From assembly GCA_903925075.1 (NCBI GenBank), contig CAIYDQ010000351.1, positions 1 through 64,000 on the forward strand: a stretch of 64,000 nucleotides of DNA, read 5' to 3'. Below the pieces are notes generated by a model that was not told the origin of the DNA, made no database searches, and saw only the letters and a list, made by a program, of their open reading frames with translations. This DNA is from an uncultured Geobacter sp. (GTDB lineage Bacteria > Desulfobacterota > Desulfuromonadia > Geobacterales > Geobacteraceae). Numbering within the stretch: the stretch's first letter is position 1; each line of letters begins with the position of its first letter. This document shows positions 1 to 64,000 of this stretch, one piece after another. The translations under genes and the position numbers were made by a program.

Positions 1-1
1 C

Positions 2-64
2 GCGTATATCAGAGTGATCAAGCGTCGCAACAAGGTCCCGTCTCTGCCTGTGCCCTGGATGTAA
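2..64 (+). CDS. C-terminal tail of an unidentified protein (partial)
   Basis: An open frame enters from the left edge and runs 20 codons to a TAA at 62-64. The visible tail is basic and proline-containing (it ends SLPVPWM). It is too short to assign to a family. A weak stem-loop with a T-run about 60 bases downstream would suit it as a terminator. It may not be a gene at all, since only 63 bases are visible. Confidence 0.3.
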   Translation, partial: AYIRVIKRRNKVPSLPVPWM

Positions 65-121
65 TATTGGAATCGCCAAACCCTCTAAAAGCGAGGGGCG
101 GGACAACTTTTTCTTATTGAC

Positions 122-145
122 AACTGACAGCCATATCAGTTTTTT
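122..145 (+). terminator. weak intrinsic terminator
   Basis: AACTGA (122-127) pairs with TCAGTT (136-141) around an 8-base loop, and the right arm runs into six Ts. The stem is only 6 bp and AT-rich. It sits between the end of the left-edge frame and the convergent DUF2062 gene. Confidence 0.35.
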
Positions 146-156
146 ATCCCTGTTGC

Positions 157-642
157 TTATTCCAGTTCTTCCCCGACCTCCGCCATTTCCTTGTCCAACT
201 CGGCTTGGGCCGCGTCCCTGGCCCTAAACCTCACCACCAGGTAGTAACAGACGAAGTAGGCGATGATCGCGGCTATGAACCCGAGTATGGAGGTCCCCAA
301 AATGATGGACTTGGCGTACTTTTGCAGGTTGTGCCATTCGATGCCGCCGCCAAGCGGCAGTTCGCCGGCTGGCCGGCCACGCAGGAACCTGCCGAGCTTG
401 TAACTCAATCCCAGTATCGGCACTACGGTGATCGGCGTGTTGACCCAGGCGCCGGTGATGCAGGTGACTTTGTTGAGCCGGAACAGGAAGGCGATGGCGA
501 TGGCCATCGGGGTGTGCAAACCGAAGAAGGGGGTGAAGCTGATGAAGACGCCGACCGCGAAACCGGCGGCTATGTGTCCTGGATGGCTGTCAAGGGAGAG
601 GATGGCATACAGCCTTTTTTTCCAGAGCTTCTTGTTCAGCAA
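157..642 (-). CDS. DUF2062 domain membrane protein
   Basis: A 161-residue protein of the DUF2062 family, small membrane proteins of unknown function. The family signature is a glycine/proline-rich first membrane segment (GFAVGVFISFTPFFGLHTP) followed by a second hydrophobic stretch containing NTPITVVP. A third membrane segment near the C-terminus (GTSILGFIAAIIAYFVCYYL) precedes a charged tail. I chose the TTG at 642 because AGGTGA lies a few bases upstream. The frame stays open to another TTG at 693, which lacks a good ribosome site. The gene is alone on the minus strand and divergent from proB. No catalytic motif is visible, so no function is proposed. Confidence 0.75.
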   Translation of the reverse strand: MLNKKLWKKRLYAILSLDSHPGHIAAGFAVGVFISFTPFFGLHTPMAIAIAFLFRLNKVTCITGAWVNTPITVVPILGLSYKLGRFLRGRPAGELPLGGGIEWHNLQKYAKSIILGTSILGFIAAIIAYFVCYYLVVRFRARDAAQAELDKEMAEVGEELE

Positions 643-740
643 TAGGTCACCTCGAAATTGGCTCAGTCTAAAGTCCCCCCCGCTGTTTGTCAATTAATTT
701 AAAGACGGTGTTGACCCAAGGGTTGAGGGCTTCATGCCAA

Positions 741-769
741 TTGCCATGAGTTTTCAAACGTGCTAATAT
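741..769 (+). promoter_or_regulatory. sigma-70 type promoter for proB operon
   Basis: TTGCCA (741-746) and TAATAT (764-769) are separated by exactly 17 bases and lie about 50 bases before the proB start. No other promoter-like pair stands out in the 694-819 gap. Confidence 0.55.
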
Positions 770-819
770 CGCTTGCTTTATAAATACCATCATGGCTGCG
801 GCAACGGACAGACGGGCAC

Positions 820-1941
820 ATGCGCAAGGAACTGCTGAAAAAGGTTAAAAGAATCGTGGTGAAAATCGGCTCGGGGGTGCTGACCTGCGGGGAAAACGGG
901 GTCAACCCCAGCTTCCTTGCGGCTCTCGCCGCGGAGGTTGCGGCGTTGCGCGGCAGGGGGATCGATGTGATCATCGTCTCCTCGGGTGCGGTCGCCGCCG
1001 GCCGCCAGGCGCTGGGGCTCTCCGACCGGCCGACGACGCTCCCGCAGAAACAGGCGGCGGCGGCCATCGGCCAATCCCGGCTGATGCGGGCCTACGAGGA
1101 GGCCTTTTCGGGCTACGAGCTCAAGGTCGCCCAGATACTGCTCACCCGCGACGACCTGGCCAACAGGCGCCGTTTCCAGAACGCGCGCGGCACCTTGGAC
1201 ACGCTCCTCGCCTTCGGCATCGTCCCGGTCATCAACGAAAACGACACGGTGGTGGTGGACGAGCTGAAGTTCGGCGACAACGACAACCTCTCCGCCCTGG
1301 TGACCAACCTGGTGGAGGCGCAACTGCTGTTGATCATGACCGACATCGACGGCCTGTACACGGCCGACCCGCGCACGGATCCGGCCGCCACCCTGATCCA
1401 TCAGGTGCGCGCCATCACCAAGGAAATGGAGCGCGGAGCAGGCGGCAGCGGCAGCGGCGTCGGCACCGGCGGCATGGCCACCAAACTCGCGGCCGCCAAG
1501 AAGGTGACCAGGTCGGGGGTGGCCGCCATCGTCTTCGCCGGCAAGGAGCAGGGGAACCTCAGCCGGGTGATGAGCGGCGAGGAACTGGGAACGCTGTTCA
1601 TCCCGGCGGGCGAGTGCCTGAACCGGCGCAAGCACTGGATCGCCTTCACGCTCAGGCCCGCGGGGAGCATCATGGTGGACGCCGGCGCGCGCGAGGTGTT
1701 GGCCAAGCACGGCAAAAGCCTGCTCCCTTCCGGCATCGCCAAGGTGGAAGGGCGCTTCGACCGCGGCGCCTGCGTGAGGATCCTGGCGCCGGACGGCGCC
1801 GAGTTCGCGCGCGGCATCGTCGACTATTCCAGCCAGGAGATCGTGCGCATCAGCAGGCAGCAGAGCTCGCAGATCGAGCAGATCCTGGGCTTTCGCTACG
1901 GCGACGACGTCATCCATCGCGATAACCTGGTCATTTTGTAA
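820..1941 (+). CDS. proB: glutamate 5-kinase
   Basis: Catalyses the first step of proline synthesis, ATP-dependent phosphorylation of glutamate to gamma-glutamyl phosphate, in the cytoplasm. At 373 residues it has the full two-domain form. An amino-acid-kinase domain occupies about 1-260, with [10 protein letters not shown] near residue 13, [19 protein letters not shown] in the middle and a [12 protein letters not shown] nucleotide-site stretch. A C-terminal PUA domain occupies about 280-373. The gene is followed 18 bases later by proA, whose product uses the labile product of ProB, so the two are surely co-transcribed. The ATG at 820 has only a poor upstream ribosome site, but the N-terminus aligns with the family here. 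Confidence 0.96.
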
Positions 1942-1959
1942 ACTTTCGGAGGTTTTTAG

Positions 1960-3216
1960 ATGAGCATTGCCGAGAAAATACGCACGATCGCAGTCGAGGC
2001 CCGACAGGCTTCCCTCGCCATGGCGAGGTTGTCGTCCAAGGTCAAAAACGAACTGCTGACGGACATGGCGACGGCCCTGACCGACAACGCGCCGCAGATC
2101 GTCGAGGAGAACCGCAAGGACCTCCAGGCGGGGGAGAAGAACGGCCTTTCCGCCGCCATGCTGGACCGGCTCATGCTGGACGAGGCCCGCGTCAAGGCGA
2201 TGGCCGACGCCATCCGCGAGGTGGCGGCGCTCCCCGACCCGGTGGGGGAGGTGACCGGCATGTGGAAGCGCCCCAACGAGCTGATGGTCGGCAAGATGCG
2301 CATCCCGCTCGGGGTGATCGGCATCATCTACGAATCGCGCCCCAACGTCACCTCGGACGCCGCAGCCCTCTGCCTGAAAAGCGGCAACGCCGTGGTGCTG
2401 CGCGGCGGCTCGGAGGCGATCCACTCCAACCTGGTCATCGCCCGCGTCCTCAAGGACGAGCTGGTGAAGCGCGGCCTGCCGAGCGCGGCGCTCTCGCTGA
2501 TCCCCTTCGTGGAGCGCGAGGGGGTGACGGAGATGCTGAAGCAGGAGGAATTCATCGACGTCATCATCCCGCGCGGCGGCGAGAGCCTGATCCGCTTCGT
2601 GGTGGAGCACTCGAAGATCCCGGTCATCAAGCATTACAAGGGGGTCTGCCACATCTTCGTCGACGCCTCCGCCGATTTCGAGATGGCGCGCGAGATCATC
2701 ATCAACGCCAAGATCCAGCGCCCCGGCGTCTGCAACGCCCTGGAAACGCTGCTGATCCATCGCGACCTCGCCGAGAGCTTCGTCCCCTTCATCTACCTGA
2801 CGCTCTCCGGGCTGGGGGTGGAACTGCGGGGCGACGCGGCCTTCCGGCGGTTCGCGCCCATGGCCAAGGAGGCGACCGAGGAGGACTGGCACGCCGAGTA
2901 CCTGGACCTGATCCTGTCGGTCGCGGTGGTGGACGGGCTGGACGGGGCGATCGACCACATCAACCGCTACAGCTCGCTGCACACCGAGTCGATCATCACC
3001 GCCGACTACGCCAACGCCCAGCGCTTCATCCGCGAGGTGAACTCGGGGGTGGTGATGGTGAACGCCTCGACCCGCTTCTCCGACGGCAACCAGCTGGGGC
3101 TGGGCGCGGAGATCGGCATTTCCACCACCAAGCTGCACTCCTTCGGCCCGATGGGGCTCACCGACCTTACCACCACCAAGTTCATCGTCTACGGCGACGG
3201 GCAGGTGCGCCCCTGA
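1960..3216 (+). CDS. proA: gamma-glutamyl phosphate reductase
   Basis: The second proline-pathway enzyme: NADPH-dependent reduction of gamma-glutamyl phosphate to glutamate 5-semialdehyde. At 418 residues it is normal length for ProA and has an aldehyde-dehydrogenase fold throughout. The nucleophilic cysteine is Cys258 in the stretch RPGVCNALETLL, and the early segment MRIPLGVIGIIYESRPNVT is a family signature. The ATG is preceded by GGAGG at good spacing. It lies directly behind proB and ahead of nadD, the usual Geobacter order. Confidence 0.96.
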   Translation: MSIAEKIRTIAVEARQASLAMARLSSKVKNELLTDMATALTDNAPQIVEENRKDLQAGEKNGLSAAMLDRLMLDEARVKAMADAIREVAALPDPVGEVTGMWKRPNELMVGKMRIPLGVIGIIYESRPNVTSDAAALCLKSGNAVVLRGGSEAIHSNLVIARVLKDELVKRGLPSAALSLIPFVEREGVTEMLKQEEFIDVIIPRGGESLIRFVVEHSKIPVIKHYKGVCHIFVDASADFEMAREIIINAKIQRPGVCNALETLLIHRDLAESFVPFIYLTLSGLGVELRGDAAFRRFAPMAKEATEEDWHAEYLDLILSVAVVDGLDGAIDHINRYSSLHTESIITADYANAQRFIREVNSGVVMVNASTRFSDGNQLGLGAEIGISTTKLHSFGPMGLTDLTTTKFIVYGDGQVRP

Positions 3217-3253
3217 TGGGCAGGGCGACCGACTGGCGGGAGGCGCGGGGGAG

Positions 3254-3904
3254 ATGAGGATCGGGATACTGGGCGGCACCTTCAACCCGGTTCACAACGC
3301 GCATCTGCGCATCGCCGAGGAGTCGCGGGATCTCTTCGAGCTTGACCGGGTGATCTTCATCCCGGCCGGCACCCCGCCCCACAAGCCGCTGGTGGGCGAG
3401 CTCTCCTTCGCCGACCGTCTGGAGATGGTCCGCCTGGCGACCGGCGACAACCCCTTCTTCGCCGTTTCCGACATGGAAGGGGTGCGCGGCGGGCGCTCCT
3501 ACTCGGTCGACACGCTGCGGGCGCTGGGCCTCCAGTACCCTCACGACGAGCTCTATTTCATCGTCGGCGCCGACTCTTTCCACGACATCTCCAGTTGGCA
3601 CGATTACCCCGCCATCTTCACGCTCTGCAACCTGATCTGCGTGCAGCGTCCCGGCTGCAGCATCGAGAGCCTGGAAAAAGCGCTCCCTGTTGCCTTGGCA
3701 TGTGAATTCTGTTATGATGCGACCGCCAAAAGACTCAGCCACAGCTCCGGTCACGGAGTCTACGCGCTGGACGGGGTGCTTCTTGACATCTCCTCCAGCC
3801 ACATCCGGCTGCTCGCCAGGGCCGGCCGCTCGATCAGGTATCTGCTTCCCGATGCCGTCGAGCACTACATAAAGGAACAGAGGTTATACACCGATGCAAG
3901 ATAA
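3254..3904 (+). CDS. nadD: nicotinate-nucleotide adenylyltransferase
   Basis: Adenylates nicotinate mononucleotide to deamido-NAD in NAD synthesis. The 216-residue protein opens with the nucleotidyltransferase signature GGTFNPVHNAHL (residues 7-18, with the T/H-x-x-H motif) and carries ISSSHIR near residue 177, which binds ATP phosphates. GGGGAG precedes the ATG. Its last 11 bases overlap the start of rsfS, so translation is probably coupled. Neighbouring proA, rsfS and rlmH support co-transcription of an amino-acid/cofactor/ribosome operon. Confidence 0.95.
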   Translation: MRIGILGGTFNPVHNAHLRIAEESRDLFELDRVIFIPAGTPPHKPLVGELSFADRLEMVRLATGDNPFFAVSDMEGVRGGRSYSVDTLRALGLQYPHDELYFIVGADSFHDISSWHDYPAIFTLCNLICVQRPGCSIESLEKALPVALACEFCYDATAKRLSHSSGHGVYALDGVLLDISSSHIRLLARAGRSIRYLLPDAVEHYIKEQRLYTDAR

Positions 3905-4280
3905 GGAAGTATTGACGTCCGCCCAGCGCGCCATCAAGTGCGCGGCCTTCGCCCTGGACAAAAAGGCGCTCGACGTGAAAGTTCTGGAGATCAACCGCAT
4001 TTCCAGCATCGCCGATTATCTGGTGCTGGCCAGCGGCCGTTCCGACCGGCAGGTGCAGGCGATCGCCGAGTCCGTCAAGACGGAGTTGAAGCCGTTCGAC
4101 CGCCCGCTCGACATTGAAGGGCTGGACGAGGGGCGCTGGGTGGTGATCGATTACGGCGACGTGATCGTGCACGTTTTCCAGGAGGAGGTCCGCCGCATCT
4201 ACAATCTGGACGAGCTCTGGGGACGCGCGCCCCGGTTGGAAATACCCGAGGAATTCCTTTGGGAGCATAAGGAGAAGTGA
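3894..4280 (+). CDS. rsfS: ribosomal silencing factor RsfS
   Basis: A 128-residue RsfS/Iojap (DUF143) protein. Family members bind ribosomal protein uL14 and block subunit joining when nutrients are scarce. Conserved features visible are the DYLVLASGRSDRQVQAIAES strand-helix unit and WVVIDYGDVIVHVFQEEVR near the C-terminus. It overlaps nadD by 11 bases and rlmH by 4 bases (GTGA). The nadD-rsfS-rlmH set is widely conserved in bacteria. Confidence 0.94.
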   Translation: MQDKEVLTSAQRAIKCAAFALDKKALDVKVLEINRISSIADYLVLASGRSDRQVQAIAESVKTELKPFDRPLDIEGLDEGRWVVIDYGDVIVHVFQEEVRRIYNLDELWGRAPRLEIPEEFLWEHKEK

Positions 4281-4741
4281 GGCTGAAGCTCCTTTGGGTC
4301 GGCAAGACCCAGGAGGCTTGGGTCCGGGCGGGGATCGAGGAATACGCCGGGAGGATCCGGCGCTACGCCCCGCTGGAGATCCAGGAGGCGCGCGAGGAGA
4401 AGGGGGTCGAGGCGCCGAGCATGCGCGAGCGCGAATGCGCGCGGCTGGAAAAGCTGCTCCCCAAGCGGGGGACGCTGGTGCTCTTGGACGAGCGCGGGGA
4501 GGGGATGAGTTCCACGGAATTCGCCAGGTTTCTCACCCGCAGCCGCGATCAGGGCGTCCACGAGCTGGTGTTCGCCATCGGCGGGGCCTACGGGTTCAGC
4601 GACGCCTTCCGCGGCAAGGCCCAGAAGACGATCTCGCTCTCCCGGATGACGCTTACCCACCAGATGGTGCGGGTATTCCTGCTGGAGCAGATCTACCGCG
4701 GCTTCACCATCATGAACGACGAGCCGTACCACCACGAGTAA
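4277..4741 (+). CDS. rlmH: 23S rRNA (pseudouridine-1915-N3) methyltransferase
   Basis: A SPOUT-fold methyltransferase of 154 residues that methylates pseudouridine 1915 in helix 69 of 23S rRNA on assembled ribosomes. The family marks are the N-terminal LKLLWVGKT, the SAM-knot segment FAIGGAYGFSD and the C-terminal QIYRGFTIMNDEPYHHE, whose final Tyr-His-His-x ending is typical. It starts at a GTG overlapping the rsfS stop by 4 bases. A strong terminator follows at once. Confidence 0.95.
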   Translation: MRLKLLWVGKTQEAWVRAGIEEYAGRIRRYAPLEIQEAREEKGVEAPSMRERECARLEKLLPKRGTLVLLDERGEGMSSTEFARFLTRSRDQGVHELVFAIGGAYGFSDAFRGKAQKTISLSRMTLTHQMVRVFLLEQIYRGFTIMNDEPYHHE

Positions 4742-4746
4742 CGCAG

Positions 4747-4775
4747 AAAAGGTGAAGTCTTTCTTCACCTTTTTT
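4747..4775 (+). terminator. intrinsic terminator after rlmH
   Basis: An 11-bp perfect stem (AAAAGGTGAAG at 4747-4757 with its complement at 4763-4773), a 5-base loop and a T-run ending at 4775. It starts 6 bases after the rlmH stop and ends only 22 bases before the gpmI start. Confidence 0.85.
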
Positions 4776-4797
4776 ATTTCACAGTGAGGGAGAACAC

Positions 4798-6336
4798 ATG
4801 GCGAAGAAACCTCTGCTCTTGATGATCCTGGACGGCTGGGGGATAAACCCGGAAAACGACGCCAACGCCATCGCCCAGGCGAAGACCCCCAACATGACCC
4901 GTCTTTGCGCCGAGTATCCCGCAAGCGAGATCGACGGCTCCGGCCTCTCGGTGGGGCTGCCGGCAGGGCAGATGGGGAACTCGGAGGTGGGGCACACCAA
5001 CATCGGCGCGGGGCGCGTGGTCTACCAGGACCTGACCCGGATCAGCAAGTCGATCGAGGACGGCGACTTCTTCGAGAACCCGGCGCTGGTCGAGTGCATG
5101 CGAAAAGCCAGGGAGGGGAGCGGCAGGCTGCACCTGGCCGGGCTTCTTTCCGACGGCGGCGTGCATTCCCACGACACCCACCTGTTCGCGCTGATCGAGA
5201 TGGCCAAGCGGCAGGGGGTGGGCGAGGTCTTCGTTCACTGCCTGTTGGACGGCCGCGACACGCCGCCGCAAAGCGGCGCCCACTACCTGGAGCGGCTGGA
5301 AGCCGAGATCGCCAAAATAGGCGCCGGCAAGATCGCCACGGTAATGGGGCGCTACTACGCCATGGACCGGGACAACCGCTGGGAGCGGGTCGAGAAGGCC
5401 TACCGCGGCATCGTCCTTGGCGAAGGGAACCGTTATCCCTCGGCCGCGGCGGCCATCCGGGAGAGCTATCAGGGGGGCGTGCACGACGAGTTCGTGCTGC
5501 CGAGCATAATCTGCGCCGGCGAAGCGCCGGTAGGGAAACTCGCCGACGGCGACGCCTTCATCTTCTTCAACTACCGCTCCGACCGCGCCCGCGAGATCAC
5601 CCGCGCCTTCACCGATCCCGCCTTCGACGGCTTCAAGAGGGAGATCTGGCCCAAGCTCTCGTCGTATCTCTGCATGACCTGTTACGACGAGACCTTCGGC
5701 CTGCCGGTGGCCTTTGGCGCCGACGAACTGAGCAACATCTTCGGCGAGGTGCTCGGCAACGCCGGACTCAAACAACTGCGGATCGCCGAGACCGAGAAAT
5801 ACGCGCATGTCACCTTCTTCTTCAACGGCGGCAGGGAGGCGGCTTTCCCCGGCGAGGACCGGGCGCTGATCCCTTCCCCCAAGGAGGTGGCGACCTACGA
5901 CCTGAAGCCGGAGATGAGCGCCTACCTGGTCGCCGAGGAACTGCTGCGTCGGCTCGATCAGGACCTGTACGACGTGGTGATCCTCAATTTCGCCAACGCC
6001 GACATGGTCGGGCACACCGGCATCCTGGCGGCGGCGGTGCGCGCGGTCGAGGTGGTGGACGAGTGCGTCGGCAAGCTGGTCGAGCGGGTGCTGCAAAAAG
6101 GGGGCTCCGTCCTGATCACCGCCGATCACGGCAACGCCGAGGTCATGAAGGACGAAAACGGGGGACCGCACACCGCGCATACCTGCGACATGGCACCGCT
6201 GGTGCTGGTGGACGACGCGCGCAAGGGCGCGAAGCTCAGGAAAGGGGTGCTCGCCGACTTGGCGCCGACCATGCTTGAGCTGCTCGGCCTGCCCCAGCCC
6301 AAAGAGATGACCGGGAAAAGCCTGTTGGTCGGATAA
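4798..6336 (+). CDS. gpmI: 2,3-bisphosphoglycerate-independent phosphoglycerate mutase
   Basis: Interconverts 3- and 2-phosphoglycerate in glycolysis and gluconeogenesis using two metal ions, usually manganese. The 512-residue length is standard. The phosphatase-like domain opens with [10 protein letters not shown] (metal-binding Asp). The serine that carries the phosphate is Ser62 within [15 protein letters not shown]. The phosphotransferase insert occupies about residues 77-310, and metal ligands return in NADMVGHTG and [19 protein letters not shown] precedes the ATG. The terminator 22 bases upstream leaves no room for a promoter, so transcription must read through it or begin inside rlmH. 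Confidence 0.96.
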
Positions 6337-6428
6337 CGAGCCGGAGTGCGAAAGCTATGAATCCCCTTTTGCCAAGGCAGCATAAAGAACAGGCGGGGTG
6401 GTTGAAGCCCGCCGCTACTGGAGGATAT

Positions 6429-7091
6429 ATGAAAATCGTCGCGATTAATGGCAGCCCCCGCGGCATGGGGGGAACGACCGGCAAGCTGCTGGAAGAAGTT
6501 TTGGCGGGAGCGGAGCAGGCCGGCGCCGAGGTGGAGATCGTCTCGCTCTCCCAGACCCCGATCAAGCCGTGCGTCGCCTGCGACGCCTGCCACCGGGTGG
6601 GGATCTGCTCGATCCAGGACGAGTACGAGCCGATCAAGGAGAAACTGCTGGCCGCAGACGCCTTCGTCCTGGCCACCCCGAATTACTTTTCCAGCGTAAC
6701 CGGTCAGATGAAATGCTTCTTCGACCGCTGCAACGGACTCGCGCACCGGACCGTGCTGGAAGGGAAATACGCGGCGGCGGTGGTGACTTCGGGAGGCGGC
6801 GACGACCAGGACGTGCTACGCTACATCGGGCACTTCGCCAACGCGCTGGGCGCGCAGTCGGTGGGGAGCGTCGCCTCCGCCGGCGTCGGCCCCGGACTCT
6901 TCCTCGAACCGGAGGCGCTCTTTGCCAAAGCCCGCGCCCTGGGCGGGGAGCTGTGCGCGAGCGTTCGGGAAAAGCGCGCCTATCCCGAACAGGACGAGTG
7001 GCGGCTGGCCTTCAGGGGGAGGATGGAGTACCTGGTGTCGCTGATGGGCGAGTACTGGCCCTATGAGCGGGAGTACTGGGCCAATCGCTGA
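6429..7091 (+). CDS. NADPH-dependent FMN reductase-like iron-sulfur flavoprotein
   Basis: A 220-residue flavodoxin-fold protein. The FMN-phosphate loop is INGSPRGMGGTTGKLL near residue 6. A compact cysteine group follows (Cys48, Cys51, Cys54 and Cys60 in KPCVACDACHRVGIC), as in iron-sulfur flavoproteins of the WrbA/multimeric flavodoxin type that bind a 4Fe-4S cluster. The ATG at 6429 is preceded by GGAGGATAT, which is convincing. An earlier in-frame ATG at 6357 would add 24 residues of no similarity. Redox role and partner are unknown. It may form a unit with the following LUD gene, but 78 bases separate them. Confidence 0.85.
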   Translation: MKIVAINGSPRGMGGTTGKLLEEVLAGAEQAGAEVEIVSLSQTPIKPCVACDACHRVGICSIQDEYEPIKEKLLAADAFVLATPNYFSSVTGQMKCFFDRCNGLAHRTVLEGKYAAAVVTSGGGDDQDVLRYIGHFANALGAQSVGSVASAGVGPGLFLEPEALFAKARALGGELCASVREKRAYPEQDEWRLAFRGRMEYLVSLMGEYWPYEREYWANR

Positions 7092-7169
7092 AGCGCCCCC
7101 CGGGCGCGACGGAAAAATTCTGATTGCAGCGGCGTCGATGCCGCCATCACCACTTTTGAGGGGAAAAGC

Positions 7170-7823
7170 ATGAGCACGACCGAAGAGCTGAACGACTGGG
7201 CCTATGCCCTGAAATGCGAGAAGGCTGTAGAAGGGCTGAAGAAGAACGGTTTCGACGCGCTCTACTGCCAAACCGGGGAAGAGGTCTTCCATTACATCGT
7301 CAACGAAGCCGCCGACGCGAAGAGCATCGGTTTCGGCGGATCGCTCTCCGTGGCGGATCTGAAGCTTGCGGACAAGTTGAAGGGGATGGGGAAGGAGATC
7401 CTGAACCACAGCGCGCCGGACCTGACCCCCGAGCAGAAAATGGCCGTAACCCGCCGTCAACTGACCTGCGACCTGTTTCTGACCGGGAGCAACGCGGTCA
7501 CCCTTTCCGGGGTGCTGGTGAACATCGACGGCAACGGCAACCGGGCCGCTGCCATGTTCTACGGCCCCAAGAAGGTGATCGTGGTGGTGGGGAGGAACAA
7601 GCTGGTGGACGGCGGCGTGGAGGAGGCGATTTGCAGGATCAAGAAATTCGCCGCGCCCGCCAACGCCAAGAGGCTGGACCTCGCCACCCCCTGCGCCACT
7701 ACCGGCTTCTGTTCGGACTGCAACTCGCCGCAGCGCATCTGCCGGGTGACCACCATCATCGAGAAGAAGCCGCGCAACACCGACATCAGGGTGCTGGTGG
7801 TGAACGAGGATATGGGGCTGTAA
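7170..7823 (+). CDS. LUD domain protein (LutC/YkgG-like)
   Basis: A 217-residue LUD-domain protein. Family members are subunits or relatives of the lactate utilisation complex LutABC. The fold is indicated by SIGFGGSLSVADL near residue 50 (a phosphate-binding-type glycine loop) and the central GSNAVTLSGVLVNIDGNGNR. It has a cysteine cluster ATPCATTGFCSDCNSPQRIC near residues 172-191, seen in stand-alone anaerobe members, perhaps for a metal or cluster. No lutA or lutB homologue is nearby, so lactate oxidation cannot be inferred. Confidence 0.8.
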   Translation: MSTTEELNDWAYALKCEKAVEGLKKNGFDALYCQTGEEVFHYIVNEAADAKSIGFGGSLSVADLKLADKLKGMGKEILNHSAPDLTPEQKMAVTRRQLTCDLFLTGSNAVTLSGVLVNIDGNGNRAAAMFYGPKKVIVVVGRNKLVDGGVEEAICRIKKFAAPANAKRLDLATPCATTGFCSDCNSPQRICRVTTIIEKKPRNTDIRVLVVNEDMGL

Positions 7824-7828
7824 GGAAG

Positions 7829-7890
7829 CTGGGGGAGGGTTGGGGAGAGGGTGAAAAGCTGGCCATAGCTCTCCCTCCCCTCAACCCGGG
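7829..7890. repeat. imperfect inverted repeat, G-rich/C-rich arms
   Basis: A G-rich arm (GGGTTGGGGAGAGGG) is mirrored about 30 bases later by a C-rich arm ending CCCTCCCCTCAACCC. The sequence lies just after the LUD stop and has no T-run. It looks like an interspersed intergenic repeat rather than a terminator. Confidence 0.4.
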
Positions 7891-7904
7891 GGCTGGGGCT
7901 TGCC

Positions 7905-7973
7905 GTAGGGGCGAACCTTGTGTTCGCCCTGGTTCCAGCGAGCGAAGCTGGCGAATACAAGATTCGCCCCTAC
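7905..7973. repeat. long palindromic intergenic repeat
   Basis: Two 24-base arms (7905-7928 and 7950-7973) are reverse complements except at two positions. The 21-base centre can itself fold. A 22-base piece of the left arm (7909-7930) recurs identically at 54044-54065. This marks it as a member of a dispersed repeat family. Confidence 0.7.
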
Positions 7974-8020
7974 CAAACCAACTCAGCTAGAGACATCAAA
8001 GCCCGTCTGCGAGGCCGCCC

Positions 8021-8740
8021 ATGCCTTTTCGCGCCCTGCTGGATCTCCTTTTCCCGCCGTTATGCCACGTCTGCAAGGCCTTCATCCCCGGGGCCGGCGC
8101 GCTGCTGATCTGCGCCGCCTGCCGGCAAAAGATCTCTTTTCTGAATTCCCCCCTCTGCACGCTGTGCGGCGCTCCCTTTGCCACCGAGGCCGGGGTGGAT
8201 CACCTCTGCGGCGCCTGCCTGATCCATGGCCAGATTCACACCTGCCGCTCGGCCACTCTGCTTGCCGGTCCCATTCAGGAACTGATCCACGGCTTCAAGT
8301 ACGGCAACCGGGTGCATCTGTGCCAGCCGCTGGGGCTCATGACCGCGGCTGCGCTGGCTTCGTTTGCCGGCGATGCGGCGCCCGATCTGATCGTGCCCGT
8401 GCCGCTGCACCGCAAAAGGCTGAGGCAGCGCGGTTTCAACCAGTCCCAGTTGCTCGGCCAAGTGCTGGAAAAGCAGTGGCGGGTGCCCCAGGCGGTGGGG
8501 AACCTGCGCCGGGTTCGCTGGACGGAGCCGCAGACCGGACTCCATGCCGCGGACCGGGTCAGTAACGTGGCCGGGGCTTTTGAGGCGAAGCATCCGCTCA
8601 AGTTGCGGGGAAAGCGGGTACTGCTGGTGGACGACGTGCTGACTACCGGGAGCACCATGCGGGCCTGCGTCGAGGCCTTGCGGGAGGCGGGGGCGGCGGC
8701 GATCTTCGCGGTGACCGTCGCCAGGGGAGTTCATCGGTAA
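8021..8740 (+). CDS. ComF family protein (double-zinc-ribbon plus phosphoribosyltransferase domain)
   Basis: A 239-residue ComF-like protein. In naturally transformable species ComF assists uptake and processing of single-stranded DNA, but homologues are near-universal and the role here is unproven. The N-terminus has zinc-ligand cysteine pairs (CHVC, CAAC, CTLC, CGAC within about residues 14-68). The C-terminal half is a type I phosphoribosyltransferase with the PRPP loop VLLVDDVLTTGSTM near residue 205. The upstream and downstream gaps both contain palindromic repeats. No strong ribosome site precedes the ATG. Confidence 0.88.
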   Translation: MPFRALLDLLFPPLCHVCKAFIPGAGALLICAACRQKISFLNSPLCTLCGAPFATEAGVDHLCGACLIHGQIHTCRSATLLAGPIQELIHGFKYGNRVHLCQPLGLMTAAALASFAGDAAPDLIVPVPLHRKRLRQRGFNQSQLLGQVLEKQWRVPQAVGNLRRVRWTEPQTGLHAADRVSNVAGAFEAKHPLKLRGKRVLLVDDVLTTGSTMRACVEALREAGAAAIFAVTVARGVHR

Positions 8741-8752
8741 AGATGGATTGTC

Positions 8753-8926
8753 ATTCCCCGAAATAACTATTCACCATATCAGCTGGCTACTTCGCACACC
8801 CGTAGGTCGTGTTGAACGGCTTCATCGTGAAACGCGACATTGCCACCGTGGCGACATCGCGACGTCGCGTTTCGTACCTCAACGCGACCTACCGAAATAG
8901 GTGCTGAATAGATTTATTCCCCGAAA
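8753..8926. repeat. MITE-like nested palindrome flanked by direct repeats
   Basis: An 11-base direct repeat (ATTCCCCGAAA at 8753-8763 and 8916-8926) brackets a nested palindrome. The arms include GTAGGTCGTGTTG (8802-8814) against CAACGCGACCTAC (8880-8892, one mismatch) and GAAACGCGAC (8829-8838) against GTCGCGTTTC (8864-8873, perfect). CTATTCA/TGAATAG lie near the ends. The right direct repeat is inside the 3-prime end of the helicase gene. The layout resembles a small non-autonomous element with a target duplication; no transposase is present. Confidence 0.5.
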
Positions 8927-11400
8927 AATTTCTCCATCTCGACGCAGAGCGTCTCTTCCAATCCCTTGACCACCTTGACGCCGTGCAGCGCGGTGAGAAA
9001 CACCTTGCCGTAATTCTTGGTCAGCACCCGCGAATCCAGGATCAGCACCGCTCCCCGATCCTCTCTGCTTCTGATCAGCCTGCCGAACCCCTGCTTGAAC
9101 TTGATCACCGCCTGGGGCACGGTGTAGGTCATGAACGGGTCGCCCCCCAGGGCGGTGATGTGCTCGCTCCTCGCCTCCAGGATCGGTTCGGTCGGCACCC
9201 GAAAGGGGAGCCGGGTGATCACCACCAGTTCCAGCCCCTTCCCCTGCACGTCGACCCCCTCCCAGAAGGAATCGGTGCCAAAGAGCACGGGATTGCTGGA
9301 GGTACGGAACTTGGAAAGGAGCATGTGGCGGTTGGTCTCGCCCTGGCGCATCGGCGTGAGGCCGGCGGCTTTCAATGGTTCGGTCAGCCGGTTGGCGACT
9401 CTGGTGAGGAGATCGTAGGAGGTGAACAGCACGAACGCCCTCCCTTGCGAGATCTTCAAGGCCTTCAGCAGATGGCTGCCCAGGCGCGCCTCGAAAAGCG
9501 GCGAGGTCGGTTCCGGCATGTCGGAGGGGACCCCGACGAAGGCCTGGCTGGCGTAGTCGAAGGGGGAGGGGAGCAGCAGTTCGGAGACCCTCTCCCTGGC
9601 CAGCAGTTCGATGCCGGTTCGCCTCTTCAGAAAATCGAACTTTTCCCCGACCGCGAGGGTGGCCGAGGTGACGATCACCGTCTTGAAACGGTCGAGAATC
9701 GCGGTCTTGATGGATTCGGCGACCTCGAGCGGCGAGGAGCAGAGCTTCACCATCCCCTTCCTGAGTTCGAACCAGCGGCAAAAGTCGGATTCCCGGGAGG
9801 CGAAAAAGCGCAGGGCGTCCACCACCGATTCGATCCTCCCTTTGACTCCCCTTAAATCGGTAAGCGGGCCGGCGAGCCGCTCCAGCACCTTGTCCGACAA
9901 CTTGTCGCACCCCTTCAAAAAGGCCTGGATGCCGACCGCGTAATCGGCAAGCGCCTGGCACATCTGCTCCACCTGCAAGGCCACCTCCGGCCACAGCGGC
10001 GAGGCATAGACGTCGGGGGTGACGCGCAGTTTCTGCTCGGCCGTCTCTTTTTTCAATCTTTTGGCGAGTGCCTCGGCGATCCGGTCCATCCCCCGCGTCA
10101 CCGCGTCGGTGACGGCGACCCGTTTGGGGATGAGCCGCCCCTCCAGTACCTCGGCGATCTCCAGGTAGAGGTCGTCCTGCGAATCGGGGACGGCCGCGGA
10201 AAGTTGGGTGGACAACTGGGGCAGGATGCCGCGGTGCGCCTTTCTCGGGTGCTGCAGCTTTCCCAGGAGTTTGACCAGACCCAGGCGGGAAACCTGGCTG
10301 GAGAGGAAGTTGGTGGCCACGTCTTCCAGGTGGTGCCCCTCGTCGAAGATCAGCCGGGTGAAGGGGGGGAGTATGGCGGTGGAATCGTAGCCGGTTTCCT
10401 GGCGCACGGCGAGATCGGCCAACAGCAGGGCGTGGTTCACCACCAGCAGGTCGGCGCCGGCCGCCTCCCGGCGCGCCTTGTAAAAGAAGCAGCGGGCATA
10501 GTCGGGGCATCTCACCCGTCCGCACTGGTCGGCCTCGCAGCTTAGCTCCTCCCAGACCTCGTCCTTGGGGATGAAGGAGAGGTCGCTGCGGCAGCCGTCC
10601 TCGGTTTTCTTGCTCCAGGCGACGATGGCGTCCAGTTGCTGCTCGGCGTCGTCCTTGAAGAGCGAGGAGTCGGCGGCGTTGGTCTGCAGTTTGCGCAGGC
10701 AGAGGTAGTTCCCCCTCCCCTTCACCAGCACGGCCCGAAACTTGACGCCCGCGTGTTTCAGCAGAAAGGGGATGTCCTTTTGAATCAGTTGTTCCTGGAG
10801 ATTGATGGTGTTGGTGGAAATGACCACCCGCTCCTTGTTGCGGACCGCCCAGAGAGCGGCCGGCAGCAGATAGGCGAGCGATTTGCCGGTGCCGGTGCCC
10901 GCCTCGACCACCGCCACCCGCTCCTCGTTGAAGGCCTCGGCCAGGGTGAGCGCCATCTTGGTCTGTTCCGGCCGATGCTCGTAGCCGGGCAGGGCCTGAG
11001 AGAGCACCCCGTCCGGGGCGTAAAAGCGCGTGATCTCCTGGTAGGAGAGCCGCTCCACGCTCTTTCGGGAGAAAGGCGCCACCACCTGGTTGCAGCGCTC
11101 TGCCAGGTTGTCGACGATGTAGAAGCCGACTCCCTGGTTGCCCAGCAGCGAGGCGATCTCGATGTCGGCCGAAGAAGGGGTGAGGTTGCCGGAGGGGTGA
11201 TTGTGGATCACCACGTCGCCGAAGGAGGTGGCGATCATGATGGCGGGCACCGCGTCCCGGTTGCCGCGCGCCAGCGGTTCGACTTCGACCACCAGGCGCG
11301 CCTCGTCGGTGCGTCCCAGGAAGAAAACCTCGTTGCCGTCGGCGTCGCCGATGGCGGCTTGCAACTGCGAAATGGCGTGATCTGAAAAAGATTTTTGCAT
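8914..11400 (-). CDS. DinG-family ATP-dependent DNA helicase with N-terminal JAB (RadC-like) domain
   Basis: An 828-residue fusion. Residues 1-120 form a JAB/MPN-like domain with the metalloprotease-type motif HNHPSGNLTPSSADIE, as in RadC. The rest is an XPD/DinG-type superfamily 2 helicase: Walker A EAGTGTGKS near residue 166, a cysteine set (one near 232 and three to four near 285-305 in SCEADQCGRVRCPDYARC) expected to bind a 4Fe-4S cluster, DEGH near 350, and C-terminal helicase motifs including FGTDSFWEGVDV. DinG proteins unwind forked DNA, D-loops and R-loops 5-prime to 3-prime. The ATG at 11400 begins the JAB domain. Its C-terminus overlaps the repeat element by a few bases. Confidence 0.9.
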   Translation of the reverse strand: MQKSFSDHAISQLQAAIGDADGNEVFFLGRTDEARLVVEVEPLARGNRDAVPAIMIATSFGDVVIHNHPSGNLTPSSADIEIASLLGNQGVGFYIVDNLAERCNQVVAPFSRKSVERLSYQEITRFYAPDGVLSQALPGYEHRPEQTKMALTLAEAFNEERVAVVEAGTGTGKSLAYLLPAALWAVRNKERVVISTNTINLQEQLIQKDIPFLLKHAGVKFRAVLVKGRGNYLCLRKLQTNAADSSLFKDDAEQQLDAIVAWSKKTEDGCRSDLSFIPKDEVWEELSCEADQCGRVRCPDYARCFFYKARREAAGADLLVVNHALLLADLAVRQETGYDSTAILPPFTRLIFDEGHHLEDVATNFLSSQVSRLGLVKLLGKLQHPRKAHRGILPQLSTQLSAAVPDSQDDLYLEIAEVLEGRLIPKRVAVTDAVTRGMDRIAEALAKRLKKETAEQKLRVTPDVYASPLWPEVALQVEQMCQALADYAVGIQAFLKGCDKLSDKVLERLAGPLTDLRGVKGRIESVVDALRFFASRESDFCRWFELRKGMVKLCSSPLEVAESIKTAILDRFKTVIVTSATLAVGEKFDFLKRRTGIELLARERVSELLLPSPFDYASQAFVGVPSDMPEPTSPLFEARLGSHLLKALKISQGRAFVLFTSYDLLTRVANRLTEPLKAAGLTPMRQGETNRHMLLSKFRTSSNPVLFGTDSFWEGVDVQGKGLELVVITRLPFRVPTEPILEARSEHITALGGDPFMTYTVPQAVIKFKQGFGRLIRSREDRGAVLILDSRVLTKNYGKVFLTALHGVKVVKGLEETLCVEMEKFFGE

Positions 11401-11529
11401 GGCCCTTGAAGATACAGGCTTTGCCTTGGGGGTGCAACAGAAAAGCTGGCGCGCGGGGCGGCGGGTCCCGGGGCGATAACTTCCTTGGTGCCCGGTGGCG
11501 AACTATGCTAGAAAGGAGCGGGAGGATAC

Positions 11530-12447
11530 GTGCAGCGCTACCACGCGTTTTCGGAAGAGTTGAAGAGGGTATTCGGCTGTCGGGTGCAGAGGCTCTCGGT
11601 GGACGCGGGCTTCACCTGCCCCAATCGGGACGGCAGCGTCGGGGTGGACGGCTGCGTCTTTTGCGGGGGGAAGGGCTCGGGATCGTTCGGCATCCTGCGC
11701 GGGGCGGGGGTCGCAGCGCAACTGGAGCATGCCAAAGAGGTGATGGTCCGAAAGTACAAGGCTGCGCTTTTCCTCGCCTATTTCCAGTCCTACTCGAACA
11801 CCTACGCTGCGCCCGAACGCCTGCGGGAGCTCTACGACGAGGCGCTGGCCGTGCCGGACGTGGTCGGCCTGATCGTCGGCACCAGGCCGGACTGCCTTCC
11901 CGAGCCGACCCTGGATCTGCTCGCCGGCTATGCCGAGCGGTGCTATTTCTGGCTGGAGCTTGGCCTGCAGTCGCCTTTGGATCGGACGCTGGCCGCGATC
12001 GGCAGGGGGCACGACCTGGCCTCCTTTACCGCCGCGGTAGCGGCCTGCAAGAGTCGGGGCATCAGGGTCTGCGCCCATGTGATACTCGGCCTTCCGGGCG
12101 AGAGCCGGCAGGAAATGCTTTCCGGGGCGGATTATCTGAACGCGGTCGGAGTGGACGGAGTGAAGATCCATCTGTTGCATGTGATGCGGGGGACCAGGCT
12201 TGAGGAGAGTTTTCGAGAGGGGGCGGTGCGGGTGCTGGACCGTGACCAGTACGTGGGTCTGGTCTGCGATTTCCTGGTGCGGCTCGATCCGAGGATAGTG
12301 GTGCAGCGGCTGACCGGCGACGGCAACCGGGCCGAGCTGATCGCTCCGCTTTGGTCCCTGGCCAAATTCGAAGTCCTGAACTGCATCGACCACGAACTGG
12401 AGCGAAGGGGGGTAAGGCAAGGTTCGACGTTCGACGTTCGACGTTAA
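11530..12447 (+). CDS. TIGR01212 (YhcC-type) radical SAM protein
   Basis: A 305-residue radical SAM protein of the YhcC/TIGR01212 family, whose substrate is not established. The cluster cysteines are Cys30, Cys42 and Cys45 in FTCPNRDGSVGVDGCVFC, the elongated spacing typical of this family. Other conserved segments are LIVGTRPDCLPEPTLDLL and ELGLQSPLDRTLAAIGRGHD. It starts at a GTG preceded by GGAGG at ideal spacing. The last few codons (STFDVRR) are made from a short tandem repeat, so the C-terminal end may have been altered by repeat expansion. Confidence 0.9.
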   Translation: MQRYHAFSEELKRVFGCRVQRLSVDAGFTCPNRDGSVGVDGCVFCGGKGSGSFGILRGAGVAAQLEHAKEVMVRKYKAALFLAYFQSYSNTYAAPERLRELYDEALAVPDVVGLIVGTRPDCLPEPTLDLLAGYAERCYFWLELGLQSPLDRTLAAIGRGHDLASFTAAVAACKSRGIRVCAHVILGLPGESRQEMLSGADYLNAVGVDGVKIHLLHVMRGTRLEESFREGAVRVLDRDQYVGLVCDFLVRLDPRIVVQRLTGDGNRAELIAPLWSLAKFEVLNCIDHELERRGVRQGSTFDVRR

Positions 12448-12487
12448 AACCGTAAAGCTTCGACGTTGGAACGTAGAACGTAGAACG
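12421..12487. repeat. short tandem repeats at gene junction
   Basis: GTTCGAC is repeated three times at 12421-12444. After a short spacer, AACGTAG repeats occur at about 12470-12487. The first block encodes the end of the radical SAM protein; the second sits in the gap before the convergent barrel gene. Confidence 0.6.
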
Positions 12488-12491
12488 GCTT

Positions 12492-13727
12492 TTAAAACGG
12501 ATAGCCGAGTCCGACGAAGACGGCTGGGCCTTCACGGCCGATGCCGACGTCGATACGCCCGACGATGTTGGGCCTGATCACCGCCCGAAACCCGAAACCG
12601 GGGTTGAACTCGAAGCTCTTGGGGCTGGCCTCGTCCAGCGATTTCATCACCCCTCCCAGGTCGATGAACGGCGCCAACTCCCAGTCGGCCTGCACCCCGA
12701 ACACCTCCCAACGAAACAGGCTGATCCTCTCCTCCAGGTTGCACAAAAGGTAGCTGCTGTCGATGAAGCGGTATCTTCCGTAGCCTCTCAGGGTGGTCTC
12801 GCCCCCCAGGGTGCTCCGCTCCAGAAAGGGGACGCGCTCGCCCATGGTTTGGCTGTAGGCGAGCCTGCCGACGCTGATGAAGCGCGCATCGAGCAGCGGG
12901 TAGAATCCCTTCACCTCCGTATCGTAATGCCGATAGTCCGCGCTGCTGCCCAAAGCGCCGACGCTCGCCTCCACCGACGCCTTGGCGCGCAGGCCGCGCG
13001 TCGGTATGGTCGCCGAATCGAGGGTGCTGTAAACCAGGGAGAGCATCTGCGCGTTGACGGTGAACCCCTGGCCGCCGGGGATGTATTTGAACATCTGCAC
13101 GTCGCGCAGGAAGGGAACCTTCGTCACCGCCCCCCGGTCGATCTCCACCTGCTTGACGCGCTCGCCCAGCACCACCTGCGTGTGCGGCAGGACCGGGTAG
13201 CCGGCCGACAGGGTGGCGCCCACCTCGCCGTCCGCGTAGTTGGTCTCCCTTTCCCTTTTGCTGGTGGACTGGAACCCGAAGAAGCGGGCCGAGCCGTCCC
13301 GAAAGGCGAACAGGAAGGCGTTCAACTCCAGCCGCTTGTCCATGAAGGTCTGGTCCCGCACCTTCAGCTCGTAGTCGTAGTTGACCTTGGTCGACTGGGC
13401 GACGTTCGCCTCGAAGCTTCGCTCCGGCGAGGGATAGAAGGCGCCGTAGACGGTCGCGGTGGTCCCGAAGTTCCGGTTCTGGTTGACCTGCGGCGCGACC
13501 AGGGTGGTGATCTCGTCCTTTTCGTTGTGGAGCAGAAAGGCGCTCAGGGCGCCGTAGGTGATCCCCTCGTTGGGGCTGGAGGCGATCACCGGCAGCGGAA
13601 TGGTCACGACTTTGACGCTCTGTTGGGCCATGGGCGGCAAAGGAAACTTTCCGGATGGGAGATAGCTGGTGCAGCCGGCCAGGGCCGCCGACATGAAGAC
13701 AAGGCGAAGCGAAGAAATCATGCGCAT
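12492..13727 (-). CDS. Omp85/BamA-type surface antigen barrel lipoprotein
   Basis: A 411-residue outer-membrane protein. The N-terminus is a lipoprotein signal (hydrophobic run ending AALAGC, with the lipidated cysteine about residue 18). The remainder resembles the C-terminal 16-strand barrel of the Omp85 superfamily, with an ERSTLGGETTLRGYGRYRF segment (the R-G-Y/F motif in loop 6) and a terminal aromatic VGLGYPF typical of barrel ends. There is no room for POTRA domains, so it is not BamA itself. The ATG at 13727 has GGAAG upstream. A sigma-70 promoter fits at 13760-13788. Role unknown; it is divergent from the flagellar block and unlikely to belong to it. Confidence 0.82.
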   Translation of the reverse strand: MRMISSLRLVFMSAALAGCTSYLPSGKFPLPPMAQQSVKVVTIPLPVIASSPNEGITYGALSAFLLHNEKDEITTLVAPQVNQNRNFGTTATVYGAFYPSPERSFEANVAQSTKVNYDYELKVRDQTFMDKRLELNAFLFAFRDGSARFFGFQSTSKRERETNYADGEVGATLSAGYPVLPHTQVVLGERVKQVEIDRGAVTKVPFLRDVQMFKYIPGGQGFTVNAQMLSLVYSTLDSATIPTRGLRAKASVEASVGALGSSADYRHYDTEVKGFYPLLDARFISVGRLAYSQTMGERVPFLERSTLGGETTLRGYGRYRFIDSSYLLCNLEERISLFRWEVFGVQADWELAPFIDLGGVMKSLDEASPKSFEFNPGFGFRAVIRPNIVGRIDVGIGREGPAVFVGLGYPF

Positions 13728-13759
13728 TGGTAGACACTTCCGCAAATAAAAGATTGCGA

Positions 13760-13788
13760 AAGATAGCGGTTCGGCGCATTTTTTTCAA
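13760..13788 (-). promoter_or_regulatory. sigma-70 type promoter for the barrel gene
   Basis: On the minus strand TTGAAA (13783-13788) and TATCTT (13760-13765) are separated by 17 bases and lie about 35 bases before the ATG at 13727. Confidence 0.5.
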
Positions 13789-13824
13789 CAAAAAAACGCT
13801 GTCGGCCAAACCCGGGTTAAATAC

Positions 13825-13850
13825 CCCCTGGTCAAAAATTTGACCAGGGG
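13825..13850. promoter_or_regulatory. perfect 12-bp palindrome, possible operator or stem-loop
   Basis: CCCCTGGTCAAA (13825-13836) is exactly mirrored at 13839-13850 around two bases. There is no following T-run in either direction. It lies between divergent genes, 37 bases upstream of the barrel-gene -35 box and 112 bases upstream of the flhA sigma-54 site. Its core GTCAAAAATTTGAC resembles palindromes at 51226 and 60333. Confidence 0.55.
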
Positions 13851-13961
13851 CGGTTCAAAATGACGTTGCGGCGGGTCGGGAGCCAATCGCCCGCTCCGCC
13901 GTTCCCCGCATTACTGCCGTTTACCGGTATTCGCGGATTAGATGCCCGCAATCGCAAGGAG

Positions 13962-13977
13962 TGGCACAACGGTTGCA
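13962..13977 (+). promoter_or_regulatory. sigma-54 promoter for flhA
   Basis: TGGCAC (13962-13967), five bases, then TTGCA (13973-13977): a consensus -24/-12 RpoN site. It is 51 bases before the flhA start. RpoN control of early and middle flagellar genes is established in many polar flagellates, so an enhancer-binding activator is expected elsewhere. Confidence 0.85.
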
Positions 13978-14028
13978 CGCCAACTCGATGCCTGGGTAAC
14001 CTAAAGATCAGGAAAAGGAAACTCCAGA

Positions 14029-16107
14029 ATGGCCAATGGCAGCGCGGACGTCTTGGTGGTGACGCCGTCCGGCAAAAATTCAGATATCTACATGGCCATC
14101 ACCCTGATCGGGATCTTGGCCCTGATGATCATTCCGCTGCCGGCGTTCCTTTTGGACGTTTTCCTGGCGGCGAACATAACCATCGCCCTGGTGATCCTGC
14201 TGGTCTGCCTCTACACGGTGCAGCCGCTCGACTTCTCGGTGTTTCCTTCGCTTTTGCTGGTCACCACCTTGTTCCGGCTCGCCCTGAACATCGCCTCGAC
14301 CCGGCTGATCCTTTTGCACGGCAACGAGGGGACCGAGGCAGCCGGTTCGGTGATCAAGGCCTTCGGCCAGTTCGTGGTGGGCGGCAACTACGTGGTCGGC
14401 GCGGTCATCTTCCTGATCCTGGTGATCATCAACTTCGTGGTCATCACCAAGGGCGCCGGGCGCGTCGCCGAGGTGGCCGCCAGGTTCACCCTGGACGCCA
14501 TGCCGGGCAAGCAGATGGCCATCGACGCCGACCTCTCCAACGGGCTTTTGACCGACAAGGAGGCGAAGCTCAGGCGCCGCAAGATCGCCCGCGAGGCCGA
14601 TTTCTACGGCTCCATGGACGGCGCCAGCAAGTTCGTGCGCGGCGACGCGGTCGCGGGCATCATGATCGTGCTGGTGAACATCATCGGCGGCTTCGTGATC
14701 GGCGTCTGGCAAAAGGGGATGCCGCTCGACGTGGCGCTCTCCAACTACACGCTCTTGACCATCGGCGAGGGGCTGGTGGCGCAGATCCCGGCGCTGATCA
14801 TCTCGACCGCGGCCGGCATCATCGTCACCCGCTCGGCCGACGAGAACAACTTCGGCCACGAGATCGCCGGCCAGCTGCTGAATTACCCCAAGGCCTTCAA
14901 GGTCTCCTCGGGTGTGCTGTTCCTGTTCGCCATGATCCCGGGGCTCCCCCATTTCGCCTTCCTGCTCCTCTCCGGGCTCGCCTACCTGGTGAGCCGGGTC
15001 GCGGTCGAGAAGTCGGCCGAGGTGGAGGAGGCGGACGACGTCAAGCCGGACGACGAGGAACTGGACCAGATCAACAAGATCCGCCCGCTCGACATGCTGG
15101 AGCTGGAGGTGGGCTACGGCCTGGTGCCGATGGTGGACGCGAACCAGCAGGGCGAGCTTTTGGACCGGATACGCTCGATCAGAAAGCAGGTGGCCGACCG
15201 CATGGACTTCATCGTGCCGCCGATCCACATCCACGACAACCTGCAGTTGAAGGCCTACGAGTACAACATCCTGATCAACGGCGCCAAGGTCGGCGGCGGC
15301 GAGCTTTCGGGGCAGTACATGGCCATGGATTCGGGGGGCGCCACCGGCCTTTTGGAGGGGATCAAGACCACCGAGCCGGTGTTCGGGCTCCCCGCGGTCT
15401 GGATCAAGGGGAAGGAGAGGGAGCAGGCGCAGGTGGCCGGCTACACGGTGGTGGACAACACCACCATCCTCGCCACCCATATCAGCGAGATCATCAAGAA
15501 GCACTCCCACGAGCTGGTCGGACGCCAGGAACTGCAGCAGCTCCTGGACGGGATCTCGGCGACGCTCCCCAAGGTGGTGGAGGAACTGGTGCCGTCGCTT
15601 TTGAGCCTGGGGACGGTGCTGAGGGTAGTGAAAAACCTCTTGAAGGAGAGCGTCTCGATCCGGGACCTGCGCTCCATCCTGGAGACCCTGGCCGATTACG
15701 GCGGGGTGACCAAGGACCCGGAGATGCTGACCGAGTTCGTGCGGCAAAGCCTGGGGCGCTACATCGTCGAGCAGTACAAGCGCGACGACGACACGCTCTG
15801 CGTGCTCTCCATGGACCGCGAGGTCGAGGAGACCATCGCGGACGCGGTGCAGCTCTCGGAGCAGGGGAGTTACCTGGCCATCGATCCCAATATCGCGCAG
15901 CGCATCCTGGCGGCGATCAGGCGCAACGCCGAGCAGTTCGAGAGCACGGGGGCGCTGCCGGTGCTGATGGCCTCGCCGACCATACGGCGTCACGTGAAAA
16001 AGCTTACCGAACGCTTCATGCCGAACCTCGCGGTGATCTCCCACAACGAGATTCCGCCCAATATAAAAATCCAGTCGTTAGGTGTGGTGGTGCTCAATGC
16101 TAGTTAA
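14029..16107 (+). CDS. flhA: flagellar type III export gate protein FlhA
   Basis: The 692-residue core membrane protein of the flagellar export gate, which forms a nonameric cytoplasmic ring that docks export chaperones. The N-terminal half has about eight membrane segments. The FHIPEP-type cytoplasmic loop at about 145-205 holds the conserved RFTLDAMPGKQMAIDADL. The C-terminal half is the soluble docking domain. The gene is the first of the block and overlaps flhF by 11 bases. A sigma-54 promoter precedes it. Other gate genes (flhB, fliP, fliQ, fliR) are not in this window. Confidence 0.97.
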   Translation: MANGSADVLVVTPSGKNSDIYMAITLIGILALMIIPLPAFLLDVFLAANITIALVILLVCLYTVQPLDFSVFPSLLLVTTLFRLALNIASTRLILLHGNEGTEAAGSVIKAFGQFVVGGNYVVGAVIFLILVIINFVVITKGAGRVAEVAARFTLDAMPGKQMAIDADLSNGLLTDKEAKLRRRKIAREADFYGSMDGASKFVRGDAVAGIMIVLVNIIGGFVIGVWQKGMPLDVALSNYTLLTIGEGLVAQIPALIISTAAGIIVTRSADENNFGHEIAGQLLNYPKAFKVSSGVLFLFAMIPGLPHFAFLLLSGLAYLVSRVAVEKSAEVEEADDVKPDDEELDQINKIRPLDMLELEVGYGLVPMVDANQQGELLDRIRSIRKQVADRMDFIVPPIHIHDNLQLKAYEYNILINGAKVGGGELSGQYMAMDSGGATGLLEGIKTTEPVFGLPAVWIKGKEREQAQVAGYTVVDNTTILATHISEIIKKHSHELVGRQELQQLLDGISATLPKVVEELVPSLLSLGTVLRVVKNLLKESVSIRDLRSILETLADYGGVTKDPEMLTEFVRQSLGRYIVEQYKRDDDTLCVLSMDREVEETIADAVQLSEQGSYLAIDPNIAQRILAAIRRNAEQFESTGALPVLMASPTIRRHVKKLTERFMPNLAVISHNEIPPNIKIQSLGVVVLNAS

Positions 16108-17557
16108 AACCTTTCAGGCCGGCGAGATGTCGGAAGCGCTCAGGATGGTGAAGGCCGAGATGGGGTTGGACGCCATGATCCTCTCCTCCAAGAAGGAGCG
16201 GCGCAAGGGCATTCTCGGTTACTTCTTCAAGCCCTATTTCGAGGTGACGGCGGCCCTGGAGCCGAGGGCGGCCAGCCGTCCCAATCCGTACCGCGAGGCG
16301 GCGCAGGCGCCCCCCCCTCCGGAGCGCGAACTGTCCACCCGAGAGGAGTTCCAAAACTCCATGCTGGGTCCCCTGGCGCGCGAGGTGCGCGAGCTGAAGA
16401 CGCGCATCGAGGCGCTCTCGCGCAAGGAAGCGGCCCCGGCTGAACCCGCGCCGTCCCGGCAGGAGCCGTCGCCGGCCGCCGAGACCGCGCAGGGACCGCG
16501 CACCTTCAGCAAGGACGAACTGGAGGAGATCAAGAAGCTCCTCTACCACGCGGTCGGGGGGAAGGAAAAACAGCAACCGCCCCAGGCGGTGACCTTCCCG
16601 CAGGTCGATGCGCTCGGGCTGCAACCCCTGGCCCAGCAGATCGCGGCGCAACAGGCCGCCACCCAGCAGGCGGCGCAGCAAGCGGCGACGCAAGCCGCGG
16701 TGCAGCAGGCGGTACAGCAGGCCGTCGTGCAGCAGGCCGTCGTGCAGCAGGCCCTGGCGGCGCCGGAGGAACAGCGCCTTTTGGACCGCTTGGCCGAAGA
16801 GCTGCGCGGCGAGGAGATGCGCCCGGATACGGTCGCCTTTTTCATGGAGCAGATCCGTCCGGCGGCCGAGGACGGCGCGGGGATCGAGGAGTTGCGGGCG
16901 CTCTTGGCCGAGACGCTGGCCGGCGCGGTCAAGTGCTCGGGATCGCTGCGCATCAAGAAAAACGGCCCCAGGATCATGGCGGTGGTCGGCCCCACCGGGG
17001 TCGGCAAAACCACCACCATCGCCAAGCTGGCCGCCATGCACGCGCTGAACCGCCGGGTCTCGGTGGCCATGGTGACCACGGACAACTTCAGGGTCGGGGC
17101 CGTGGAGCAGTTGAAGACCTACGCGAAGATCATGGACGTGCCGCTGGAGGTGGTCGCCTCCGCCCAGGAGCTCGCCAAGGCGCTGGCGACGCACGCGGAC
17201 AAGGACCTGATCCTGATCGACACGGCGGGGAGAAGCCCCAGGGACTCGGAGCGGATCGACGAGATGAAGGGGTACCTGGAGTGCCATCCCGGCATCGAGG
17301 CCTACCTCTGCCTGTCCGCCACCACCCGCTCCCGCGAGTTGGACGAGATCGTCGACACCTTCGGCAAGCTGCCGATCACCAAGCTCTTGTTCACCAAGCT
17401 GGACGAAAGCAGCAGCTTCGGCTGCATCGTCGACGCCTATCTCAAACATAAGCTGCCGCTCTCCTATTTCAGCACCGGACAAAAGGTGCCCGAGGATATC
17501 GAGGTCGCCACTTCCAGGAAGCTTGCTTCCATGATCGTCAAGGAGTCGACCCGATGA
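16097..17557 (+). CDS. flhF: flagellar SRP-type GTPase FlhF
   Basis: A 486-residue signal-recognition-particle family GTPase that fixes flagellar position at the pole and promotes basal-body assembly. The NG domain is C-terminal, with P-loop GPTGVGKTTTIAKLAA beginning near residue 298, DTAGRSPRD as G3 and TKLDESSSFG as G4. The N-terminal region carries MLVKTFQAGEM. Residues of about 178-218 form a low-complexity Gln/Ala/Val linker built from repeats of VVQQA and similar, encoded by near-identical 15-base units. I chose the ATG at 16097 since the GTG at 16082 would only add residues inside the flhA frame. Overlaps flhG by ATGA. Confidence 0.94.
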   Translation: MLVKTFQAGEMSEALRMVKAEMGLDAMILSSKKERRKGILGYFFKPYFEVTAALEPRAASRPNPYREAAQAPPPPERELSTREEFQNSMLGPLAREVRELKTRIEALSRKEAAPAEPAPSRQEPSPAAETAQGPRTFSKDELEEIKKLLYHAVGGKEKQQPPQAVTFPQVDALGLQPLAQQIAAQQAATQQAAQQAATQAAVQQAVQQAVVQQAVVQQALAAPEEQRLLDRLAEELRGEEMRPDTVAFFMEQIRPAAEDGAGIEELRALLAETLAGAVKCSGSLRIKKNGPRIMAVVGPTGVGKTTTIAKLAAMHALNRRVSVAMVTTDNFRVGAVEQLKTYAKIMDVPLEVVASAQELAKALATHADKDLILIDTAGRSPRDSERIDEMKGYLECHPGIEAYLCLSATTRSRELDEIVDTFGKLPITKLLFTKLDESSSFGCIVDAYLKHKLPLSYFSTGQKVPEDIEVATSRKLASMIVKESTR

Positions 17558-18470
17558 CAGCTTCACTGGCCGCAATTGATCAGGCCGAATCGCTCCGGCA
17601 GCTGGCGGGCCGCGCCAAGGTCGTGGGCGCCTGCGGCGAGCGGCCGCAACTGCGCGAAGGGCTGCGGGTGATCTCGGTCACCAGCGGCAAGGGGGGGTCG
17701 GCAAGAGCTCGGTGGTGATAAACCTGGCCCAGTCGCTGGCCGCCTTGGGACACCGGGTGCTGATTGTCGACGCCAACCCGGGCGCCGCCGACATCTGTCT
17801 GCAGCTCGGCGAGGAGGCGCCCTACCGGCTGAACCACGTGCTCTCCGGAGAGCGGACCCTGGAGGAAACGGTGATCGACGCGGGAGACGGCGTCGGCATC
17901 CTGCCGGCGGGGATGGGGGTGCAGCAGTACACCGCCCTGTCTCCCAGCGAGAGGTCGTCGCTTTTACAGGGGATGCTGAGGCTGGAGGACGATTTCGATT
18001 TCTTCCTGATCGACACCGGAGCCGGGATCTCGGCCAACGTGACCAGCTTCGCCTCGGTCGCCCGCGAGATCATGCTGGTGGTGACGCCGGAGCCGACCTC
18101 GATCATGGACGCCTATGCCCTGGTGAAGACGCTTTCCGGTCGCGACGGCGGGTTGCGCTTCCGGCTGTTGGTGAACATGTGTCGCGACGAGCAGGAGGGC
18201 GCTTCGCTGTATGCCAAGCTTTCCGGCATCACCGGGCGTTTCCTGGAGATTTCCATGGATTATTTCGGTTGCATTCTGCACGACGAGACGCTGGCGGCAT
18301 CGGTGAAGCGGCGGGAAGCCCATTGCCGCCTCTACCCAGAGTCCAAGGCCGCGCTCGGTTACCGGGCGCTTGCCCAAAGAATTTCGGCGGAAGGTCCGGC
18401 CGGCGCCGCCTTGGCGGTCGACCCGGTCATAGCAAGCAAGCAGTGGAGGAACCATGAGCTGTCTACTTAA
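17554..18470 (+). pseudogene. flhG: FlhG/YlxH MinD-like ATPase, frameshifted in the P-loop
   Basis: FlhG is a MinD-type ATPase that antagonises FlhF and sets flagellar number. The reading frame from the ATG at 17554 gives a normal N-terminus and reaches VISVTSGKGG, then runs into a stop 11 codons later. The expected continuation VGKSSVVINLAQSLAALGH is in the next frame. The run of seven Gs at 17691-17697 is one short of the eight needed for GGVGKS. Downstream (17712-18470) the rest is intact, including LIVDANPGAADICLQLG. This is either a sequencing error in a homopolymer or a genuine, possibly slippage-prone, disruption. It overlaps flhF by 4 bases and fliA by 17 bases. Confidence 0.85.
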
Positions 18471-19206
18471 AGCGTACGAGCAGGAGGTGAACCGCGGCGC
18501 GCCGCCCAGCAGGGACGAATTGGTGGTGGCCCACCTCCCCCTGGTGAAGTTCATCGTGGATCGGATCGCTTCTTCGCTGCCGCCGCACCTGGACCGCGAC
18601 GATCTGCGGAGCGCCGCGGTGATCGGCCTGATCTCGGCCGCCGAGCGCTTCGACCCGAGCCGCGGGGTGCAGTTCAAGACCTTCGCCGAGCAGCGCATCC
18701 GCGGCACCATCATGGACGAGTTGAGAGCGCAGGATTGGCTCACCAGGAGCCTCAGGGACAAATTCAAGAAACTGGAGCGCGAGTTCTCCCAGTTGGAGCA
18801 GCAACTGGGGCGAAACCCTTCCAGCGACGAGGTGGCGGTGGCCATGGGGCTGGAGCTGAAGGATTACTTCAGGCTTTTGGAGGAGATACACCTGCTCTCC
18901 TTCGTAAGCCTGGACGACGCCTGGCACGACGAGGACGGCGCCCCCTTCGGCCTCCTGGACGTCCTGGAGGACAAGGGGACCGAGAGCCCGCAGAGCCAGT
19001 TGATCGCCCGCCAGACCGTGGAGCGGCTGGCCGACTCCATCGACAACCTGCCGGAGAAGGAGCGCATCGTCATCACCTTGTACTATTACGAAGAGCTGAA
19101 CCTGAAGGAGATCGGCGCCGTGCTCGATCTCACCGAGTCCAGGATTTCCCAGTTGCACAGCCAGGCGATCATCAGGCTGCGCGGCAAGATGAAGCGGCTA
19201 GCGTGA
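18454..19206 (+). CDS. fliA: RNA polymerase sigma-28 factor FliA
   Basis: A 250-residue flagellar sigma factor with region 2 (LPLVKFIVDRIASSLPPHLD through FAEQRIRGTIMDELR), region 3 and region 4 (LPEKERIVITLYYYEELNLKEIGAVL, then the helix-turn-helix ending SQLHSQAI). GGAGGAACC precedes the ATG. Its predicted targets in this window share TAAAGTT-N11/12-GCCGATAA: fliC, two flaG copies, flbD-motAB and perhaps flgI. Its expected antagonist FlgM is encoded 4.6 kb downstream. Confidence 0.96.
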   Translation: MSCLLKAYEQEVNRGAPPSRDELVVAHLPLVKFIVDRIASSLPPHLDRDDLRSAAVIGLISAAERFDPSRGVQFKTFAEQRIRGTIMDELRAQDWLTRSLRDKFKKLEREFSQLEQQLGRNPSSDEVAVAMGLELKDYFRLLEEIHLLSFVSLDDAWHDEDGAPFGLLDVLEDKGTESPQSQLIARQTVERLADSIDNLPEKERIVITLYYYEELNLKEIGAVLDLTESRISQLHSQAIIRLRGKMKRLA

Positions 19207-19219
19207 GGGGGAGGCTACT

Positions 19220-19933
19220 ATGAACAGCGGCATGTACGCGGCAATATCCGGCAACCTCTCGGCGATGCGCCGGCTGGACGTGGTTTCCAACAACCTCGCC
19301 AACGCCAGCACCCCCGGCTTCAAGGCCGACGAGATCCAGTTCGAGAGCGTCCTGGCCAACGCCAAGAACGACGCGCAGGGGCCGGTCTACAGCAACGAGA
19401 GGTTCTCCACCGACTTCTCGCCGGGGACGCTGCAAAGAAGCGACAACGTGCTGGACGTGGCGCTGAACGGGGACGGCTTTTTCGTGGTGAACACCCCGCA
19501 GGGGCAGGCCTACACCAGGCAGGGGAATTTCCACCGCGGGGCGGGCAACAGGCTGGTGACCGCCGACGGCTACGAGGTGCAGGGGCAAAACGGGCCGATC
19601 ACCATGACCGGCGGGCGCATCCAGATCGGGGAGAACGGGGCGGTGACGGTGGACGGCAACCCGGCGGGGATCATCTCGCGGGTGGACTTCCCCAAGCCGT
19701 ACGCCCTCTCCAAGGCCGGCGGCGGGCTGTTCGTGCCGTCGGACCCGCAGACCGCGCCGACCGCCTCCACGGCCGAGGTCAAGCAGGGGTATCTGGAGTC
19801 CTCCAACGTGAAGGTGATCGTGGAGATGGCGCGCATGATCGAGGCGAGCCGTTATTTCGAGTCCTGCGCCAAGGCGGTGAGGACCTACGACGACATGGCG
19901 GCCAAGGCGGCCAACGATTTGGGCAAGGTGTAA
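19220..19933 (+). CDS. flgF: flagellar proximal rod protein FlgF
   Basis: A 237-residue rod protein exported through the flagellar type III system without a cleaved signal. The N-terminus has the flagellar rod/hook helix with RRLDVVSNNLANASTPGFKADE. The centre has the DGFFVVNTPQGQAYTRQGNFHR beta segment common to rod-hook proteins. The C-terminus has the matching helix (VEMARMIEASRYFESCAKAVRTYDDM). It sits 13 bases after fliA with GAGGGGGAGG as ribosome site, and precedes flgG. Confidence 0.93.
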   Translation: MNSGMYAAISGNLSAMRRLDVVSNNLANASTPGFKADEIQFESVLANAKNDAQGPVYSNERFSTDFSPGTLQRSDNVLDVALNGDGFFVVNTPQGQAYTRQGNFHRGAGNRLVTADGYEVQGQNGPITMTGGRIQIGENGAVTVDGNPAGIISRVDFPKPYALSKAGGGLFVPSDPQTAPTASTAEVKQGYLESSNVKVIVEMARMIEASRYFESCAKAVRTYDDMAAKAANDLGKV

Positions 19934-19959
19934 GACCGGATTTATAAAGGAGATTTGAT

Positions 19960-20748
19960 ATGATCAGGGCATTATGGACGGCAGCATCGGGGATGCAGGC
20001 GCAGCAGCTCAATATCGACGTGGTCGCCAACAACCTGGCGAACGTGAACACCACCGGCTTCAAGAAGAGCCGGGCGGACTTTCAGGACCTCATGTACCAG
20101 ACGGTGAAGACCACCGGCGCCCCCTCCACCAACGCCACCACCATTCCGACCGGCATCCAGGTCGGCCTCGGGGTCAAGCCCGCCTCGGTCACTAAGATCT
20201 TTTCCCCGGGCAACATCACCCAGACCGGCAACGAGCTGGACGTCGCCATCCAGGGAGACGGCTTCTTCCAGGTGCTGCAGTCCGACGGCTCCACCGCCTA
20301 CACCAAGGCGGGGACCTTCAAGAAGGACGGCCAGGGAAGGGTGGTGACCGCCGACGGCAGCCCGATCCTCCCCGAGATCCTGATCCCGGCCAACGCCACT
20401 CGCATCACGATCGGCAACGACGGCACCGTCTCCGTGCAGCAGGCGGGGCAGACCGCCGCCACCACGGTCGGCACCATCCAGCTCGCCTCCTTCTCCAACC
20501 CCTCGGGCCTGAACGCCATCGGCAAGAACCTGTTCCTGCCGACCGACTCCTCGGGCGCGGCCACTACCGGCACCGCCGGCCAGAACGGGCTGGGCACCCT
20601 GGAGCAGGGCTACGTGGAGATGAGCAACGTGAGCATCATGGAGGAGATGGTGAACATGATCGTCGGCCAGCGCTCCTACGAGGTGAACTCCAAGGCGGTG
20701 CAGGCGGCGGACGAGATGCTGCAGCAGGCGGCGGGGCTCAAGCGATAA
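19960..20748 (+). CDS. flgG: flagellar distal rod protein FlgG
   Basis: A 262-residue distal rod subunit, exactly the usual length. The N-terminal [32 protein letters not shown] is diagnostic. [25 protein letters not shown] follows near residue 97, and the C-terminal helix ends in the typical [16 protein letters not shown] precedes the ATG. Export chaperoning and P- and L-ring partners FlgA, FlgI and FlgH are encoded next. Confidence 0.96.
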
Positions 20749-20752
20749 GCCG

Positions 20753-21472
20753 ATGCGAGCCATAATCGCGGTACTGCTGCTGTTCGCTTTTCCCGTTGCC
20801 GCCGGCGCGCTCACGGCTCCGGCTGCGCCGACCGTCGTGGTGAGCGAGGCGCAGGTGCAGCGGGTGATCAGCGATTACCTGCTGCAAAAGACGGCATCCT
20901 TGAACGCGGAGGTGTCGGTGAAGAAGATCGGCTTCAGCGGCGAGCTGAGGCTGCCGGCCGGCCGGGTGAGTTTCGAGGTGGTGGCGCCGGAGCGCTGGGA
21001 AGGATACGGCCACGTCTCTTTGGCCCTGCTGGTGCGGGTGGACGACCAGGTGAAGCGCAACCTCAACGTGCCGGTGGAGGTCGAGGCGCTGGCGGAGATG
21101 GTGGTCGCCGCCCGGACTCTGGAGCGGGGGGAGGTGCTGACCGCCTCCGATCTCTCCCTGGCCCGCCGCGACCTGGCCCACGTGCAGGGGCGCTTCCTGA
21201 AGACGATCGACGAGGCGCTGGGGCTCAGGGTGAAGAACGCCGTGCGGGCCAACCTCCCGGTGCGCGGGGATTGGCTGGAGCGGGTGCCGGTGATCAAGAG
21301 CGGCCAGCTGGTCACCATAGTGGCGGAAAACGAGGCGGTGAAGATCACCGCCAGCGGCAGGGCCAAGAGCTCGGGCGCCGTTGGGGACCTGATCACGGTC
21401 CAGAATCTCTCCTCGCAAAAGGATATCGCCGCGCGGGTGGTGGACGCGACGACGGTAAGGGTGGATTTCTGA
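20753..21472 (+). CDS. flgA: flagellar P-ring assembly chaperone FlgA
   Basis: A 239-residue periplasmic protein that helps FlgI polymerise into the P-ring. A Sec signal peptide spans residues 1-19 (IIAVLLLFAFPVAAGA). The C-terminal half is a SAF domain (VVAARTLERGEVLTASDLSLARRDL) followed by the FlgA-type tail with LITVQNLSSQKDIAARVVDATTVRV. It starts 4 bases after flgG and its stop overlaps the flgH start by one base (TGATG), indicating tight coupling. Confidence 0.92.
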   Translation: MRAIIAVLLLFAFPVAAGALTAPAAPTVVVSEAQVQRVISDYLLQKTASLNAEVSVKKIGFSGELRLPAGRVSFEVVAPERWEGYGHVSLALLVRVDDQVKRNLNVPVEVEALAEMVVAARTLERGEVLTASDLSLARRDLAHVQGRFLKTIDEALGLRVKNAVRANLPVRGDWLERVPVIKSGQLVTIVAENEAVKITASGRAKSSGAVGDLITVQNLSSQKDIAARVVDATTVRVDF

Positions 21473-22164
21473 TGGGCAAGCAGCGGATTTTCAAAAGGAC
21501 CTCAGGGGCGCTGATGTTGGCGCCGCTTTTCTTGGCGGCCTGCGCGATGCAGGGCGCCGAGGTGAAAACGACCACCTTCGACGAGCAGGTCCCCAAACCG
21601 CTGATGAACTACGCCTCCGGCTCGCTCTGGCAGGCGTCCTCCTCAGGCCTTGCCGAAGATCTGAAGGCGCGGCGGCGCGGCGACATCATCACCGTGATCA
21701 TCTCGGAAACGGCCAGCGCCAGCAAGCAGGCGAGCACCGGCACCGAGCGCAACAGCTCGGTCAGCGCCGGCATCCCCAAACTGCTCGGCCTGGAGAAGAC
21801 CCCGATCAAGACCTGGGCCGACCTGAGCCAGCTGTTGAGCGTCAGCAACGACTCCAAGTTCGCCGGCTCCGGCTCCACCTCCCGGCAGGAGACCCTGACC
21901 GCCACCATCTCGGCCAAGGTGACCGAGGTGATCGCCAACGGCAACCTGATGATCGAGGGGAGGCGCAACGTCAAGGTCAACAACGAGGACCAGATCATCG
22001 TGCTGACCGGCACGGTCAGAAGCCGCGACGTGAGCTCTGACAACACGGTCAGCTCCGCGCTGATCGCCGACGCCAAGATCAACTACAGCGGCAAAGGGGT
22101 GATCAGCGACCGGCAGAGTCCCGGCTGGCTGATGAACGTCCTGGACAAGGTCTGGCCGTTCTAA
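21472..22164 (+). CDS. flgH: flagellar L-ring lipoprotein FlgH
   Basis: The outer-membrane L-ring protein, 230 residues. A lipoprotein signal ends in the lipobox LAAC at about residues 21-24. The body has the family segments LWQASSSGLAEDLKARRRGDIITVIISE and GNLMIEGRRNVKVNNEDQIIVLTGTVR. The start at the ATG overlapping the flgA stop gives the expected short signal; a longer open frame upstream is not plausible. A 159-base gap separates it from flgI. Confidence 0.94.
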   Translation: MGKQRIFKRTSGALMLAPLFLAACAMQGAEVKTTTFDEQVPKPLMNYASGSLWQASSSGLAEDLKARRRGDIITVIISETASASKQASTGTERNSSVSAGIPKLLGLEKTPIKTWADLSQLLSVSNDSKFAGSGSTSRQETLTATISAKVTEVIANGNLMIEGRRNVKVNNEDQIIVLTGTVRSRDVSSDNTVSSALIADAKINYSGKGVISDRQSPGWLMNVLDKVWPF

Positions 22165-22264
22165 ATCAGGCGGACTCCGCTCCGCCGAAAAGCGGTATGG
22201 TGCCGCGCCCAGAGCGCCCGGTCCGCGCCCGGCGCTCGATTTTAGCGGCGGTCGCGATAATCGC

Positions 22265-22292
22265 TAAAGTTATCGGTGGCCGACGCCGAAAC
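22265..22292 (+). promoter_or_regulatory. possible sigma-28 promoter for flgI
   Basis: TAAAGTTA (22265-22272), 12 bases, then GCCGAAAC (22285-22292), in the 22165-22323 gap before flgI. The -10 half departs from GCCGATAA at two positions and spacing is one longer than usual, as in the flaG promoter at 36207. Confidence 0.5.
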
Positions 22293-22323
22293 AGTAACAA
22301 GGGCGGAAAAGGTCAGGTGAAAG

Positions 22324-23430
22324 GTGACTATTAAATTCCCGTGGAAGAGTTTCGCGCTGGCGCTGATCATGGCGGCGCTCCCCCAGTTGGCGCAGGCGGC
22401 GCGCATCAAGGACATCGCCGCCTTCGACGGGGTGAGGGAAAACCAGTTGATCGGCTATGGCCTGGTCGTGGGGTTGAACGGTTCGGGCGACACCGACCAG
22501 ACCAGGTTTCCGGTGCAGTCGCTGGTCGGAGCCCTGGAGCGCATGGGGGTGACGGTCAACCGCACCGAGATCACGGTGAAGAACATCGCGGCCGTGATGG
22601 TGACGGCGCAGCTTCCCCCCTTCGCCAAGCAGGGAAACCGGCTGGACGTGCTGGTCTCCTCGGTGGGCGACTCGAAAAGCCTGGCCGGCGGCACGCTGAT
22701 GATGGCGCCGCTCAAGGGCGCCGACGGGCAGGTTTACGCGGTCGCCCAGGGCGCCATCCTGACCAATTCCTTTTCCTACGGCGGCCAGGCGTCGAGCGCC
22801 ATGAAGAACCATCCGACCGCCGGCACCGTGCCGGGGGGGGCGCTGATCGAGCGCGAACTCCCCAACGTCTTGGCCGGCAAGAAGCTCTTGACGCTGAACC
22901 TGCACCAGTCCGACTTCACCACCGCCGCCCGGGTGGCCAGCGCCATCAACGAGCGCTTCAAGGGGGAGGTGGCGAGCCTGACCGACCCGGGGAGCGTGCA
23001 GATCGCAGTGCCCGAACCGTACCAGCACCGGATCGTCGAGTTCGTGGCGGTGCTGGAGCGGCTGGACGTCAACCCGGACGTGACCGCCCGGGTGGTGATG
23101 AACGAGAGGACCGGCACCATCGTCATGGGCGAGAACGTGCGCATCTCCACGGTGGCCGTCTCCCACGGCAACCTGACCGTGCTGGTCAAGGAGACCCCGA
23201 AGGTCTCCCAGCCGGCCCCGCTCTCCACCGGGACCACCACCGTGGTGCCGCGCACCGACCTGAAGGTCGCCGAGGAGAAGGTGAACATCTCCTTGTTGCG
23301 GGAGGGGGCGAACCTGGGCGAGGTGGTGCGGGGCTTGAACACGCTGGGCGTGACGCCCAGGGACCTGTTGGGCATCATGCAGGCGATCAAGGCCGCCGGC
23401 GCGCTTAACGCCGACCTGAGCGTGATGTAG
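22324..23430 (+). CDS. flgI: flagellar P-ring protein FlgI
   Basis: A 368-residue periplasmic P-ring subunit. A cleavable Sec signal ends around ALPQLAQAA (residue 25). The mature N-terminus RIKDIAAFDGVRENQLIGYGLVVGLNGSGD is strongly conserved. The start is a GTG at 22324 with AGGTGAAAG just upstream. No internal cysteine pair is evident. A possible sigma-28 promoter in the gap before it could give separate late expression of flgI-flgJ-flgM-flgN-flgK-flgL. Confidence 0.96.
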   Translation: MTIKFPWKSFALALIMAALPQLAQAARIKDIAAFDGVRENQLIGYGLVVGLNGSGDTDQTRFPVQSLVGALERMGVTVNRTEITVKNIAAVMVTAQLPPFAKQGNRLDVLVSSVGDSKSLAGGTLMMAPLKGADGQVYAVAQGAILTNSFSYGGQASSAMKNHPTAGTVPGGALIERELPNVLAGKKLLTLNLHQSDFTTAARVASAINERFKGEVASLTDPGSVQIAVPEPYQHRIVEFVAVLERLDVNPDVTARVVMNERTGTIVMGENVRISTVAVSHGNLTVLVKETPKVSQPAPLSTGTTTVVPRTDLKVAEEKVNISLLREGANLGEVVRGLNTLGVTPRDLLGIMQAIKAAGALNADLSVM

Positions 23431-23447
23431 CCTTCGAGGAGGGCGAC

Positions 23448-23810
23448 TTGGAAATAAAGGGCATACCCTATAACGCTTTACCCGTCACCGACCCGCAGAT
23501 CCCCGCCGCCGCCAAGCCGGCGCGCCAGGGAGGGCCGGGTGCCGCCTCGGCCAAAAAGGTGGGGCGGGAGTTCGAGGCCATGTTCGTCGGCATGATGTTG
23601 AAGTCGATGCGGGATACGGTCGGCAAGGACAAACTGACCGGCGGCGGGCACGGCGAAGAGACCTTTCGTTCCCTGCTGGACCAGGAATACGCCAGCGCGG
23701 CGGCTGCCAGCGGCAGCCTGGGACTGGCAGCGGCCATCGAGAAAGAGCTGACGAAGCGTCCCCTCCCCGTGCAGGGGAACGCGCAAAAAGGAGTCGGTAG
23801 TGCTGATTAA
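23448..23810 (+). CDS. flgJ: FlgJ-like rod-binding protein, rod domain only
   Basis: A 120-residue protein matching only the N-terminal rod-capping domain of FlgJ (KKVGREFEAMFVGMMLKSMRDT, then TFRSLLDQEYASAAAASGSLGLAAAIEKEL). The C-terminal muramidase domain of the enterobacterial protein is absent, as in many deltaproteobacteria, so another peptidoglycan hydrolase must open the wall for the rod. Starts at TTG 23448 with GAGGAGGG at the right distance. Its end overlaps flgM by 11 bases. Confidence 0.88.
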   Translation: MEIKGIPYNALPVTDPQIPAAAKPARQGGPGAASAKKVGREFEAMFVGMMLKSMRDTVGKDKLTGGGHGEETFRSLLDQEYASAAAASGSLGLAAAIEKELTKRPLPVQGNAQKGVGSAD

Positions 23811-24090
23811 CGCTTCCCCCTATGTGGCAGATCTGCAGCGCAGTCGCGAGGCGCGCGAAGTTTCCTCCGGGACTCCCCTCAAATCGGCCGGCGCGGTGGA
23901 TTCCCCGGGCCTCGACCAGGTGGAGATATCCTCGCCGAGCAGCGAGCTGGCTCGCTGGAAGCAGAGGCTCGATGCGCTTCCCGACGTGAGGCTGGACCGG
24001 GTGGCCCTCGCCAGGCAGCAGGTGCAGCAGGGGGGCTACCAGGTGGACCCGAAACTGTTGGCGCAAAGGATGATGGAGAGCGTCGGCTAG
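23800..24090 (+). CDS. flgM: anti-sigma-28 factor FlgM
   Basis: A 96-residue protein with the FlgM C-terminal FliA-binding region: VEISSPSSELARWKQRLDAL, then VRLDRVALARQQVQQGGYQVDPKLLAQRMM. The N-terminal half is polar and probably disordered, as required for export through the hook. GTG start with AAGGAG upstream. After hook completion FlgM is secreted, freeing FliA. Placement next to flgN and flgK is typical. Confidence 0.9.
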   Translation: MLINASPYVADLQRSREAREVSSGTPLKSAGAVDSPGLDQVEISSPSSELARWKQRLDALPDVRLDRVALARQQVQQGGYQVDPKLLAQRMMESVG

Positions 24091-24188
24091 GGCGCGCCGG
24101 AGTTGCCGTTCGCCGCTTTGGTTGACGGCAACCGGGCGGCCGCCGTACCGGCTGAGCCGGGTGAGGCTAGTAAGCAAGGAGTAAGACC

Positions 24189-24686
24189 ATGGCAGACGAA
24201 GTTTCCCGCCTGATAGCGTTGTTGTCCGAAAAAGAGGGCGCGCTGCAAGAGCTTTTGGGGCTTCTGGAAGAGGAGCGGAGCTGCCTCGTACAGATGGACA
24301 TGGAGAAGCTGCAAAGTCAGACGGAAAAAAAGCAGGCGCTTTACGACCGCCTGGCCGGTTCGTCGCGGCTTTGCCGCCAGTTGATCGACCAGTTGGCCGC
24401 GCAACTCGGCGTCGCCGGCGCCCATAACCTCTCGCCGCTCCTCCCCGGAGTGCCGCAGCCGCAACGCGAGACCCTGCAGGGGTTGCAGGCGCGGCTTTTG
24501 GATCTGGGGCGCGGGTTGGAGAAGCTCTCCGCTGCGAACGGTCAGCTGTTGCAGAACGCGCTATCGACCGTGAACCGCTCTTTGGAGTTCTTCGGGCGCA
24601 TGTTCAACCGCTCCACCACCTACGGCGGGGCGGGGCGCATGGTTTCCGGCTCTTCCGGCCCGAAGCTCTTGCGCCGGGAGGCATGA
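24189..24686 (+). CDS. flgN: FlgN-family export chaperone
   Basis: A 165-residue, mostly helical cytoplasmic protein of the FlgN family, which escorts FlgK and FlgL to the export gate. Visible are a leucine-rich N-terminal helix pair (RLIALLSEKEGALQELLGLL) and a long amphipathic C-terminal helix containing LLQNALSTVNRSLEFFGRMF. AAGGAG precedes the ATG. It stops two bases before flgK. The 98-base gap upstream holds an 8-bp stem (GTTGCCGT/ACGGCAAC) without a T-run. Confidence 0.85.
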   Translation: MADEVSRLIALLSEKEGALQELLGLLEEERSCLVQMDMEKLQSQTEKKQALYDRLAGSSRLCRQLIDQLAAQLGVAGAHNLSPLLPGVPQPQRETLQGLQARLLDLGRGLEKLSAANGQLLQNALSTVNRSLEFFGRMFNRSTTYGGAGRMVSGSSGPKLLRREA

Positions 24687-24687
24687 G

Positions 24688-26127
24688 ATGAGCATCAGTT
24701 TGTTACTGGACATCGGCAACAGCTCGCTGACGGCGCAAAGGCTGGCGCTCGAGGTGACCGGCGAAAACGTCACCAACGTCAACACTCCGGGCTACTCGCG
24801 CCAGACCACCAACCTGACCCCCGGGGTCTCCACGGTAATCAACGGGCTCACCCAGGGGAGCGGCGTCAAGGTGGACGCCATCCAGCGCAACTACGATTCC
24901 TTTCTGCAGGGACAGCTCCTTTCGGCCAACGCCGCCAACGGCCAGGCGACCACCAGCAACTCCTCGATGCAGATGGTGCAACCGTTGTTCAACGACCTCA
25001 CCACACCCGGCTTGGGAAGCTCGCTGCAGGACTTCTTCTCCTCCTGGCAAGACCTGAGCGTCAACCCGCAAGGGGTGCCCGAGCGCCAGGCGGTGCTCTC
25101 CAAGGCGCAGGGGCTGGTGGACGATTTTCATCGGATCGACAGCAACCTCTCGGACATCAAGAGCAACACCAACCAGTCCCTGGTGGGGTGGAGCCAGGAC
25201 GTCAACGACTCCTTGACCCAGATCGCCTCGCTGAACGGCCGCATCAAGCAGGTAGCGGCCCTGGGGGGACAGGCCAACGAGATGCTGGACCAGCGAGACC
25301 TGCTGGCGCGAGACCTCTCGCAGAAGCTGGGCATGATCTCGAAGGATCAGCCGGACGGCACCCTCACCCTCTCCCTGGCGACCGGCCAGACGCTGGTCTC
25401 GGAGAACCAAACGGGGGCCTTCTCGCTGCAGGCCGACGCCGACGGAAAGTACGCGGTGATGTTGACCTCCGCGACAGGCGGCCCCGCCACCGACGCCACC
25501 AGTTACATCGGCGGTCCCGGCAACAGCCAGGGGTCGATCGGGGCCTTGTTGCAGATGCGCGACACAGTGGTGCCCCAGTACCAGAACAAGCTGGACGAGC
25601 TGGCCTCGACGCTGGCCGCCCAGGTGAACAGCGTCCAGAGCTCCGGCTTCGGCCTGCCGACCAGCACCGACCCCTCCGGCGCCACCGGTAAGCCGTTTTT
25701 CGGGGTACCGGCGACCACCGCGGGGGCGGCGTCCGCCATTACCCTGATGATCGCCTCGCCTTCCGACATCGCCGCCTCCGATGCGGACACGGCAGTCGGC
25801 GGCACGGGGAACAACAAGAACGCGCTGAACATGGCCGCCATCTACGATAAAGCCATTCCCATGACGGGGGGGACCATGACCCTGGGCGATTTCTACACCT
25901 CGCTGGTGGGGCAGGTAGGCGTCGACGTGCAAAGCGCCGACAGGTCCGAGACGCAAAGCACGGCTACCCTGAACCAGCTGAACACGCTGCGCGAGTCCGG
26001 GGCGGGCGTCTCTCTGGACGAGGAACTGGTCAACCTGACTAAATACCAGATGGCCTACCAGGGCGCAGCCAAGCTGATCACCACGGGCACGCAGATGATG
26101 GATACCGTGCTGGGAATGGTGCAATGA
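24688..26127 (+). CDS. flgK: flagellar hook-associated protein 1 (FlgK)
   Basis: A 479-residue hook-filament junction protein. The N-terminal D0/D1 helix includes SSLTAQRLALEVTGENVTNVNTPGYSRQT, the signature of FlgK. Further on are LLDQRDLLARDLSQKLGM-like segments (residues about 195-215) and a C-terminal helix with SLDEELVNLTKYQMAYQGAAKLI. The length is at the short end of the family because the central variable domain is small. Follows flgN immediately and precedes flgL. Confidence 0.95.
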   Translation: MSISLLLDIGNSSLTAQRLALEVTGENVTNVNTPGYSRQTTNLTPGVSTVINGLTQGSGVKVDAIQRNYDSFLQGQLLSANAANGQATTSNSSMQMVQPLFNDLTTPGLGSSLQDFFSSWQDLSVNPQGVPERQAVLSKAQGLVDDFHRIDSNLSDIKSNTNQSLVGWSQDVNDSLTQIASLNGRIKQVAALGGQANEMLDQRDLLARDLSQKLGMISKDQPDGTLTLSLATGQTLVSENQTGAFSLQADADGKYAVMLTSATGGPATDATSYIGGPGNSQGSIGALLQMRDTVVPQYQNKLDELASTLAAQVNSVQSSGFGLPTSTDPSGATGKPFFGVPATTAGAASAITLMIASPSDIAASDADTAVGGTGNNKNALNMAAIYDKAIPMTGGTMTLGDFYTSLVGQVGVDVQSADRSETQSTATLNQLNTLRESGAGVSLDEELVNLTKYQMAYQGAAKLITTGTQMMDTVLGMVQ

Positions 26128-26215
26128 TCGGCGCCGCGGGCGCCCGGCCTCCCTTGAAAAGCCGCTTGGAAATGTCGCACGCTGCCGTAGCCGTTTTTGG
26201 AGAAGGAGCAAGGTC

Positions 26216-27121
26216 ATGCGCGTAACACAGAACACCAGCGCCAATCAGGTGCTGGAGAACCTCCAGACCATATTGCAGCGCCAGACCCAGCTGGAGCAAT
26301 ACTCCTCGACCGGGCTCAAGGTGAGCAACCCCGGCGACGACCCGACCACGGCGCAGCAGATCCTCCGCCTCAAGTCGCAGACCGCGGCCACCACGCAGTA
26401 CGGCAGGAACATCACCAACGGCACCTCGATCCTCTCGATGAGCGACTCGGCCATGGCCAGCATGGGCGACACGCTGACCAGGACCAAGGAACTGGCCTTG
26501 TCGATGGCCTCCGACACCAACATGTCCGACGCCAACGCCAGGTCGGGCGCCGTCCGGGAGCTGGAACAGTTGAAGAGCCAGATGATCTCGCTTGGCAACT
26601 CCCAGCTGAACGGCAAGTACGTGTTCGGCGGATACAACAACGACAAGCCTCCCTTCGACGCCAGCAGCGGAGCGTTCTCCGGCACCGCGGACTCGCTGAC
26701 CGTCGCCATCGACCACAGCTCGACCGTGGCGGTGAGCTATTCGGGGGGGGCGTTGATCGCCGGCGGCGTGCCGGCCAGCAGCAGCGGGACCGACATCATG
26801 AAGACCTTCGACGACCTGATCGGGGCGATCAACTCCGGCGACGCCACCAAGGTCCAGGCCCAGCTGGGGAACATAGACTCTGCCAACTCCCAGGTGCTGA
26901 CCGGCCGGGCGGTGGTCGGCTCGACCCTCAATCGTCTGACCGCGGCCTCCGCGACCGCGGATGACACCGAACTCTCCAGGTCCAAGGTCCTCTCCAGCAT
27001 GCAGGACGTTGATTACCTGCAGGTGGTAAGCGACCTCTCCAAACAGCAGACTGCCTACCAGACCGCGGTGGCTGCTTCCGCCAAAATCTCCCAGGTCTCG
27101 CTACTCGACTACCTTAAGTAG
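26216..27121 (+). CDS. flgL: flagellar hook-associated protein 3 (FlgL)
   Basis: A 301-residue second junction protein joining hook to filament. The N-terminal flagellin-like helix contains NTSANQVLENLQTILQRQTQLEQYSSTGLKV, followed by SNPGDDPTTAQQILRLKSQ. The C-terminal helix (SSMQDVDYLQVVSDLSKQQTAYQTAVAASAKI) matches FlgL. AGAAGGAG precedes the ATG. csrA starts 28 bases downstream, so junction proteins and the flagellin translation regulators are probably co-transcribed. Confidence 0.94.
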   Translation: MRVTQNTSANQVLENLQTILQRQTQLEQYSSTGLKVSNPGDDPTTAQQILRLKSQTAATTQYGRNITNGTSILSMSDSAMASMGDTLTRTKELALSMASDTNMSDANARSGAVRELEQLKSQMISLGNSQLNGKYVFGGYNNDKPPFDASSGAFSGTADSLTVAIDHSSTVAVSYSGGALIAGGVPASSSGTDIMKTFDDLIGAINSGDATKVQAQLGNIDSANSQVLTGRAVVGSTLNRLTAASATADDTELSRSKVLSSMQDVDYLQVVSDLSKQQTAYQTAVAASAKISQVSLLDYLK

Positions 27122-27149
27122 CGTTTATGGGAGCTAACAGGGGGCGGCT

Positions 27150-27389
27150 ATGTTGGTTTTGAGCAGAAAACTCGGTGAGGTGATCACCATCGGCGACCAG
27201 ATTCACATCACGGTGATCGAGGTAAAGGAGAACAAGGTGCGGATAGGTATTGAGGCCCCCAAGGAGATGCGCATCTACCGACAGGAGATCTATCTCAAGG
27301 TGCAGCAGGAAAACAGGCAAGCCGCCGAATGGAATCTGGCCGATCTGGAAGGCCTGGCGCAATTAATCGGCAGCGGCACGAAGGGGTGA
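27150..27389 (+). CDS. csrA: carbon storage regulator CsrA
   Basis: A 79-residue RNA-binding translational repressor. The canonical N-terminus MLVLSRKLGEVITIGDQIHITVIEV and PKEMRIYRQEIYLKV are complete, with a C-terminal extension beyond the 61-residue E. coli form. CsrA dimers bind GGA in RNA loops. In Bacillus, CsrA represses flagellin translation and is held by FliW. The adjacent fliW and the hairpin in the fliC leader point to the same circuit here. Confidence 0.96.
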   Translation: MLVLSRKLGEVITIGDQIHITVIEVKENKVRIGIEAPKEMRIYRQEIYLKVQQENRQAAEWNLADLEGLAQLIGSGTKG

Positions 27390-27393
27390 AACA

Positions 27394-27843
27394 ATGCTGG
27401 TGAAAACGTCGCGCTTCGGGGAGCAGGAAGTAGATGAGTCTAAAATCATCAGCATGCCGGAAGGGATGCTCGGATTTCCCAAGGAAAAACGCTTTGTGCT
27501 GCTTACTCCGCCCAAACTGGGGCCGTTTCTCTGGCTGCAGGCGGTAGACAACCCCGATCTGGCTTTCGTGGTGGTGGACGCCAAAGAAAACGTCCCCGAT
27601 TTCAAATTCGACTTGACGCTGGAGGAGTTCACCTCGCTGGAGTTCGGCGAGGATTCGGAGCTGATCGTGCTGCTGGTGGTCACCATGGCCCAGGATCCCT
27701 CCGAGATAACCGTCAACCTGCAGGGCCCGATCGCGCTCAATCCCGAGCGCCTGCTCGCCCGGCAGATCGTGCTGGACGGCGGCAGCTATACGACCAGGCA
27801 CCCCTTCTTCCCGGCCGTGAAAGGCCAAGCCGAGCCGGAGTGA
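27394..27843 (+). CDS. fliW: flagellar assembly factor FliW
   Basis: A 149-residue FliW protein, which binds both CsrA (as an antagonist) and unassembled flagellin. The family stretches GMLGFPKEKRFVLL, FLWLQAVDNPDLAFVVVD and VTMAQDPSEITVNLQGPIALNPE are all present. Starts 4 bases after csrA with AAGGGGTGA upstream. The gene pair lies directly before the fliC promoter. When cytoplasmic flagellin falls, freed FliW would sequester CsrA and restore fliC translation; this is the established Bacillus mechanism and an inference here. Confidence 0.95.
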   Translation: MLVKTSRFGEQEVDESKIISMPEGMLGFPKEKRFVLLTPPKLGPFLWLQAVDNPDLAFVVVDAKENVPDFKFDLTLEEFTSLEFGEDSELIVLLVVTMAQDPSEITVNLQGPIALNPERLLARQIVLDGGSYTTRHPFFPAVKGQAEPE

Positions 27844-27951
27844 CGGTCGCCCGCGGAGCCGTGGGCGCTCCCTGCCGGTCGGCTGCGTCAGCCTGCCGAT
27901 TGCTCGGACAAAAAATTGACGCAAGGCGCGAAATAAGAGGAAATTTTTTTC

Positions 27952-27978
27952 TAAAGTTCCCGCAGGCCCTGCCGATAA
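27952..27978 (+). promoter_or_regulatory. sigma-28 promoter for fliC
   Basis: TAAAGTTC (27952-27959), 11 bases, GCCGATAA (27971-27978): essentially the FliA consensus. It predicts a leader of about 140 bases before the fliC start. Confidence 0.92.
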
Positions 27979-28080
27979 GTTTGGTAACTGGTTAGCTTGA
28001 AGCAGAAAAACGAACTCGACAAGGAGGTGGCAGGCCGCGAGCGAGCTGTTTGCACCAATGTCTTGGCAACTAACATCTAC

Positions 28081-28118
28081 CTTGGGGTAAGGATACCCCA
28101 AGCAACTCTCAGGGAGGA
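28081..28118 (+). promoter_or_regulatory. CsrA-type hairpin and ribosome binding site in the fliC leader
   Basis: CTTGGGGT (28081-28088) pairs perfectly with ACCCCAAG (28095-28102), leaving the hexaloop AAGGAT with GGA exposed, the geometry of a high-affinity CsrA site. The strong ribosome site AGGGAGGA (28111-28118), itself containing GGA, follows 8 bases later, and the start codon is at 28125. A third GGA lies at about 28022 in ACAAGGAGGTGG. One dimer could bridge hairpin and ribosome site to block translation. Confidence 0.75.
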
Positions 28119-28124
28119 TTCACC

Positions 28125-28955
28125 ATGTTAACAGTCAACACCAACATCGCGTCCCTTAACGCGCAGCGCAACCTCGGCTTGTCCCAAAACAGCCTCAACA
28201 CGGCGATGTCGAGACTCTCTTCGGGCCTGCGCATCAACTCCGCGGCAGACGACGCAGCGGGTCTGGCAATTTCGGAAGGCATGAAGAGCCAGGTTCGTTC
28301 GCTGAATCAGGCGGTGAGGAACACGAACGACGGCGTTTCCTATGCGCAGACCGCAGAGGGCGCGCTCAACGAGATCAGCAACATCCTGGGCCGCATGCGC
28401 GAGCTGTCGACCCAGTCCTCGACGGGCACCTTGCAGTCTTCGCAGCGCGCCTACATCAACAGCGAGTTCGGTCGCCTGGCGTCGGAAATCACCCGCATCG
28501 CTTCCGCCACCGCATTCAACGGCATTCACATGCTGATGCAGGCCACCACCACCAACATCCAGGTGGGAACGGGCACCACGGGCGCCGCCGGCTACGACAA
28601 CATCAGCATCATCACCTCGGCGATGGATGCTGGGACAGGCTTGGGCCTGGGCACCGGCGGCATCGCAACTTCGGCTACCGCCCAGGCGATGCAGTCCACG
28701 CTGGACACGGCGATTTCGAGAATCTCCTCGGAGCGTGCGAACCTTGGCGCAGTGCAGAACCGCTTCCAGTCGGTCATCAACAACCTGAACGTGTCTTCGC
28801 AGAACACCTCGGCCGCTCAGTCGCGCATCACCGACACGGACATCGCGGCAGAGACTGCCAACTTGACCAGAGCGCAGATTTTGAACCAGGCAGGTATTTC
28901 GATCCTGTCGCAAGCTAACCAGTTGCCGCAGACCGCCCTCAAACTCTTAGGCTAA
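28125..28955 (+). CDS. fliC: flagellin FliC
   Basis: The filament subunit, 276 residues. It is a short flagellin with only the conserved D0/D1 parts: N-terminal LTVNTNIASLNAQRNLGLSQ, then the SSGLRINSAADDAAGLAISEGM stretch, and C-terminal TDTDIAAETANLTRAQILNQ ending LPQTALKLLG. The variable outer domains D2/D3 are almost absent, so any glycans would attach to exposed Ser/Thr of D1, of which there are many in the middle (about 140-190). Expression is predicted from sigma-28 with CsrA/FliW translational control. A terminator follows. Confidence 0.97.
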   Translation: MLTVNTNIASLNAQRNLGLSQNSLNTAMSRLSSGLRINSAADDAAGLAISEGMKSQVRSLNQAVRNTNDGVSYAQTAEGALNEISNILGRMRELSTQSSTGTLQSSQRAYINSEFGRLASEITRIASATAFNGIHMLMQATTTNIQVGTGTTGAAGYDNISIITSAMDAGTGLGLGTGGIATSATAQAMQSTLDTAISRISSERANLGAVQNRFQSVINNLNVSSQNTSAAQSRITDTDIAAETANLTRAQILNQAGISILSQANQLPQTALKLLG

Positions 28956-28980
28956 GAGAGGTAGTTCCATTACCTAGAAG

Positions 28981-29009
28981 AGGGGGGGCTCACGCCCTCC
29001 CTTTTTTTT
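28981..29009 (+). terminator. intrinsic terminator after fliC
   Basis: A G-run arm followed by CTCAC and GCCCTCCC, then eight Ts (29002-29009). It lies 26 bases after the fliC stop and should isolate fliC from fliD, allowing far higher flagellin mRNA. Confidence 0.8.
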
Positions 29010-29156
29010 GAAAAAAGACGGTAGGCCTGCAAACCGGCTAGCACTCGCAGCAAATCCGTTGCTGCTCACGCCCCTTTTCCTTGAATGGGGGCCCAGGTCG
29101 GACGCCGGACGGCGGCCGGCGCGCGCGTTGCGGCACCAACGGAAAGGAGAGCTGAC

Positions 29157-30611
29157 ATGGCAGGTATAACTATCGGCGGATTGGCAACGGGCCTTGACTC
29201 GGCCTCGATCATCTCGAAGCTGCTGGCCGTGGAACGGCTGCCCGAACAGGTGATGCAGGCCACGCAAAAGACCGATCAGGCGCAGATCGACATCTACAAC
29301 CAGTTGCAAACCTCCCTGACCAGCCTGCAAACCATCACGCAGGGAATGAGCACCAGCGCCTCCTTCAAGGGGATGATCTCCACGGTGACCAATTCCTCCG
29401 TGGCGACGGTCACGGCCGCCAGCACGGCAGCCGCCGGCACCCACACCCTGGAAGTCACCTCCCTGGCGGCCTCCCAACGGCAGGTCTCCACCGGATACGC
29501 CGACGGCGCGCTCTTCAATTCCGGCAGCTTCACCATCGACAACGGGACCGGCACGGTCACCACGGTAAACCTCGCCGACGGCGGCAACACGCTGGACGGC
29601 ATGGTCGCCGCCATCAACGGCTCCGGCGCCAACGTCACGGCCTCGCTCATCAACGACGGCTCGGGCACTCCCAATCGGCTGGTGATCACCGGCAACGACA
29701 CCAACAACTACAGCGTCGATTTCAGCGGCCTGACCACGCCCCCCTCCACGGGCGCGGCCGCGCAAACGCCGGCCTTCGACGCCGCCGGCTATCAGGCGGG
29801 GACGCAAGCCGTCTTCAAGCTCGACGGCATAACGATGACCAAGAACTCCAACACGGTGACCGACGCCCTGCCAGGGGTCACCTTGAACCTGCTCACCCAG
29901 GAAGATCCGGTGACCAAGCAGGGGGGGACCACGACCTTCACGCTCGCCAACGATACGTCGGGCATCACCACCAAGATCAACAGCTTCGTCACCGCCTACA
30001 ACGCCGCCATTACCCTGGTCAACGCCCAGTCCAAGTACGACCCGACCAACAACACCGCTGGCACGCTCTCCGGCGACGCCACGCTACGCACCGTCCAGAA
30101 CCAGCTCCAGGGGCTGCTGACCTCGACGGTGACCGGGGTCTCGGGTCCGTTCAGCAACCTGGCGCAGTTGGGGCTGACCACGGACAAATCGGACGGCACC
30201 CTGTCGGTCGACTCGACCAAGCTTTCCGCGGCGCTGGCCAGCAATTACGACGCGGTCGTCGACGTCTTCACCCACAATACCGGCACCTCCCTCTCCCTTG
30301 ACAAGAACCAGTACGGCATCGCCCAGCAGTTCAACCTCGCGCTGGAATCGATGGTGCACATCTACGAGGGGGACTCCTCCAACGGCAACGGACTGATCGC
30401 CACCAGGATCCACGGCCTCAACAAGTCGATAGGCGACATCAACGACCAGATAAGCCAGATGGAAGACCGCATCACGGTCATGCAGACCACGCTGCAAAAC
30501 CAGTTCAGCAACATGGAGCTTATGGTCAGCAATTTGCAGGCTCAAGGGAATCAGCTGCTCGCCGCGCTCGGCAGCAGCTCCACGAGCACCAGTTCCAGCA
30601 GCAAATCATAG
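29157..30611 (+). CDS. fliD: flagellar filament cap protein FliD
   Basis: A 484-residue hook-associated protein 2 that caps the filament and guides flagellin folding. The N-terminus ITIGGLATGLDSASIISKLLAVERLP is diagnostic. The middle is a Thr/Ser/Asn-rich beta region. The C-terminus has the FliD_C coiled coil (ISQMEDRITVMQTTLQNQFSNMELMVSNLQ) and a Ser-rich tail. I used the ATG at 29157, preceded by GGAAAGGAG; the frame is open for 24 more codons upstream without similarity. fliS follows 48 bases later. Confidence 0.95.
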   Translation: MAGITIGGLATGLDSASIISKLLAVERLPEQVMQATQKTDQAQIDIYNQLQTSLTSLQTITQGMSTSASFKGMISTVTNSSVATVTAASTAAAGTHTLEVTSLAASQRQVSTGYADGALFNSGSFTIDNGTGTVTTVNLADGGNTLDGMVAAINGSGANVTASLINDGSGTPNRLVITGNDTNNYSVDFSGLTTPPSTGAAAQTPAFDAAGYQAGTQAVFKLDGITMTKNSNTVTDALPGVTLNLLTQEDPVTKQGGTTTFTLANDTSGITTKINSFVTAYNAAITLVNAQSKYDPTNNTAGTLSGDATLRTVQNQLQGLLTSTVTGVSGPFSNLAQLGLTTDKSDGTLSVDSTKLSAALASNYDAVVDVFTHNTGTSLSLDKNQYGIAQQFNLALESMVHIYEGDSSNGNGLIATRIHGLNKSIGDINDQISQMEDRITVMQTTLQNQFSNMELMVSNLQAQGNQLLAALGSSSTSTSSSSKS

Positions 30612-30659
30612 CCGATCAGCGGCTCGCAACTACGACGGCAGGCAACAATCGGAGGTCAC

Positions 30660-31091
30660 ATGGCAGCGCCCTTTAACAATCCGTACCAGCAAACCCAGAT
30701 TACTACCGCAAGTCCTGAAAAGATTTTGCTCCTGCTCTACGACGGCGCGATCGGCAATTGCCGCAAGGCTGTGGAGCTTATCAACGGCAAGGACCACGCG
30801 GGAAAAGGCGTCTGCATCGGGAAGGCCGTTGCCATTGTCGGCGAGTTGATGAACACGCTCAATCACGAAATAGGCGGAGAGATATCCCAGCGCCTGGAAC
30901 AGCTCTACATGTACGTGCTGGATGAGCTCACCCGCGCCAATATCGAGCGCAGGGTTCAATCGCTGCACGACGCCATCAAGGTGCTGCTGATACTGCGCGA
31001 CGCTTGGACCGAGGCCATCGAAATTCAAAGAATCGAGCGCATGGGGGAGTTGGCCGGCACTATGAAGGCGGCAGGGGGGGCGCGTGGATGA
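30660..31091 (+). CDS. fliS: flagellin export chaperone FliS
   Basis: A 143-residue helical-bundle chaperone that binds the C-terminal helix of flagellin and keeps it unfolded for export. Family marks are YQQTQITTASPEKILLLLYDGAIGNCRKA near the start and IAKGVCIGKAVAIVGEL-like and LYMYVLDELTRANIE segments. It ends with an 8-base overlap with the following small gene, the usual place of fliT. Confidence 0.94.
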   Translation: MAAPFNNPYQQTQITTASPEKILLLLYDGAIGNCRKAVELINGKDHAGKGVCIGKAVAIVGELMNTLNHEIGGEISQRLEQLYMYVLDELTRANIERRVQSLHDAIKVLLILRDAWTEAIEIQRIERMGELAGTMKAAGGARG

Positions 31092-31482
31092 GGCGGCTCT
31101 CCGAAATTTGCTCGGTAAATGGCAAGGAGAGTACCGGCGGCTTCTTGACGAGGCTGCAGAACTGCTGCGAAATTTTGACTCGTTCAGGAACGATGGCGCA
31201 GCAGGCGTGCTGACGAGGCGTCAGTTGCTGATCGACGGCCTGCAAAATATCGACCTCCAGCTCGAAGGCCTCCAACCGGGGGGGGACGAGACGGGCCGGC
31301 TGCTGCTGGCGGAATTCAGGATTTTCCAAAAGGAGACCACGGCGAGGATTCTGGAGCTGGACGCCTTGGCGGTCGCCCTGGGAAAGGCGCGGCTCGACGC
31401 TCTGCATGGCGAGATCGCCGGTCTGTCCAAGCGCAGGACGGTGGTCACGGCCTACGAACAGGGGAGGGGGCGGCGTTACTGA
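31084..31482 (+). CDS. FliT-like small flagellar protein
   Basis: A 132-residue, mostly helical, charged protein with no recognisable catalytic motif. It starts at a GTG overlapping the fliS end by 8 bases. Helical segments are seen at WQGEYRRLLDEAAELLRNFD and KARLDALHGEIAGLSKRRTV. Position after fliS and size are those of FliT, the FliD export chaperone, but similarity is too weak by eye to name it firmly. A FlgN-like chaperone is the alternative. Confidence 0.65.
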   Translation: MDEAALRNLLGKWQGEYRRLLDEAAELLRNFDSFRNDGAAGVLTRRQLLIDGLQNIDLQLEGLQPGGDETGRLLLAEFRIFQKETTARILELDALAVALGKARLDALHGEIAGLSKRRTVVTAYEQGRGRRY

Positions 31483-31507
31483 TCGGGCCGTGAAAAAAGG
31501 AAAAAAG

Positions 31508-31535
31508 AAGCGCCGGCCGCCGAGGCGGCGCTTTT
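31508..31535 (+). terminator. intrinsic terminator at the end of the flagellar block
   Basis: AAGCGCCG (31508-31515) pairs with CGGCGCTT (31526-31533), followed by TTTT. The A-rich bases on the left side make it able to act on the opposite strand too. Confidence 0.7.
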
Positions 31536-31557
31536 GTGGAGTGCGGGCCAAGCCGGT

Positions 31558-31584
31558 CGGATAAAGATATCCGGCCTTTTTTTT
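31558..31584 (+). terminator. second terminator between convergent genes
   Basis: CGGATA (31558-31563) pairs with TATCCG (31568-31573) around AAGA, then after GCC a run of eight Ts. It abuts the stop of the minus-strand methyltransferase gene. Confidence 0.6.
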
Positions 31585-32236
31585 ATCTCACCCTCAGCCA
31601 GTAGCCGTTGGTGTTCCAGGTCATGTTGTGCCCCCAAAAATCGCAGTAAAGGGTGTCCAGCTGGTACAGGTCGCCGCGCGCCTCGAAAAACTCCTTGATG
31701 GCGCGATTGGGGCCTCCGTGGAACTCCAGGGACCTCCCCATGTCGTCGACGTTGCCGTCCTCCACCACCAGATAGTCCCCCGGCTGCAGGTAGGCGTCGT
31801 AAAACTCCAGCACGCCCAGGGTGGTTTCATACAGATGCGCCGAGTCTTCGATGATCAGCCACGGGTGCGGCATGGCCGCCAACTGCTCCGCGCTGAAAAC
31901 CTCGGGCAAGCGGAGCGCGTCCCCCTGCAGGAAGGTGATCCGGTCGTCGGGGAGGTCTTCGACCCGGTTGATGTCGACCGACCAGACGTGGCAATCGAGC
32001 TTGAACATGCCGGCTACGTCCGCCAGCATCAAGGCGCTCCCCCCTCTGCACGACCCGATCTCCATGATGGTGCGCGGCTTCAGCTCCCACAGCAGCTGGA
32101 ACATGGAGGCGAAGTCGAAGGGATTCTTGATGCATTGCACTCCCCGCCAGGTATAGTTCAGCGAACCGGCCTGAATGGTTTGCAAATTTTGTCTATCGAT
32201 GGCGCTTGCCATCGGGCGCCCGCTGCTGAATTCCAT
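31583..32236 (-). CDS. CmcI-like (cephalosporin hydroxylase family) SAM-dependent methyltransferase
   Basis: A 217-residue protein of the family named after CmcI, which includes sugar O-methyltransferases. The SAM-binding loop is IMEIGSCRGGSALMLADVA, the metal-type acidic residues lie in SVDINRVEDLPDD and IIEDSAHLYE, and VVEDGNVDDMG follows. AAAGGA is placed well before the ATG at 32236. It is the last gene of the minus-strand run that starts with maf, so it probably methylates a flagellar glycan or its precursor; this is an inference from context. Confidence 0.8.
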   Translation of the reverse strand: MEFSSGRPMASAIDRQNLQTIQAGSLNYTWRGVQCIKNPFDFASMFQLLWELKPRTIMEIGSCRGGSALMLADVAGMFKLDCHVWSVDINRVEDLPDDRITFLQGDALRLPEVFSAEQLAAMPHPWLIIEDSAHLYETTLGVLEFYDAYLQPGDYLVVEDGNVDDMGRSLEFHGGPNRAIKEFFEARGDLYQLDTLYCDFWGHNMTWNTNGYWLRVR

Positions 32237-33471
32237 GCTTTCGATCCTTTCCCGGCCCCGGAACAAGCCGAACAGGCTTGATACGGCGGCACACGTTTAC
32301 CTTCTCGTTTTCCCGGGCTGAGCCGCGGCTTTTTTTGAGCTTCAGGGATCAGGCTCATGATGTACCGCGCCCTTTGCAAGTAGGTATGCTCTTTCATGAC
32401 GATCTGCCGCGCCTTTTCGGTCAGCTCGATCCTTTCCTCGGGGCGTGCCAGATAGTAGGCTATTTTCCCGTTCATCTCGTCGATGTCGGTGAAGGTTATC
32501 TCCTTCCAGAAATCGGGGAAGATTTCCCGCATATCCTCCTTGTAGTCGCTCAGCAAAAAGCCGCCGGAGGCGAAGCAGTCGAAGACCCTGTTGTTCACCG
32601 AGGTTTCCAACTGCAAAGAGGATATGTTCAGGTTGACGGCGTGCGAGGCGTACACTTTGCGAAGCTCTCTGCGGTAATCGGTCCGGCCTTTGAAATTGAT
32701 GCCGGCGGATTCCGGATCCAAGTCGCAGTACAGGTCGAGCGGCTGCTCCAGGCCCCTTATATATCGGCTGCGGATTTCCGGCTATCCGAGGCTGTGTATG
32801 CAGTGGTAATCGTGCCAAAACCGTTGCTCGTCGTCCCGGTAGGCGTCGCTTACCGCGGCGTATTCCGGTTCCAGGAAAATTTCCCGCATGATTTCGAGCA
32901 CCGGCCTGCCGATGTTTTCCGCTTTCCTCTCGATCACCTGGCGCAGAAAGCTTTCGCCCGCGGCTGCCTGCAACTGCGCGGGTGCGGCCGGGGAGGAAAT
33001 GTTTCCCACGAAGCAGACGGCATCGCCGGTCTGCGGCTTGTCTGCCGGGAAAAACAGCGCAGGGTTCGTGGCAAGCTTGACGGGGTGGAGGTTTTCGATG
33101 CCCGCGCGGCGCAGCAGGTCGATGAAGCTTTTGTCCCAGACGAGGTTGAGGTAATAGGAAGGGTTGTTTTTTATCTCCTCCCTTTGCTCCTTGTTGAACA
33201 CGTAGCAAGGGGCGTCGTAATGGAGCAGTACGGACGGGATCCCCTGTTGCCTGAAGAAAAACTCGCCGTGAGCTTTCAGGAGGGAGAGCGACCCGTAACC
33301 GACGGCAAGGTCGGGGGAAAACGAGCTGAGACTGCTGAATTGCTGCAGGTGGTTGTCGGTGGAAAAATCGAAGACGAAAACCTTGTGCCCGAGCATTTTG
33401 AAGGCGTCGACAAAACCGTCCATGACGTGGGGAGCGATCACCCCCTTTGCCTTGAAAAAAGCGATTTTCAC
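32158..33471 (-). pseudogene. CgeB-like glycosyltransferase interrupted by an in-frame amber codon
   Basis: Starts at GTG 33471 with GGAGAACCA upstream and reads MKIAFFKAKGVIAPHVMDGF. A stop (TAG on the coding strand, at 32782-32784) ends it after 229 codons. The same frame continues without shift for 208 more codons and holds the C-terminal GT-B half (NLNISSLQLETSVNNRVFDCFASGG and YLARPEERIELTEKARQIV), which is the donor-binding part. TGG to TAG is the simplest cause. The last about 45 codons are low in similarity and run into the next gene, so the 3-prime end may also be altered. Expected role: glycan assembly with maf. The truncated product should be inactive unless read through. Confidence 0.75.
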
Positions 33472-33507
33472 TGGTTCTCCATGCAGGCTTGCCGGCCGGC
33501 GTCGGGG

Positions 33508-36024
33508 TCAGGGCGCCGGCGAAGCCGCAGACAAGGCATCGATCAGCGTCAGCGCAGCGCTGTTCAGCGGGTCCAGCGCCAGGATCCTTTGGTAGAGCTC
33601 GCGCGCCGAGTCGATCAGTCCGGCTTCGGTGCAGAGCGCGGCCAACTTCATGATGGCGCTGGCGTCGTTGGGAACCAATCCGAGGTAGCGGTTGTAGCCG
33701 TTGAAGGCATCCTCGAACATCCCCAGCGCCTTCAGCAGGTCGGCGTACGGAGGAAGATAGGCGGGCGAGAGCCCGGCCAGACAATCCAGGGCAAGCAGCG
33801 CGCTCTCCGTGTCGCCCCCCGCCAGGGCGAGCGAGGCGATCTGCTGCAGCGCGTCCTCGGTGAGGGGATGCGCTTGCTCGATGAGGGGCTGGTAGCAGGC
33901 CATGGCGGCCTCGGGGCGTCCCTGCAACTCGGCGATCAGCCCGTCGACGAATTGCAGGTAGGGGAGAGCCTGCTCAGGGTTGGGATGCGCGGCGAGCCCT
34001 TGCGACATAACCTCGAGCGCCGCCGACTCGCCGCGGGCGAACAGCAGCAGGGCCTTGCTGCGCGTGTGTTTCACGTCGTACCCTTGCTCGAGCCCCTCCA
34101 TCTGCGAGGTCCGCTCTTCGGTCAGGGCGCGTTGGTAGTGCCGCTCCAGTTCCAGCAGCCTCTCCTGTTCTTCCTCCGACACGGGGTGGTGAGCGGCTTG
34201 GTTGCGCCGCCAGATCAGCAGCCTCCCCGGTTGGCGATCGAGCTCCCATTGCGAGAAGAGCTTCTCGATAAGGGGGTTCGGTTTCTCCTCCTCCATGCGG
34301 GAGTCGATCCTGCGCAGCGCTCCGTCCATCACCCCTATGAAGTACTCGGCGCCGTTCTTATAGGTTTCATAGTAGTCGCGCGTCGCCTTTTCGATCTGCG
34401 CGTCGGTCCACTCCTCGGCCTGCTTCGGGGTTTTCAGGATGGAAAGAAATTTCTTCATGCCGACCTGTTTCAACATGACGGTGAAATCGCCGAAACTCCT
34501 GTCGAGCCGCCGCTCGATCTTGTCCATCCTCACCTTGTAGCGGAAGTCGCGATGCCTGCCGTCGGTGCCGAACAGCCCGTCGGCGCAGTCGAGGGCTTCC
34601 AGGGAAAGGTTGAGTATTTCCTGGAGCTTGCGGCGCGCGCGAGAGAGCTCCTTATGAACCAGGCGATAGTGGCCGAGACGCGCTTGCCGCGTCGAGGCGG
34701 GCACGCGGCCGGCGATGATCTGGGCGGGGGTGGCGTCGGCCGGCGGCAACTCGACGCTTTGCAGGCAAAGGAATTCGATCAGCGCGACTTTCGCCGCGTC
34801 GGGCGAGCAGTTGTAGACGCGGTGCCCCTGCTCCTTGGCGAGGTACGCCTGCAGGGCGAGCACGGTGAGCGCTTGCGCGTACCCCTGGTTGGTGTCGGCC
34901 TGCGCGCCGCCATAGGTCTCCAGCCGCGGGGAGATCTGCCCCAGGTCCGGCCCGACCTTGCATTCGTTGCTGCCGGCGGCGTGGGTCTGCCCTTTGGGAG
35001 AAAAGCAGAGATCGACGCCGGCCAGGATGATGTCGGAGCATCCCAGGTGCATGGCGACGGAGAGGGCGTAGTTGCCGACCGTCGGCCCCGAGAAATAGAG
35101 GGTGTCGGTGTTGAGCTCGGTGCGCCAAGGGAAAAGCGAGGCCGTATAGACGCTCTTGCCCTGCCATTGCCCGACCAGCAGCGGCGAGGCGTGGTGGCTG
35201 TTGACCAGCAGAGGCTCCTGGTCGCGGCCGGCGAAAAGCAGCAGCTCGCGGCTCACCTCGAAGCTAATCTGCTGGGGATCGACGGTGGCGACGATGTGGG
35301 GGACGATCCCCTGGTCGAGGAGGATCTTGCTGATGCGCGAAACGGCGATGATCAGGACCCGGTCTCGGTTTTCCCTCACCCAGGGGAGGGCGTCGAGCAG
35401 AGAGGGACCGCCGGCCAGGATGATGGCGGTCTTGCCGGCGAACGCCCCCTCCAGCGTCCCCTCGAAGTCGAGGCGGTTCTCGGCCAGGTTCTCGATCTGG
35501 CGCAGGATGAACTGGTGGCAGTTGGTGGCGGCCTGGATGTGGTGGATGTAGGCCTCCAACTCCAGTCCGAGCGCCCAGGAAAGTTCGCGGTAGCCGGTCA
35601 GATTGGCGTCGCTGGAGGCGAGCGAGCCTTGCAGCGCGACCGCGTTCAAAAAGACGTAGTTCTCGATCTGGAAATCGTTGGCCTGCTCAAGCCAGCCCTG
35701 GAAGGAAATGACGCGGATCTCTTCCGGGAGCTCGCTCAGCAGCCCGTTGCCGGTCAGGATGTCGAGCACCTCGGGGAGTTCTATGAAAAGGTAGCGGGAT
35801 CCGGTCGGCACGCCGTTTTTGGCGATGTATTTGGGGAAGATGCCGGAATCGGTCCCGACGATCAGGTTGAACTGGTATTCGGTGAACACGGCCTCGCCGT
35901 AGAGCGACCGGTAGAGCGCGTCCGAGCCGACGGCGTTGAAGGCGTTGCGGTTAACGGCATGGAGATAGCGGTCGCCGAAGTTGTTAACCAGGAAAACTCC
36001 CAGGTTATTTTCTACGTTTCCCAT
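33508..36024 (-). CDS. motility-associated Maf glycosyltransferase (DUF115) with C-terminal repeats
   Basis: An 838-residue member of the Maf family, which transfers nonulosonic acids such as pseudaminic acid onto flagellin Ser/Thr. The central DUF115 domain has KTAIILAGGPSLLDALPWV (nucleotide loop), VATVDPQQISFEVSRELL and DIILAGVDLCFSPKGQTHAAG. The last about 230 residues are helical repeats of TPR type (for example DAFNGYNRYLGLVPNDASAIMKLAALC). I chose the ATG at 36024 with AAAGGA upstream; the frame runs on open to 36276 with unrelated sequence. It sits next to flaG and in the same island as the pse genes that should make its donor. Confidence 0.9.
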   Translation of the reverse strand: MGNVENNLGVFLVNNFGDRYLHAVNRNAFNAVGSDALYRSLYGEAVFTEYQFNLIVGTDSGIFPKYIAKNGVPTGSRYLFIELPEVLDILTGNGLLSELPEEIRVISFQGWLEQANDFQIENYVFLNAVALQGSLASSDANLTGYRELSWALGLELEAYIHHIQAATNCHQFILRQIENLAENRLDFEGTLEGAFAGKTAIILAGGPSLLDALPWVRENRDRVLIIAVSRISKILLDQGIVPHIVATVDPQQISFEVSRELLLFAGRDQEPLLVNSHHASPLLVGQWQGKSVYTASLFPWRTELNTDTLYFSGPTVGNYALSVAMHLGCSDIILAGVDLCFSPKGQTHAAGSNECKVGPDLGQISPRLETYGGAQADTNQGYAQALTVLALQAYLAKEQGHRVYNCSPDAAKVALIEFLCLQSVELPPADATPAQIIAGRVPASTRQARLGHYRLVHKELSRARRKLQEILNLSLEALDCADGLFGTDGRHRDFRYKVRMDKIERRLDRSFGDFTVMLKQVGMKKFLSILKTPKQAEEWTDAQIEKATRDYYETYKNGAEYFIGVMDGALRRIDSRMEEEKPNPLIEKLFSQWELDRQPGRLLIWRRNQAAHHPVSEEEQERLLELERHYQRALTEERTSQMEGLEQGYDVKHTRSKALLLFARGESAALEVMSQGLAAHPNPEQALPYLQFVDGLIAELQGRPEAAMACYQPLIEQAHPLTEDALQQIASLALAGGDTESALLALDCLAGLSPAYLPPYADLLKALGMFEDAFNGYNRYLGLVPNDASAIMKLAALCTEAGLIDSARELYQRILALDPLNSAALTLIDALSAASPAP

Positions 36025-36206
36025 GGACATCCTTTTGCCGGCTCGGGGGCGGGCACCCGACGACCGAAAGCCTGAACTTCGTGGACCCGGCGTGTTTGCT
36101 GAAATGTGGGCAGAGGCTGCGGCCCGATTGCGACCTCGCCGCGGCGCGGGGGAGGATTCACGTTGGAGGCGGCGATTGACGGAGGCGTGCTGGAAAGAAT
36201 TTTTTT

Positions 36207-36234
36207 TAAAGCTTTTCCCATGTCGAGCCGATAA
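36207..36234 (+). promoter_or_regulatory. sigma-28 promoter for the first flaG
   Basis: TAAAGCTT (36207-36214), 12 bases, GCCGATAA (36227-36234). The start codon of flaG is 41 bases further on. It lies within the 250-base divergent gap between maf and flaG. Confidence 0.8.
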
Positions 36235-36274
36235 GCGGTAACTGCGGGGCAGCTGCTTCACGGAGGACGATAAC

Positions 36275-36655
36275 ATGGCTATAAATTCTATGCAAGGGAT
36301 AACTCAGGCCCAGACGGCCAAGGTGGGGGGCGTGGAGCAGGACAAGCGCCCCGAGGCGCAGCCGCCGGTGAAGTCGTTGATTTACAAAGAGGCGCCTTCC
36401 CTCGAGGCAAGAAACAAGGCCGCCGCTTTGCAGCAGGAGCGGGTGCAGGAAGCCGCCCGGCAGCTCAATAACTTCATGAAGATCGTCTCAGTGGGCCTGC
36501 ACTTCACCGTGGACGCGGACACCAAGCAAACCGTGGTCAAGGTGATCAACAAGGAGACCGGCGAGGTGATCAGGCAGATCCCCAGCGAAGAGGCGCTGAG
36601 ACTCTCCAAGGCGATGGATACCCTGCAGGGCTTGATCATTCAGCAAACAGTGTGA
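36275..36655 (+). CDS. flaG: FlaG family flagellar protein (copy 1)
   Basis: A 126-residue FlaG protein. The C-terminal FlaG domain is clear: FTVDADTKQTVVKVINKETG, then EVIRQIPSEEALRLSKAMD. FlaG is linked to filament length and flagellin modification or stability in polar flagellates; its biochemical role is not settled. CGGAGGA precedes the ATG. It has its own sigma-28 promoter and stands apart from the fliD operon. A paralogue of identical length is at 53542. Confidence 0.92.
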   Translation: MAINSMQGITQAQTAKVGGVEQDKRPEAQPPVKSLIYKEAPSLEARNKAAALQQERVQEAARQLNNFMKIVSVGLHFTVDADTKQTVVKVINKETGEVIRQIPSEEALRLSKAMDTLQGLIIQQTV

Positions 36656-37125
36656 CGGTCGGCCGAAAACCTCCAGAAAGGACTTCATTCGTTGGCGCCC
36701 GGTCTGTCCGGGGGGAGCGAAAGAGCGACCCCGGCGCCTCGTCCAGCCCGGTGCAGGTCGGCGCAGCTCTGCGCTTGGGCTGAAAAAAGCCGGTCCGTTG
36801 CCGGCGATTGCGTCGTCATGCCAGTTTCCAAACACCCTCCGTCATTTCCGACTCCCCCCCCAATCCGATGGCCGCTTAAGCGCATGAAACCATCGGCTCC
36901 GGCTTCCCGGCCCGACGCCCCTGCCGACAGCGCCGCTACGGCAAGCGGGACGAGAAGGTTGTATTTACACGGTAAAAACCTACATAATGGAATCGCCCTG
37001 ACCAGGGCGGGTTTGTGGCAGTAGAGGCCATAAGCGACGTCCAAGCGGCGATAGATGCAGTCTGGGCCGGGGCGGGCGAGGCGGCTTGCCGGCTTCGCTC
37101 GGCCGGTACTCGGCGGGAGTTAGCT
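36656..37125 (+). other. gap between flaG and the OGT gene, candidate promoter
   Basis: About 470 bases without a convincing gene. A possible sigma-70 pair is TTGTAT (36959-36964) and CATAAT (36983-36988) with 18-base spacing, upstream of the OGT start. The OGT reading frame is open back to 37015 but without similarity or a ribosome site. No terminator-like stem was seen after flaG. Confidence 0.35.
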
Positions 37126-39303
37126 ATGCAACAGGATATTAACGGTTTAGTGCAGCTGTTCAACGAGCGGCGCTTCGCCGAGGTAGAACAATTGGCGAGG
37201 GAAATCACGGAGAGTTCTCCCGGCAACGGCCTCGGCTGGAAAGTGCTGGGAGCAAGCCTGCTTGCCCAGGGGCGCACCCTGGAATCCCTGGAACCGCTCC
37301 GAAAAGCTGCGGCGCTTCTGCCGGGAGACGCCGGAGCCTATAACAACCTGGCGATAACCCTCAAGGAGCTGGGACGGCTTGCCGAGGCCGAGGCGCACTA
37401 CCGTCTGGCGCTCCGGATCAAGCCGGATTTCGCCGATGCGCTCAGCAACTTGGGCAATGTTCTCAAGGATCTGGGGCGACCGGAGGAGGCCGAGGCTTTC
37501 TGCCGCCAAGCCCTGGCGGCAAGGCCCGATTTCGCCGAGGCGCATGGAAACCTGGGGAACGCGCTCAAGGATCAGGGGCGGTTGCAGGAGGCGGAAGTCT
37601 GCTACCGGCGGGCGCTGGAGCTGAAACCGGAGATGGCCAAGGCCCACTCCAATCTGGGTCTCGACCTGGCCGACCAGGGGCGTCTGGAGGAGGCGCGGGA
37701 CTGCCTGCGCCGGTCGCTGCAACTCAATCCGCAGGCGCCCGGGGTCGAAGACAGCCTGGGCGATGTCCTCAAGGAATTGGGGCGGCCGGAGGAGGCGGAG
37801 GCCTGCTACCGGCGAGCGCTGGAACTGAGGCCCGACTGCCACGAGTCGCAGAACCTGCTGGGAAACTCACTGATGGATCAGGGGCGCCTGCAGGAGGCGG
37901 CCGACTGTTATCGTCGGGCGCTGCGGTTAAAGCCGACCTTCCCCGCCGCCTGGAACAATCTCGGCAACGCCCTGAAGGATCAGGGAAACTTGGAGGAGGC
38001 CGAGTCCTGCTATCGGTTGGTGCTGCAAATAAAGCCGGATTTCGCCGAGGCGCAGAGTAACCTCATCTTTACCCTGCAGAGCATGGCGGGTCGGCAGGCC
38101 TCGGAATGCTTCGCCGAAGCCTGCAAGTACGGAAACATGGTGGCGGAAAAGGTCGAGAAGCGGTATGCGAGTTGGCAGTGCGGCGCGCACCCGGAGCGGC
38201 TTCGGGTAGGTTTGGTCTCGGGAGATCTGCGCGAGCACCCGGTCGGCTTCTTTTTGCAGGGCGTGCTGTCGGCCATCGACCCGGCGCGCATCGAACTGGT
38301 AGCCTATGCCACCAGTCGTCTCGCCGACCGGATGACGGCCCGGCTCAGGCCGTTTTTCGCGCAGTGGAACGTGCTGGCCGAGCTGTCGGACGAGGGAGCC
38401 GCAGCGCGGATCCACGCCGACGGCGTGCACCTGCTGCTGGACCTTTCCGGGCATACCTCCCACAGCAGACTGCCGGTATTCGCCTGGCGCCCAGCGCCGG
38501 TCCAGGTGAGCTGGCTAGGCTATTTCGCCACTACCGGGATGGCCGAGATGGATTACCTGCTCGCCGACCGCGTCGGGGCACCCGAGTCGCACCGGGAAGG
38601 CTTTACCGAAAAACTCTGGCGCCTCCCCGAGACCAGGATCTGTTTCACCCCTCCCGAGGTCGAGCTGGCGGTCGCCGATCTCCCCGCCCTGGCGTCGGGC
38701 GCCGTCACCTTCGGCTGCTTTCAGAATTGGTTCAAGGTCGGGGAGCAGGTGCTTGAGCTCTGGGGGGAGGTGCTGTCGGCCCTGCCGGGCTCCAGGCTTC
38801 GCCTGCAGTGCGGGCAATTGGCGGACTCGCAGGCGGTGGAGGAGGCGGTCGAACGGCTGCGGCGCTGCGGCATAGATCCAGAGAGGGTCTCCTTTCATGG
38901 CGCCATGACGCTGGAGGGGTATCTGGCCGCCCACGCCGAGGTGGATCTCATCCTGGACACCTTTCCCTTTCCGGGGGGAACCACCACCTGCCAGGCGCTC
39001 TGGATGGGCGTGCCGACGCTGACGCTGGCCGGCGACACCCTGCTTTCCCGGCAAGGGGCGAGCCTGATGAGCGCAGCGGGGCTGCCGGATTTCGTGGCGC
39101 AGAGCAAAGAGGATTACCTTGAGAGGGCGATCGCCCTGGCCGGCGATCTGCCGAAGCTGGCCCGGCTGCGCGCCGGATTGCGGCGGCAGGTGCTGGCCTC
39201 GCCGCTCTTCGACGCCCGCCGTTTCGCGCGCCATCTCGAGGACGCCTTGTGGGGGATGTGGCGGGAAGCGGGAGGCGCGGCGAGCGGTAGAGGGGGAGTC
39301 TAG
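37126..39303 (+). CDS. TPR-containing O-GlcNAc-transferase-like (SPINDLY-type) glycosyltransferase
   Basis: A 725-residue fusion. Residues 1-320 hold eight or more tetratricopeptide repeats, for example AEAHYRLALRIKPDFADALS. The C-terminal part is a GT41 catalytic domain with LRVGLVSGDLREHPVGFFL, LLLDLSGHTSHSRLPVFAWR and FPFPGGTTTCQALWMGVPTL, the UDP-binding region of OGT. Such proteins O-glycosylate Ser/Thr on proteins, including flagellins and adhesins. Start ATG 37126 has GGGAG upstream. The stop overlaps the convergent GH57-like gene by 3 bases. Being beside maf, it suggests a second glycan route in the same island. Confidence 0.9.
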   Translation: MQQDINGLVQLFNERRFAEVEQLAREITESSPGNGLGWKVLGASLLAQGRTLESLEPLRKAAALLPGDAGAYNNLAITLKELGRLAEAEAHYRLALRIKPDFADALSNLGNVLKDLGRPEEAEAFCRQALAARPDFAEAHGNLGNALKDQGRLQEAEVCYRRALELKPEMAKAHSNLGLDLADQGRLEEARDCLRRSLQLNPQAPGVEDSLGDVLKELGRPEEAEACYRRALELRPDCHESQNLLGNSLMDQGRLQEAADCYRRALRLKPTFPAAWNNLGNALKDQGNLEEAESCYRLVLQIKPDFAEAQSNLIFTLQSMAGRQASECFAEACKYGNMVAEKVEKRYASWQCGAHPERLRVGLVSGDLREHPVGFFLQGVLSAIDPARIELVAYATSRLADRMTARLRPFFAQWNVLAELSDEGAAARIHADGVHLLLDLSGHTSHSRLPVFAWRPAPVQVSWLGYFATTGMAEMDYLLADRVGAPESHREGFTEKLWRLPETRICFTPPEVELAVADLPALASGAVTFGCFQNWFKVGEQVLELWGEVLSALPGSRLRLQCGQLADSQAVEEAVERLRRCGIDPERVSFHGAMTLEGYLAAHAEVDLILDTFPFPGGTTTCQALWMGVPTLTLAGDTLLSRQGASLMSAAGLPDFVAQSKEDYLERAIALAGDLPKLARLRAGLRRQVLASPLFDARRFARHLEDALWGMWREAGGAASGRGGV

Positions 39304-41273
39304 TCGGGGTTCTTCAGGAAGGCGTCGATGGTGATGCGCGCCCTGAACGGCTGGGCGCGGCGCTTGGGTTTGCTGGTCTCGTCCATCTCGGAGGCGCTGA
39401 AGCTCAGGCGGAAAAAGTACGAGGAGCCGACCGGCCGTGAGGTGACCAGTCCCAAAAGGGTGCTGAGCGAGCGATCCACCCGCAGGCGCAGCGCCTTGCG
39501 GGCGTCGCCGATCTCGACCACCCCCTCGGTGACGCCCATCCCCTGCTTGGCGGAGACCAGGAAGGAGGTGGCCTCGCCGTGGGAGATGGCCTTGGCCGCC
39601 ACCGGGAAAGTCTCGGCTTCGCGGCCGCCGTTGTGGGTGCGAAAGTACAGCGACGACAGGTCGAAGGCCTCCGGGTTGAGCGTGACGTGTCCCAGGCGCA
39701 GGGATCCGACCGGGATCGCCGGCCAGTCGAGCAGGTAATCGATGCTGACCTGGCTTAGCCGCGGGTCGATGGAAAGCTGCTTGGTCACCTCGCCAAGCGG
39801 CGTCGACAAGGTGGCGGTGATGGTCAGGATGCCCTGCTCGGGGTGCCAGCTAAGCTGCGGGGCCACCGGCGAGAGGTCGGTCACCTTGGGGCGGCCGTGG
39901 GTCTCGAAGACCAGGTGTCCGGTATAGAAGTCGGCGCCGGTGGTGATGTCGTCGAAATAGCCGTGCGGCAGCGTGCCGCAGAGGCTCTCCTGCTGGATTC
40001 CGGGAAAGGAGAGCGATTCCAGGGCCAGGCCGCGGCGCAGGTTCAAGCGCAGCTCAAGTCCGGGGGTGCTCACCGAGAGATAGCGCCCGCCGTCGCGCAG
40101 CACCACGATCTCCGGCGGGAGCGTCTCCGCATCTCCCCCGACGGCCAGCAACCCGGGGGGGGCGGTTTGCTTTACGCGGCAAAAGCTCTGCAAGCGGCTG
40201 CGGTAGCGCTGCCAGCGGCGGGGCGTGATGTGGGTGCGGAAATCGCTGCTCCAGAGGTAGCAGAGTTCGCGCCAATCGAGGTCGGAGGCGTCGCCGGCCT
40301 TAACCAGCGCGTCGTGCAGCCGCTGGCATGCCGAGTTGATGCCGACGTCGTCCCGGCCGGTGACCGCCCAGCGGGTGACGTTGTATTTTTCCTGCTTCTT
40401 CACCGGGATCGGCGCCACGGAAGACTCCAGGCTCAGCCGGTTGCCGCCCCCCTCGCTCGCCAGCAGGGCGAGCAGAGCCGAGGGCGCGACCAGGGTGAAG
40501 CTCGGGTCGCCCGCCAACTTCTCCATCAGCTTCCTGATCCGTCCCCACTCGTCCTTCGCCATGGCCGCTTCGGTGATGAACCTCCCCGGCCTGAAGTCGA
40601 AAATCTCCACGTCGTTGCCGTAGACCGGAAAGGCGCGCTTGCTGCCGTCGTCGTGCCTGGCGATCAGCTTGAGATACTCGTCGAGTTCCAGTTCGCCGTG
40701 GGTGTAGCGCTGGAATTTCTGGAAGGCGATGGAGTTGTTCCAGATCACCGGCAGCTCCTCGCCGTGCTGTCCCACGGCGATCTGCGGCAGGTATCGCCAC
40801 TGCGGCTGCCAGTCGGGGTGGTTGTAGGCGGGGTTGTCCCACTCCATGACCACCCCCCGGTAGCCGGCCTCCAGGTAATGGCCGAGGAGCCCCGCCGAAT
40901 AGGCCTGCTCGTTCACCAGGGCGATCGCCGGCTGCAACCCCAGCAAGGAGCGGTAAACGGCGTTGCCCAGCCTCAGGTTCTGCCGGTTCACCTCAGCCGG
41001 CACCAGCGGGCCGATCAACTGGGCGTAGCCGGAACCGATCAGCTCGCATTTGCCGGCGCCGCACAGCTCGCCCAGCTCCGCGATCCAGGCGGGGTCGAGG
41101 GCCGCCACCGTTTCCAGCGTGAAGCCGGTGGCCTCGATGCCGAAGGGGAGATCCAGCTCGCGCGCCAGGCGCAGCAGAGGCCAATAGCAGCGGCGGATCA
41201 CTTCCGGACGCTGCTCCTCCTCAATGGAGGAGAAGGCGATGTTCAGATGGAATATGGCGTAAAGGGAGAGCAT
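39300..41273 (-). CDS. glycoside hydrolase family 57-like protein
   Basis: A 657-residue protein. The N-terminal about 300 residues resemble the (beta/alpha)7 barrel shared by GH57 and polysaccharide deacetylases: YAIFHLNIAFSSIEEEQRP, GKCELIGSGYAQLIGPLVP, GYRGVVMEWDNPAYN and PVYGNDVEIFDFRPGRF. The C-terminal half is beta-rich, as in GH57 accessory domains. The likely substrate is an alpha-glycan or polysaccharide, but being last in the pse operon suggests a role in glycan processing; neither is shown. The ATG at 41273 begins the barrel; the ribosome site is only fair. Confidence 0.7.
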   Translation of the reverse strand: MLSLYAIFHLNIAFSSIEEEQRPEVIRRCYWPLLRLARELDLPFGIEATGFTLETVAALDPAWIAELGELCGAGKCELIGSGYAQLIGPLVPAEVNRQNLRLGNAVYRSLLGLQPAIALVNEQAYSAGLLGHYLEAGYRGVVMEWDNPAYNHPDWQPQWRYLPQIAVGQHGEELPVIWNNSIAFQKFQRYTHGELELDEYLKLIARHDDGSKRAFPVYGNDVEIFDFRPGRFITEAAMAKDEWGRIRKLMEKLAGDPSFTLVAPSALLALLASEGGGNRLSLESSVAPIPVKKQEKYNVTRWAVTGRDDVGINSACQRLHDALVKAGDASDLDWRELCYLWSSDFRTHITPRRWQRYRSRLQSFCRVKQTAPPGLLAVGGDAETLPPEIVVLRDGGRYLSVSTPGLELRLNLRRGLALESLSFPGIQQESLCGTLPHGYFDDITTGADFYTGHLVFETHGRPKVTDLSPVAPQLSWHPEQGILTITATLSTPLGEVTKQLSIDPRLSQVSIDYLLDWPAIPVGSLRLGHVTLNPEAFDLSSLYFRTHNGGREAETFPVAAKAISHGEATSFLVSAKQGMGVTEGVVEIGDARKALRLRVDRSLSTLLGLVTSRPVGSSYFFRLSFSASEMDETSKPKRRAQPFRARITIDAFLKNPD

Positions 41274-41302
41274 TGGATCGAAGGTCCCTCGCGCGCCGGC
41301 GG

Positions 41303-42094
41303 TCAGCCGAGGGCGCTGCCGCCGCCGGCGAGCCAGCCGCCGTCGGCGTAAATGGTTTGTCCCTGGATGTAGCTTGCCGCCCGCGAGGCGAGAAACACGG
41401 CGATCCAGGAGATTTCCTCCGGGGTGGCGGCATAGCCCGCCGGGATCAGTCTCAGGAAGCTGTCGCGAACGGCGTCGTCGCTGAAGAGGTCCTCGGTCAT
41501 CCGGGTCCTGATCCGCCCCGGACCGATGCTGTTGACGTTGATCCCGTGTTTGGCCCACTCCACGGCGAGCGATTTGGTGAGCTGCTTGATGGCGCCGCGG
41601 CTGGAGGCGTAGGGGGCGATGTTGGGGATGCCGATCTCGGCGGTCAAAGAGGAGACGGTGACGATTTTACCCGAGCCGCGCGGCAGCATCAGCTTGCCGG
41701 CCGCCTGACAGCAGAGGAAGGTGCCGGTCAGATTGACCCGCAGCACCTGCTCCCATTCGGCCAGGGTGAACTCCAGGGCGGGCCTGCGCAACTGCACGCC
41801 GGCCGCGGTGACCAGGATGTCGATGGCGCCGAAGCGCTCGACGGTCCCCGCCATCAGCGCCTCCACCTGCGCGGGATCGGTGACGTCGGCGGGCGCGATC
41901 AGCACCTTGGAGTCGTCGCACTCCAGCGTGGCGCGGGCGGCCGCCAGGCGCTCGGCGCTACGGGAGCTCAGCACCAGATTGGCCCCCGCCGCCAGCATGG
42001 CCCGGGCAATGGCGGCGCCGATGTCGCCTCCCGCCCCCGTTATAACGGCGGTCTTGCCGGCCAGCGAAAAGATCTCCGAAAAAAGGGCCGTCAT
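41303..42094 (-). CDS. short-chain dehydrogenase/reductase with Arg at the catalytic Lys position
   Basis: A 263-residue classical SDR. The Rossmann signature is TGAGGDIGAAIA near residue 19, and NNAG-equivalent is TAAG. Catalytic Ser148/149 and Tyr162 are present, but the residue four after the tyrosine is Arg166 (sequence YASSR), where nearly all active SDRs have Lys. Sequence resembles gluconate 5-dehydrogenase/KduD-type enzymes. It begins 10 bases after the next SDR stop, within the pse operon. Probably acts on a sugar intermediate or is a regulatory/partner subunit. Confidence 0.85.
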   Translation of the reverse strand: MTALFSEIFSLAGKTAVITGAGGDIGAAIARAMLAAGANLVLSSRSAERLAAARATLECDDSKVLIAPADVTDPAQVEALMAGTVERFGAIDILVTAAGVQLRRPALEFTLAEWEQVLRVNLTGTFLCCQAAGKLMLPRGSGKIVTVSSLTAEIGIPNIAPYASSRGAIKQLTKSLAVEWAKHGINVNSIGPGRIRTRMTEDLFSDDAVRDSFLRLIPAGYAATPEEISWIAVFLASRAASYIQGQTIYADGGWLAGGGSALG

Positions 42095-42104
42095 GGTCTG
42101 CCGC

Positions 42105-42890
42105 CTATTCCTGGCAATGCGCCCCCCACCATGCCGACTTGGTCCAGCCTCCGTCCACCACCAGCTGCTGGCCGTTGATGTGCCTGGCTTCCGCGGAAAC
42201 CAGGTAGGCGATCAACGAGGCCACGTCGTCGGTCTCCCCGATTCTGGCGGTGGGGGTGCGCCCGGTCATGCCGCTCTCCACCTCGGGGCTTTGCCCGAGA
42301 AACCAGGAGGTGCGCGGCGTCCTGATCGGCCCGGGCGCCACGGCGTTGACGGTGATGCCGAACCTGCCCCATTCCACCGCCAGGGCGCGGGTGATCCCTT
42401 CCACCCCCGACTTGGCGGCGTTGTAGGCGAGCCGGTTGGGATAGGTCGCCACGTTGTGAAAACTGGTCATGTTGACGATCCTGCCGTAGCGCCGGTCGAG
42501 CATGGGGAGGGCGAAAGTTTTGCAGCTGAGAAAGGCGCCGTCCAGGTCGGTGTCGAGCACCCCGCGCCAGTCGGCGTAACTGAGCTCCTCCGATTTGCCG
42601 GCCGCGGCGGGCGCCGCGGCGCAGGTCACCAGGATGTCGATGGCGCCGTGGCTCTGCAAAACCGCCTCCCGGACGGCGATCAGCGACTGCTCGTCGCGCA
42701 CGTCGCACAGGTGATGCGCCGCGGTCAGCCCCTCCGGGTCGAGCTGCGCCGCCACTTGGGCCACTTGCCCTTCGGAGCGGGCCAGCAGGTGCACCCGCGC
42801 GTTCAGCCGGTGCAGGTAGGCCGCCACCGCCGCGCCGATGCCGCTGCCGGCGCCGGTGATAACCGCTACCTTGCCGCTTAGATCTGACAT
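42105..42890 (-). CDS. short-chain dehydrogenase/reductase
   Basis: A 261-residue classical SDR with TGAGSGIGAAVAAYL as cofactor loop (acidic/basic choice unclear), and an intact YNAAKSG catalytic tyrosine-lysine pair after a MTS serine. The C-terminal GQQLVVDGGW is typical of sugar and acyl reductases of this group. AAGGAGATC precedes the ATG. It is translated between the IolB-like gene and the second SDR. A sugar oxidation/reduction in glycan precursor synthesis is inferred from location. Confidence 0.87.
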   Translation of the reverse strand: MSDLSGKVAVITGAGSGIGAAVAAYLHRLNARVHLLARSEGQVAQVAAQLDPEGLTAAHHLCDVRDEQSLIAVREAVLQSHGAIDILVTCAAAPAAAGKSEELSYADWRGVLDTDLDGAFLSCKTFALPMLDRRYGRIVNMTSFHNVATYPNRLAYNAAKSGVEGITRALAVEWGRFGITVNAVAPGPIRTPRTSWFLGQSPEVESGMTGRTPTARIGETDDVASLIAYLVSAEARHINGQQLVVDGGWTKSAWWGAHCQE

Positions 42891-42932
42891 GAGATCTCCT
42901 TCCGTTGCAGTTTTTTTGCCGGCCCTTCCCGG

Positions 42933-43502
42933 TCAGACTTTTTCCCATTGCGGCTTCTTGGCGAGATAGGCCCAGACGTAGGCGACCTTCACGTGCGGCT
43001 CGCCGACCACCGGGTGGTATCCCATGGGAATGGTGCTGAAGGTCCGGTCCGCAACCAGCCAAGCCTCGTCCACCGGGGTGTTGTCGGCCCACACCCCGCG
43101 CCCCAGTTGCACCGCTCGCCCGCTTCCCCCCTGAAGGATGTGGAAGAACACCTCTTCGAAATCCGGTTCCAGGTCGAGTTCGAACGGATGCGGCAGGCTG
43201 GACCAGGTGCCGGCGCCGGAGTGCACCGTGATCCCCAGGCGCAAGGTCGGCGCAGGTCCGTTCGGCTTGAGGAAGTGATAGACGTCCCGCTGCCAATTCG
43301 ACTCGCCCACCACGATATGGTAGGCATCCTTGGCGAGAATCTCGCTGCTCGCCCCCTTGGCGTGGCAGACCACCCGCTGGATGTTGCCGTCTTGCAAATA
43401 CACCTCGGCGCGTTCCTGCTCGCTTTCGAAACGCAGCACGTCGTTGCTGCCGCTCACCTGCAGGGTCTGCAGGCGGTTGGCGTTACTCCACTGGTAGAAC
43501 AT
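42933..43502 (-). CDS. IolB/KduI-like cupin isomerase
   Basis: A 189-residue cupin resembling 5-deoxy-glucuronate isomerase (IolB) and the pectin-pathway isomerase KduI. The telling stretches are DLEPDFEEVFFHIL (Glu and His metal ligands) and FSTIPMGYHPVVGEPHVKVAYVW, matching the conserved PxGYHPVV of IolB. It is shorter than IolB (about 270), so the second cupin half is partly missing. KduI works with an SDR (KduD) in hexuronate breakdown; here two SDRs follow directly, in a sugar-nucleotide operon. The true substrate is unknown. Confidence 0.65.
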   Translation of the reverse strand: MFYQWSNANRLQTLQVSGSNDVLRFESEQERAEVYLQDGNIQRVVCHAKGASSEILAKDAYHIVVGESNWQRDVYHFLKPNGPAPTLRLGITVHSGAGTWSSLPHPFELDLEPDFEEVFFHILQGGSGRAVQLGRGVWADNTPVDEAWLVADRTFSTIPMGYHPVVGEPHVKVAYVWAYLAKKPQWEKV

Positions 43503-43581
43503 AGCGACCCTCCTTGAGATTGATCAATGCGGCACGGAGTGCCATTTCCTGCTGAAAACCGGTGCCGATGGCGAACTTGCG

Positions 43582-44685
43582 TCAGATGCAGTCCACCGCC
43601 CCCCGGTCGATGGAGGCGAGCACGGCGGCGAACAACGAGGGATTGCGGTAGGCGAAGTGTGCGTGCCAGAGGTCCAGGTCGAGCTCCCGGCCAAGCGCCA
43701 GCTTGATGGCGCCGCCGACGAAATCGGCGCCGCGCGCCGGCGTGCTGGCGGAACTGTCCCAACCTCCGGAAAGCCTGGGGGTCAACTCGATGATGTAGGG
43801 GCCGCGCTCGGTAAGCATGATGTCGGCCTTCAAGATATGGCCGCCGCGCTGCTTGTCCATGCCGATGGCCACGCCCGCCCGGTACACCATCTCCACCACC
43901 TGCTGCCAGGTGCGGTGGTCGTGCAGCGCGGGGTTGAGGTGGCCGATCTCCACCGCCCACGAGGTGTCGGCGTAGAGCTCCTCGCCGCGAAGTGAGGAAA
44001 AGCCCAGGGCGTCGTTGCGGAACAGGCGGTCGACCCAGTTGAGAAAATACATCTTGCCGTCGTACCAGACCGTCTCCAGCGACTGCTCGGCGATTTCATT
44101 GGTAATCGGTGCGAGTCTCTCCTCGACGATGACCAGGCCGCTGGTGCCGGCGTCGAGCGCCGCCTCGAACATTTCCGCGCTGAGCGCGTCGGGGTCGGCA
44201 GCCACCGAAAACCCGCGGCTCCCCGAATTGTTGGTTGCCTTGATCACGCCGGGGCGGCCGAAGTCGGCCAGCAGTTGACGGGCCTCGCCCAGGTCCCTGG
44301 CGACCGCGGCGAGCGGCTGCGGCAGGTGGGCCTGGCGCAGGATGGCGCGGGTCTCCTGCTTGTAACGGCAGATATGGGCGATCTTCGGGTCCAGCGCGTT
44401 TAGCCGCAGCGAGGACGCGACCACGGCCACGGTCTCGTGGCAGTCCGCGGCCACGGCCAGCACCGCCTCGATGGCGAATTTCCCCGCCAGCGTTTGGGCG
44501 GCCTGCAGATTGCCGGCTATGTCGAAGGTGTCCAGCGCCAGCAGCTCGTCGGCGTAGCGGGCACAGTGGCAATCCGGCGAGCGGTCGCTGATGATCAGCC
44601 GATAGCCCAGCTCCTTGATCTTGATTGCCGCCGGCTCCTGCATCTGTCCGCCGGCGAAAAGCCAGACGGCCTTGTCCCTGCTCAT
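43582..44685 (-). CDS. ATP-grasp ligase-like protein
   Basis: A 367-residue ATP-grasp protein. The N-terminal domain (RLIISDRSPDCHCARYADELLALDTFD) is the Rossmann-like pre-grasp part, the middle has GVIKATNNSGSRGFSVAADPD (ATP lysine and glycine loop), and the C-terminal part has ADIMLTERGPYIIELTPRLSGG with the metal-binding Glu. Such enzymes form amide or carboxylate bonds from acyl phosphates. It sits between the methyltransferase and IolB-like genes in the pse operon. It could acylate an amino sugar in place of the missing PseH. GAGGAACACT precedes the ATG at 44685. Confidence 0.82.
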   Translation of the reverse strand: MSRDKAVWLFAGGQMQEPAAIKIKELGYRLIISDRSPDCHCARYADELLALDTFDIAGNLQAAQTLAGKFAIEAVLAVAADCHETVAVVASSLRLNALDPKIAHICRYKQETRAILRQAHLPQPLAAVARDLGEARQLLADFGRPGVIKATNNSGSRGFSVAADPDALSAEMFEAALDAGTSGLVIVEERLAPITNEIAEQSLETVWYDGKMYFLNWVDRLFRNDALGFSSLRGEELYADTSWAVEIGHLNPALHDHRTWQQVVEMVYRAGVAIGMDKQRGGHILKADIMLTERGPYIIELTPRLSGGWDSSASTPARGADFVGGAIKLALGRELDLDLWHAHFAYRNPSLFAAVLASIDRGAVDCI

Positions 44686-44693
44686 AGTGTTCC

Positions 44694-45611
44694 TCACTCG
44701 CCGCGTCTGGCGTAGATGCAGACTTCCCGGCCGATGTTCAGCTTGGCCAGGCTTTGGTACAGCTCCCTCTTCAGCGCTCCGAGCCCCGCCGCGGCGAGGT
44801 TCGACTCGAACAGTTTGCGCTTCGCGTGACAGCTTCGTCCCAGCGAGTCGTCGCCCACGTAGTTGTCCCCCATGAGCAGGAACAGATCGATGGGAAAGGT
44901 GGCTTCCTGCAGCTCCACCTGGAAGCCGCAGCGCGTCAAGAGGCGCGCCAGGGAGTCGAAATCGAAAAAATTGAGGTGATGGGGGGGGGCCACCCACCAG
45001 GGCTGGAAATTTTGCACCGTGCGCAAGGCATGCTGGAACGGGCTGTAATCGTTGGGCACCACGACGCAAAGCACCCCCCCCGGCGCCAGCTGCCTGCGCA
45101 CCAGGGTCAGGAACTCAGCCGGAGAGGAGATGTGCTCCAGCACTTCGCTCATGTGGATGACGTCGAACTTGGCGAGCTTGGCGGCGAGTTCCTCGGAGAA
45201 GAAATCCTCGATGATCTCCAGGCCCAGCTCCCTGCTGTGCGCGGCTGCCCGGGCCGACGGTTCGATCCCCAGGACTTCCCAGCCCCGCTGTTGGCCAAGT
45301 TTCAGGAAGAAGCCCGGGCCCGAGCCTATGTCGAGAATGCGCCGGCGCTCGGGGGGGAGCAACTCTTCGAAACTCTGGTAGCGGTCGGCGTAAACCAGGT
45401 TCCACCACGACAAATCCTCGGTGTAGCGCTCCAGATAGAGCGGCTTTTCCAGCGTGTAATATTCATGCCGGTAGACCTCTTCCAGCTCCTCGGGCGAAGG
45501 AATGGGAACGACGTGCTTGAAGCCGCAACAAAGGCAATCGATGACCTCGAAGCCCTTGGCGGAATCGAGTAGTTCGCCGCTGTGCTCTCCCCAGCTCTTG
45601 ATGTCAGGCAT
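44694..45611 (-). CDS. class I SAM-dependent methyltransferase
   Basis: A 305-residue methyltransferase. SAM site: ILDIGSGPGFFLKLGQQRGWEVLGIEPS near residue 92, then FDVIHMSEVLEHISSP and PGGVLCVVVPNDY. The N-terminus has a CLCCGF cysteine pair, perhaps a small zinc knuckle seen in sugar methyltransferases. It overlaps the pseF/G stop by 8 bases and so is co-translated with it. It probably methylates the nonulosonic acid or a sugar nucleotide. Confidence 0.82.
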   Translation of the reverse strand: MPDIKSWGEHSGELLDSAKGFEVIDCLCCGFKHVVPIPSPEELEEVYRHEYYTLEKPLYLERYTEDLSWWNLVYADRYQSFEELLPPERRRILDIGSGPGFFLKLGQQRGWEVLGIEPSARAAAHSRELGLEIIEDFFSEELAAKLAKFDVIHMSEVLEHISSPAEFLTLVRRQLAPGGVLCVVVPNDYSPFQHALRTVQNFQPWWVAPPHHLNFFDFDSLARLLTRCGFQVELQEATFPIDLFLLMGDNYVGDDSLGRSCHAKRKLFESNLAAAGLGALKRELYQSLAKLNIGREVCIYARRGE

Positions 45612-47385
45612 GTGACGATTCTCTCCCGTTGATGGCGTCCATAATCTTGGCGGCGGTGCGCGCCGCGCCGCGTCCGTCGAGCAGCGCGCGGGCGCGCCGG
45701 CTCATCTCCTCTCTGCGCTCGGGCGCAGCTAAAAGTTCGGCCACCGCCCGGGAGATGCGCGCCTCGCTGCACTCCTCTCCCACGCCGCAGCAGAGCGCCA
45801 GCCCGTCTTCGGTAAACCGGGAGGCGGATCGGGCGTGGTCGTCGCTTAGGCAAAGATGGACGGCAGGCACCCCGGTGGCGGCCAGCTCGTAGGCGGTCAC
45901 CCCGAAAGAGGCCACGGCCAGATCGGCTCCCCGCATCAGCGAGGCCATGTCGCGCACCTGGCGCTCGATGCGATAGAGGCGGCGCGCCGCCGCGAGGAAA
46001 TCGCCCAGCTCGGCTTCATGGACGAATCCGGGTCCGACCACCACCAGCGTCTCGAATTTCTGCGGCATGTCGTCCAGGGCGCGCAGGGCGCGCAGCGTGA
46101 AATTGGCCGGATCGCTCCCTCCCATGGTGACCAGAACCCTCGGGGGGGAGTTGCCGGGCGGGGCCGGGGCGTCGGCAAACTCCGGCCGCAGCAGCACCCA
46201 CTCCCAACCCCGACAGAGTTCTCCGGCAAAGCCGCTCCAGTCCCATTCGGCGATCTGCGGCACGGGCGGGAAAAAAGAGAGGTCGGCCTCGCGCCGTCGG
46301 GGGCCGGGGTCGTCGAGCACGACCATCAACAAGCCGCTCTTGCGCCAACTCGCCACCTGTTCCGGGTCGAGATCGTTACGCAGGTCGAGCACCATGACGT
46401 CGGGGCGCTGGCGCAGCATGACGGCGTCGATCCAGGCGGCTTCGCCGGGTCGGTCCTGCCGCTCGCAGGGGAAACCGGCCTGCCGTACCAGCTCCCAGCC
46501 CGGCTCGCCGCTTGCCATGGCGAAGAGCACGCCGCAGCCGTGCCTGTCGCGCAGCTCCCCGGCCAGCGCCAGGCAACGCACCACATGGCCAAGCCCCGTG
46601 CGGCCGTCACCGTCGCAGCGTATCAGCACCTTGCGGCTGCGGTCGGTCGCTTTCTTCTGATACACATGGCCGTTGATGGCGACCAGATCGGGACGGTCTC
46701 GGAGCAGCCGGACGACCCGGGCCATGTCCGCCTCGCCGGCGGCGACTCCCAGCAGCCGGTAGAGCTCATGGAAGAAGCGCAGGTCGGCGGGGGTGTCGAC
46801 CGACAGGCGCGCTCCTTCAAACCTGTGCTCGACGCCGATGGGAATCCTGGCGATGCGAAACTTGTCCGGATGAGCCACGAAATAGGCGGTCACATGCTCG
46901 ATCGCCGCCGGGTCGTCGCTTGCCTCGGCCAGCAGGCGCCGCAGAGCCTCGCGGGTGAAGGTGCAAAATCCCTCGTGTATGGAATGAACCCCCGCCTGGG
47001 CGGTGCAGTATTCCGCGCCCTCCAGCAAAAGGGTTTCCACCATCCGGTCCAGCGTCTCCGGGTCCAAAAGCGGCGAATCGCCGGTGACGCGGACGATCAC
47101 CCCGGCGTCGAGCTCTTCGCCGGCCTTGGCATAGCGCTGCAGGACATCGTCCTCGGCGCCGCGCACCAGTTCCACTCCCTCGCTTTTTGCGAAGGCGACC
47201 AGCGCGTCGTCGCCGGGTCGGTCCGAGGTGGCGATGGCGATGACGTCGACCGTGCGGCATTTGCGCAACCGGTGGATGATATGCCAGAGCACCGGCTTTC
47301 CCGCCAGGGGCATCAGCACCTTGCCGGGGAGGCGGGTGGAGCCCATGCGGGCCTGGATAACCGCTGCGACCCTCGGCTTAGTCAT
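45604..47385 (-). CDS. pseG: bifunctional CMP-sugar synthetase / UDP-sugar hydrolase (PseF-PseG fusion)
   Basis: A 593-residue fusion. Residues 1-230 are a cytidylyltransferase (SpsF/PseF-type) opening VAAVIQARMGSTRLPGKVLMPL and containing VTGDSPLLDPETLD. Residues about 250-560 are a PseG/SpsG-type hydrolase with IRCDGDGRTGLGHVVRCLALA (the G-x-G-H site) and VTMGGSDPANFTLRAL. PseG releases UDP from the 2,4-diamino-altrose and PseF activates pseudaminic acid with CMP, the fourth and last steps of the pathway. In Helicobacter and Campylobacter these are separate proteins. ATG 47385 has GGAGG upstream; overlaps pseI by 8 bases. Confidence 0.9.
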   Translation of the reverse strand: MTKPRVAAVIQARMGSTRLPGKVLMPLAGKPVLWHIIHRLRKCRTVDVIAIATSDRPGDDALVAFAKSEGVELVRGAEDDVLQRYAKAGEELDAGVIVRVTGDSPLLDPETLDRMVETLLLEGAEYCTAQAGVHSIHEGFCTFTREALRRLLAEASDDPAAIEHVTAYFVAHPDKFRIARIPIGVEHRFEGARLSVDTPADLRFFHELYRLLGVAAGEADMARVVRLLRDRPDLVAINGHVYQKKATDRSRKVLIRCDGDGRTGLGHVVRCLALAGELRDRHGCGVLFAMASGEPGWELVRQAGFPCERQDRPGEAAWIDAVMLRQRPDVMVLDLRNDLDPEQVASWRKSGLLMVVLDDPGPRRREADLSFFPPVPQIAEWDWSGFAGELCRGWEWVLLRPEFADAPAPPGNSPPRVLVTMGGSDPANFTLRALRALDDMPQKFETLVVVGPGFVHEAELGDFLAAARRLYRIERQVRDMASLMRGADLAVASFGVTAYELAATGVPAVHLCLSDDHARSASRFTEDGLALCCGVGEECSEARISRAVAELLAAPERREEMSRRARALLDGRGAARTAAKIMDAINGRESSHA

Positions 47386-48238
47386 GGAAATCCTCCCGCG
47401 CCTTTTTGAGAGGCCTCAGCCCGTCGCTGGGATCGGCGCGCCACTGCCGGTCGAAGAGCTCGGCGGCGGCCGGCAGCTTCTCGCCGCTGCCGTCGGCGGA
47501 AAAGCCGCCGCGCACCGCGGCGATCACTTCCGCGATCTGCTCGGGAAGCCAGCAGTGCCCCGTCTTGAACTCTTCCCCTTCCCCCTCGAGATCCAGGTGA
47601 AACTCGATCGCCGACGCGTCCCAGCGGTGCGCGGCCCGGTGGACGACGGCGGCAGACACGCTGTGGTCCGACCAGCCGACCGGGCATTGGAACGCCTGCG
47701 CCAGGGTGCGGATCGCGGCCAGGTTGCACTGCTCGACCGGAGCCGGGTAACCGGACACGCAGTGGAGCAGGGTCAAATCGAGGCAGCCGGCGGCGCGCAG
47801 CGTGGCAACCGCTCCCTCGATCTCGCCCATGGTCGCCATGCCGGTGGAAAGCACCACGGGCTTTCCGGTGCGGGCGCAGGCGTTCAACAGGTCGCCCCAG
47901 AGCAGCTCGTAGGACGCGACCTTGAAGAAATCGACGTGCGGCAGCAGTTCCTCAACCGCCTGCAGATAGAACGGGGTGCAGGAGAACTGGATGCCGCGCT
48001 CCCGGCAGCGGGAAGCCAGCGGCGGGAGAAACTCCACCGGCAGCTCCCATGCCTTGCGGGCGCGCAACTCGGGGCGCTTCTCCAGGACCTCCCCGGCGAA
48101 CAGCTCCTCGATGCGAAAAAGTTGGAATTTTACCGCGTCGCAGCCGACCTCGGCCGCGACATCGATGAAGCGAAAACAACGCTCCAAGTCGCGGTGGTGG
48201 TTGCTGGATACTTCGGCGATGAAGACCGGTTTAGCCAT
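47378..48238 (-). CDS. pseI: NeuB/PseI-type nonulosonic acid synthase, short form
   Basis: A 286-residue aldolase-type synthase that condenses phosphoenolpyruvate with a 6-deoxy-diamino sugar to give a nine-carbon acid. The TIM-barrel motifs are FIAEVSSNHHRDLERCFRFID, DAVKFQLFRIEEL, CTPFYLQAVE, VVLSTGMATMGEIEGAV and CPVGWSDHS. The C-terminal SAF (antifreeze-like) domain of NeuB and PseI is missing: the protein ends just after SDGLRPLKKAREDFHD, about 50-60 residues short. Short forms exist, so it is probably still functional. Starts at ATG 48238, overlapping the pseC end by 8 bases, with AAAAGGAAG upstream. Confidence 0.88.
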   Translation of the reverse strand: MAKPVFIAEVSSNHHRDLERCFRFIDVAAEVGCDAVKFQLFRIEELFAGEVLEKRPELRARKAWELPVEFLPPLASRCRERGIQFSCTPFYLQAVEELLPHVDFFKVASYELLWGDLLNACARTGKPVVLSTGMATMGEIEGAVATLRAAGCLDLTLLHCVSGYPAPVEQCNLAAIRTLAQAFQCPVGWSDHSVSAAVVHRAAHRWDASAIEFHLDLEGEGEEFKTGHCWLPEQIAEVIAAVRGGFSADGSGEKLPAAAELFDRQWRADPSDGLRPLKKAREDFHD

Positions 48239-49421
48239 GGCACGCTTCCTTTTGCGCCGGGGCGACGCCGAGCGTCTCCCTGAGCGCTTCCGCGACCTGG
48301 TCCTGCTCGGCGTCGCTCATGGCCGGGAACAGGGGGATGGTCATGATCTCCCGATAATACGCCTCGGCTTCGGGGAAGTCCCCCTCGGCGAAGCCGAGCG
48401 CTCGATAGTAGGGCTGGGTATGCACCGGGATGTAATGCACGTGCGCCGTGATCCCCCGTCCCCGCATTTCCTCGAGGATGGCGCGGCGGCTCTTCCCCAG
48501 CGCGTGCGTGTGCAGGCGGATCACATAGAGGTGAAAGGCGGAAAAGGCGTCCGGGTGCTGCCGGGGAAGGGTGAGCGGCAGGCCGTCGAGCAACTGCCGG
48601 TAGCGCTTGGCCAGGTACTGGCGCCGCGCCACGAACTCGTCCAGCATCGCCATCTGGCTTGCCCCCAGGGCCGCCTGGATGTCGGTCATCCGGTAGTTGA
48701 AGCCCAGCTCGATCTGCTCGTAGTACCACGGACCGTGCGGCTCGCCCTTCATGCGGGCGGGATCGCTGGTGATGCCGTGGCTCCTGAGCCGCACCAGCCT
48801 TTCCGCCAGGGCGGAGCTGTTGCAAAGCACCATGCCCCCTTCGCCGGTGGTGATGATTTTCACCGGGTGGAAGCTGAACACGGTCATGTCGGAGTAGCGG
48901 CAGTTGCCGAGCGGTTGGTCCTGGTAGCGGCCGCCGATGCCGTGGGAGGCGTCCTCGATCACCCGGAAACCGTAGCGCTTCGCCAGGCGGGCGATCCCCT
49001 CCATGTCGCAGGATTGGCCGGCGAAATGGACCGGGATCACGATCTTGGGGAGTTTTCCCTCGGACTCGGCCCGCTCCAGTTTTTCTTGCAGGCGCTCGAC
49101 GCTCATGTTGTAGCTGACGGGATCGATGTCGACGAAATCGACGGACGCGCCGCAGTAAAGGCCGCAATTCGCCGAGGCCACGAAGGTGTTGGGCGAGGTC
49201 CAGAGGCGGTCTCCGGGACCAAGCCCCGCCGCCAGGCAGGCGATGTGCAGGGCAGAGGTGGCGCTGTTCACCGCGACGGCATGGCCTGCGCCGCAGTAAT
49301 CGGCGACGCTGGCCTCGAACCGCTGCACGGTGGGACCCTGGGTCAACCAGGTCGATTTGAGGACTTCGAGAACCGCCTGTATGTCGGCATCGCTGATCGA
49401 CTGCCGTCCGTATGGGATCAT
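48231..49421 (-). CDS. pseC: UDP-4-amino-4,6-dideoxy-N-acetyl-beta-L-altrosamine transaminase
   Basis: A 396-residue PLP-dependent DegT-type aminotransferase that transfers an amino group to C4 of the UDP-keto sugar from PseB. Family segments: YGRQSISDADIQAVLEVLKS, VAVNSATSALHIACLA, ASHGIGGRYQDQPLGNC and FSFHPVKIITTGEGG, where the lysine of HPVK forms the PLP Schiff base. Its start overlaps the upstream coiled-coil gene stop by ATGA. It is the second pathway step. Confidence 0.93.
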   Translation of the reverse strand: MIPYGRQSISDADIQAVLEVLKSTWLTQGPTVQRFEASVADYCGAGHAVAVNSATSALHIACLAAGLGPGDRLWTSPNTFVASANCGLYCGASVDFVDIDPVSYNMSVERLQEKLERAESEGKLPKIVIPVHFAGQSCDMEGIARLAKRYGFRVIEDASHGIGGRYQDQPLGNCRYSDMTVFSFHPVKIITTGEGGMVLCNSSALAERLVRLRSHGITSDPARMKGEPHGPWYYEQIELGFNYRMTDIQAALGASQMAMLDEFVARRQYLAKRYRQLLDGLPLTLPRQHPDAFSAFHLYVIRLHTHALGKSRRAILEEMRGRGITAHVHYIPVHTQPYYRALGFAEGDFPEAEAYYREIMTIPLFPAMSDAEQDQVAEALRETLGVAPAQKEACHG

Positions 49422-49909
49422 GATGGGTCCGGCTCCCTCACACCGTAAATGACCTGATGCGCATGGGGATCGGCACGGTGAGCGGCAAGCTCGTCTGCTA
49501 TCTTGTCGATTTTCACTGAAAGATTCGATTCCACCCGATCCAGTTTCTCGGACAGCGCAAGATGGCCTTCGGCAATGAGAGCTATTTTATAATCGAAGCT
49601 CTCCACCATGACGCCGATATGACGTTCAAATTTCTCTTCCTGTTCGGCAAACCGTTCTGCAATTCGTCGGTCTTGATCGATGAATTGTTGCGCCACCGAG
49701 GCGAATTGACCATCGATTTTGGCAAACTGACCGTCAATCTTGTCGAACTGACTGTCAATCTTGGCAAACTGACCGTCAATCTTGGCAAACTGACCGTCAA
49801 TCTTATCGAACTTCTCGTCTATCTTGTCGAACTTCTCGTCTATCTTGACAAATTGTTCGGTTATCTTGCCAAATTGCTCTACCAGGAAAGCTCTGTCGCT
49901 AGCGTCCAT
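49418..49909 (-). CDS. heptad-repeat coiled-coil protein
   Basis: A 163-residue protein of unknown function. The first 90 residues are perfect or near-perfect seven-residue repeats of the form KIDEKFD or KIDGQFA, running about nine units, followed by a second coiled segment with LALSEKLDRVESNLSVKIDKIADEL. DNA in this part repeats in 21-base units. No membrane segment or catalytic motif. AGGAGGGGAAA precedes the ATG, and its end overlaps pseC by 4 bases. It is inserted between pseB and pseC in an otherwise enzymatic operon, so it may be a scaffold for the pathway, or a passenger. Confidence 0.75.
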   Translation of the reverse strand: MDASDRAFLVEQFGKITEQFVKIDEKFDKIDEKFDKIDGQFAKIDGQFAKIDSQFDKIDGQFAKIDGQFASVAQQFIDQDRRIAERFAEQEEKFERHIGVMVESFDYKIALIAEGHLALSEKLDRVESNLSVKIDKIADELAAHRADPHAHQVIYGVREPDPS

Positions 49910-49934
49910 TTTCCCCTCCTGTTCGCTGTTGTCG

Positions 49935-50948
49935 TCAGGCCGGGACGAAGTTCCGATCTACGTGCTCCACCATCAGCCGGCGCAGTTCTGCAACGCTCAA
50001 CCACTCGTCGTTGCTGCCGCTGTTGTAGGCGAAATCGTCGGGGCAGGGAGTGCCGTCGAAGGCTTGGGCGAAGGCCTGCACGTCCCAAAGCGGTATCGAC
50101 GGGAGGATCACGAAGTGGCGTTCGAATTGCAGCGAATTGATGGCGTCGGTGGCGGTAATCATCTCCTCGTGCAGTTTTTCGCCGGGCCGGATGCCGACCA
50201 GGGAGAGGCGGCAACCCGGCGCGATGGCCTCGGCCACGTCGGTGATGCGGTAGCTGGGGATCTTGGGGACGAAGATCTCGCCCCCCCACATGTCGGCTAA
50301 GGCCTTCAGGACCAGAGCCACGCCGTCGGCGAGTGTGATGTTGAAGCGCGTCATCCGCTCGTCCGTGATGGGAAGGACCCCTTCGGACCTTTTATTGAGG
50401 AAGAAGGGAATGACGCTGCCGCGGCTCCCCATGACGTTGCCATAGCGCACCACCGAGAACTTGATGTCCCGCTTCCCCTTGAAGTTGTTGGCGGCGACGA
50501 AAAGCTTGTCGGAACAGAGCTTGGTGGCGCCGTAGAGGTTGATGGGCGCGGCCGCCTTGTCGGTGCTCAAGGCCACTACCTTGCTGACGCCGTTGTCCAT
50601 GGCCGCTTCGATCAGGTTCTGGGCGCCCAGCACGTTGGTTTTGATCGCTTCGAAGGGGTTGTATTCGCAGGCCGGGACTTGTTTGAGCGCCGCTGCGTGC
50701 ACGACGATATCGATCCCCTGCAAGGCGCGGTTCAGCCGGTCGCGGTCGCGCACGTCGCCGATGAAATAACGCAGCTGCTTGAACTTCTCGGGCGGGAATT
50801 GCTGGGCCATCTCGGACTGTTTCAACTCGTCGCGGGAAAAGACCACGACGCGGGTGATGTCGGGGTACTGCAGCAGTATGGTTTCCACGAATTTCTTGCC
50901 AAAGGAACCGGTACCGCCGGTAACGAGCAGGGACTTGCCTGTTAGCAT
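49935..50948 (-). CDS. pseB: UDP-N-acetylglucosamine 4,6-dehydratase (inverting)
   Basis: A 337-residue extended SDR, the first pseudaminic-acid enzyme, removing water from UDP-GlcNAc with inversion at C5. NAD loop: LVTGGTGSFGKKFVETIL. The catalytic stretch STDKAAAPINLYGATK has the Asp-Lys-Tyr triad typical of the inverting PseB group; GNVMGSRGSVIPFF follows. The ATG at 50948 has AAGAGGAAATC ahead; the frame is open upstream to 50978 without support. A sigma-70 promoter lies about 250 bases upstream. First gene of the pse operon. Confidence 0.94.
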   Translation of the reverse strand: MLTGKSLLVTGGTGSFGKKFVETILLQYPDITRVVVFSRDELKQSEMAQQFPPEKFKQLRYFIGDVRDRDRLNRALQGIDIVVHAAALKQVPACEYNPFEAIKTNVLGAQNLIEAAMDNGVSKVVALSTDKAAAPINLYGATKLCSDKLFVAANNFKGKRDIKFSVVRYGNVMGSRGSVIPFFLNKRSEGVLPITDERMTRFNITLADGVALVLKALADMWGGEIFVPKIPSYRITDVAEAIAPGCRLSLVGIRPGEKLHEEMITATDAINSLQFERHFVILPSIPLWDVQAFAQAFDGTPCPDDFAYNSGSNDEWLSVAELRRLMVEHVDRNFVPA

Positions 50949-51263
50949 GATTTCCTCTTTTCGGTGAGGGAGAGACAAAAGGTCTCGGCCCGCCTGGAAA
51001 CAGCAACTGCCATGCCAAAATCACCGATCGGGGGGCGGCGGCGCGAAAAGATGTGGAGCCGAGCGGCTGGAATGGTGAAAAGAGCCGTGGTCGGAGCCGG
51101 CTAAGGCGGTTGGCGCTAGCTGGCGTCTTTGCGGGGCGCCGTGCGGATTGTTCCAGGGGGAACGCCGTAGCCACGCGCTGCACGCTGCCGCAGGGCTTCG
51201 AAGTTTAGTGCGCCGCCCCGGAAAAGTCAAAAGTTTGAAACCGGGGCCGCTTGCCGGCGTTGG
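50949..51263 (-). other. leader region of the pse operon
   Basis: A 315-base gap between the motB end and the pseB start. Apart from the promoter at 51202-51230 and the palindrome beside it, I see no gene. The predicted 5-prime leader is about 250 bases, long for a simple ribosome site. No convincing riboswitch fold was recognised. Confidence 0.4.
51202..51230 (-). promoter_or_regulatory. sigma-70 promoter for the pse operon with overlapping palindrome
   Basis: On the minus strand TTGACT (51225-51230) and TAAACT (51202-51207) are separated by 17 bases. The -35 box is half of the palindromic GTCAAAAGTTTGAA at 51226-51239 (plus strand), so a repressor there would block it. Confidence 0.6.
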
Positions 51264-52025
51264 TCACGGCTCCCCTTTCTCGCTTTCCTCGGACAGGAGC
51301 ACGATGTCGACCCTGCGGTTGCGGGCGCGCCCCTCCTCGCTGCCGTTGTCGGCAACCGGGCGGTATTGGCCGTAACCGGTGGCGGAAACCTTCTCCGGGT
51401 CGAAATCGTCATGCTTGATGAGGTACTGCAGCACGTTGGTGGCGCGCGCGGTGGAGAGCTCCCAGTTGGTGGGGAAGACTCCCCCGCTCATCGGGATGTT
51501 GTCGGTGTGCCCTTCTATGCGGATGCCGTTGGAGTAGCTGGAGAGCGAGGAGGCGACGTCGTCCAGGAGCGAGTGGGATCCCTGCTTGAGCGCGGCGCTC
51601 CCCGATTCGAAAAAACCCGCCTCGTTCAGGCTCACCACCAGCCCGCGCGCGTTCACCGCGACGTTGACCTTGTCCTGCGCTCCGGCTTTTTGCAGGTACG
51701 CCTCTATGGCGAGTTTGACCGCCTTGAACTCCTGCTCGCCTCCCTTGGACTTTCCCTTTCTCGGCGTCTGCGAAACCTTTTGCAGCATGGGGATGATGTT
51801 CATGGCGCCGGCCTCGATCACGCTCGGCTTGGGAGCGGGCGACGTCTTGGAATAGCCGAAGGAATCCCGCATCGACTCCATCACCTCGACGATCTTCTTC
51901 TTGTCGGTCTGGCTCATGGCGTACAGGGTGACGAAGACGGCGAACAAAAGCGTGATGAAGTCAGCATAGGAGACCAGCCAGCGCTCGTGGTTCGGTTCCT
52001 TTTCGTGCTGTTTCTTTCTGGCCAT
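51264..52025 (-). CDS. motB: flagellar motor stator protein MotB
   Basis: A 253-residue stator subunit that anchors the motor to peptidoglycan. The single N-terminal membrane helix contains the proton-site aspartate (WLVSYADFITLLFAVFVTLY). The C-terminal OmpA-like domain has IRIEGHTDNIPMSG, NWELSTARATNVLQYLI and the terminal NRRVDIVLL. The start directly abuts the motA stop. Encoded last in flbD-motA-motB. Confidence 0.94.
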   Translation of the reverse strand: MARKKQHEKEPNHERWLVSYADFITLLFAVFVTLYAMSQTDKKKIVEVMESMRDSFGYSKTSPAPKPSVIEAGAMNIIPMLQKVSQTPRKGKSKGGEQEFKAVKLAIEAYLQKAGAQDKVNVAVNARGLVVSLNEAGFFESGSAALKQGSHSLLDDVASSLSSYSNGIRIEGHTDNIPMSGGVFPTNWELSTARATNVLQYLIKHDDFDPEKVSATGYGQYRPVADNGSEEGRARNRRVDIVLLSEESEKGEP

Positions 52026-52793
52026 CTACTTCCCTTTTTTCTCGCCGCCGGGCTCGTGCAGGTAGGCCCTGAGCTTTTGCTCGATGAAGTGCGGGTTCTC
52101 CCCGTTCTGAATGGCGATCAGTCCCTCGATGACCATCTCCTTTTGCAGCAGCTCCTCCTTCAAACGGTGCTTCAGCTTGGTGCCGAAGGGGATGCAGAAG
52201 AGGTTGGCCGTCATCAGGCCGTAGATGGTGGCGACGAAGGCGACGGCGATGCCGCCGCCGAGCTTGGAGGGGTCGGAAAGGTTGCTCATGACGTGGATCA
52301 GGCCGAGCACGGCGCCGATGATGCCGATGGTCGGCGCGAAGCCGCCCGCCGACTCGAAGACCTCGGCGCTCCCTTTGCCGTGCTCCTCGAAAGAGCCGAG
52401 CTCGATCTCCATGGTCTCGCGCAGCTTCTGCGGATCGATGCCGTCCACCACCAGCGAGATCCCCTTCTTGGTGAACGAGTCCTTGACGGTCTGCGCCTCC
52501 TGCTCCAGGGAGATCAGGCCGTTGCGCCTGGCTTTGGCGGCGTAGTTGATGATGTTCTTGATCACCGCCTCGGGGTCTTCCTGGGGGGGGAGGAACACCC
52601 TCTTCAGGTCCTTGGCGGCGGTGATCAGCGTCGGCATGGGGAAACTGACGAAGGTGGCCGCGGCGGTGCCGCCGAGCACGATCATCGCCGCGGTCGGCTG
52701 CACCAGCGCCCCCATGTGCAACCCTTCCAGGGCGGCGCCGCCAAAGACGGCGCCAAGCCCCATGACAAGTCCGATTATCGTAGCTAAATCCAT
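52026..52793 (-). CDS. motA: flagellar motor stator protein MotA
   Basis: A 255-residue four-helix membrane protein; MotA pentamers with MotB dimers form the ion-driven stator. N-terminal MDLATIIGLVMGLGAVFGG, then VLGGTAAATFVSFPMPTLI, and the conserved third-helix region AGGFAPTIGIIGAVLGLIHVM with the Pro used in torque transmission. Cytoplasmic charged loop between the second and third helices. The ion (proton or sodium) cannot be fixed by eye. Confidence 0.94.
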   Translation of the reverse strand: MDLATIIGLVMGLGAVFGGAALEGLHMGALVQPTAAMIVLGGTAAATFVSFPMPTLITAAKDLKRVFLPPQEDPEAVIKNIINYAAKARRNGLISLEQEAQTVKDSFTKKGISLVVDGIDPQKLRETMEIELGSFEEHGKGSAEVFESAGGFAPTIGIIGAVLGLIHVMSNLSDPSKLGGGIAVAFVATIYGLMTANLFCIPFGTKLKHRLKEELLQKEMVIEGLIAIQNGENPHFIEQKLRAYLHEPGGEKKGK

Positions 52794-52823
52794 GAGATCA
52801 CTTGAACTCCGACCTTGTTATTG

Positions 52824-53081
52824 TTACAGCTTGCAGCGCGGATGGTATCTCTCCAAATCGATTCTGCGCAAGTAGCGCTTTCCCGCGTCAGGGAGGGCAT
52901 GCCGCATCTGGCGCGTCTTGAAGCTGATGATGCGGCCGATCACCACGCGTGCCGGCTCCAGCACCAGGTGGTGGTTGCCGTTGGAGAGGGTGATGTGGGT
53001 GTCGGGGGTCTCCTCCAGAAGCTCGATGAGGTCGGGGTTCAGGAAGATTTCGCTGCCGTCGAGTCTTGTCAGCCTGATCAT
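52824..53081 (-). CDS. flbD: FlbD family flagellar protein
   Basis: An 85-residue member of the small FlbD (FlrC-unrelated) family. The N-terminus MIRLTRLDGSEIFLNPDLIELLEETPDTHITLSNG is characteristic. Function unclear; the gene commonly precedes motA in spirochaetes, firmicutes and deltaproteobacteria. It has a sigma-28 promoter 40 bases upstream and is the first gene of the flbD-motA-motB unit. Confidence 0.88.
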   Translation of the reverse strand: MIRLTRLDGSEIFLNPDLIELLEETPDTHITLSNGNHHLVLEPARVVIGRIISFKTRQMRHALPDAGKRYLRRIDLERYHPRCKL

Positions 53082-53120
53082 AAGGGAACCTGCCTTGGCG
53101 ATGGTGGGTGCACTTGTATG

Positions 53121-53147
53121 TCTTCGGCAGCTGTAGCGAAATCTTTA
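53121..53147 (-). promoter_or_regulatory. sigma-28 promoter for flbD-motA-motB
   Basis: On the minus strand TAAAGATT (53140-53147), 11 bases, GCCGAAGA (53121-53128). Matches the FliA pattern of the other sites in this window with two -10 differences. 40 bases before flbD. Confidence 0.75.
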
Positions 53148-53359
53148 GCTTAATCAACCATGGCACCGAAACTAGCGTCACTCTCCGTCCCGGGATTTCG
53201 GTCCGGACGGCTGTTTCCCGCCGCGCCCTGGAGCCGGTCGCCCTGTCGATTTGCAAACAACGGGCCGTTTTCTTGCTGTCCAGCGCGCTGCGCCGACCCC
53301 TCGGGACAACGGGAGGGAGATTTTTCCCGCCGCTAGCGGACAGTAATTAATAATTTGGC

Positions 53360-53386
53360 TAAAGTTTTGCCGGCATCGGCCGATAA
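53360..53386 (+). promoter_or_regulatory. sigma-28 promoter for flaG copy 2
   Basis: TAAAGTTT (53360-53367), 11 bases, GCCGATAA (53379-53386): an exact FliA consensus. Confidence 0.9.
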
Positions 53387-53541
53387 GGATGGTGAGTGTC
53401 GGGATGTATCGCCCTCGACGGCGGGGTTTTCTTAATAATGCCTCGGGCGCAGGGCGAAAAGCGGCAAAGTCGAACGACTTCTAAAAAAATTGATGGTTTG
53501 GCCAGAGCACCCAGCCCGGCCAATACGAGGAGTGAGATCTC

Positions 53542-53922
53542 ATGTCCATAAACGCGATACAGGGGGCAAGTCAGCCGCAGGTGGCGAAAGGGGACGACCT
53601 TGCCGTCAATTCGGCGGCCAAACAGCAAGCCAAGCTGCAGAGCGCTCCCAGGCAGCAGTACTACCCTGCCGACGCGGCAGCTAAAGATCCCGCTCAGTTT
53701 GAAACCAGGGTGAAGGCAGCCACCCAGCAACTCAACGATTTCATGAAGCATTTTTCCATCAATCTGAATTTCTCCATCGACTCCGACTCCAAGCAGATCG
53801 TGGTGAAGGTGGTGAACCAGCAGACCGGCGAACTGATCAGGCAGATCCCCTCGGAGGAAGCGCTGAAGCTTTCCAAGGCCATGGATACGCTGCAGGGCCT
53901 GATCATTCGGGAAAAGGTGTAA
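53542..53922 (+). CDS. flaG: FlaG family flagellar protein (copy 2)
   Basis: A 126-residue FlaG, same length as the copy at 36275 and closely related in the C-terminal half (NFSIDSDSKQIVVKVVNQQTG, then ELIRQIPSEEALKLSKAMD). The N-terminal thirds differ (MSINAIQGASQPQVAKGDD here). GAGGAGTGA precedes the ATG. Likely a late, sigma-28-dependent gene. The two copies could pair or specialise; which is used in vivo is unknown. Confidence 0.92.
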   Translation: MSINAIQGASQPQVAKGDDLAVNSAAKQQAKLQSAPRQQYYPADAAAKDPAQFETRVKAATQQLNDFMKHFSINLNFSIDSDSKQIVVKVVNQQTGELIRQIPSEEALKLSKAMDTLQGLIIREKV

Positions 53923-53949
53923 CCTCCCGGGAACGCGGACCACTGTAAA

Positions 53950-54069
53950 CACACCCGTAGGATGCGGTGAACATCGTGAACCGCATCATCGCGGATCGAT
54001 GCGGTTCGTGTCTCACCACATCCTGCCGGCTGACGACCCCTATGGGCGAACCTTGTGTTCGCCCTTTTT
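53950..54069. repeat. palindromic repeat cluster with terminator-like hairpin
   Basis: Begins ACACCCGTAGGATGCGG, echoing ACACCCGTAGG at about 8797. GAACCGCATC pairs with GATGCGGTTC across a short spacer around 53969-54008. At 54044-54064 GGGCGAA-7-TTCGCCC is a perfect stem followed by five Ts, and 54044-54065 is identical to 7909-7930. The last part could terminate flaG transcription. Confidence 0.6.
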
Positions 54070-54130
54070 ACGTCTGCGCCGGTCATTTTCACCCCGGCCG
54101 TCGATCGGGAGGCAGGAGGCGAGCCGCCGC

Positions 54131-56005
54131 TCAGAGCACGATCCGCTCCAGCAGTCGCAGGCATTGCTCGATGGAGAGCCCGCCGGTGTTCAGGGCGAGG
54201 TCGGGGGCTTGCGGGAGCTCGTAAGGGGCGCTGACGCCGGTGAAGCCGGGGAGCTCGCCGCTGCGGGCCTTTTTGTAGAGCCCCTTGGGGTCCCGCTGCT
54301 CGCAGACCTCCAGGCCCGGGTCGAGAAAGACCTCGATGAACTTCTCCGGGCCGACGATGCCGCGCGCCATGGCGCGGTCCTCCTGAAACGGGGAGATGAA
54401 GGCGCTGATCACGATCAGCCCGGCATCGTTCATCAGGTGCGCGACCTCGGCGATCCTGCGGATGTTCTCGGCCCGGTCCTTGGGCGAAAAGCCGAGATCG
54501 CGATTGAGGCCGTGCCGGACGTTGTCCCCGTCGAGCACGTAGCAGGCCTTGCCGGCGTCGATCAGCCGCCGCTCCAGGGCGAAGGCGAGGGTCGATTTTC
54601 CGGAGCCGCTCAGGCCGGTAAACCAGACGGTGAGCGGCCTTTGCCGCAGAAACAGCGCCCGCTCCGTCAGGGAAACCTGTCCCTTGTGCCAGACGACCTC
54701 GCGCTTTTCCGGGAGCGCCCGGTCGGTCTTCAACTCCGCGTCGTAGTCGGTGCGGTCCACGATGACGGCTGCGCCCAGGGTGTCGTTATTTGCCGTGGAG
54801 ACCAGCAGCAGCGAGCCGAGCGCGCGGTTGCGGGCATAGGCGTCGGCGAAGACCGGCCTGAACAGGGAGAGCCGGATGCGGCCGATCTCGTTCAGCGACA
54901 GGCTCTGCGTCTCCTCCTGGCGCAGGGTGTTGGGATCGACCTTGTAGCTGATCTTCAGGCAGCGCGCCTTGAGCCACTGGGTGCCGTGCTTCAGTTGCAG
55001 CACCGCGTCGGGGACCAGGGGCTCGTCCCCGGTCCAGACCGCCATCGCCTCCAGTTCTTTGTATTCCTTGGGCACATTCCCCGGGTGGACCAACAGGTCG
55101 CCGCGCCCTATGTCCAACTCGTCCTCAAGGCAGACCGTCACCGACTGTCCCGCCAGGGCCTGCTCCAACTCAGCCTCCCCGACTGCGATCCGTCCGATGC
55201 GGGACCGGAAGCCCGAAGGGAGCGCGATGACCTCGTCCCCTTTCCTCAAAAGGCCCGAGGCTATGCAGCCGCTGTAGCCGCGGAAGGTGGAGTCGGGCCT
55301 GACCACCCTTTGCACCGGCATCCGGAAATCCACCAGGTTGCGGTCTCCCGCCACATAGATCTCCTCAAGATACGGCAGCAGGCAGGGGCCGTCGTACCAG
55401 GGCATCCGCTCTCCCCGGCGCAGGAGGTTGTCGCCATCCACCGCGCAAACGGGAATGAAACGGAGGCTTTTCAGCCCCAGGCGCATGGCGAAGTCGCGGT
55501 ACTGCCGCTCTATTTCCAGAAATCTGGCCCGGGAAAAATTCACCAGATCCATCTTGTTCACCGCCACCACCAGGCGCGGCACGCCCAAAAGCGAGCAGAT
55601 GAAGGCGTGCCGCTTCGACTGGGTGAGTATCCCCTGTTTGGCGTCGATGAGCAGCACCGCCAGGTCGGCTTTGGAGGCGGCGGTCGCCATGTTGCGGGTG
55701 TATTGCTCGTGGCCCGGGGCGTCGGCGATGATGAAGCGTCGCCGGGGCGTGGAGAAATAGCGGTAGGCGACGTCGATGGTGATCCCCTGCTCCCGCTCGG
55801 CCCTGAGCCCGTCGGTCACCAGGGCGAAATCGATCCCCCCCTCCATGGTCCTCGCCCCCTTGGTGAGCGCGTCGACGTGGTCGTCGTAGAGCGCGTCCGC
55901 GTCGTAGAGCAGCCGCCCGATCAGGGTGGATTTGCCGTCGTCGACGCTGCCGGCCGTGATCAGCCGCAGCAGGTCCGTCTGAGGTTGCCGCCCGGAATCG
56001 GACAT
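54131..56005 (-). CDS. cysN: sulfate adenylyltransferase large subunit fused to APS kinase (CysN-CysC)
   Basis: A 624-residue fusion. Residues 1-430 are the GTPase CysN, with G1 ITAGSVDDGKSTLIGR, the switch DAPGHEQYTRNM and G4 VNKMDLV. Residues about 450-624 are APS kinase CysC, with GLSGSGKSTLAFALERR as P-loop and NVRHGLNRDLGFSPKDRAENI. CysN with CysD activates sulfate to APS at the cost of GTP; CysC phosphorylates APS to PAPS for assimilation or sulfotransfer. Starts at ATG 56005 overlapping the cysD stop by one base (TGATG). No PAPS/APS reductase gene is in this window. Confidence 0.94.
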   Translation of the reverse strand: MSDSGRQPQTDLLRLITAGSVDDGKSTLIGRLLYDADALYDDHVDALTKGARTMEGGIDFALVTDGLRAEREQGITIDVAYRYFSTPRRRFIIADAPGHEQYTRNMATAASKADLAVLLIDAKQGILTQSKRHAFICSLLGVPRLVVAVNKMDLVNFSRARFLEIERQYRDFAMRLGLKSLRFIPVCAVDGDNLLRRGERMPWYDGPCLLPYLEEIYVAGDRNLVDFRMPVQRVVRPDSTFRGYSGCIASGLLRKGDEVIALPSGFRSRIGRIAVGEAELEQALAGQSVTVCLEDELDIGRGDLLVHPGNVPKEYKELEAMAVWTGDEPLVPDAVLQLKHGTQWLKARCLKISYKVDPNTLRQEETQSLSLNEIGRIRLSLFRPVFADAYARNRALGSLLLVSTANNDTLGAAVIVDRTDYDAELKTDRALPEKREVVWHKGQVSLTERALFLRQRPLTVWFTGLSGSGKSTLAFALERRLIDAGKACYVLDGDNVRHGLNRDLGFSPKDRAENIRRIAEVAHLMNDAGLIVISAFISPFQEDRAMARGIVGPEKFIEVFLDPGLEVCEQRDPKGLYKKARSGELPGFTGVSAPYELPQAPDLALNTGGLSIEQCLRLLERIVL

Positions 56006-56910
56006 CAGAAATATCCCTCCCGCTTTTTCAGCTCCATGGAGCCGTCCTGGTCGTGATCGATGATGCGCGTGGTCCGCTCCGAGAGTCTGGTGAGCTCCAA
56101 CTCCTCGATGATCTCCTCGACGCTGGCGGCGCTGGAGGCCACGGCACCCGTGCACGGGTAACAGCCCAGGGTCCGAAAGCGGCAGAGCCTCTCCACGGCC
56201 GTCTCGCCCGGCTGCAGTCTGCTTTCCGCCTCCACCGGGATCAGTTGTCCCGAGCGCTCCACGACCCGACGCGGCGCGGCGAAATAAAGGGGGACCACCT
56301 CGATCCGCTCCCGGAGAATATAGCGCCACACGTCCAGTTCGGTCCAATTGGAGAGCGGAAAGACCCGCATGCTCTCCCCGTCATGCAGGCGGCTGTTGTA
56401 GAGCGCCCAAAATTCCGGGCGCTGGCGCCTTGGCTCCCACTGTCCGAAGGCGTCCCGGAACGAGAAAATGCGCTCCTTGGCCCGGGAGCGCTCTTCCTCG
56501 CGGCGGGCGCCTCCGATGACGGCCTGGTAGTTGCCCTGTCGCAAGGCGTTGAGCAGCCCTTGGGTTTTCAGCGTCTGGCAACAGCGCACCGTGCCGAGAT
56601 CCCAGGGGTTGACGGACAGTTCGCCTGCCTCCCGGCTGTAGTGCACCCTCAAGTCGAGCCCGGGCTCGCCGGCGATGCGGTCCCTGAAGTCGATCATCTC
56701 GGGGAATTTGTAGCGGGTGTCGATGTGCAAAAGCGGGAAGGGTATCGGCGCGGGGACAAAGGCCTTGCGGGCCAGTCGCAGCAGGACCGAGGAATCCTTG
56801 CCGATGGAGTACATCATCACCGGACGCTCGAATTCCGCCGCCACCTCCCTGAGAATGTAGATCGCCTCGGACTCCAGTTCGTCCAGGACGGATAACGATA
56901 AACGCTCCAT
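56005..56910 (-). CDS. cysD: sulfate adenylyltransferase small subunit CysD
   Basis: A 301-residue ATP pyrophosphatase-type protein, matching the usual 302-residue CysD. The PP-loop is [20 protein letters not shown] near residue 33, followed by [19 protein letters not shown] and [21 protein letters not shown]. The ATG at 56910 gives the family N-terminus; a GTG 24 bases upstream is less likely. It forms an operon with cysN-C. Substrate: sulfate plus ATP. Confidence 0.95.
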
Positions 56911-57353
56911 TGCTACCCCTGTTCCTTTTGCCACGCTGTCGGCCCCTGAGGCGATCCTGAAGGATGCATCGAAACGGCGGGATTATAGCACATCGCCTCG
57001 GGAAAGTCTGGTTAAACTCCGATATCTGCAGCCAATCGCAGCCGCGGCCGCCGCCGTCAATTTTTTGAAAGCGCCGGACGCCGGGCCGCCGCGTGGCCGC
57101 AGTCGGCAGGCCTCCCGCTCATGAGAAATGCCGGCGCGGCCGGGGCATGCCCCGGTCGAGCTGCTCATGAGAGTGCCGTTTCGCGGGCCCCCACCTCAGG
57201 TCAAATATCCGACGCGGGAGCGAAAACCCCGGCAGCTTAGGCGCGACGGAGATCGCAGTGAAAGCGGCGTCCGGCGTAATGCAGCTTGACTCTGCGATAA
57301 AGATGAGCTAATTAGGGCTGGTGCAAAAAAGTCCCATAACGGAGGTGGCGCGC
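56911..57353 (+). other. intergenic region with palindromes, no gene seen
   Basis: A 443-base gap. GCTCATGAGA occurs at 57117-57126 and again at 57163-57172, bracketing a perfect 16-base palindrome CCGGGGCATGCCCCGG (57140-57155). No T-run follows. A promoter for the downstream kinase lies at 57286-57314. Nothing coding is supported. Confidence 0.5.
57286..57314 (+). promoter_or_regulatory. sigma-70 promoter for the cytidylate-kinase-like gene
   Basis: TTGACT (57286-57291), 17 bases, TAATTA (57309-57314), 40 bases before the ATG. Confidence 0.6.
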
Positions 57354-58067
57354 ATGGCGAGGAATCTGCTTGTTCCCGGCATTGAGGAACGGTTGAGCGG
57401 CTTTATGGAGGTGCGGCGCAGAAACCTGCGGGAACACGGCCTGGCGGGCGACGTGCGGCTGATGCCCACCGTCACCGTGACCCGTGAATTCGGCTGCGAA
57501 GGATATCCGGTCGCCGAGAGGCTACAGACCTTGCTGGAAAAAAGAAGCGGGCAGCCTTGGGTGGTGATGGACCGGGCGCTGCTGGCGAGGGTGGCCGCCG
57601 ACCACAACCTCTCCCAGCAGATGCTGCAAGGAATCGGCGACCGTAACACCTTTCTCGACGAGATCCTCTCCACCTTCTCGTCGCGCTGGAAGAGCGACAA
57701 GGATTACTACCGGCTGCTCTGCCGGCAGATCGTCGCTCTGGCGCAGGGAGGCAACGTCATCCTGGTCGGCCGGGGCGCCGCCCTGCTTACCCAGCGGACG
57801 CCAAACTGCTTCCACATCAGGATCGTTGCTCCCATGGGCTTCAAGGTCGAATCGATCCGCTCGAGGATGGGGCTCGAAAGCGAAGAGGCGCGGGAACTGA
57901 TTCTGGAGCGGCAGCGGCAAAGGGACGATTTCCTCAAGGAGTTCCTGGGGCGCGACATCGCCGACCCGACCCTCTATCACCTGCTCTTCAACAACGCCAG
58001 ATGCGACGCCAACCAGATTGCAACGCTGACCGCCGAGCTGGTCGCGCCGAGCAAGGCCGCCGGCTGA
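57354..58067 (+). CDS. cytidylate kinase-like protein (Cytidylate_kin2 family)
   Basis: A 237-residue P-loop NTPase of the cytidylate-kinase-like family. The cue is TVTREFGCEGYPVAERLQTLLE near residue 44 in the usual position of the kinase loop, followed by WVVMDRALLARVAADHNLS and NVILVGRGAALLT. The lysine of a standard Walker A is replaced by a Cys-Glu-Gly arrangement, as in the family. Substrate unknown; it is not the canonical Cmk. GGAGG precedes the ATG at 57354. It converges on the TolC-like gene with only 16 bases between stops. Confidence 0.78.
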   Translation: MARNLLVPGIEERLSGFMEVRRRNLREHGLAGDVRLMPTVTVTREFGCEGYPVAERLQTLLEKRSGQPWVVMDRALLARVAADHNLSQQMLQGIGDRNTFLDEILSTFSSRWKSDKDYYRLLCRQIVALAQGGNVILVGRGAALLTQRTPNCFHIRIVAPMGFKVESIRSRMGLESEEARELILERQRQRDDFLKEFLGRDIADPTLYHLLFNNARCDANQIATLTAELVAPSKAAG

Positions 58068-58083
58068 CGGCACAACGCCCCGT

Positions 58084-60249
58084 CTAATCCCTGGCCAGGT
58101 CCTGCTCAGACAGTATGCCTGCCGCGGCTTTCAGTTCGACTACCCGCACCACGTTGTCGTACATGGCGTTTTTCAAGTCGCGCTGGGCGACCGAATAGGC
58201 CTGCTCGGCGTTCAAGAGGTCGATGGCGGTGCGGGTCCCGATGCTACGCCCCTTGCGGATGGCGTTCAACTGCACCAGCGCCGAGGCTTCCCTTTGCTCC
58301 AGTGACCTTATCAGGCTCACCGCGTAGCGCAGGTTGAAGAACGCCTGCTTGACGTTGTCGCGCCGCTGCTCGCGCACCTGGTCGAGCGCGTAGCGCCGCT
58401 CGGTTTCGTTGGCGCTGGCCCGCCGGACGCGCGCGCTGGTCTCGCCCCCGGAGTAGAGCGGCAGCGTGACGGTGGCACCCAGATGCCACTGGCGCGTCTC
58501 GGCCGAAGGGTCGAAAGCCGCGCCCTTGTTCACGTCGAAGCCGCCGGTGGCGTCGATCACCGGCAGATGGTCGGACTTGGCCGATTTGGTCTGTTCGGCG
58601 GAACTTACCAACCCTTCCTGCGCTTGCCTGATTTGCGGATCACTCTTCTCCATGGTAGCCAGCCACCACTCTATATCGTTGGGATCCGGCGGTATCGGTC
58701 GTTTCGGCAGTTGGTCGGCGATAGCGGGCACCACCTTGCCGACGATGGCGGAGAGCCTCTGGCGGGCCAAGGTGAGGCTGCTCTCGCTGCGGTTCAGGTC
58801 GGCCAGCACGCTGTCCAAGCGGGCCTGCGCCTCGTACACCGCGATGATGTCGCCGGTTCCCGCCTGCAAGAAGGCTTGCGCTTGCTCGAGCGCCTGCTTC
58901 ACCCTGGATATCTCGTCACGGGCGATGACGTCATCGCCTTGCGTCTTCAGCAGCCCGAAGTACGCCTGGGTCAGCCGCAAGATCAGGCCCTGCCGGGTGG
59001 CGGTGACCCCAGCCTCTTCGCCGCGCTCGGCCGCCTTGGCGGACGCCAGGTTGAAGCGGCTGGAGAAATGCAAGAGCGGTGCGCTGGCGACGACATCGTA
59101 GTTGAAGCCGAGGACCGTTGACTGCAGTGAGGGGGTGCCGCGAGTGATGCTGGTCTGGTCGATGTAGCTCAGGCCGACGTCGGCGTTGACACGGGGGCGC
59201 AGGGCGGACCGAGCCAATTCGGTGTCGGCCTGGCTTCCCAGGTACCGGGAGCGGGCGCGCCCCAGGTCAGGGTCGCTGGCCTTGGCCAACTGGTAGAGAT
59301 CAAGCAGCGTTTCCCGGGGGGGCGCGGCGGGCGGGGCATAGGCTGCGGCGATCCGCGCGCCTGCCGTCTTCGCGGCTGGACTCTGGGCGGCGGCGCTCCG
59401 TGCGGTTACCGCCGGCGCAGCCGGGCTCTGCTGTGCGCTGCTCCGGGCGGTTGTTGCCGCCGGCGCCGCCGAGCTCTGTTGCGCTGTACTCCGAGCGGTT
59501 GCCGTCGGCGCGGGCGGGGTCTGCTGTACGGTGCTCCGAGCGGTTGCCGTCGGCGCGGTCGGAGTCTGCTGTACGGTGCTCCGAGCGGTTGCCACCGGCG
59601 CGGCTGGACTCCGGGTGGCGGTGCTCGCTGCGGGCGCGCTCTTTGGAGCTGCGGCCTGCGCCGTGGCGGTTTTGGCTGCTGCGGTACTTGCGGCGGCATG
59701 CGCGGCTACGGCGGGTTTCGCGGCTGGAGTGGCCTTAGCCGTCCCTGCCGCCACGATGGTGAAGCGCGCCGCTTTGGCATTGGGGCCGGCGCCGGGAAAG
59801 ATATAGCTCACCGGGAGCTTCGCCAAGGCGCTGTGTTGGTAAGAAAGCTTCAGCCTGCCGGCCAGTTCCTGAACCACCTTTTGGGGTGTTTCGTCGCCGT
59901 TGAAGGCAAGCAGCCCGATGCCCAGGGTGGTGAGCAAGCGGTTGTAGGTGTAGGTTTCGTCGGCCGACAGACCGCAGGCCACCACCAACTTTTGGCCGCC
60001 GTTGGCTGCCCCGAACGCCTGCGCGTTGGGAAGCGGTTTGACTTGCGGAGCGAGTCGTCCCAACTGAGCGGCAACTGCCCGGGCGACTATGCAGGGCGGC
60101 CCGGCGTAGATAGCCGGGATCAACTCGGCGGCGCTGGCGCTGGGGGCCGCTTCTTTGGCACGAGGCGCGCTTTTCGGGGGAACATCGGCGGCGCCCGCAC
60201 AGCTAGCCGCCAGCAACGCGCCAAGGGTGCATGTCATCAGGTACTTCAT
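58084..60249 (-). CDS. TolC-family outer-membrane protein with N-terminal extension and repeats
   Basis: A 721-residue protein. A Sec signal peptide ends around ASCAGA (residue 20). Residues about 35-150 form a separate domain containing GPPCIVARAVAAQL and LVVACGLSADETYTYNRLLTTL that I do not recognise. Residues about 210-290 are Ala/Thr/Ser/Gln/Pro repeats of 15 residues (TARSTVQQTPTAPTA type), encoded by 45-base units. The last about 420 residues are a TolC/OEP domain (LLDLYQLAKASDPDLGRARSRYLG and the helical pairs ending AAAGILSEQDL). It should provide the outer-membrane exit for the adjacent ABC/HlyD type I system. Confidence 0.85.
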   Translation of the reverse strand: MKYLMTCTLGALLAASCAGAADVPPKSAPRAKEAAPSASAAELIPAIYAGPPCIVARAVAAQLGRLAPQVKPLPNAQAFGAANGGQKLVVACGLSADETYTYNRLLTTLGIGLLAFNGDETPQKVVQELAGRLKLSYQHSALAKLPVSYIFPGAGPNAKAARFTIVAAGTAKATPAAKPAVAAHAAASTAAAKTATAQAAAPKSAPAASTATRSPAAPVATARSTVQQTPTAPTATARSTVQQTPPAPTATARSTAQQSSAAPAATTARSSAQQSPAAPAVTARSAAAQSPAAKTAGARIAAAYAPPAAPPRETLLDLYQLAKASDPDLGRARSRYLGSQADTELARSALRPRVNADVGLSYIDQTSITRGTPSLQSTVLGFNYDVVASAPLLHFSSRFNLASAKAAERGEEAGVTATRQGLILRLTQAYFGLLKTQGDDVIARDEISRVKQALEQAQAFLQAGTGDIIAVYEAQARLDSVLADLNRSESSLTLARQRLSAIVGKVVPAIADQLPKRPIPPDPNDIEWWLATMEKSDPQIRQAQEGLVSSAEQTKSAKSDHLPVIDATGGFDVNKGAAFDPSAETRQWHLGATVTLPLYSGGETSARVRRASANETERRYALDQVREQRRDNVKQAFFNLRYAVSLIRSLEQREASALVQLNAIRKGRSIGTRTAIDLLNAEQAYSVAQRDLKNAMYDNVVRVVELKAAAGILSEQDLARD

Positions 60250-60332
60250 TGCTGATCTTCTCCCGAGCGTGTGAAAGTTTAGACTCCGATGGAGTTGGGA
60301 CGGATTTTCCGAACGAGCAGGCGCGCCCTCAT

Positions 60333-60346
60333 GTCAAAAGTTTGAC
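60333..60346. promoter_or_regulatory. perfect 14-base palindrome upstream of the TolC-like gene
   Basis: GTCAAA-AG-TTTGAC is exactly symmetric around two bases. It lies in the 114-base gap between the zinc-ribbon gene stop and the TolC-like start. The same core is found at 13831-13844 and 51226-51239. Candidate operator. Confidence 0.5.
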
Positions 60347-60363
60347 CCATGCCACGGCGGTCG

Positions 60364-61164
60364 TTACTTGACGAGCCTGACCACATAGGCGGTGACGCAG
60401 AAGTTCACGATGGTGAAAATCACCATCACCACGCAAAGATAAAGGACATAGGGGGAGCCGTCCGATCCGCCGGCGCTCTCCTCGGCTCTGATGGATGCCG
60501 CCGCCTTCACTTGCTGCACCACGCCGCTCATCTCGGCAAGGGTCGCTTTCTGAGCCTCCTGTATGCCTGCGGACGCGGTTTTCAGCTGCTCGGAAAAGGA
60601 GGTGACGATCTCCTGCATCGCGCTGGTGGCGATCAGGTTTTGTTCCCGCATGCTGTTGACCATGTCGTCTTTAATCTTTTCCGAACTTTCCACGAACTTG
60701 CCGATGTTGGTGATCAGGTCCGAAAGCATGTCGTTGTTGGTGTTTTCGGCGCTGTTCACAAAGTTGCCGAGGCTGGCCACCAACTCTTTAATGGCGGTGC
60801 TGTTGCTGTTTTCGATCAATTGGCCGATGGCGTCGGTGAGTTCGTTGAGGGATTCGACCTGCGCGTGCAGCACTTGACTGGCGAAATCGTCCCCCGCCGG
60901 GACGGCGTCGATTATTTTGCCGCGCCGCTCGGCGGTCCCAAGGGCGCGTGAAGACGCCGCTCCTGCGGGGGCGATGCCGTGGGCTAGGCGCAACTCTTCC
61001 AGCGGGCATCCGCACTCCGGGCAGGCTTGCAGGTTGATATCGACCAGGTGCAGGCACTCTGGACAGTTCGCGGTATCGGCCTCGGCGGGAAAACCGCATT
61101 CGGGGCAGAAACCGGCGTCCGCTGATAATTCTGAGTTGCACTCGACGCAAGCGGTGGTGGTCAT
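60364..61164 (-). CDS. zinc-ribbon, coiled-coil, tail-anchored membrane protein
   Basis: A 266-residue protein. The first 60 residues have four Cys-x-x-Cys pairs (CVEC, CPEC, CPEC, CPEC) that make double zinc ribbons. A long region (about 100-220) is predicted coiled coil, rich in Asn, Ser and Glu (LIENSNSTAIKELVASLGNF). The C-terminus has one membrane helix (YVLYLCVVMVIFTIVNFCVTAYV) and a basic end. Placed between a GYF/zinc-ribbon gene and the TolC gene of a type I secretion operon. Function unknown; possibly a secretion accessory or scaffold. AGAAGGA precedes the ATG. Confidence 0.72.
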   Translation of the reverse strand: MTTTACVECNSELSADAGFCPECGFPAEADTANCPECLHLVDINLQACPECGCPLEELRLAHGIAPAGAASSRALGTAERRGKIIDAVPAGDDFASQVLHAQVESLNELTDAIGQLIENSNSTAIKELVASLGNFVNSAENTNNDMLSDLITNIGKFVESSEKIKDDMVNSMREQNLIATSAMQEIVTSFSEQLKTASAGIQEAQKATLAEMSGVVQQVKAAASIRAEESAGGSDGSPYVLYLCVVMVIFTIVNFCVTAYVVRLVK

Positions 61165-61250
61165 TGCGGGTCCTTCTACGATTTGGGGATTTTCCTGGGG
61201 CTGTGGCAAGTAGACCCGTTGCGACAGCATTAATCGTGCCGGCTATGGGC

Positions 61251-62207
61251 CTACCTCACCGAGAGGCGGACATAGCTGCTATTTAGATACAGGCATGATG
61301 CCAGCCAGAGCAGCAGCGATGCGAGCCAGGTCCACACATGCACCGGTTTGCCGTTGAGCCTTTTGTCCCGCAGGAAGATGTAGACCGGGACTTGTAAAAA
61401 CAAGTACTTGTTCATCTTGGAAAAGGTCTCGTCCGATTTTCTGACGTCGCTGAAATCCAGGTAGGAAGCGAGCAGGTTGGCCAGGAGCATTATCCACCAC
61501 AGCTGCGAGTAATAGCCGAGTCGGTTATGGGTGGTAGCCACCCAGAGCTCGGTGGCGACCACCTGCAGGATCGCGCCCCATGCCGGAGCGAGGGCCAGCA
61601 CCCAGAGGTAGTGGGATCTCGATCCGAGTGCGTCGCCGGCAGGCGGCGGATAGGTCGGGACGGCAGCCGGCGCCGCCTCTTCATACGACGAGAGCGCTAT
61701 CCAGTCGGGCAGCCCCGGCGTCCAGGCCAAGGTGTCGCCGGCGATATGCCCGTCCGCCGCGAGTTTGCGCAATGCCGCCAGGGTGACCGGGCCGGAGCGC
61801 CCCAAGGGCGAGACGTAGTACCAGGTTTCCTGGTCCTCCTCCTCCGCGAGCTGAGGAGGCGTTTCCAGCGGGTCCTGGAAGAGGGCATCGGCGCAGGCTA
61901 TCAAAGCATTCTCGGCGAGACCGTCGTCGTCCGCTGCCGGCGACGGTGCCGCAGATTGGGCGTTTGCCGCCGGCGACGGCTCCGCGGATGCGACGCCGAC
62001 CGCCGGGGTGGGCTCCGCCGCGGATGCGGGGGCGGTCGCCGGGCTCCGGTCCACGGGGAGGGCGCGGACAGCAGGCGCGCGCTCGGCCGCCGGGGTCGCC
62101 CCGGTGCCGGCCTCGCTCGACTGCGGGCCTGCGCCGCCGCATCGAGGGCAGGTCAGCGCCTTCGATGAGATCCGGTTTCCGCACCCTTTGCATTGTATTA
62201 AGGCCAT
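61251..62207 (-). CDS. zinc-ribbon / GYF_2 domain membrane protein
   Basis: A 318-residue protein with an N-terminal zinc ribbon (CKGCGNRISSKALTCPRCG), an Ala/Pro-rich linker with several short repeats (about 30-95), a GYF_2-type domain (WYYVSPLGRSGPVTLAALRKLAADGHIAGDTLAW at about 131-164) that in other proteins binds proline-rich peptides, and then membrane segments to the C-terminus. The proline-rich linker of itself or its neighbours could be the ligand. Encoded in the type I secretion operon after HlyD. Specific role unknown. Confidence 0.72.
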   Translation of the reverse strand: MALIQCKGCGNRISSKALTCPRCGGAGPQSSEAGTGATPAAERAPAVRALPVDRSPATAPASAAEPTPAVGVASAEPSPAANAQSAAPSPAADDDGLAENALIACADALFQDPLETPPQLAEEEDQETWYYVSPLGRSGPVTLAALRKLAADGHIAGDTLAWTPGLPDWIALSSYEEAAPAAVPTYPPPAGDALGSRSHYLWVLALAPAWGAILQVVATELWVATTHNRLGYYSQLWWIMLLANLLASYLDFSDVRKSDETFSKMNKYLFLQVPVYIFLRDKRLNGKPVHVWTWLASLLLWLASCLYLNSSYVRLSVR

Positions 62208-62258
62208 GCGTCCTCTTGCTGAAACACGTGTCGGCGAGCCGGCGAAGGCAGGCGTCGC

Positions 62259-63656
62259 TTATCTGGTGGCCCGAGATTTAAAGAAATGTTCGCGGATCGT
62301 GTCCATCATGTCGATGAAAGGCGTGCGCGGCTTGGTGGCGATGCTGACAGCAGCCGACATCCCCGGTCGCAGCTCGGCGCCCCCGAGGGTCTTAAGCGAC
62401 TCCTTGTCGAGATCGAGCATGGCCGCGTAATAGGGGGGTTGCCCCATGATGCGGTCGTCGGAGATGTAGGTGATTCGCCCTTTCACGTCCGGCCGCGCGC
62501 GCGGATGAATGCCGCTGATGGCGATGTCCGCCTGCTGGCCGACCTTGACCTCGGTGATGTCCTCCAGGCGGATTTTAGCTTCCAGAACCAGGTGGTCGGT
62601 TGTGGGAGCGATCTCCAGCAGCGTATCGCGCGGCATGATCGTTCCCCCCACCGTCGCTATTTTCAGCGCCACTACCTTGCCCGACACCGGCGCCCGTATC
62701 ACCTGCCGTTGCAGCGTGTCGCGCAGGGGACGGATCTTTTCCTGCTGATCGATGGTCCTCAGCGAGGACTGCTTCATCTCGTTGATCGCGCTCTGGATGC
62801 GCTCGGCTCTCAGGGCGAATATCCTTTGCTCCATCTCTATCTTGCGCTGTCTTTCGCTGGCGATGGAGGCGGCGATGAGGTTGTACTCGCCGGTCTGGGC
62901 GGCGAGTGCGCGCTGGTAATCGAGCACGGTGGAGTTGGTCACGTAGCCTTGGCTCTGCAGCGCCTGATTGGCGTCGAGTTGCTGTTTAAGCAGGGCGATT
63001 TCCTGCTTCTTGGTGGCCAACCGCTCCTGGGTCCCTTTGGACGATTCCCTCAACTGGGCGATCTGCAGATTTATCAACTGCACCTGGTTGTGGAAGGAAA
63101 CCCGCCTGGCCGCGAACAGCCTCTCCTCGGCCTGCATGATCCTCGACACCGACGGCTCTTTGGCGTGCGCGGTGATCGACCCGGGAAAGTGTATGGAGGG
63201 GAGGTCCCTGCTTTCGGCCTCCACGCGTGCCATGTAGGCGATCTCGGCCAGCCCCTGTTCGTCGAGCATGTTGACCAGCGGCTGCACCTGGCTGCTCTCC
63301 AGTTTGATCAGCGGCTGGCCCGCTTGCACCATGTCGCCGTCGTGCACCAGGATCTCTTTGACGATCCCCCCTTCCAGGTGCTGCACGGTTTGGCGTTTGC
63401 TTTTGAAGACGAGTTCGCCGGTGGCGTGGATCTCGGCGCGCAGCGGCACGTAGACGACCCAAATGAAAATGCTGCTGAAGAAAAAGGCGAGGATGCCGAA
63501 GCCGGCGATGACCGCGGGCCGAGCGGACATGTAGGCTTCTCTGAAGACGGCGTCGGTGTTGGGCGGCAGATAGATCTCCAGCGCCGTCTTCGGTATGGTG
63601 GCGAGCTGGTCGGTCTTTGAAGGGGGCGCCGGCTTAGGCAATTTTGTCAGTCGCAT
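62259..63656 (-). CDS. HlyD-family type I secretion adaptor
   Basis: A 465-residue periplasmic adaptor (membrane fusion protein). One N-terminal membrane helix (AVIAGFGILAFFFSSIFIWVVYVPL), then the lipoyl-type strand region with FKSKRQTVQHLEGGIVKEILVHDGDMVQAGQPLIKLES, long helical hairpin, and a C-terminal beta-barrel containing APVSGKVVALKIATVGGTIMP. It links the inner-membrane ABC transporter to TolC. It begins 39 bases after the ABC gene stop. Confidence 0.92.
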   Translation of the reverse strand: MRLTKLPKPAPPSKTDQLATIPKTALEIYLPPNTDAVFREAYMSARPAVIAGFGILAFFFSSIFIWVVYVPLRAEIHATGELVFKSKRQTVQHLEGGIVKEILVHDGDMVQAGQPLIKLESSQVQPLVNMLDEQGLAEIAYMARVEAESRDLPSIHFPGSITAHAKEPSVSRIMQAEERLFAARRVSFHNQVQLINLQIAQLRESSKGTQERLATKKQEIALLKQQLDANQALQSQGYVTNSTVLDYQRALAAQTGEYNLIAASIASERQRKIEMEQRIFALRAERIQSAINEMKQSSLRTIDQQEKIRPLRDTLQRQVIRAPVSGKVVALKIATVGGTIMPRDTLLEIAPTTDHLVLEAKIRLEDITEVKVGQQADIAISGIHPRARPDVKGRITYISDDRIMGQPPYYAAMLDLDKESLKTLGGAELRPGMSAAVSIATKPRTPFIDMMDTIREHFFKSRATR

Positions 63657-63695
63657 GGGTGTCTACCAATGGCAAGGGATTTGAATTGACCGATC

Positions 63696-64000
63696 CTAGG
63701 CTGCTACCTGGGCTTGCGGCGTAGCGGCGTGCGGGATCTGGGCCAGAACGAGTTCCTTGGGGCCAAAAGCCGCGGCCTCTCCGTTCTGCATGACGAGCAG
63801 CTTATCGACATGTTTGAGGAAATTGGGATTATGGGTGATGATGATGGTCGTTTTTCCCGCCTGCTTCAACTTCACCAAAGCCTCGGCCAACGCCTGTTCC
63901 CCGGCGGTGTCGAGGCTGGCGTTGGGCTCGTCCAACACCAGGATTTTCGGGTTGCCGTAGACCGCGCGGGCCAGGCCGAGTCTTTGGCGCTGCCCGCCGG
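63696..64000 (-). CDS. type I secretion ABC transporter, C-terminal part (cut by window end)
   Basis: The visible about 100 residues are the end of an ABC ATPase domain: the signature G-Q-R-Q-R-L at the window edge, then LVLDEPNASLDTAGEQAL (Walker B and D-loop) and TTIIITHNPNFLKHVD (H-loop). It ends with an Ala/Gln-rich tail. With the adjacent HlyD adaptor this is a PrtD/HlyB-type permease-ATPase. The membrane domain and the substrate gene must lie beyond position 64000. Confidence 0.85.
   Translation of the reverse strand, partial: GGQRQRLGLARAVYGNPKILVLDEPNASLDTAGEQALAEALVKLKQAGKTTIIITHNPNFLKHVDKLLVMQNGEAAAFGPKELVLAQIPHAATPQAQVAA

Follow-up and report, generated by a model that had tools for sequence, protein, structure and literature searches.

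Flagellar nonulosonic acids influence motility and recognition by the immune system, and one of the main ways in which they differ is in their N-acyl groups. The window analysed here, a 64,000-nucleotide stretch of DNA from an uncultured Geobacter sp., carries a pseudaminic-acid-like operon without the acetyltransferase PseH and raises the question of which acyl group its sugar bears. We lean slightly towards the reading that the operon makes a CMP-activated pseudaminic-acid-like flagellin sugar with a polyhydroxy (sugar-acid) acyl group, rather than acetyl, on one of its amino groups. The gene content, the lack of PseH, the fold families and the conserved gene linkage are read from the sequence; the acceptor amine, the order of steps and the acyl identity are what we infer. 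PseB and PseC would yield the UDP-4-amino sugar. KduI/KduD-like chemistry by the cupin and the two short-chain dehydrogenases/reductases (SDRs) would give a hexonic or 3-deoxyhexonic acid, which a methyltransferase may O-methylate. The ATP-grasp protein, in PseH's place, would use ATP to activate this sugar acid and form its amide with the 4-amino group (N7 in the finished sugar). Completion and transfer of the sugar would then fall to the fused PseF-PseG together with the short NeuB and Maf. The predicted flagellin mass increments are 436.17, 450.19, 452.16 or 466.18 Da, in place of 316.13.

Operon layout and flagellar neighbourhood

All genes named in the first-pass annotation of this operon were found, on the minus strand, and its ATP-grasp, KduI/IolB cupin, two SDR and methyltransferase genes were each matched by Pfam within the operon. 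The operon and its flagellar neighbours are as follows.

49935..50978, minus strand: PseB, UDP-GlcNAc 4,6-dehydratase (inverting); TIGR03589, 518.7 bits (cut-off 407.75)
49418..49909, minus strand: 163-aa repetitive coiled-coil-like protein, between PseB and PseC
48231..49421, minus strand: PseC aminotransferase; TIGR03588, 556.9 bits (cut-off 423.5)
47378..48238, minus strand: short NeuB/PseI-type synthase, 286 aa; PF03102, 211.4 bits
45604..47385, minus strand: fused cytidylyltransferase (PseF role) and PseG-like UDP-sugar hydrolase, 593 aa; PF02348, 103.3 bits
44694..45611, minus strand: SAM methyltransferase, 305 aa; PF13489, 99.0 bits
43582..44688, minus strand: ATP-grasp carboxylate-amine ligase-like protein, proposed PseH substitute; PF02786, 23.7 bits (cut-off 19.8)
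42933..43502, minus strand: short KduI/IolB-family cupin, 189 aa; PF04962, 54.9 bits (cut-off 23.9)
42105..42890, minus strand: SDR1, short-chain dehydrogenase/reductase with YxxxK; PF13561, 192.8 bits
41303..42094, minus strand: SDR2, KduD-like SDR with YxxxR replacing YxxxK; PF13561, 217.6 bits
39300..41282, minus strand: GH57-like protein; PF03065, 48.3 bits
33508..36276, minus strand: Maf-type flagellin glycosyltransferase with MptE-like domain; PF01973, 146 bits
31586..32266, minus strand: CmcI-like O-methyltransferase; PF04989, 97.3 bits
28125..28952, plus strand: flagellin, likely the glycan acceptor; PF00669, 144.3 bits, and PF00700, 89 bits

Five Pse functions had been called readable. 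PseB and PseC passed their curated cut-offs, but the PseG, PseI and PseF equivalog cut-offs were failed, with the NeuB and cytidylyltransferase Pfam families matched instead. The fusion scored 128.6 of 153.55 bits for PseG (TIGR03590) and 19.9 of 205.7 for PseF, and the synthase 177.1 of 399.65 for NeuB and 168.9 of 340.25 for PseI. Like the canonical Pse5Ac7Ac pathway of Campylobacter and Helicobacter (PseB-C-H-G-I-F), the window encodes PseB and PseC equivalogs and PseG-like, NeuB-like and cytidylyltransferase functions, with Maf and flagellin nearby. Unlike that pathway, it lacks PseH, has PseF and PseG fused and below cut-offs, and has a short NeuB in which no SAF domain was matched. It also adds the ATP-grasp protein, the cupin, the two SDRs and the methyltransferase.

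The genes after PseF-PseG run in the order methyltransferase, ATP-grasp, KduI/IolB cupin and two SDRs, and eight of the related loci that were fetched encode proteins 48-54% identical to the methyltransferase (blastp). The coiled-coil-like gene has a low GC content (0.484) and 21-bp repeats, and none was called at the corresponding place in a related locus, L035. The remaining operon genes have a GC content of 0.61-0.69, close to that of the flanks (0.62-0.64), so composition is uninformative on horizontal transfer. The island is patchy among 18 congeners, in which the cupin and a close ATP-grasp copy are absent, and we claim no transfer route. The GH57-like gene accompanies the ATP-grasp gene in 17/21 of the loci compared below. 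The CmcI-like methyltransferase of the earlier annotation is real (PF04989) but lies outside the range that had been given for the operon.

PseH and its proposed substitute

The earlier claim that PseH is missing held when the search was extended to the whole genome (6.55 Mb, 99.97% complete), where TIGR03585 had no match at E<=0.001. A tblastn scan of the 64-kb window with fifteen PseH-like proteins likewise gave nothing at E<=0.001, and no acetyltransferase domain was found in the ten operon proteins scanned. The genome and domain results count against an unrecognised acetyltransferase that would give ordinary Pse5Ac7Ac, with the ATP-grasp protein, cupin and SDRs decorating another position or a second residue. 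We consider this alternative unlikely, while noting that the PseH model is weak on many candidates (3/395 genomes above cut-off vs 61 matching at 1e-8) and that GNAT proteins of the general type, encoded in other parts of the genome, remain candidates.

By comparison, the ATP-grasp protein belongs to the carboxylate-amine ligase fold group. Its profile matches solved ligases, including the L-amino acid ligase 3vot at 2.5e-43, and the alignment has 25 invariant columns across 16 sequences, with the ATP-grasp domain residues conserved. L-amino acid ligases being among its best solved relatives, the enzyme might instead join an amino acid or another ready-made carboxylate to the sugar, with the cupin and SDRs making a separate sugar; the comparisons below leave this improbable.

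The ATP-grasp frame stops at an in-frame TGA (43582-43584), ~33 codons short of the end of the 78%-identical L035 relative, which the frame past the stop still resembles. The early stop was not mentioned in the first-pass annotation. A CgeB-like frame beside Maf is interrupted by an in-frame TAG (32782-32784) and is also plausible beyond its stop. Both stops, together with the occurrence of the cupin in 0/18 congeners, would fit a decaying glycosylation island in which the ATP-grasp step has ceased to be active, or sequence errors. This appears very improbable to us: the ~33 last residues removed lie C-terminal of the conserved ATP-grasp core, no other frame of the operon is interrupted, and the draft state of the assembly (368 contigs) also weighs against it.

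The cupin is the genome's only PF04962 match at E<=0.001. As with the KduI/KduD and IolB uronate enzymes, a PF04962 cupin and a KduD-like SDR occur in one operon. In contrast to those enzymes, the window cupin is short, has one HxH histidine replaced and falls far below the IolB equivalog cut-off (48.9 of 205 bits), and the setting is a flagellar glycan operon. SDR2, described earlier as KduD-like, belongs to the SDR family, but its TIGR01832 KduD score (205.0) is below the cut-off (338.85). The HxH...E...H site is incomplete in both the window and L035 cupins, with the second histidine of the HxH seen in full-length relatives replaced and the first histidine, the glutamate and the GYHPV histidine kept. 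We take these residues to be the metal site of KduI/IolB isomerases, and the replaced histidine is presumably a metal ligand. The structure predicted for the cupin alone had a mean pLDDT of 47.8, too low to use. The early stop in the ligase, the cupin lacking one probable metal ligand and the YxxxR of SDR2 all count against the sugar-acid reading that we favour.

Comparison with known flagellin modification systems

Judged by its genes, the window operon resembles the PseH-less flagellin nonulosonate operon of the sfm type, with a cupin for the TPP enzyme. PMC3765264 describes Shewanella oneidensis sfmABCDE as encoding a short NeuB, a TPP enzyme, an SDR, a methyltransferase and an ATP-grasp protein. 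The flagellin there carries a mono-N-acetyl, pseudaminic-acid-like core and an outer moiety judged nitrogen-free and O-methylated, with a modification mass of 274 + 236/250/264 Da and the 274 core in place of 316. The sfm operon, as described there, resembles the window in its short NeuB (290 aa), SDR, methyltransferase and ATP-grasp protein, its position near maf and the lack of a clear PseH, a likeness in described gene content. It differs in having an IlvB-like TPP enzyme for the cupin, one SDR and a 395-aa methyltransferase; no TPP enzyme was found among the window operon proteins, which include the cupin instead.

The product recorded for the sfm operon is of the kind expected and supports the acylation reading by comparison (PMC3765264). 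The single N-acetyl group, with 274 Da replacing 316, counts against ordinary Pse5Ac7Ac, and the apparently nitrogen-free outer moiety against an amino acid. According to that text, flagellins of sfmA-D mutants migrated as unmodified, whereas the sfmE (ATP-grasp) mutant had a slightly smaller flagellin shift and retained filament and swimming. A simple acyl-making model predicts equal results for sfmB-E, so the milder sfmE mutant counts against it, and would fit late decoration. If true, a ligase route using a made-to-order carboxylate would account for flagellin modifications whose large mass is so far unexplained, as in S. oneidensis, make glycan mass predictable from genomes and provide enzymes for the synthesis of modified pseudaminic acids.

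In passages of PMC5207246, an ATP-grasp protein (CDR20291_0245) is placed in a Clostridioides difficile region for type B flagellin glycosylation, and sulfonated peptidylamido-glycans are raised in the discussion, both of which favour a ready-made carboxylate. The region resembles the window in having an ATP-grasp carboxylate-amine ligase amid flagellin glycosylation genes. The passage describing it names FemAB-like, ornithine cyclodeaminase-like and FdtB-like aminotransferase proteins and, unlike the window, no nonulosonate pathway or sugar-acid module. Passages of PMC7371886 and PMC13317340 contain no ATP-grasp route. Among the matches listed from open-licence PMC papers, three (PMC3765264, PMC5207246 and PMC6321876) bring pseudaminic acid, ATP-grasp and flagellin together, none combined any three of KduI, IolB, flagellin and pseudaminic acid, and the one transketolase mention among the best-ranked matches concerns central metabolism.

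The flagellin sugar of Treponema denticola is reportedly of 450 Da, with a 2-methoxy-4,5,6-trihydroxyhexanoyl (methylated 3-deoxyhexonyl) group. This group suggested KduI/KduD chemistry, and the search covered the T. putidum genome as well as its genus at large (8 genomes). The mass is given as 450.2 Da in PMC9481697. The genome taken as T. denticola ATCC 35405 had no PF04962 match, nor any acyl module beside NeuB within the 20 kb read, which counts against the sugar-acid reading. The best Treponema ATP-grasp gene, its context read in T. putidum, lay outside any nonulosonate cluster. A gene-level link to T. denticola was rejected.

ATP-grasp loci in related genomes

A skeleton enzyme (KduI/IolB, transketolase, transaldolase or DXS-like) was encoded in 18/21 ATP-grasp loci (20 fetched loci and the window) and in 1/15 PseH-bearing loci (Fisher test, p = 3e-6). 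Counted by host family, the contrast was 11/14 against 1/13 (p = 3e-4). The three ATP-grasp loci in which no skeleton enzyme was found are in favour of a ready-made carboxylate. PseH-like genes were present in 0/18 ATP-grasp loci with a skeleton enzyme and in 2/3 without. In two ATP-grasp loci, L049 and L051, a PseH-like gene lies within 2 kb, so exclusion of PseH does not hold across the entire ligase family, a point that also favours separate decoration. Near PseC in 58 genomes, ATP-grasp genes occurred in 12, PseH-like genes in 15 and both in none (p = 0.017). Maf was found in 2/15 PseH loci, compared with Maf or flagellin in 14/20 fetched ATP-grasp loci; the PseH loci being mostly non-flagellar, the exclusion may reflect cluster purpose, not replacement.

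The ATP-grasp tree (19 proteins) follows skeleton-enzyme type rather than host family. Module labels required 2 changes (0/200 shuffles as low) and host-family labels 4 (36/200 as low); a single clade of KduI-type ligases was not established in this tree. This pattern argues against a ready-made carboxylate. Together with the absence of PseH, the ligase fold, the co-occurrence of the module and the sfm product (PMC3765264), it partly supports the earlier proposal of non-acetyl acylation by the ATP-grasp enzyme, of which the 4-amino acceptor, the acyl identity and activity of the window's own ligase are the parts that we infer.

In related operons other central-carbon enzymes stand in the module's place, a pattern suggesting that bacteria diversify their flagellar sugars through the choice of home-made acid attached. 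More tentatively, and with somewhat less than even confidence, we propose exchangeable acyl cassettes. A constant ATP-grasp lineage would replace PseH and co-evolve with an interchangeable enzyme of central carbon metabolism (KduI/IolB cupin, split transketolase, transaldolase, DXS-like or IlvB-like TPP enzyme) making a dedicated sugar acid, giving combinatorial flagellar nonulosonates. The window would hold a rare, cupin-based form of the cassette, in which the metal site is reduced and two SDRs are present. In six genomes picked for their cluster plus T. denticola, PF04962 was single-copy in 6/7, each copy beside an ATP-grasp gene.

Gene content and flagellar setting

The first-pass annotation described a pseudaminic-acid operon without the acetyltransferase PseH, and proposed that an ATP-grasp protein acylates the 4-amino group with a non-acetyl group made by an SDR/cupin pair. 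The gene content was confirmed by profile matches for operon genes. PseB and PseC passed the curated equivalog cut-offs; PseG, PseF and PseI failed them, and the NeuB and cytidylyltransferase Pfam families were clear in the operon proteins. From PseB, the operon encodes a repetitive coiled-coil-like protein, PseC, a short NeuB, a PseF-PseG fusion, a 305-aa methyltransferase, the ATP-grasp protein, a short KduI/IolB cupin, two SDRs (SDR1 and the KduD-like SDR2) and a GH57-like protein. Putative FliD, FliS, FlaG and MotA/MotB ORFs, named from reading the ORFs, fill out the flagellar surroundings.

Features of the operon and its surroundings
28125-28952, flagellin, on one side of the operon
31586-32266, CmcI-like methyltransferase, same side as flagellin and Maf
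32281-33471, minus strand, glycosyltransferase-like frame (putatively CgeB-like), adjoining Maf
33508-36276, Maf, same side as flagellin
37015-39303, plus strand, TPR protein bearing an OGT-like domain (glycosyltransferase family 41), adjoining the operon
50978 (PseB) to 39300 (GH57-like protein), minus strand, operon span from ORFs and profile matches
49418-49909, minus strand, repetitive coiled-coil-like gene (163 aa), between PseB and PseC

The absence of PseH was borne out by the genome-wide check that the annotation had called for. Profile TIGR03585 gave 0 matches at E<=0.001 anywhere in the 6.55-Mb genome, which is 99.97% complete; this lenient search found matches in 13/14 control genomes. 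None of fifteen PseH-like query proteins matched the 64-kb window at the same threshold, and no acetyltransferase family was detected among the ten operon proteins scanned.

An in-frame TAG (32782-32784) splits the CgeB-like frame, and what lies on either side of it reads as plausible protein; the first part of the frame had no Pfam match at E<=1e-6. The coiled-coil-like gene carries a 21-bp repeat array (7 copies) and has a GC content of 0.484, compared with 0.61-0.69 in other operon genes; no ORF was called at the corresponding place in L035, the locus of genome G028. The TPR protein is possibly a second flagellin glycosyltransferase. Two putative FlaG-like paralogues (36275-36655 and 53542-53922, plus strand; 62/126 positions identical) flank the glycosylation/mot region.

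A proposed ATP-grasp ligase in place of PseH

An alignment of 16 ATP-grasp homologues contained 25 invariant columns, and their profile best matched the solved structures 4dim (deposited as phosphoribosylglycinamide synthetase) and 3vot (L-amino acid ligase). The window protein alone weakly matched RimK-like, lysine-biosynthesis, PurD-like and PurK-like chains. Since these solved relatives are mostly carboxylate-amine ligases or their kin, amide formation is the predicted and expected chemistry. The frame ends at an in-frame TGA (43582-43584), ~33 codons short of its L035 relative, and the frame 3' of it still resembles that relative; the TGA is either a sequence error or a genuine truncation lying past the conserved core.

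Among 38 relatives searched, a close copy of the ligase (78%) occurred only in G028, from the same order and another family; seven others gave matches at <=28% identity and E 2.4e-13 or weaker. The L035 counterparts of the cupin, SDR1 and SDR2 share 87%, 87% and 81%. Within the class, 2/277 genomes (counting the window's own) had the short cupin, and all 18 congeners searched lacked it. At E<=1e-10, ATP-grasp relatives occurred in 21/395 phylum genomes, own included. Twenty loci were compared with the window, from 19 of the 20 other positive phylum genomes (G380 left out) and from G028.

PseC scored above its cut-off in 58 of the 395 genomes (own included). Beside it, 12 had an ATP-grasp gene (<=21 kb, same contig), 15 a PseH-like gene (E<=1e-8) and none both (hypergeometric p 0.017); by these criteria 31/58 had neither, and only 2/15 PseH-like genes exceeded the PseH cut-off, some of the rest being weak or fragmentary. 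The main confounder of this exclusion is the more flagellar setting of ATP-grasp loci, with Maf or flagellin nearby in 14/20 of those fetched versus 2/15 PseH loci. A contrast within genus g21 favours replacement among flagellar loci: in G358 (L234), PseH occurs with a window-type Maf and a NeuB of 366 aa, whereas G376 (L037) has the ATP-grasp gene, a transketolase, flagellin and a 286-aa NeuB. Support from genus g169 is weak, as G310 (L244) has a PseH-like gene beside PseC and no NeuB match in the locus, and G247 has the ATP-grasp gene and a DXS-like enzyme, yet a PseH-like match on another contig. Separately, one PseC-like match in G376 (G376:C1:390172-391065) contains two in-frame TGA codons; the same genome carries the ATP-grasp cluster.

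Proposed exchangeable acid modules

A carbon-skeleton enzyme of one class was present in 18/21 ATP-grasp loci, window included, and all 18 also gave an SDR or zinc alcohol dehydrogenase match.

Skeleton enzymes of ATP-grasp loci
KduI/IolB cupin: window, L035, L036, L040 (cupin present though absent from ORF calls), L041, L043
Transketolase: L037, L038, L039, L042, L047, L050, L053
Transaldolase: L045, L046, L054
DXS-like (also transketolase fold, cross-matched by transketolase queries): L044, L052
None found: L048, L049, L051

PF04962, searched in six genomes picked for the cluster and in Treponema denticola, gave one match in each of the six, adjoining the ATP-grasp gene, and none in T. denticola. 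Of the 15 loci in which a PseH-like gene lies near PseC, three being <10 kb long, 1 (L246, transketolase) had a skeleton enzyme and 2 had an SDR match. The skeleton-enzyme contrast was significant by locus (Fisher p 3e-6) and with one count per host family (11/14 versus 1/13, p 3e-4), although the queries were drawn from ATP-grasp loci and could therefore overlook different enzymes in PseH loci. Where a skeleton enzyme was present (18 loci), none of the 15 PseH-like queries matched at E<=0.001. Of the remaining three loci, L049 and L051 had a PseH-like gene <2 kb from the ATP-grasp gene (scores of 52.9 and 41.3 bits against a cut-off of 93.1), so exclusion of PseH is not a property of the entire ligase family; these two loci gave no NeuB, Maf or flagellin matches and so may be other sugar clusters. 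In this sample, it is the ligase together with an acid module that excludes PseH.

In a tree built from 19 ATP-grasp proteins, the KduI, transketolase and transaldolase labels needed 2 changes, the fewest possible, matched by 0/200 shuffles, a count helped by near-copies and with the window pair on a long branch; adding three long rows gave 3 changes (0/200). Host-family labels (three families, 11 rows) needed 4 changes, matched by 36/200. The transaldolase-locus ligase of G392 (family f63) paired with that of G296 (f95; support 100/99), apart from four f63 KduI ligases. One branch (99/98) set the six KduI ligases, together with those of L048 and L051, apart from every transketolase, transaldolase and DXS ligase in the tree, and a single KduI-ligase clade was not rejected (AU test, p 0.30). 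Ligase lineage thus seems to follow module type.

ATP-grasp acylation remains the best-supported reading, its basis being comparative genomics and one chemical precedent, and a scheme of exchangeable acid modules would generalise it.

GH57-like proteins occurred in 17/21 ATP-grasp loci (e.g. L041 11322-13349) versus 0/15 PseH loci. A class-III aminotransferase, not found in the window operon, recurred in nonulosonate clusters of both kinds (L035, L036, L040, L041, L043, L045, L046, L054; PseH loci L239, L240, L242, L243, L244, L247), often with a GFO/IDH oxidoreductase (L035: aldo/keto reductase).

Published chemistry and the likely acyl group

PseH-less, ATP-grasp-bearing flagellin nonulosonate operons are an already known type, exemplified by sfmABCDE of Shewanella oneidensis, and the window's operon is a variant, likened to sfm by published description rather than by sequence. 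That organism has no clear orthologues of PseH, PseG, PseI or PseF, and the products of sfmABCDE are NeuB-type, TPP, SDR, methyltransferase and ATP-grasp proteins (PMC3765264). Flagellin serines carry a 274 Da mono-N-acetyl Pse-like unit (oxonium ion C11H19N2O6+), to which 236, 250 or 264 Da is added (C9H16O7, C10H18O7, C11H20O7), a moiety judged N-free and O-methylated (PMC3765264). A product of this kind is what the present reading predicts. Counting against it, sfmA-D mutant flagellins migrated as unmodified, whereas for sfmE, the ATP-grasp mutant, the shift was slightly smaller, with filament and swimming retained (PMC3765264).

PMC3578941 reports conversion of 5-keto-4-deoxyuronate by an E. 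chrysanthemi isomerase similar to E. coli KduI, and hypothesises that KduI converts galacturonate/glucuronate to tagaturonate/fructuronate, with KduD perhaps reducing the products. Either of these conversions could lead to a hexonic acid or, after a further keto reduction, to a 3-deoxyhexonic acid. In the window-type cupin the HxH motif lacks its second His, and the SDR2 motif reads YxxxR; L035 shares both changes, so activity may be altered. With a 274.1165 Da core, hexonic or 3-deoxyhexonic acyl groups would give computed masses of 452.16 or 436.17 Da, respectively; one O-methyl would raise these to 466.18 and 450.19 Da. The T. denticola flagellin sugar of 450 Da would equal the O-methyl 3-deoxyhexonyl product in composition; as T. 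denticola is without this cupin, its sugar is a chemical precedent at most.

The SAF domain is missing from the NeuB synthases of the window, L035 and L037 and kept in L036 and L041. SfmA has 290 aa (PMC3765264), and NeuB frames measured in PseH loci (n=14) span 344-382 aa. ATP-grasp loci with a long NeuB exist, so shortness is not a rule; where it occurs, the short form may reflect adaptation of the synthase to a bulkier substrate.
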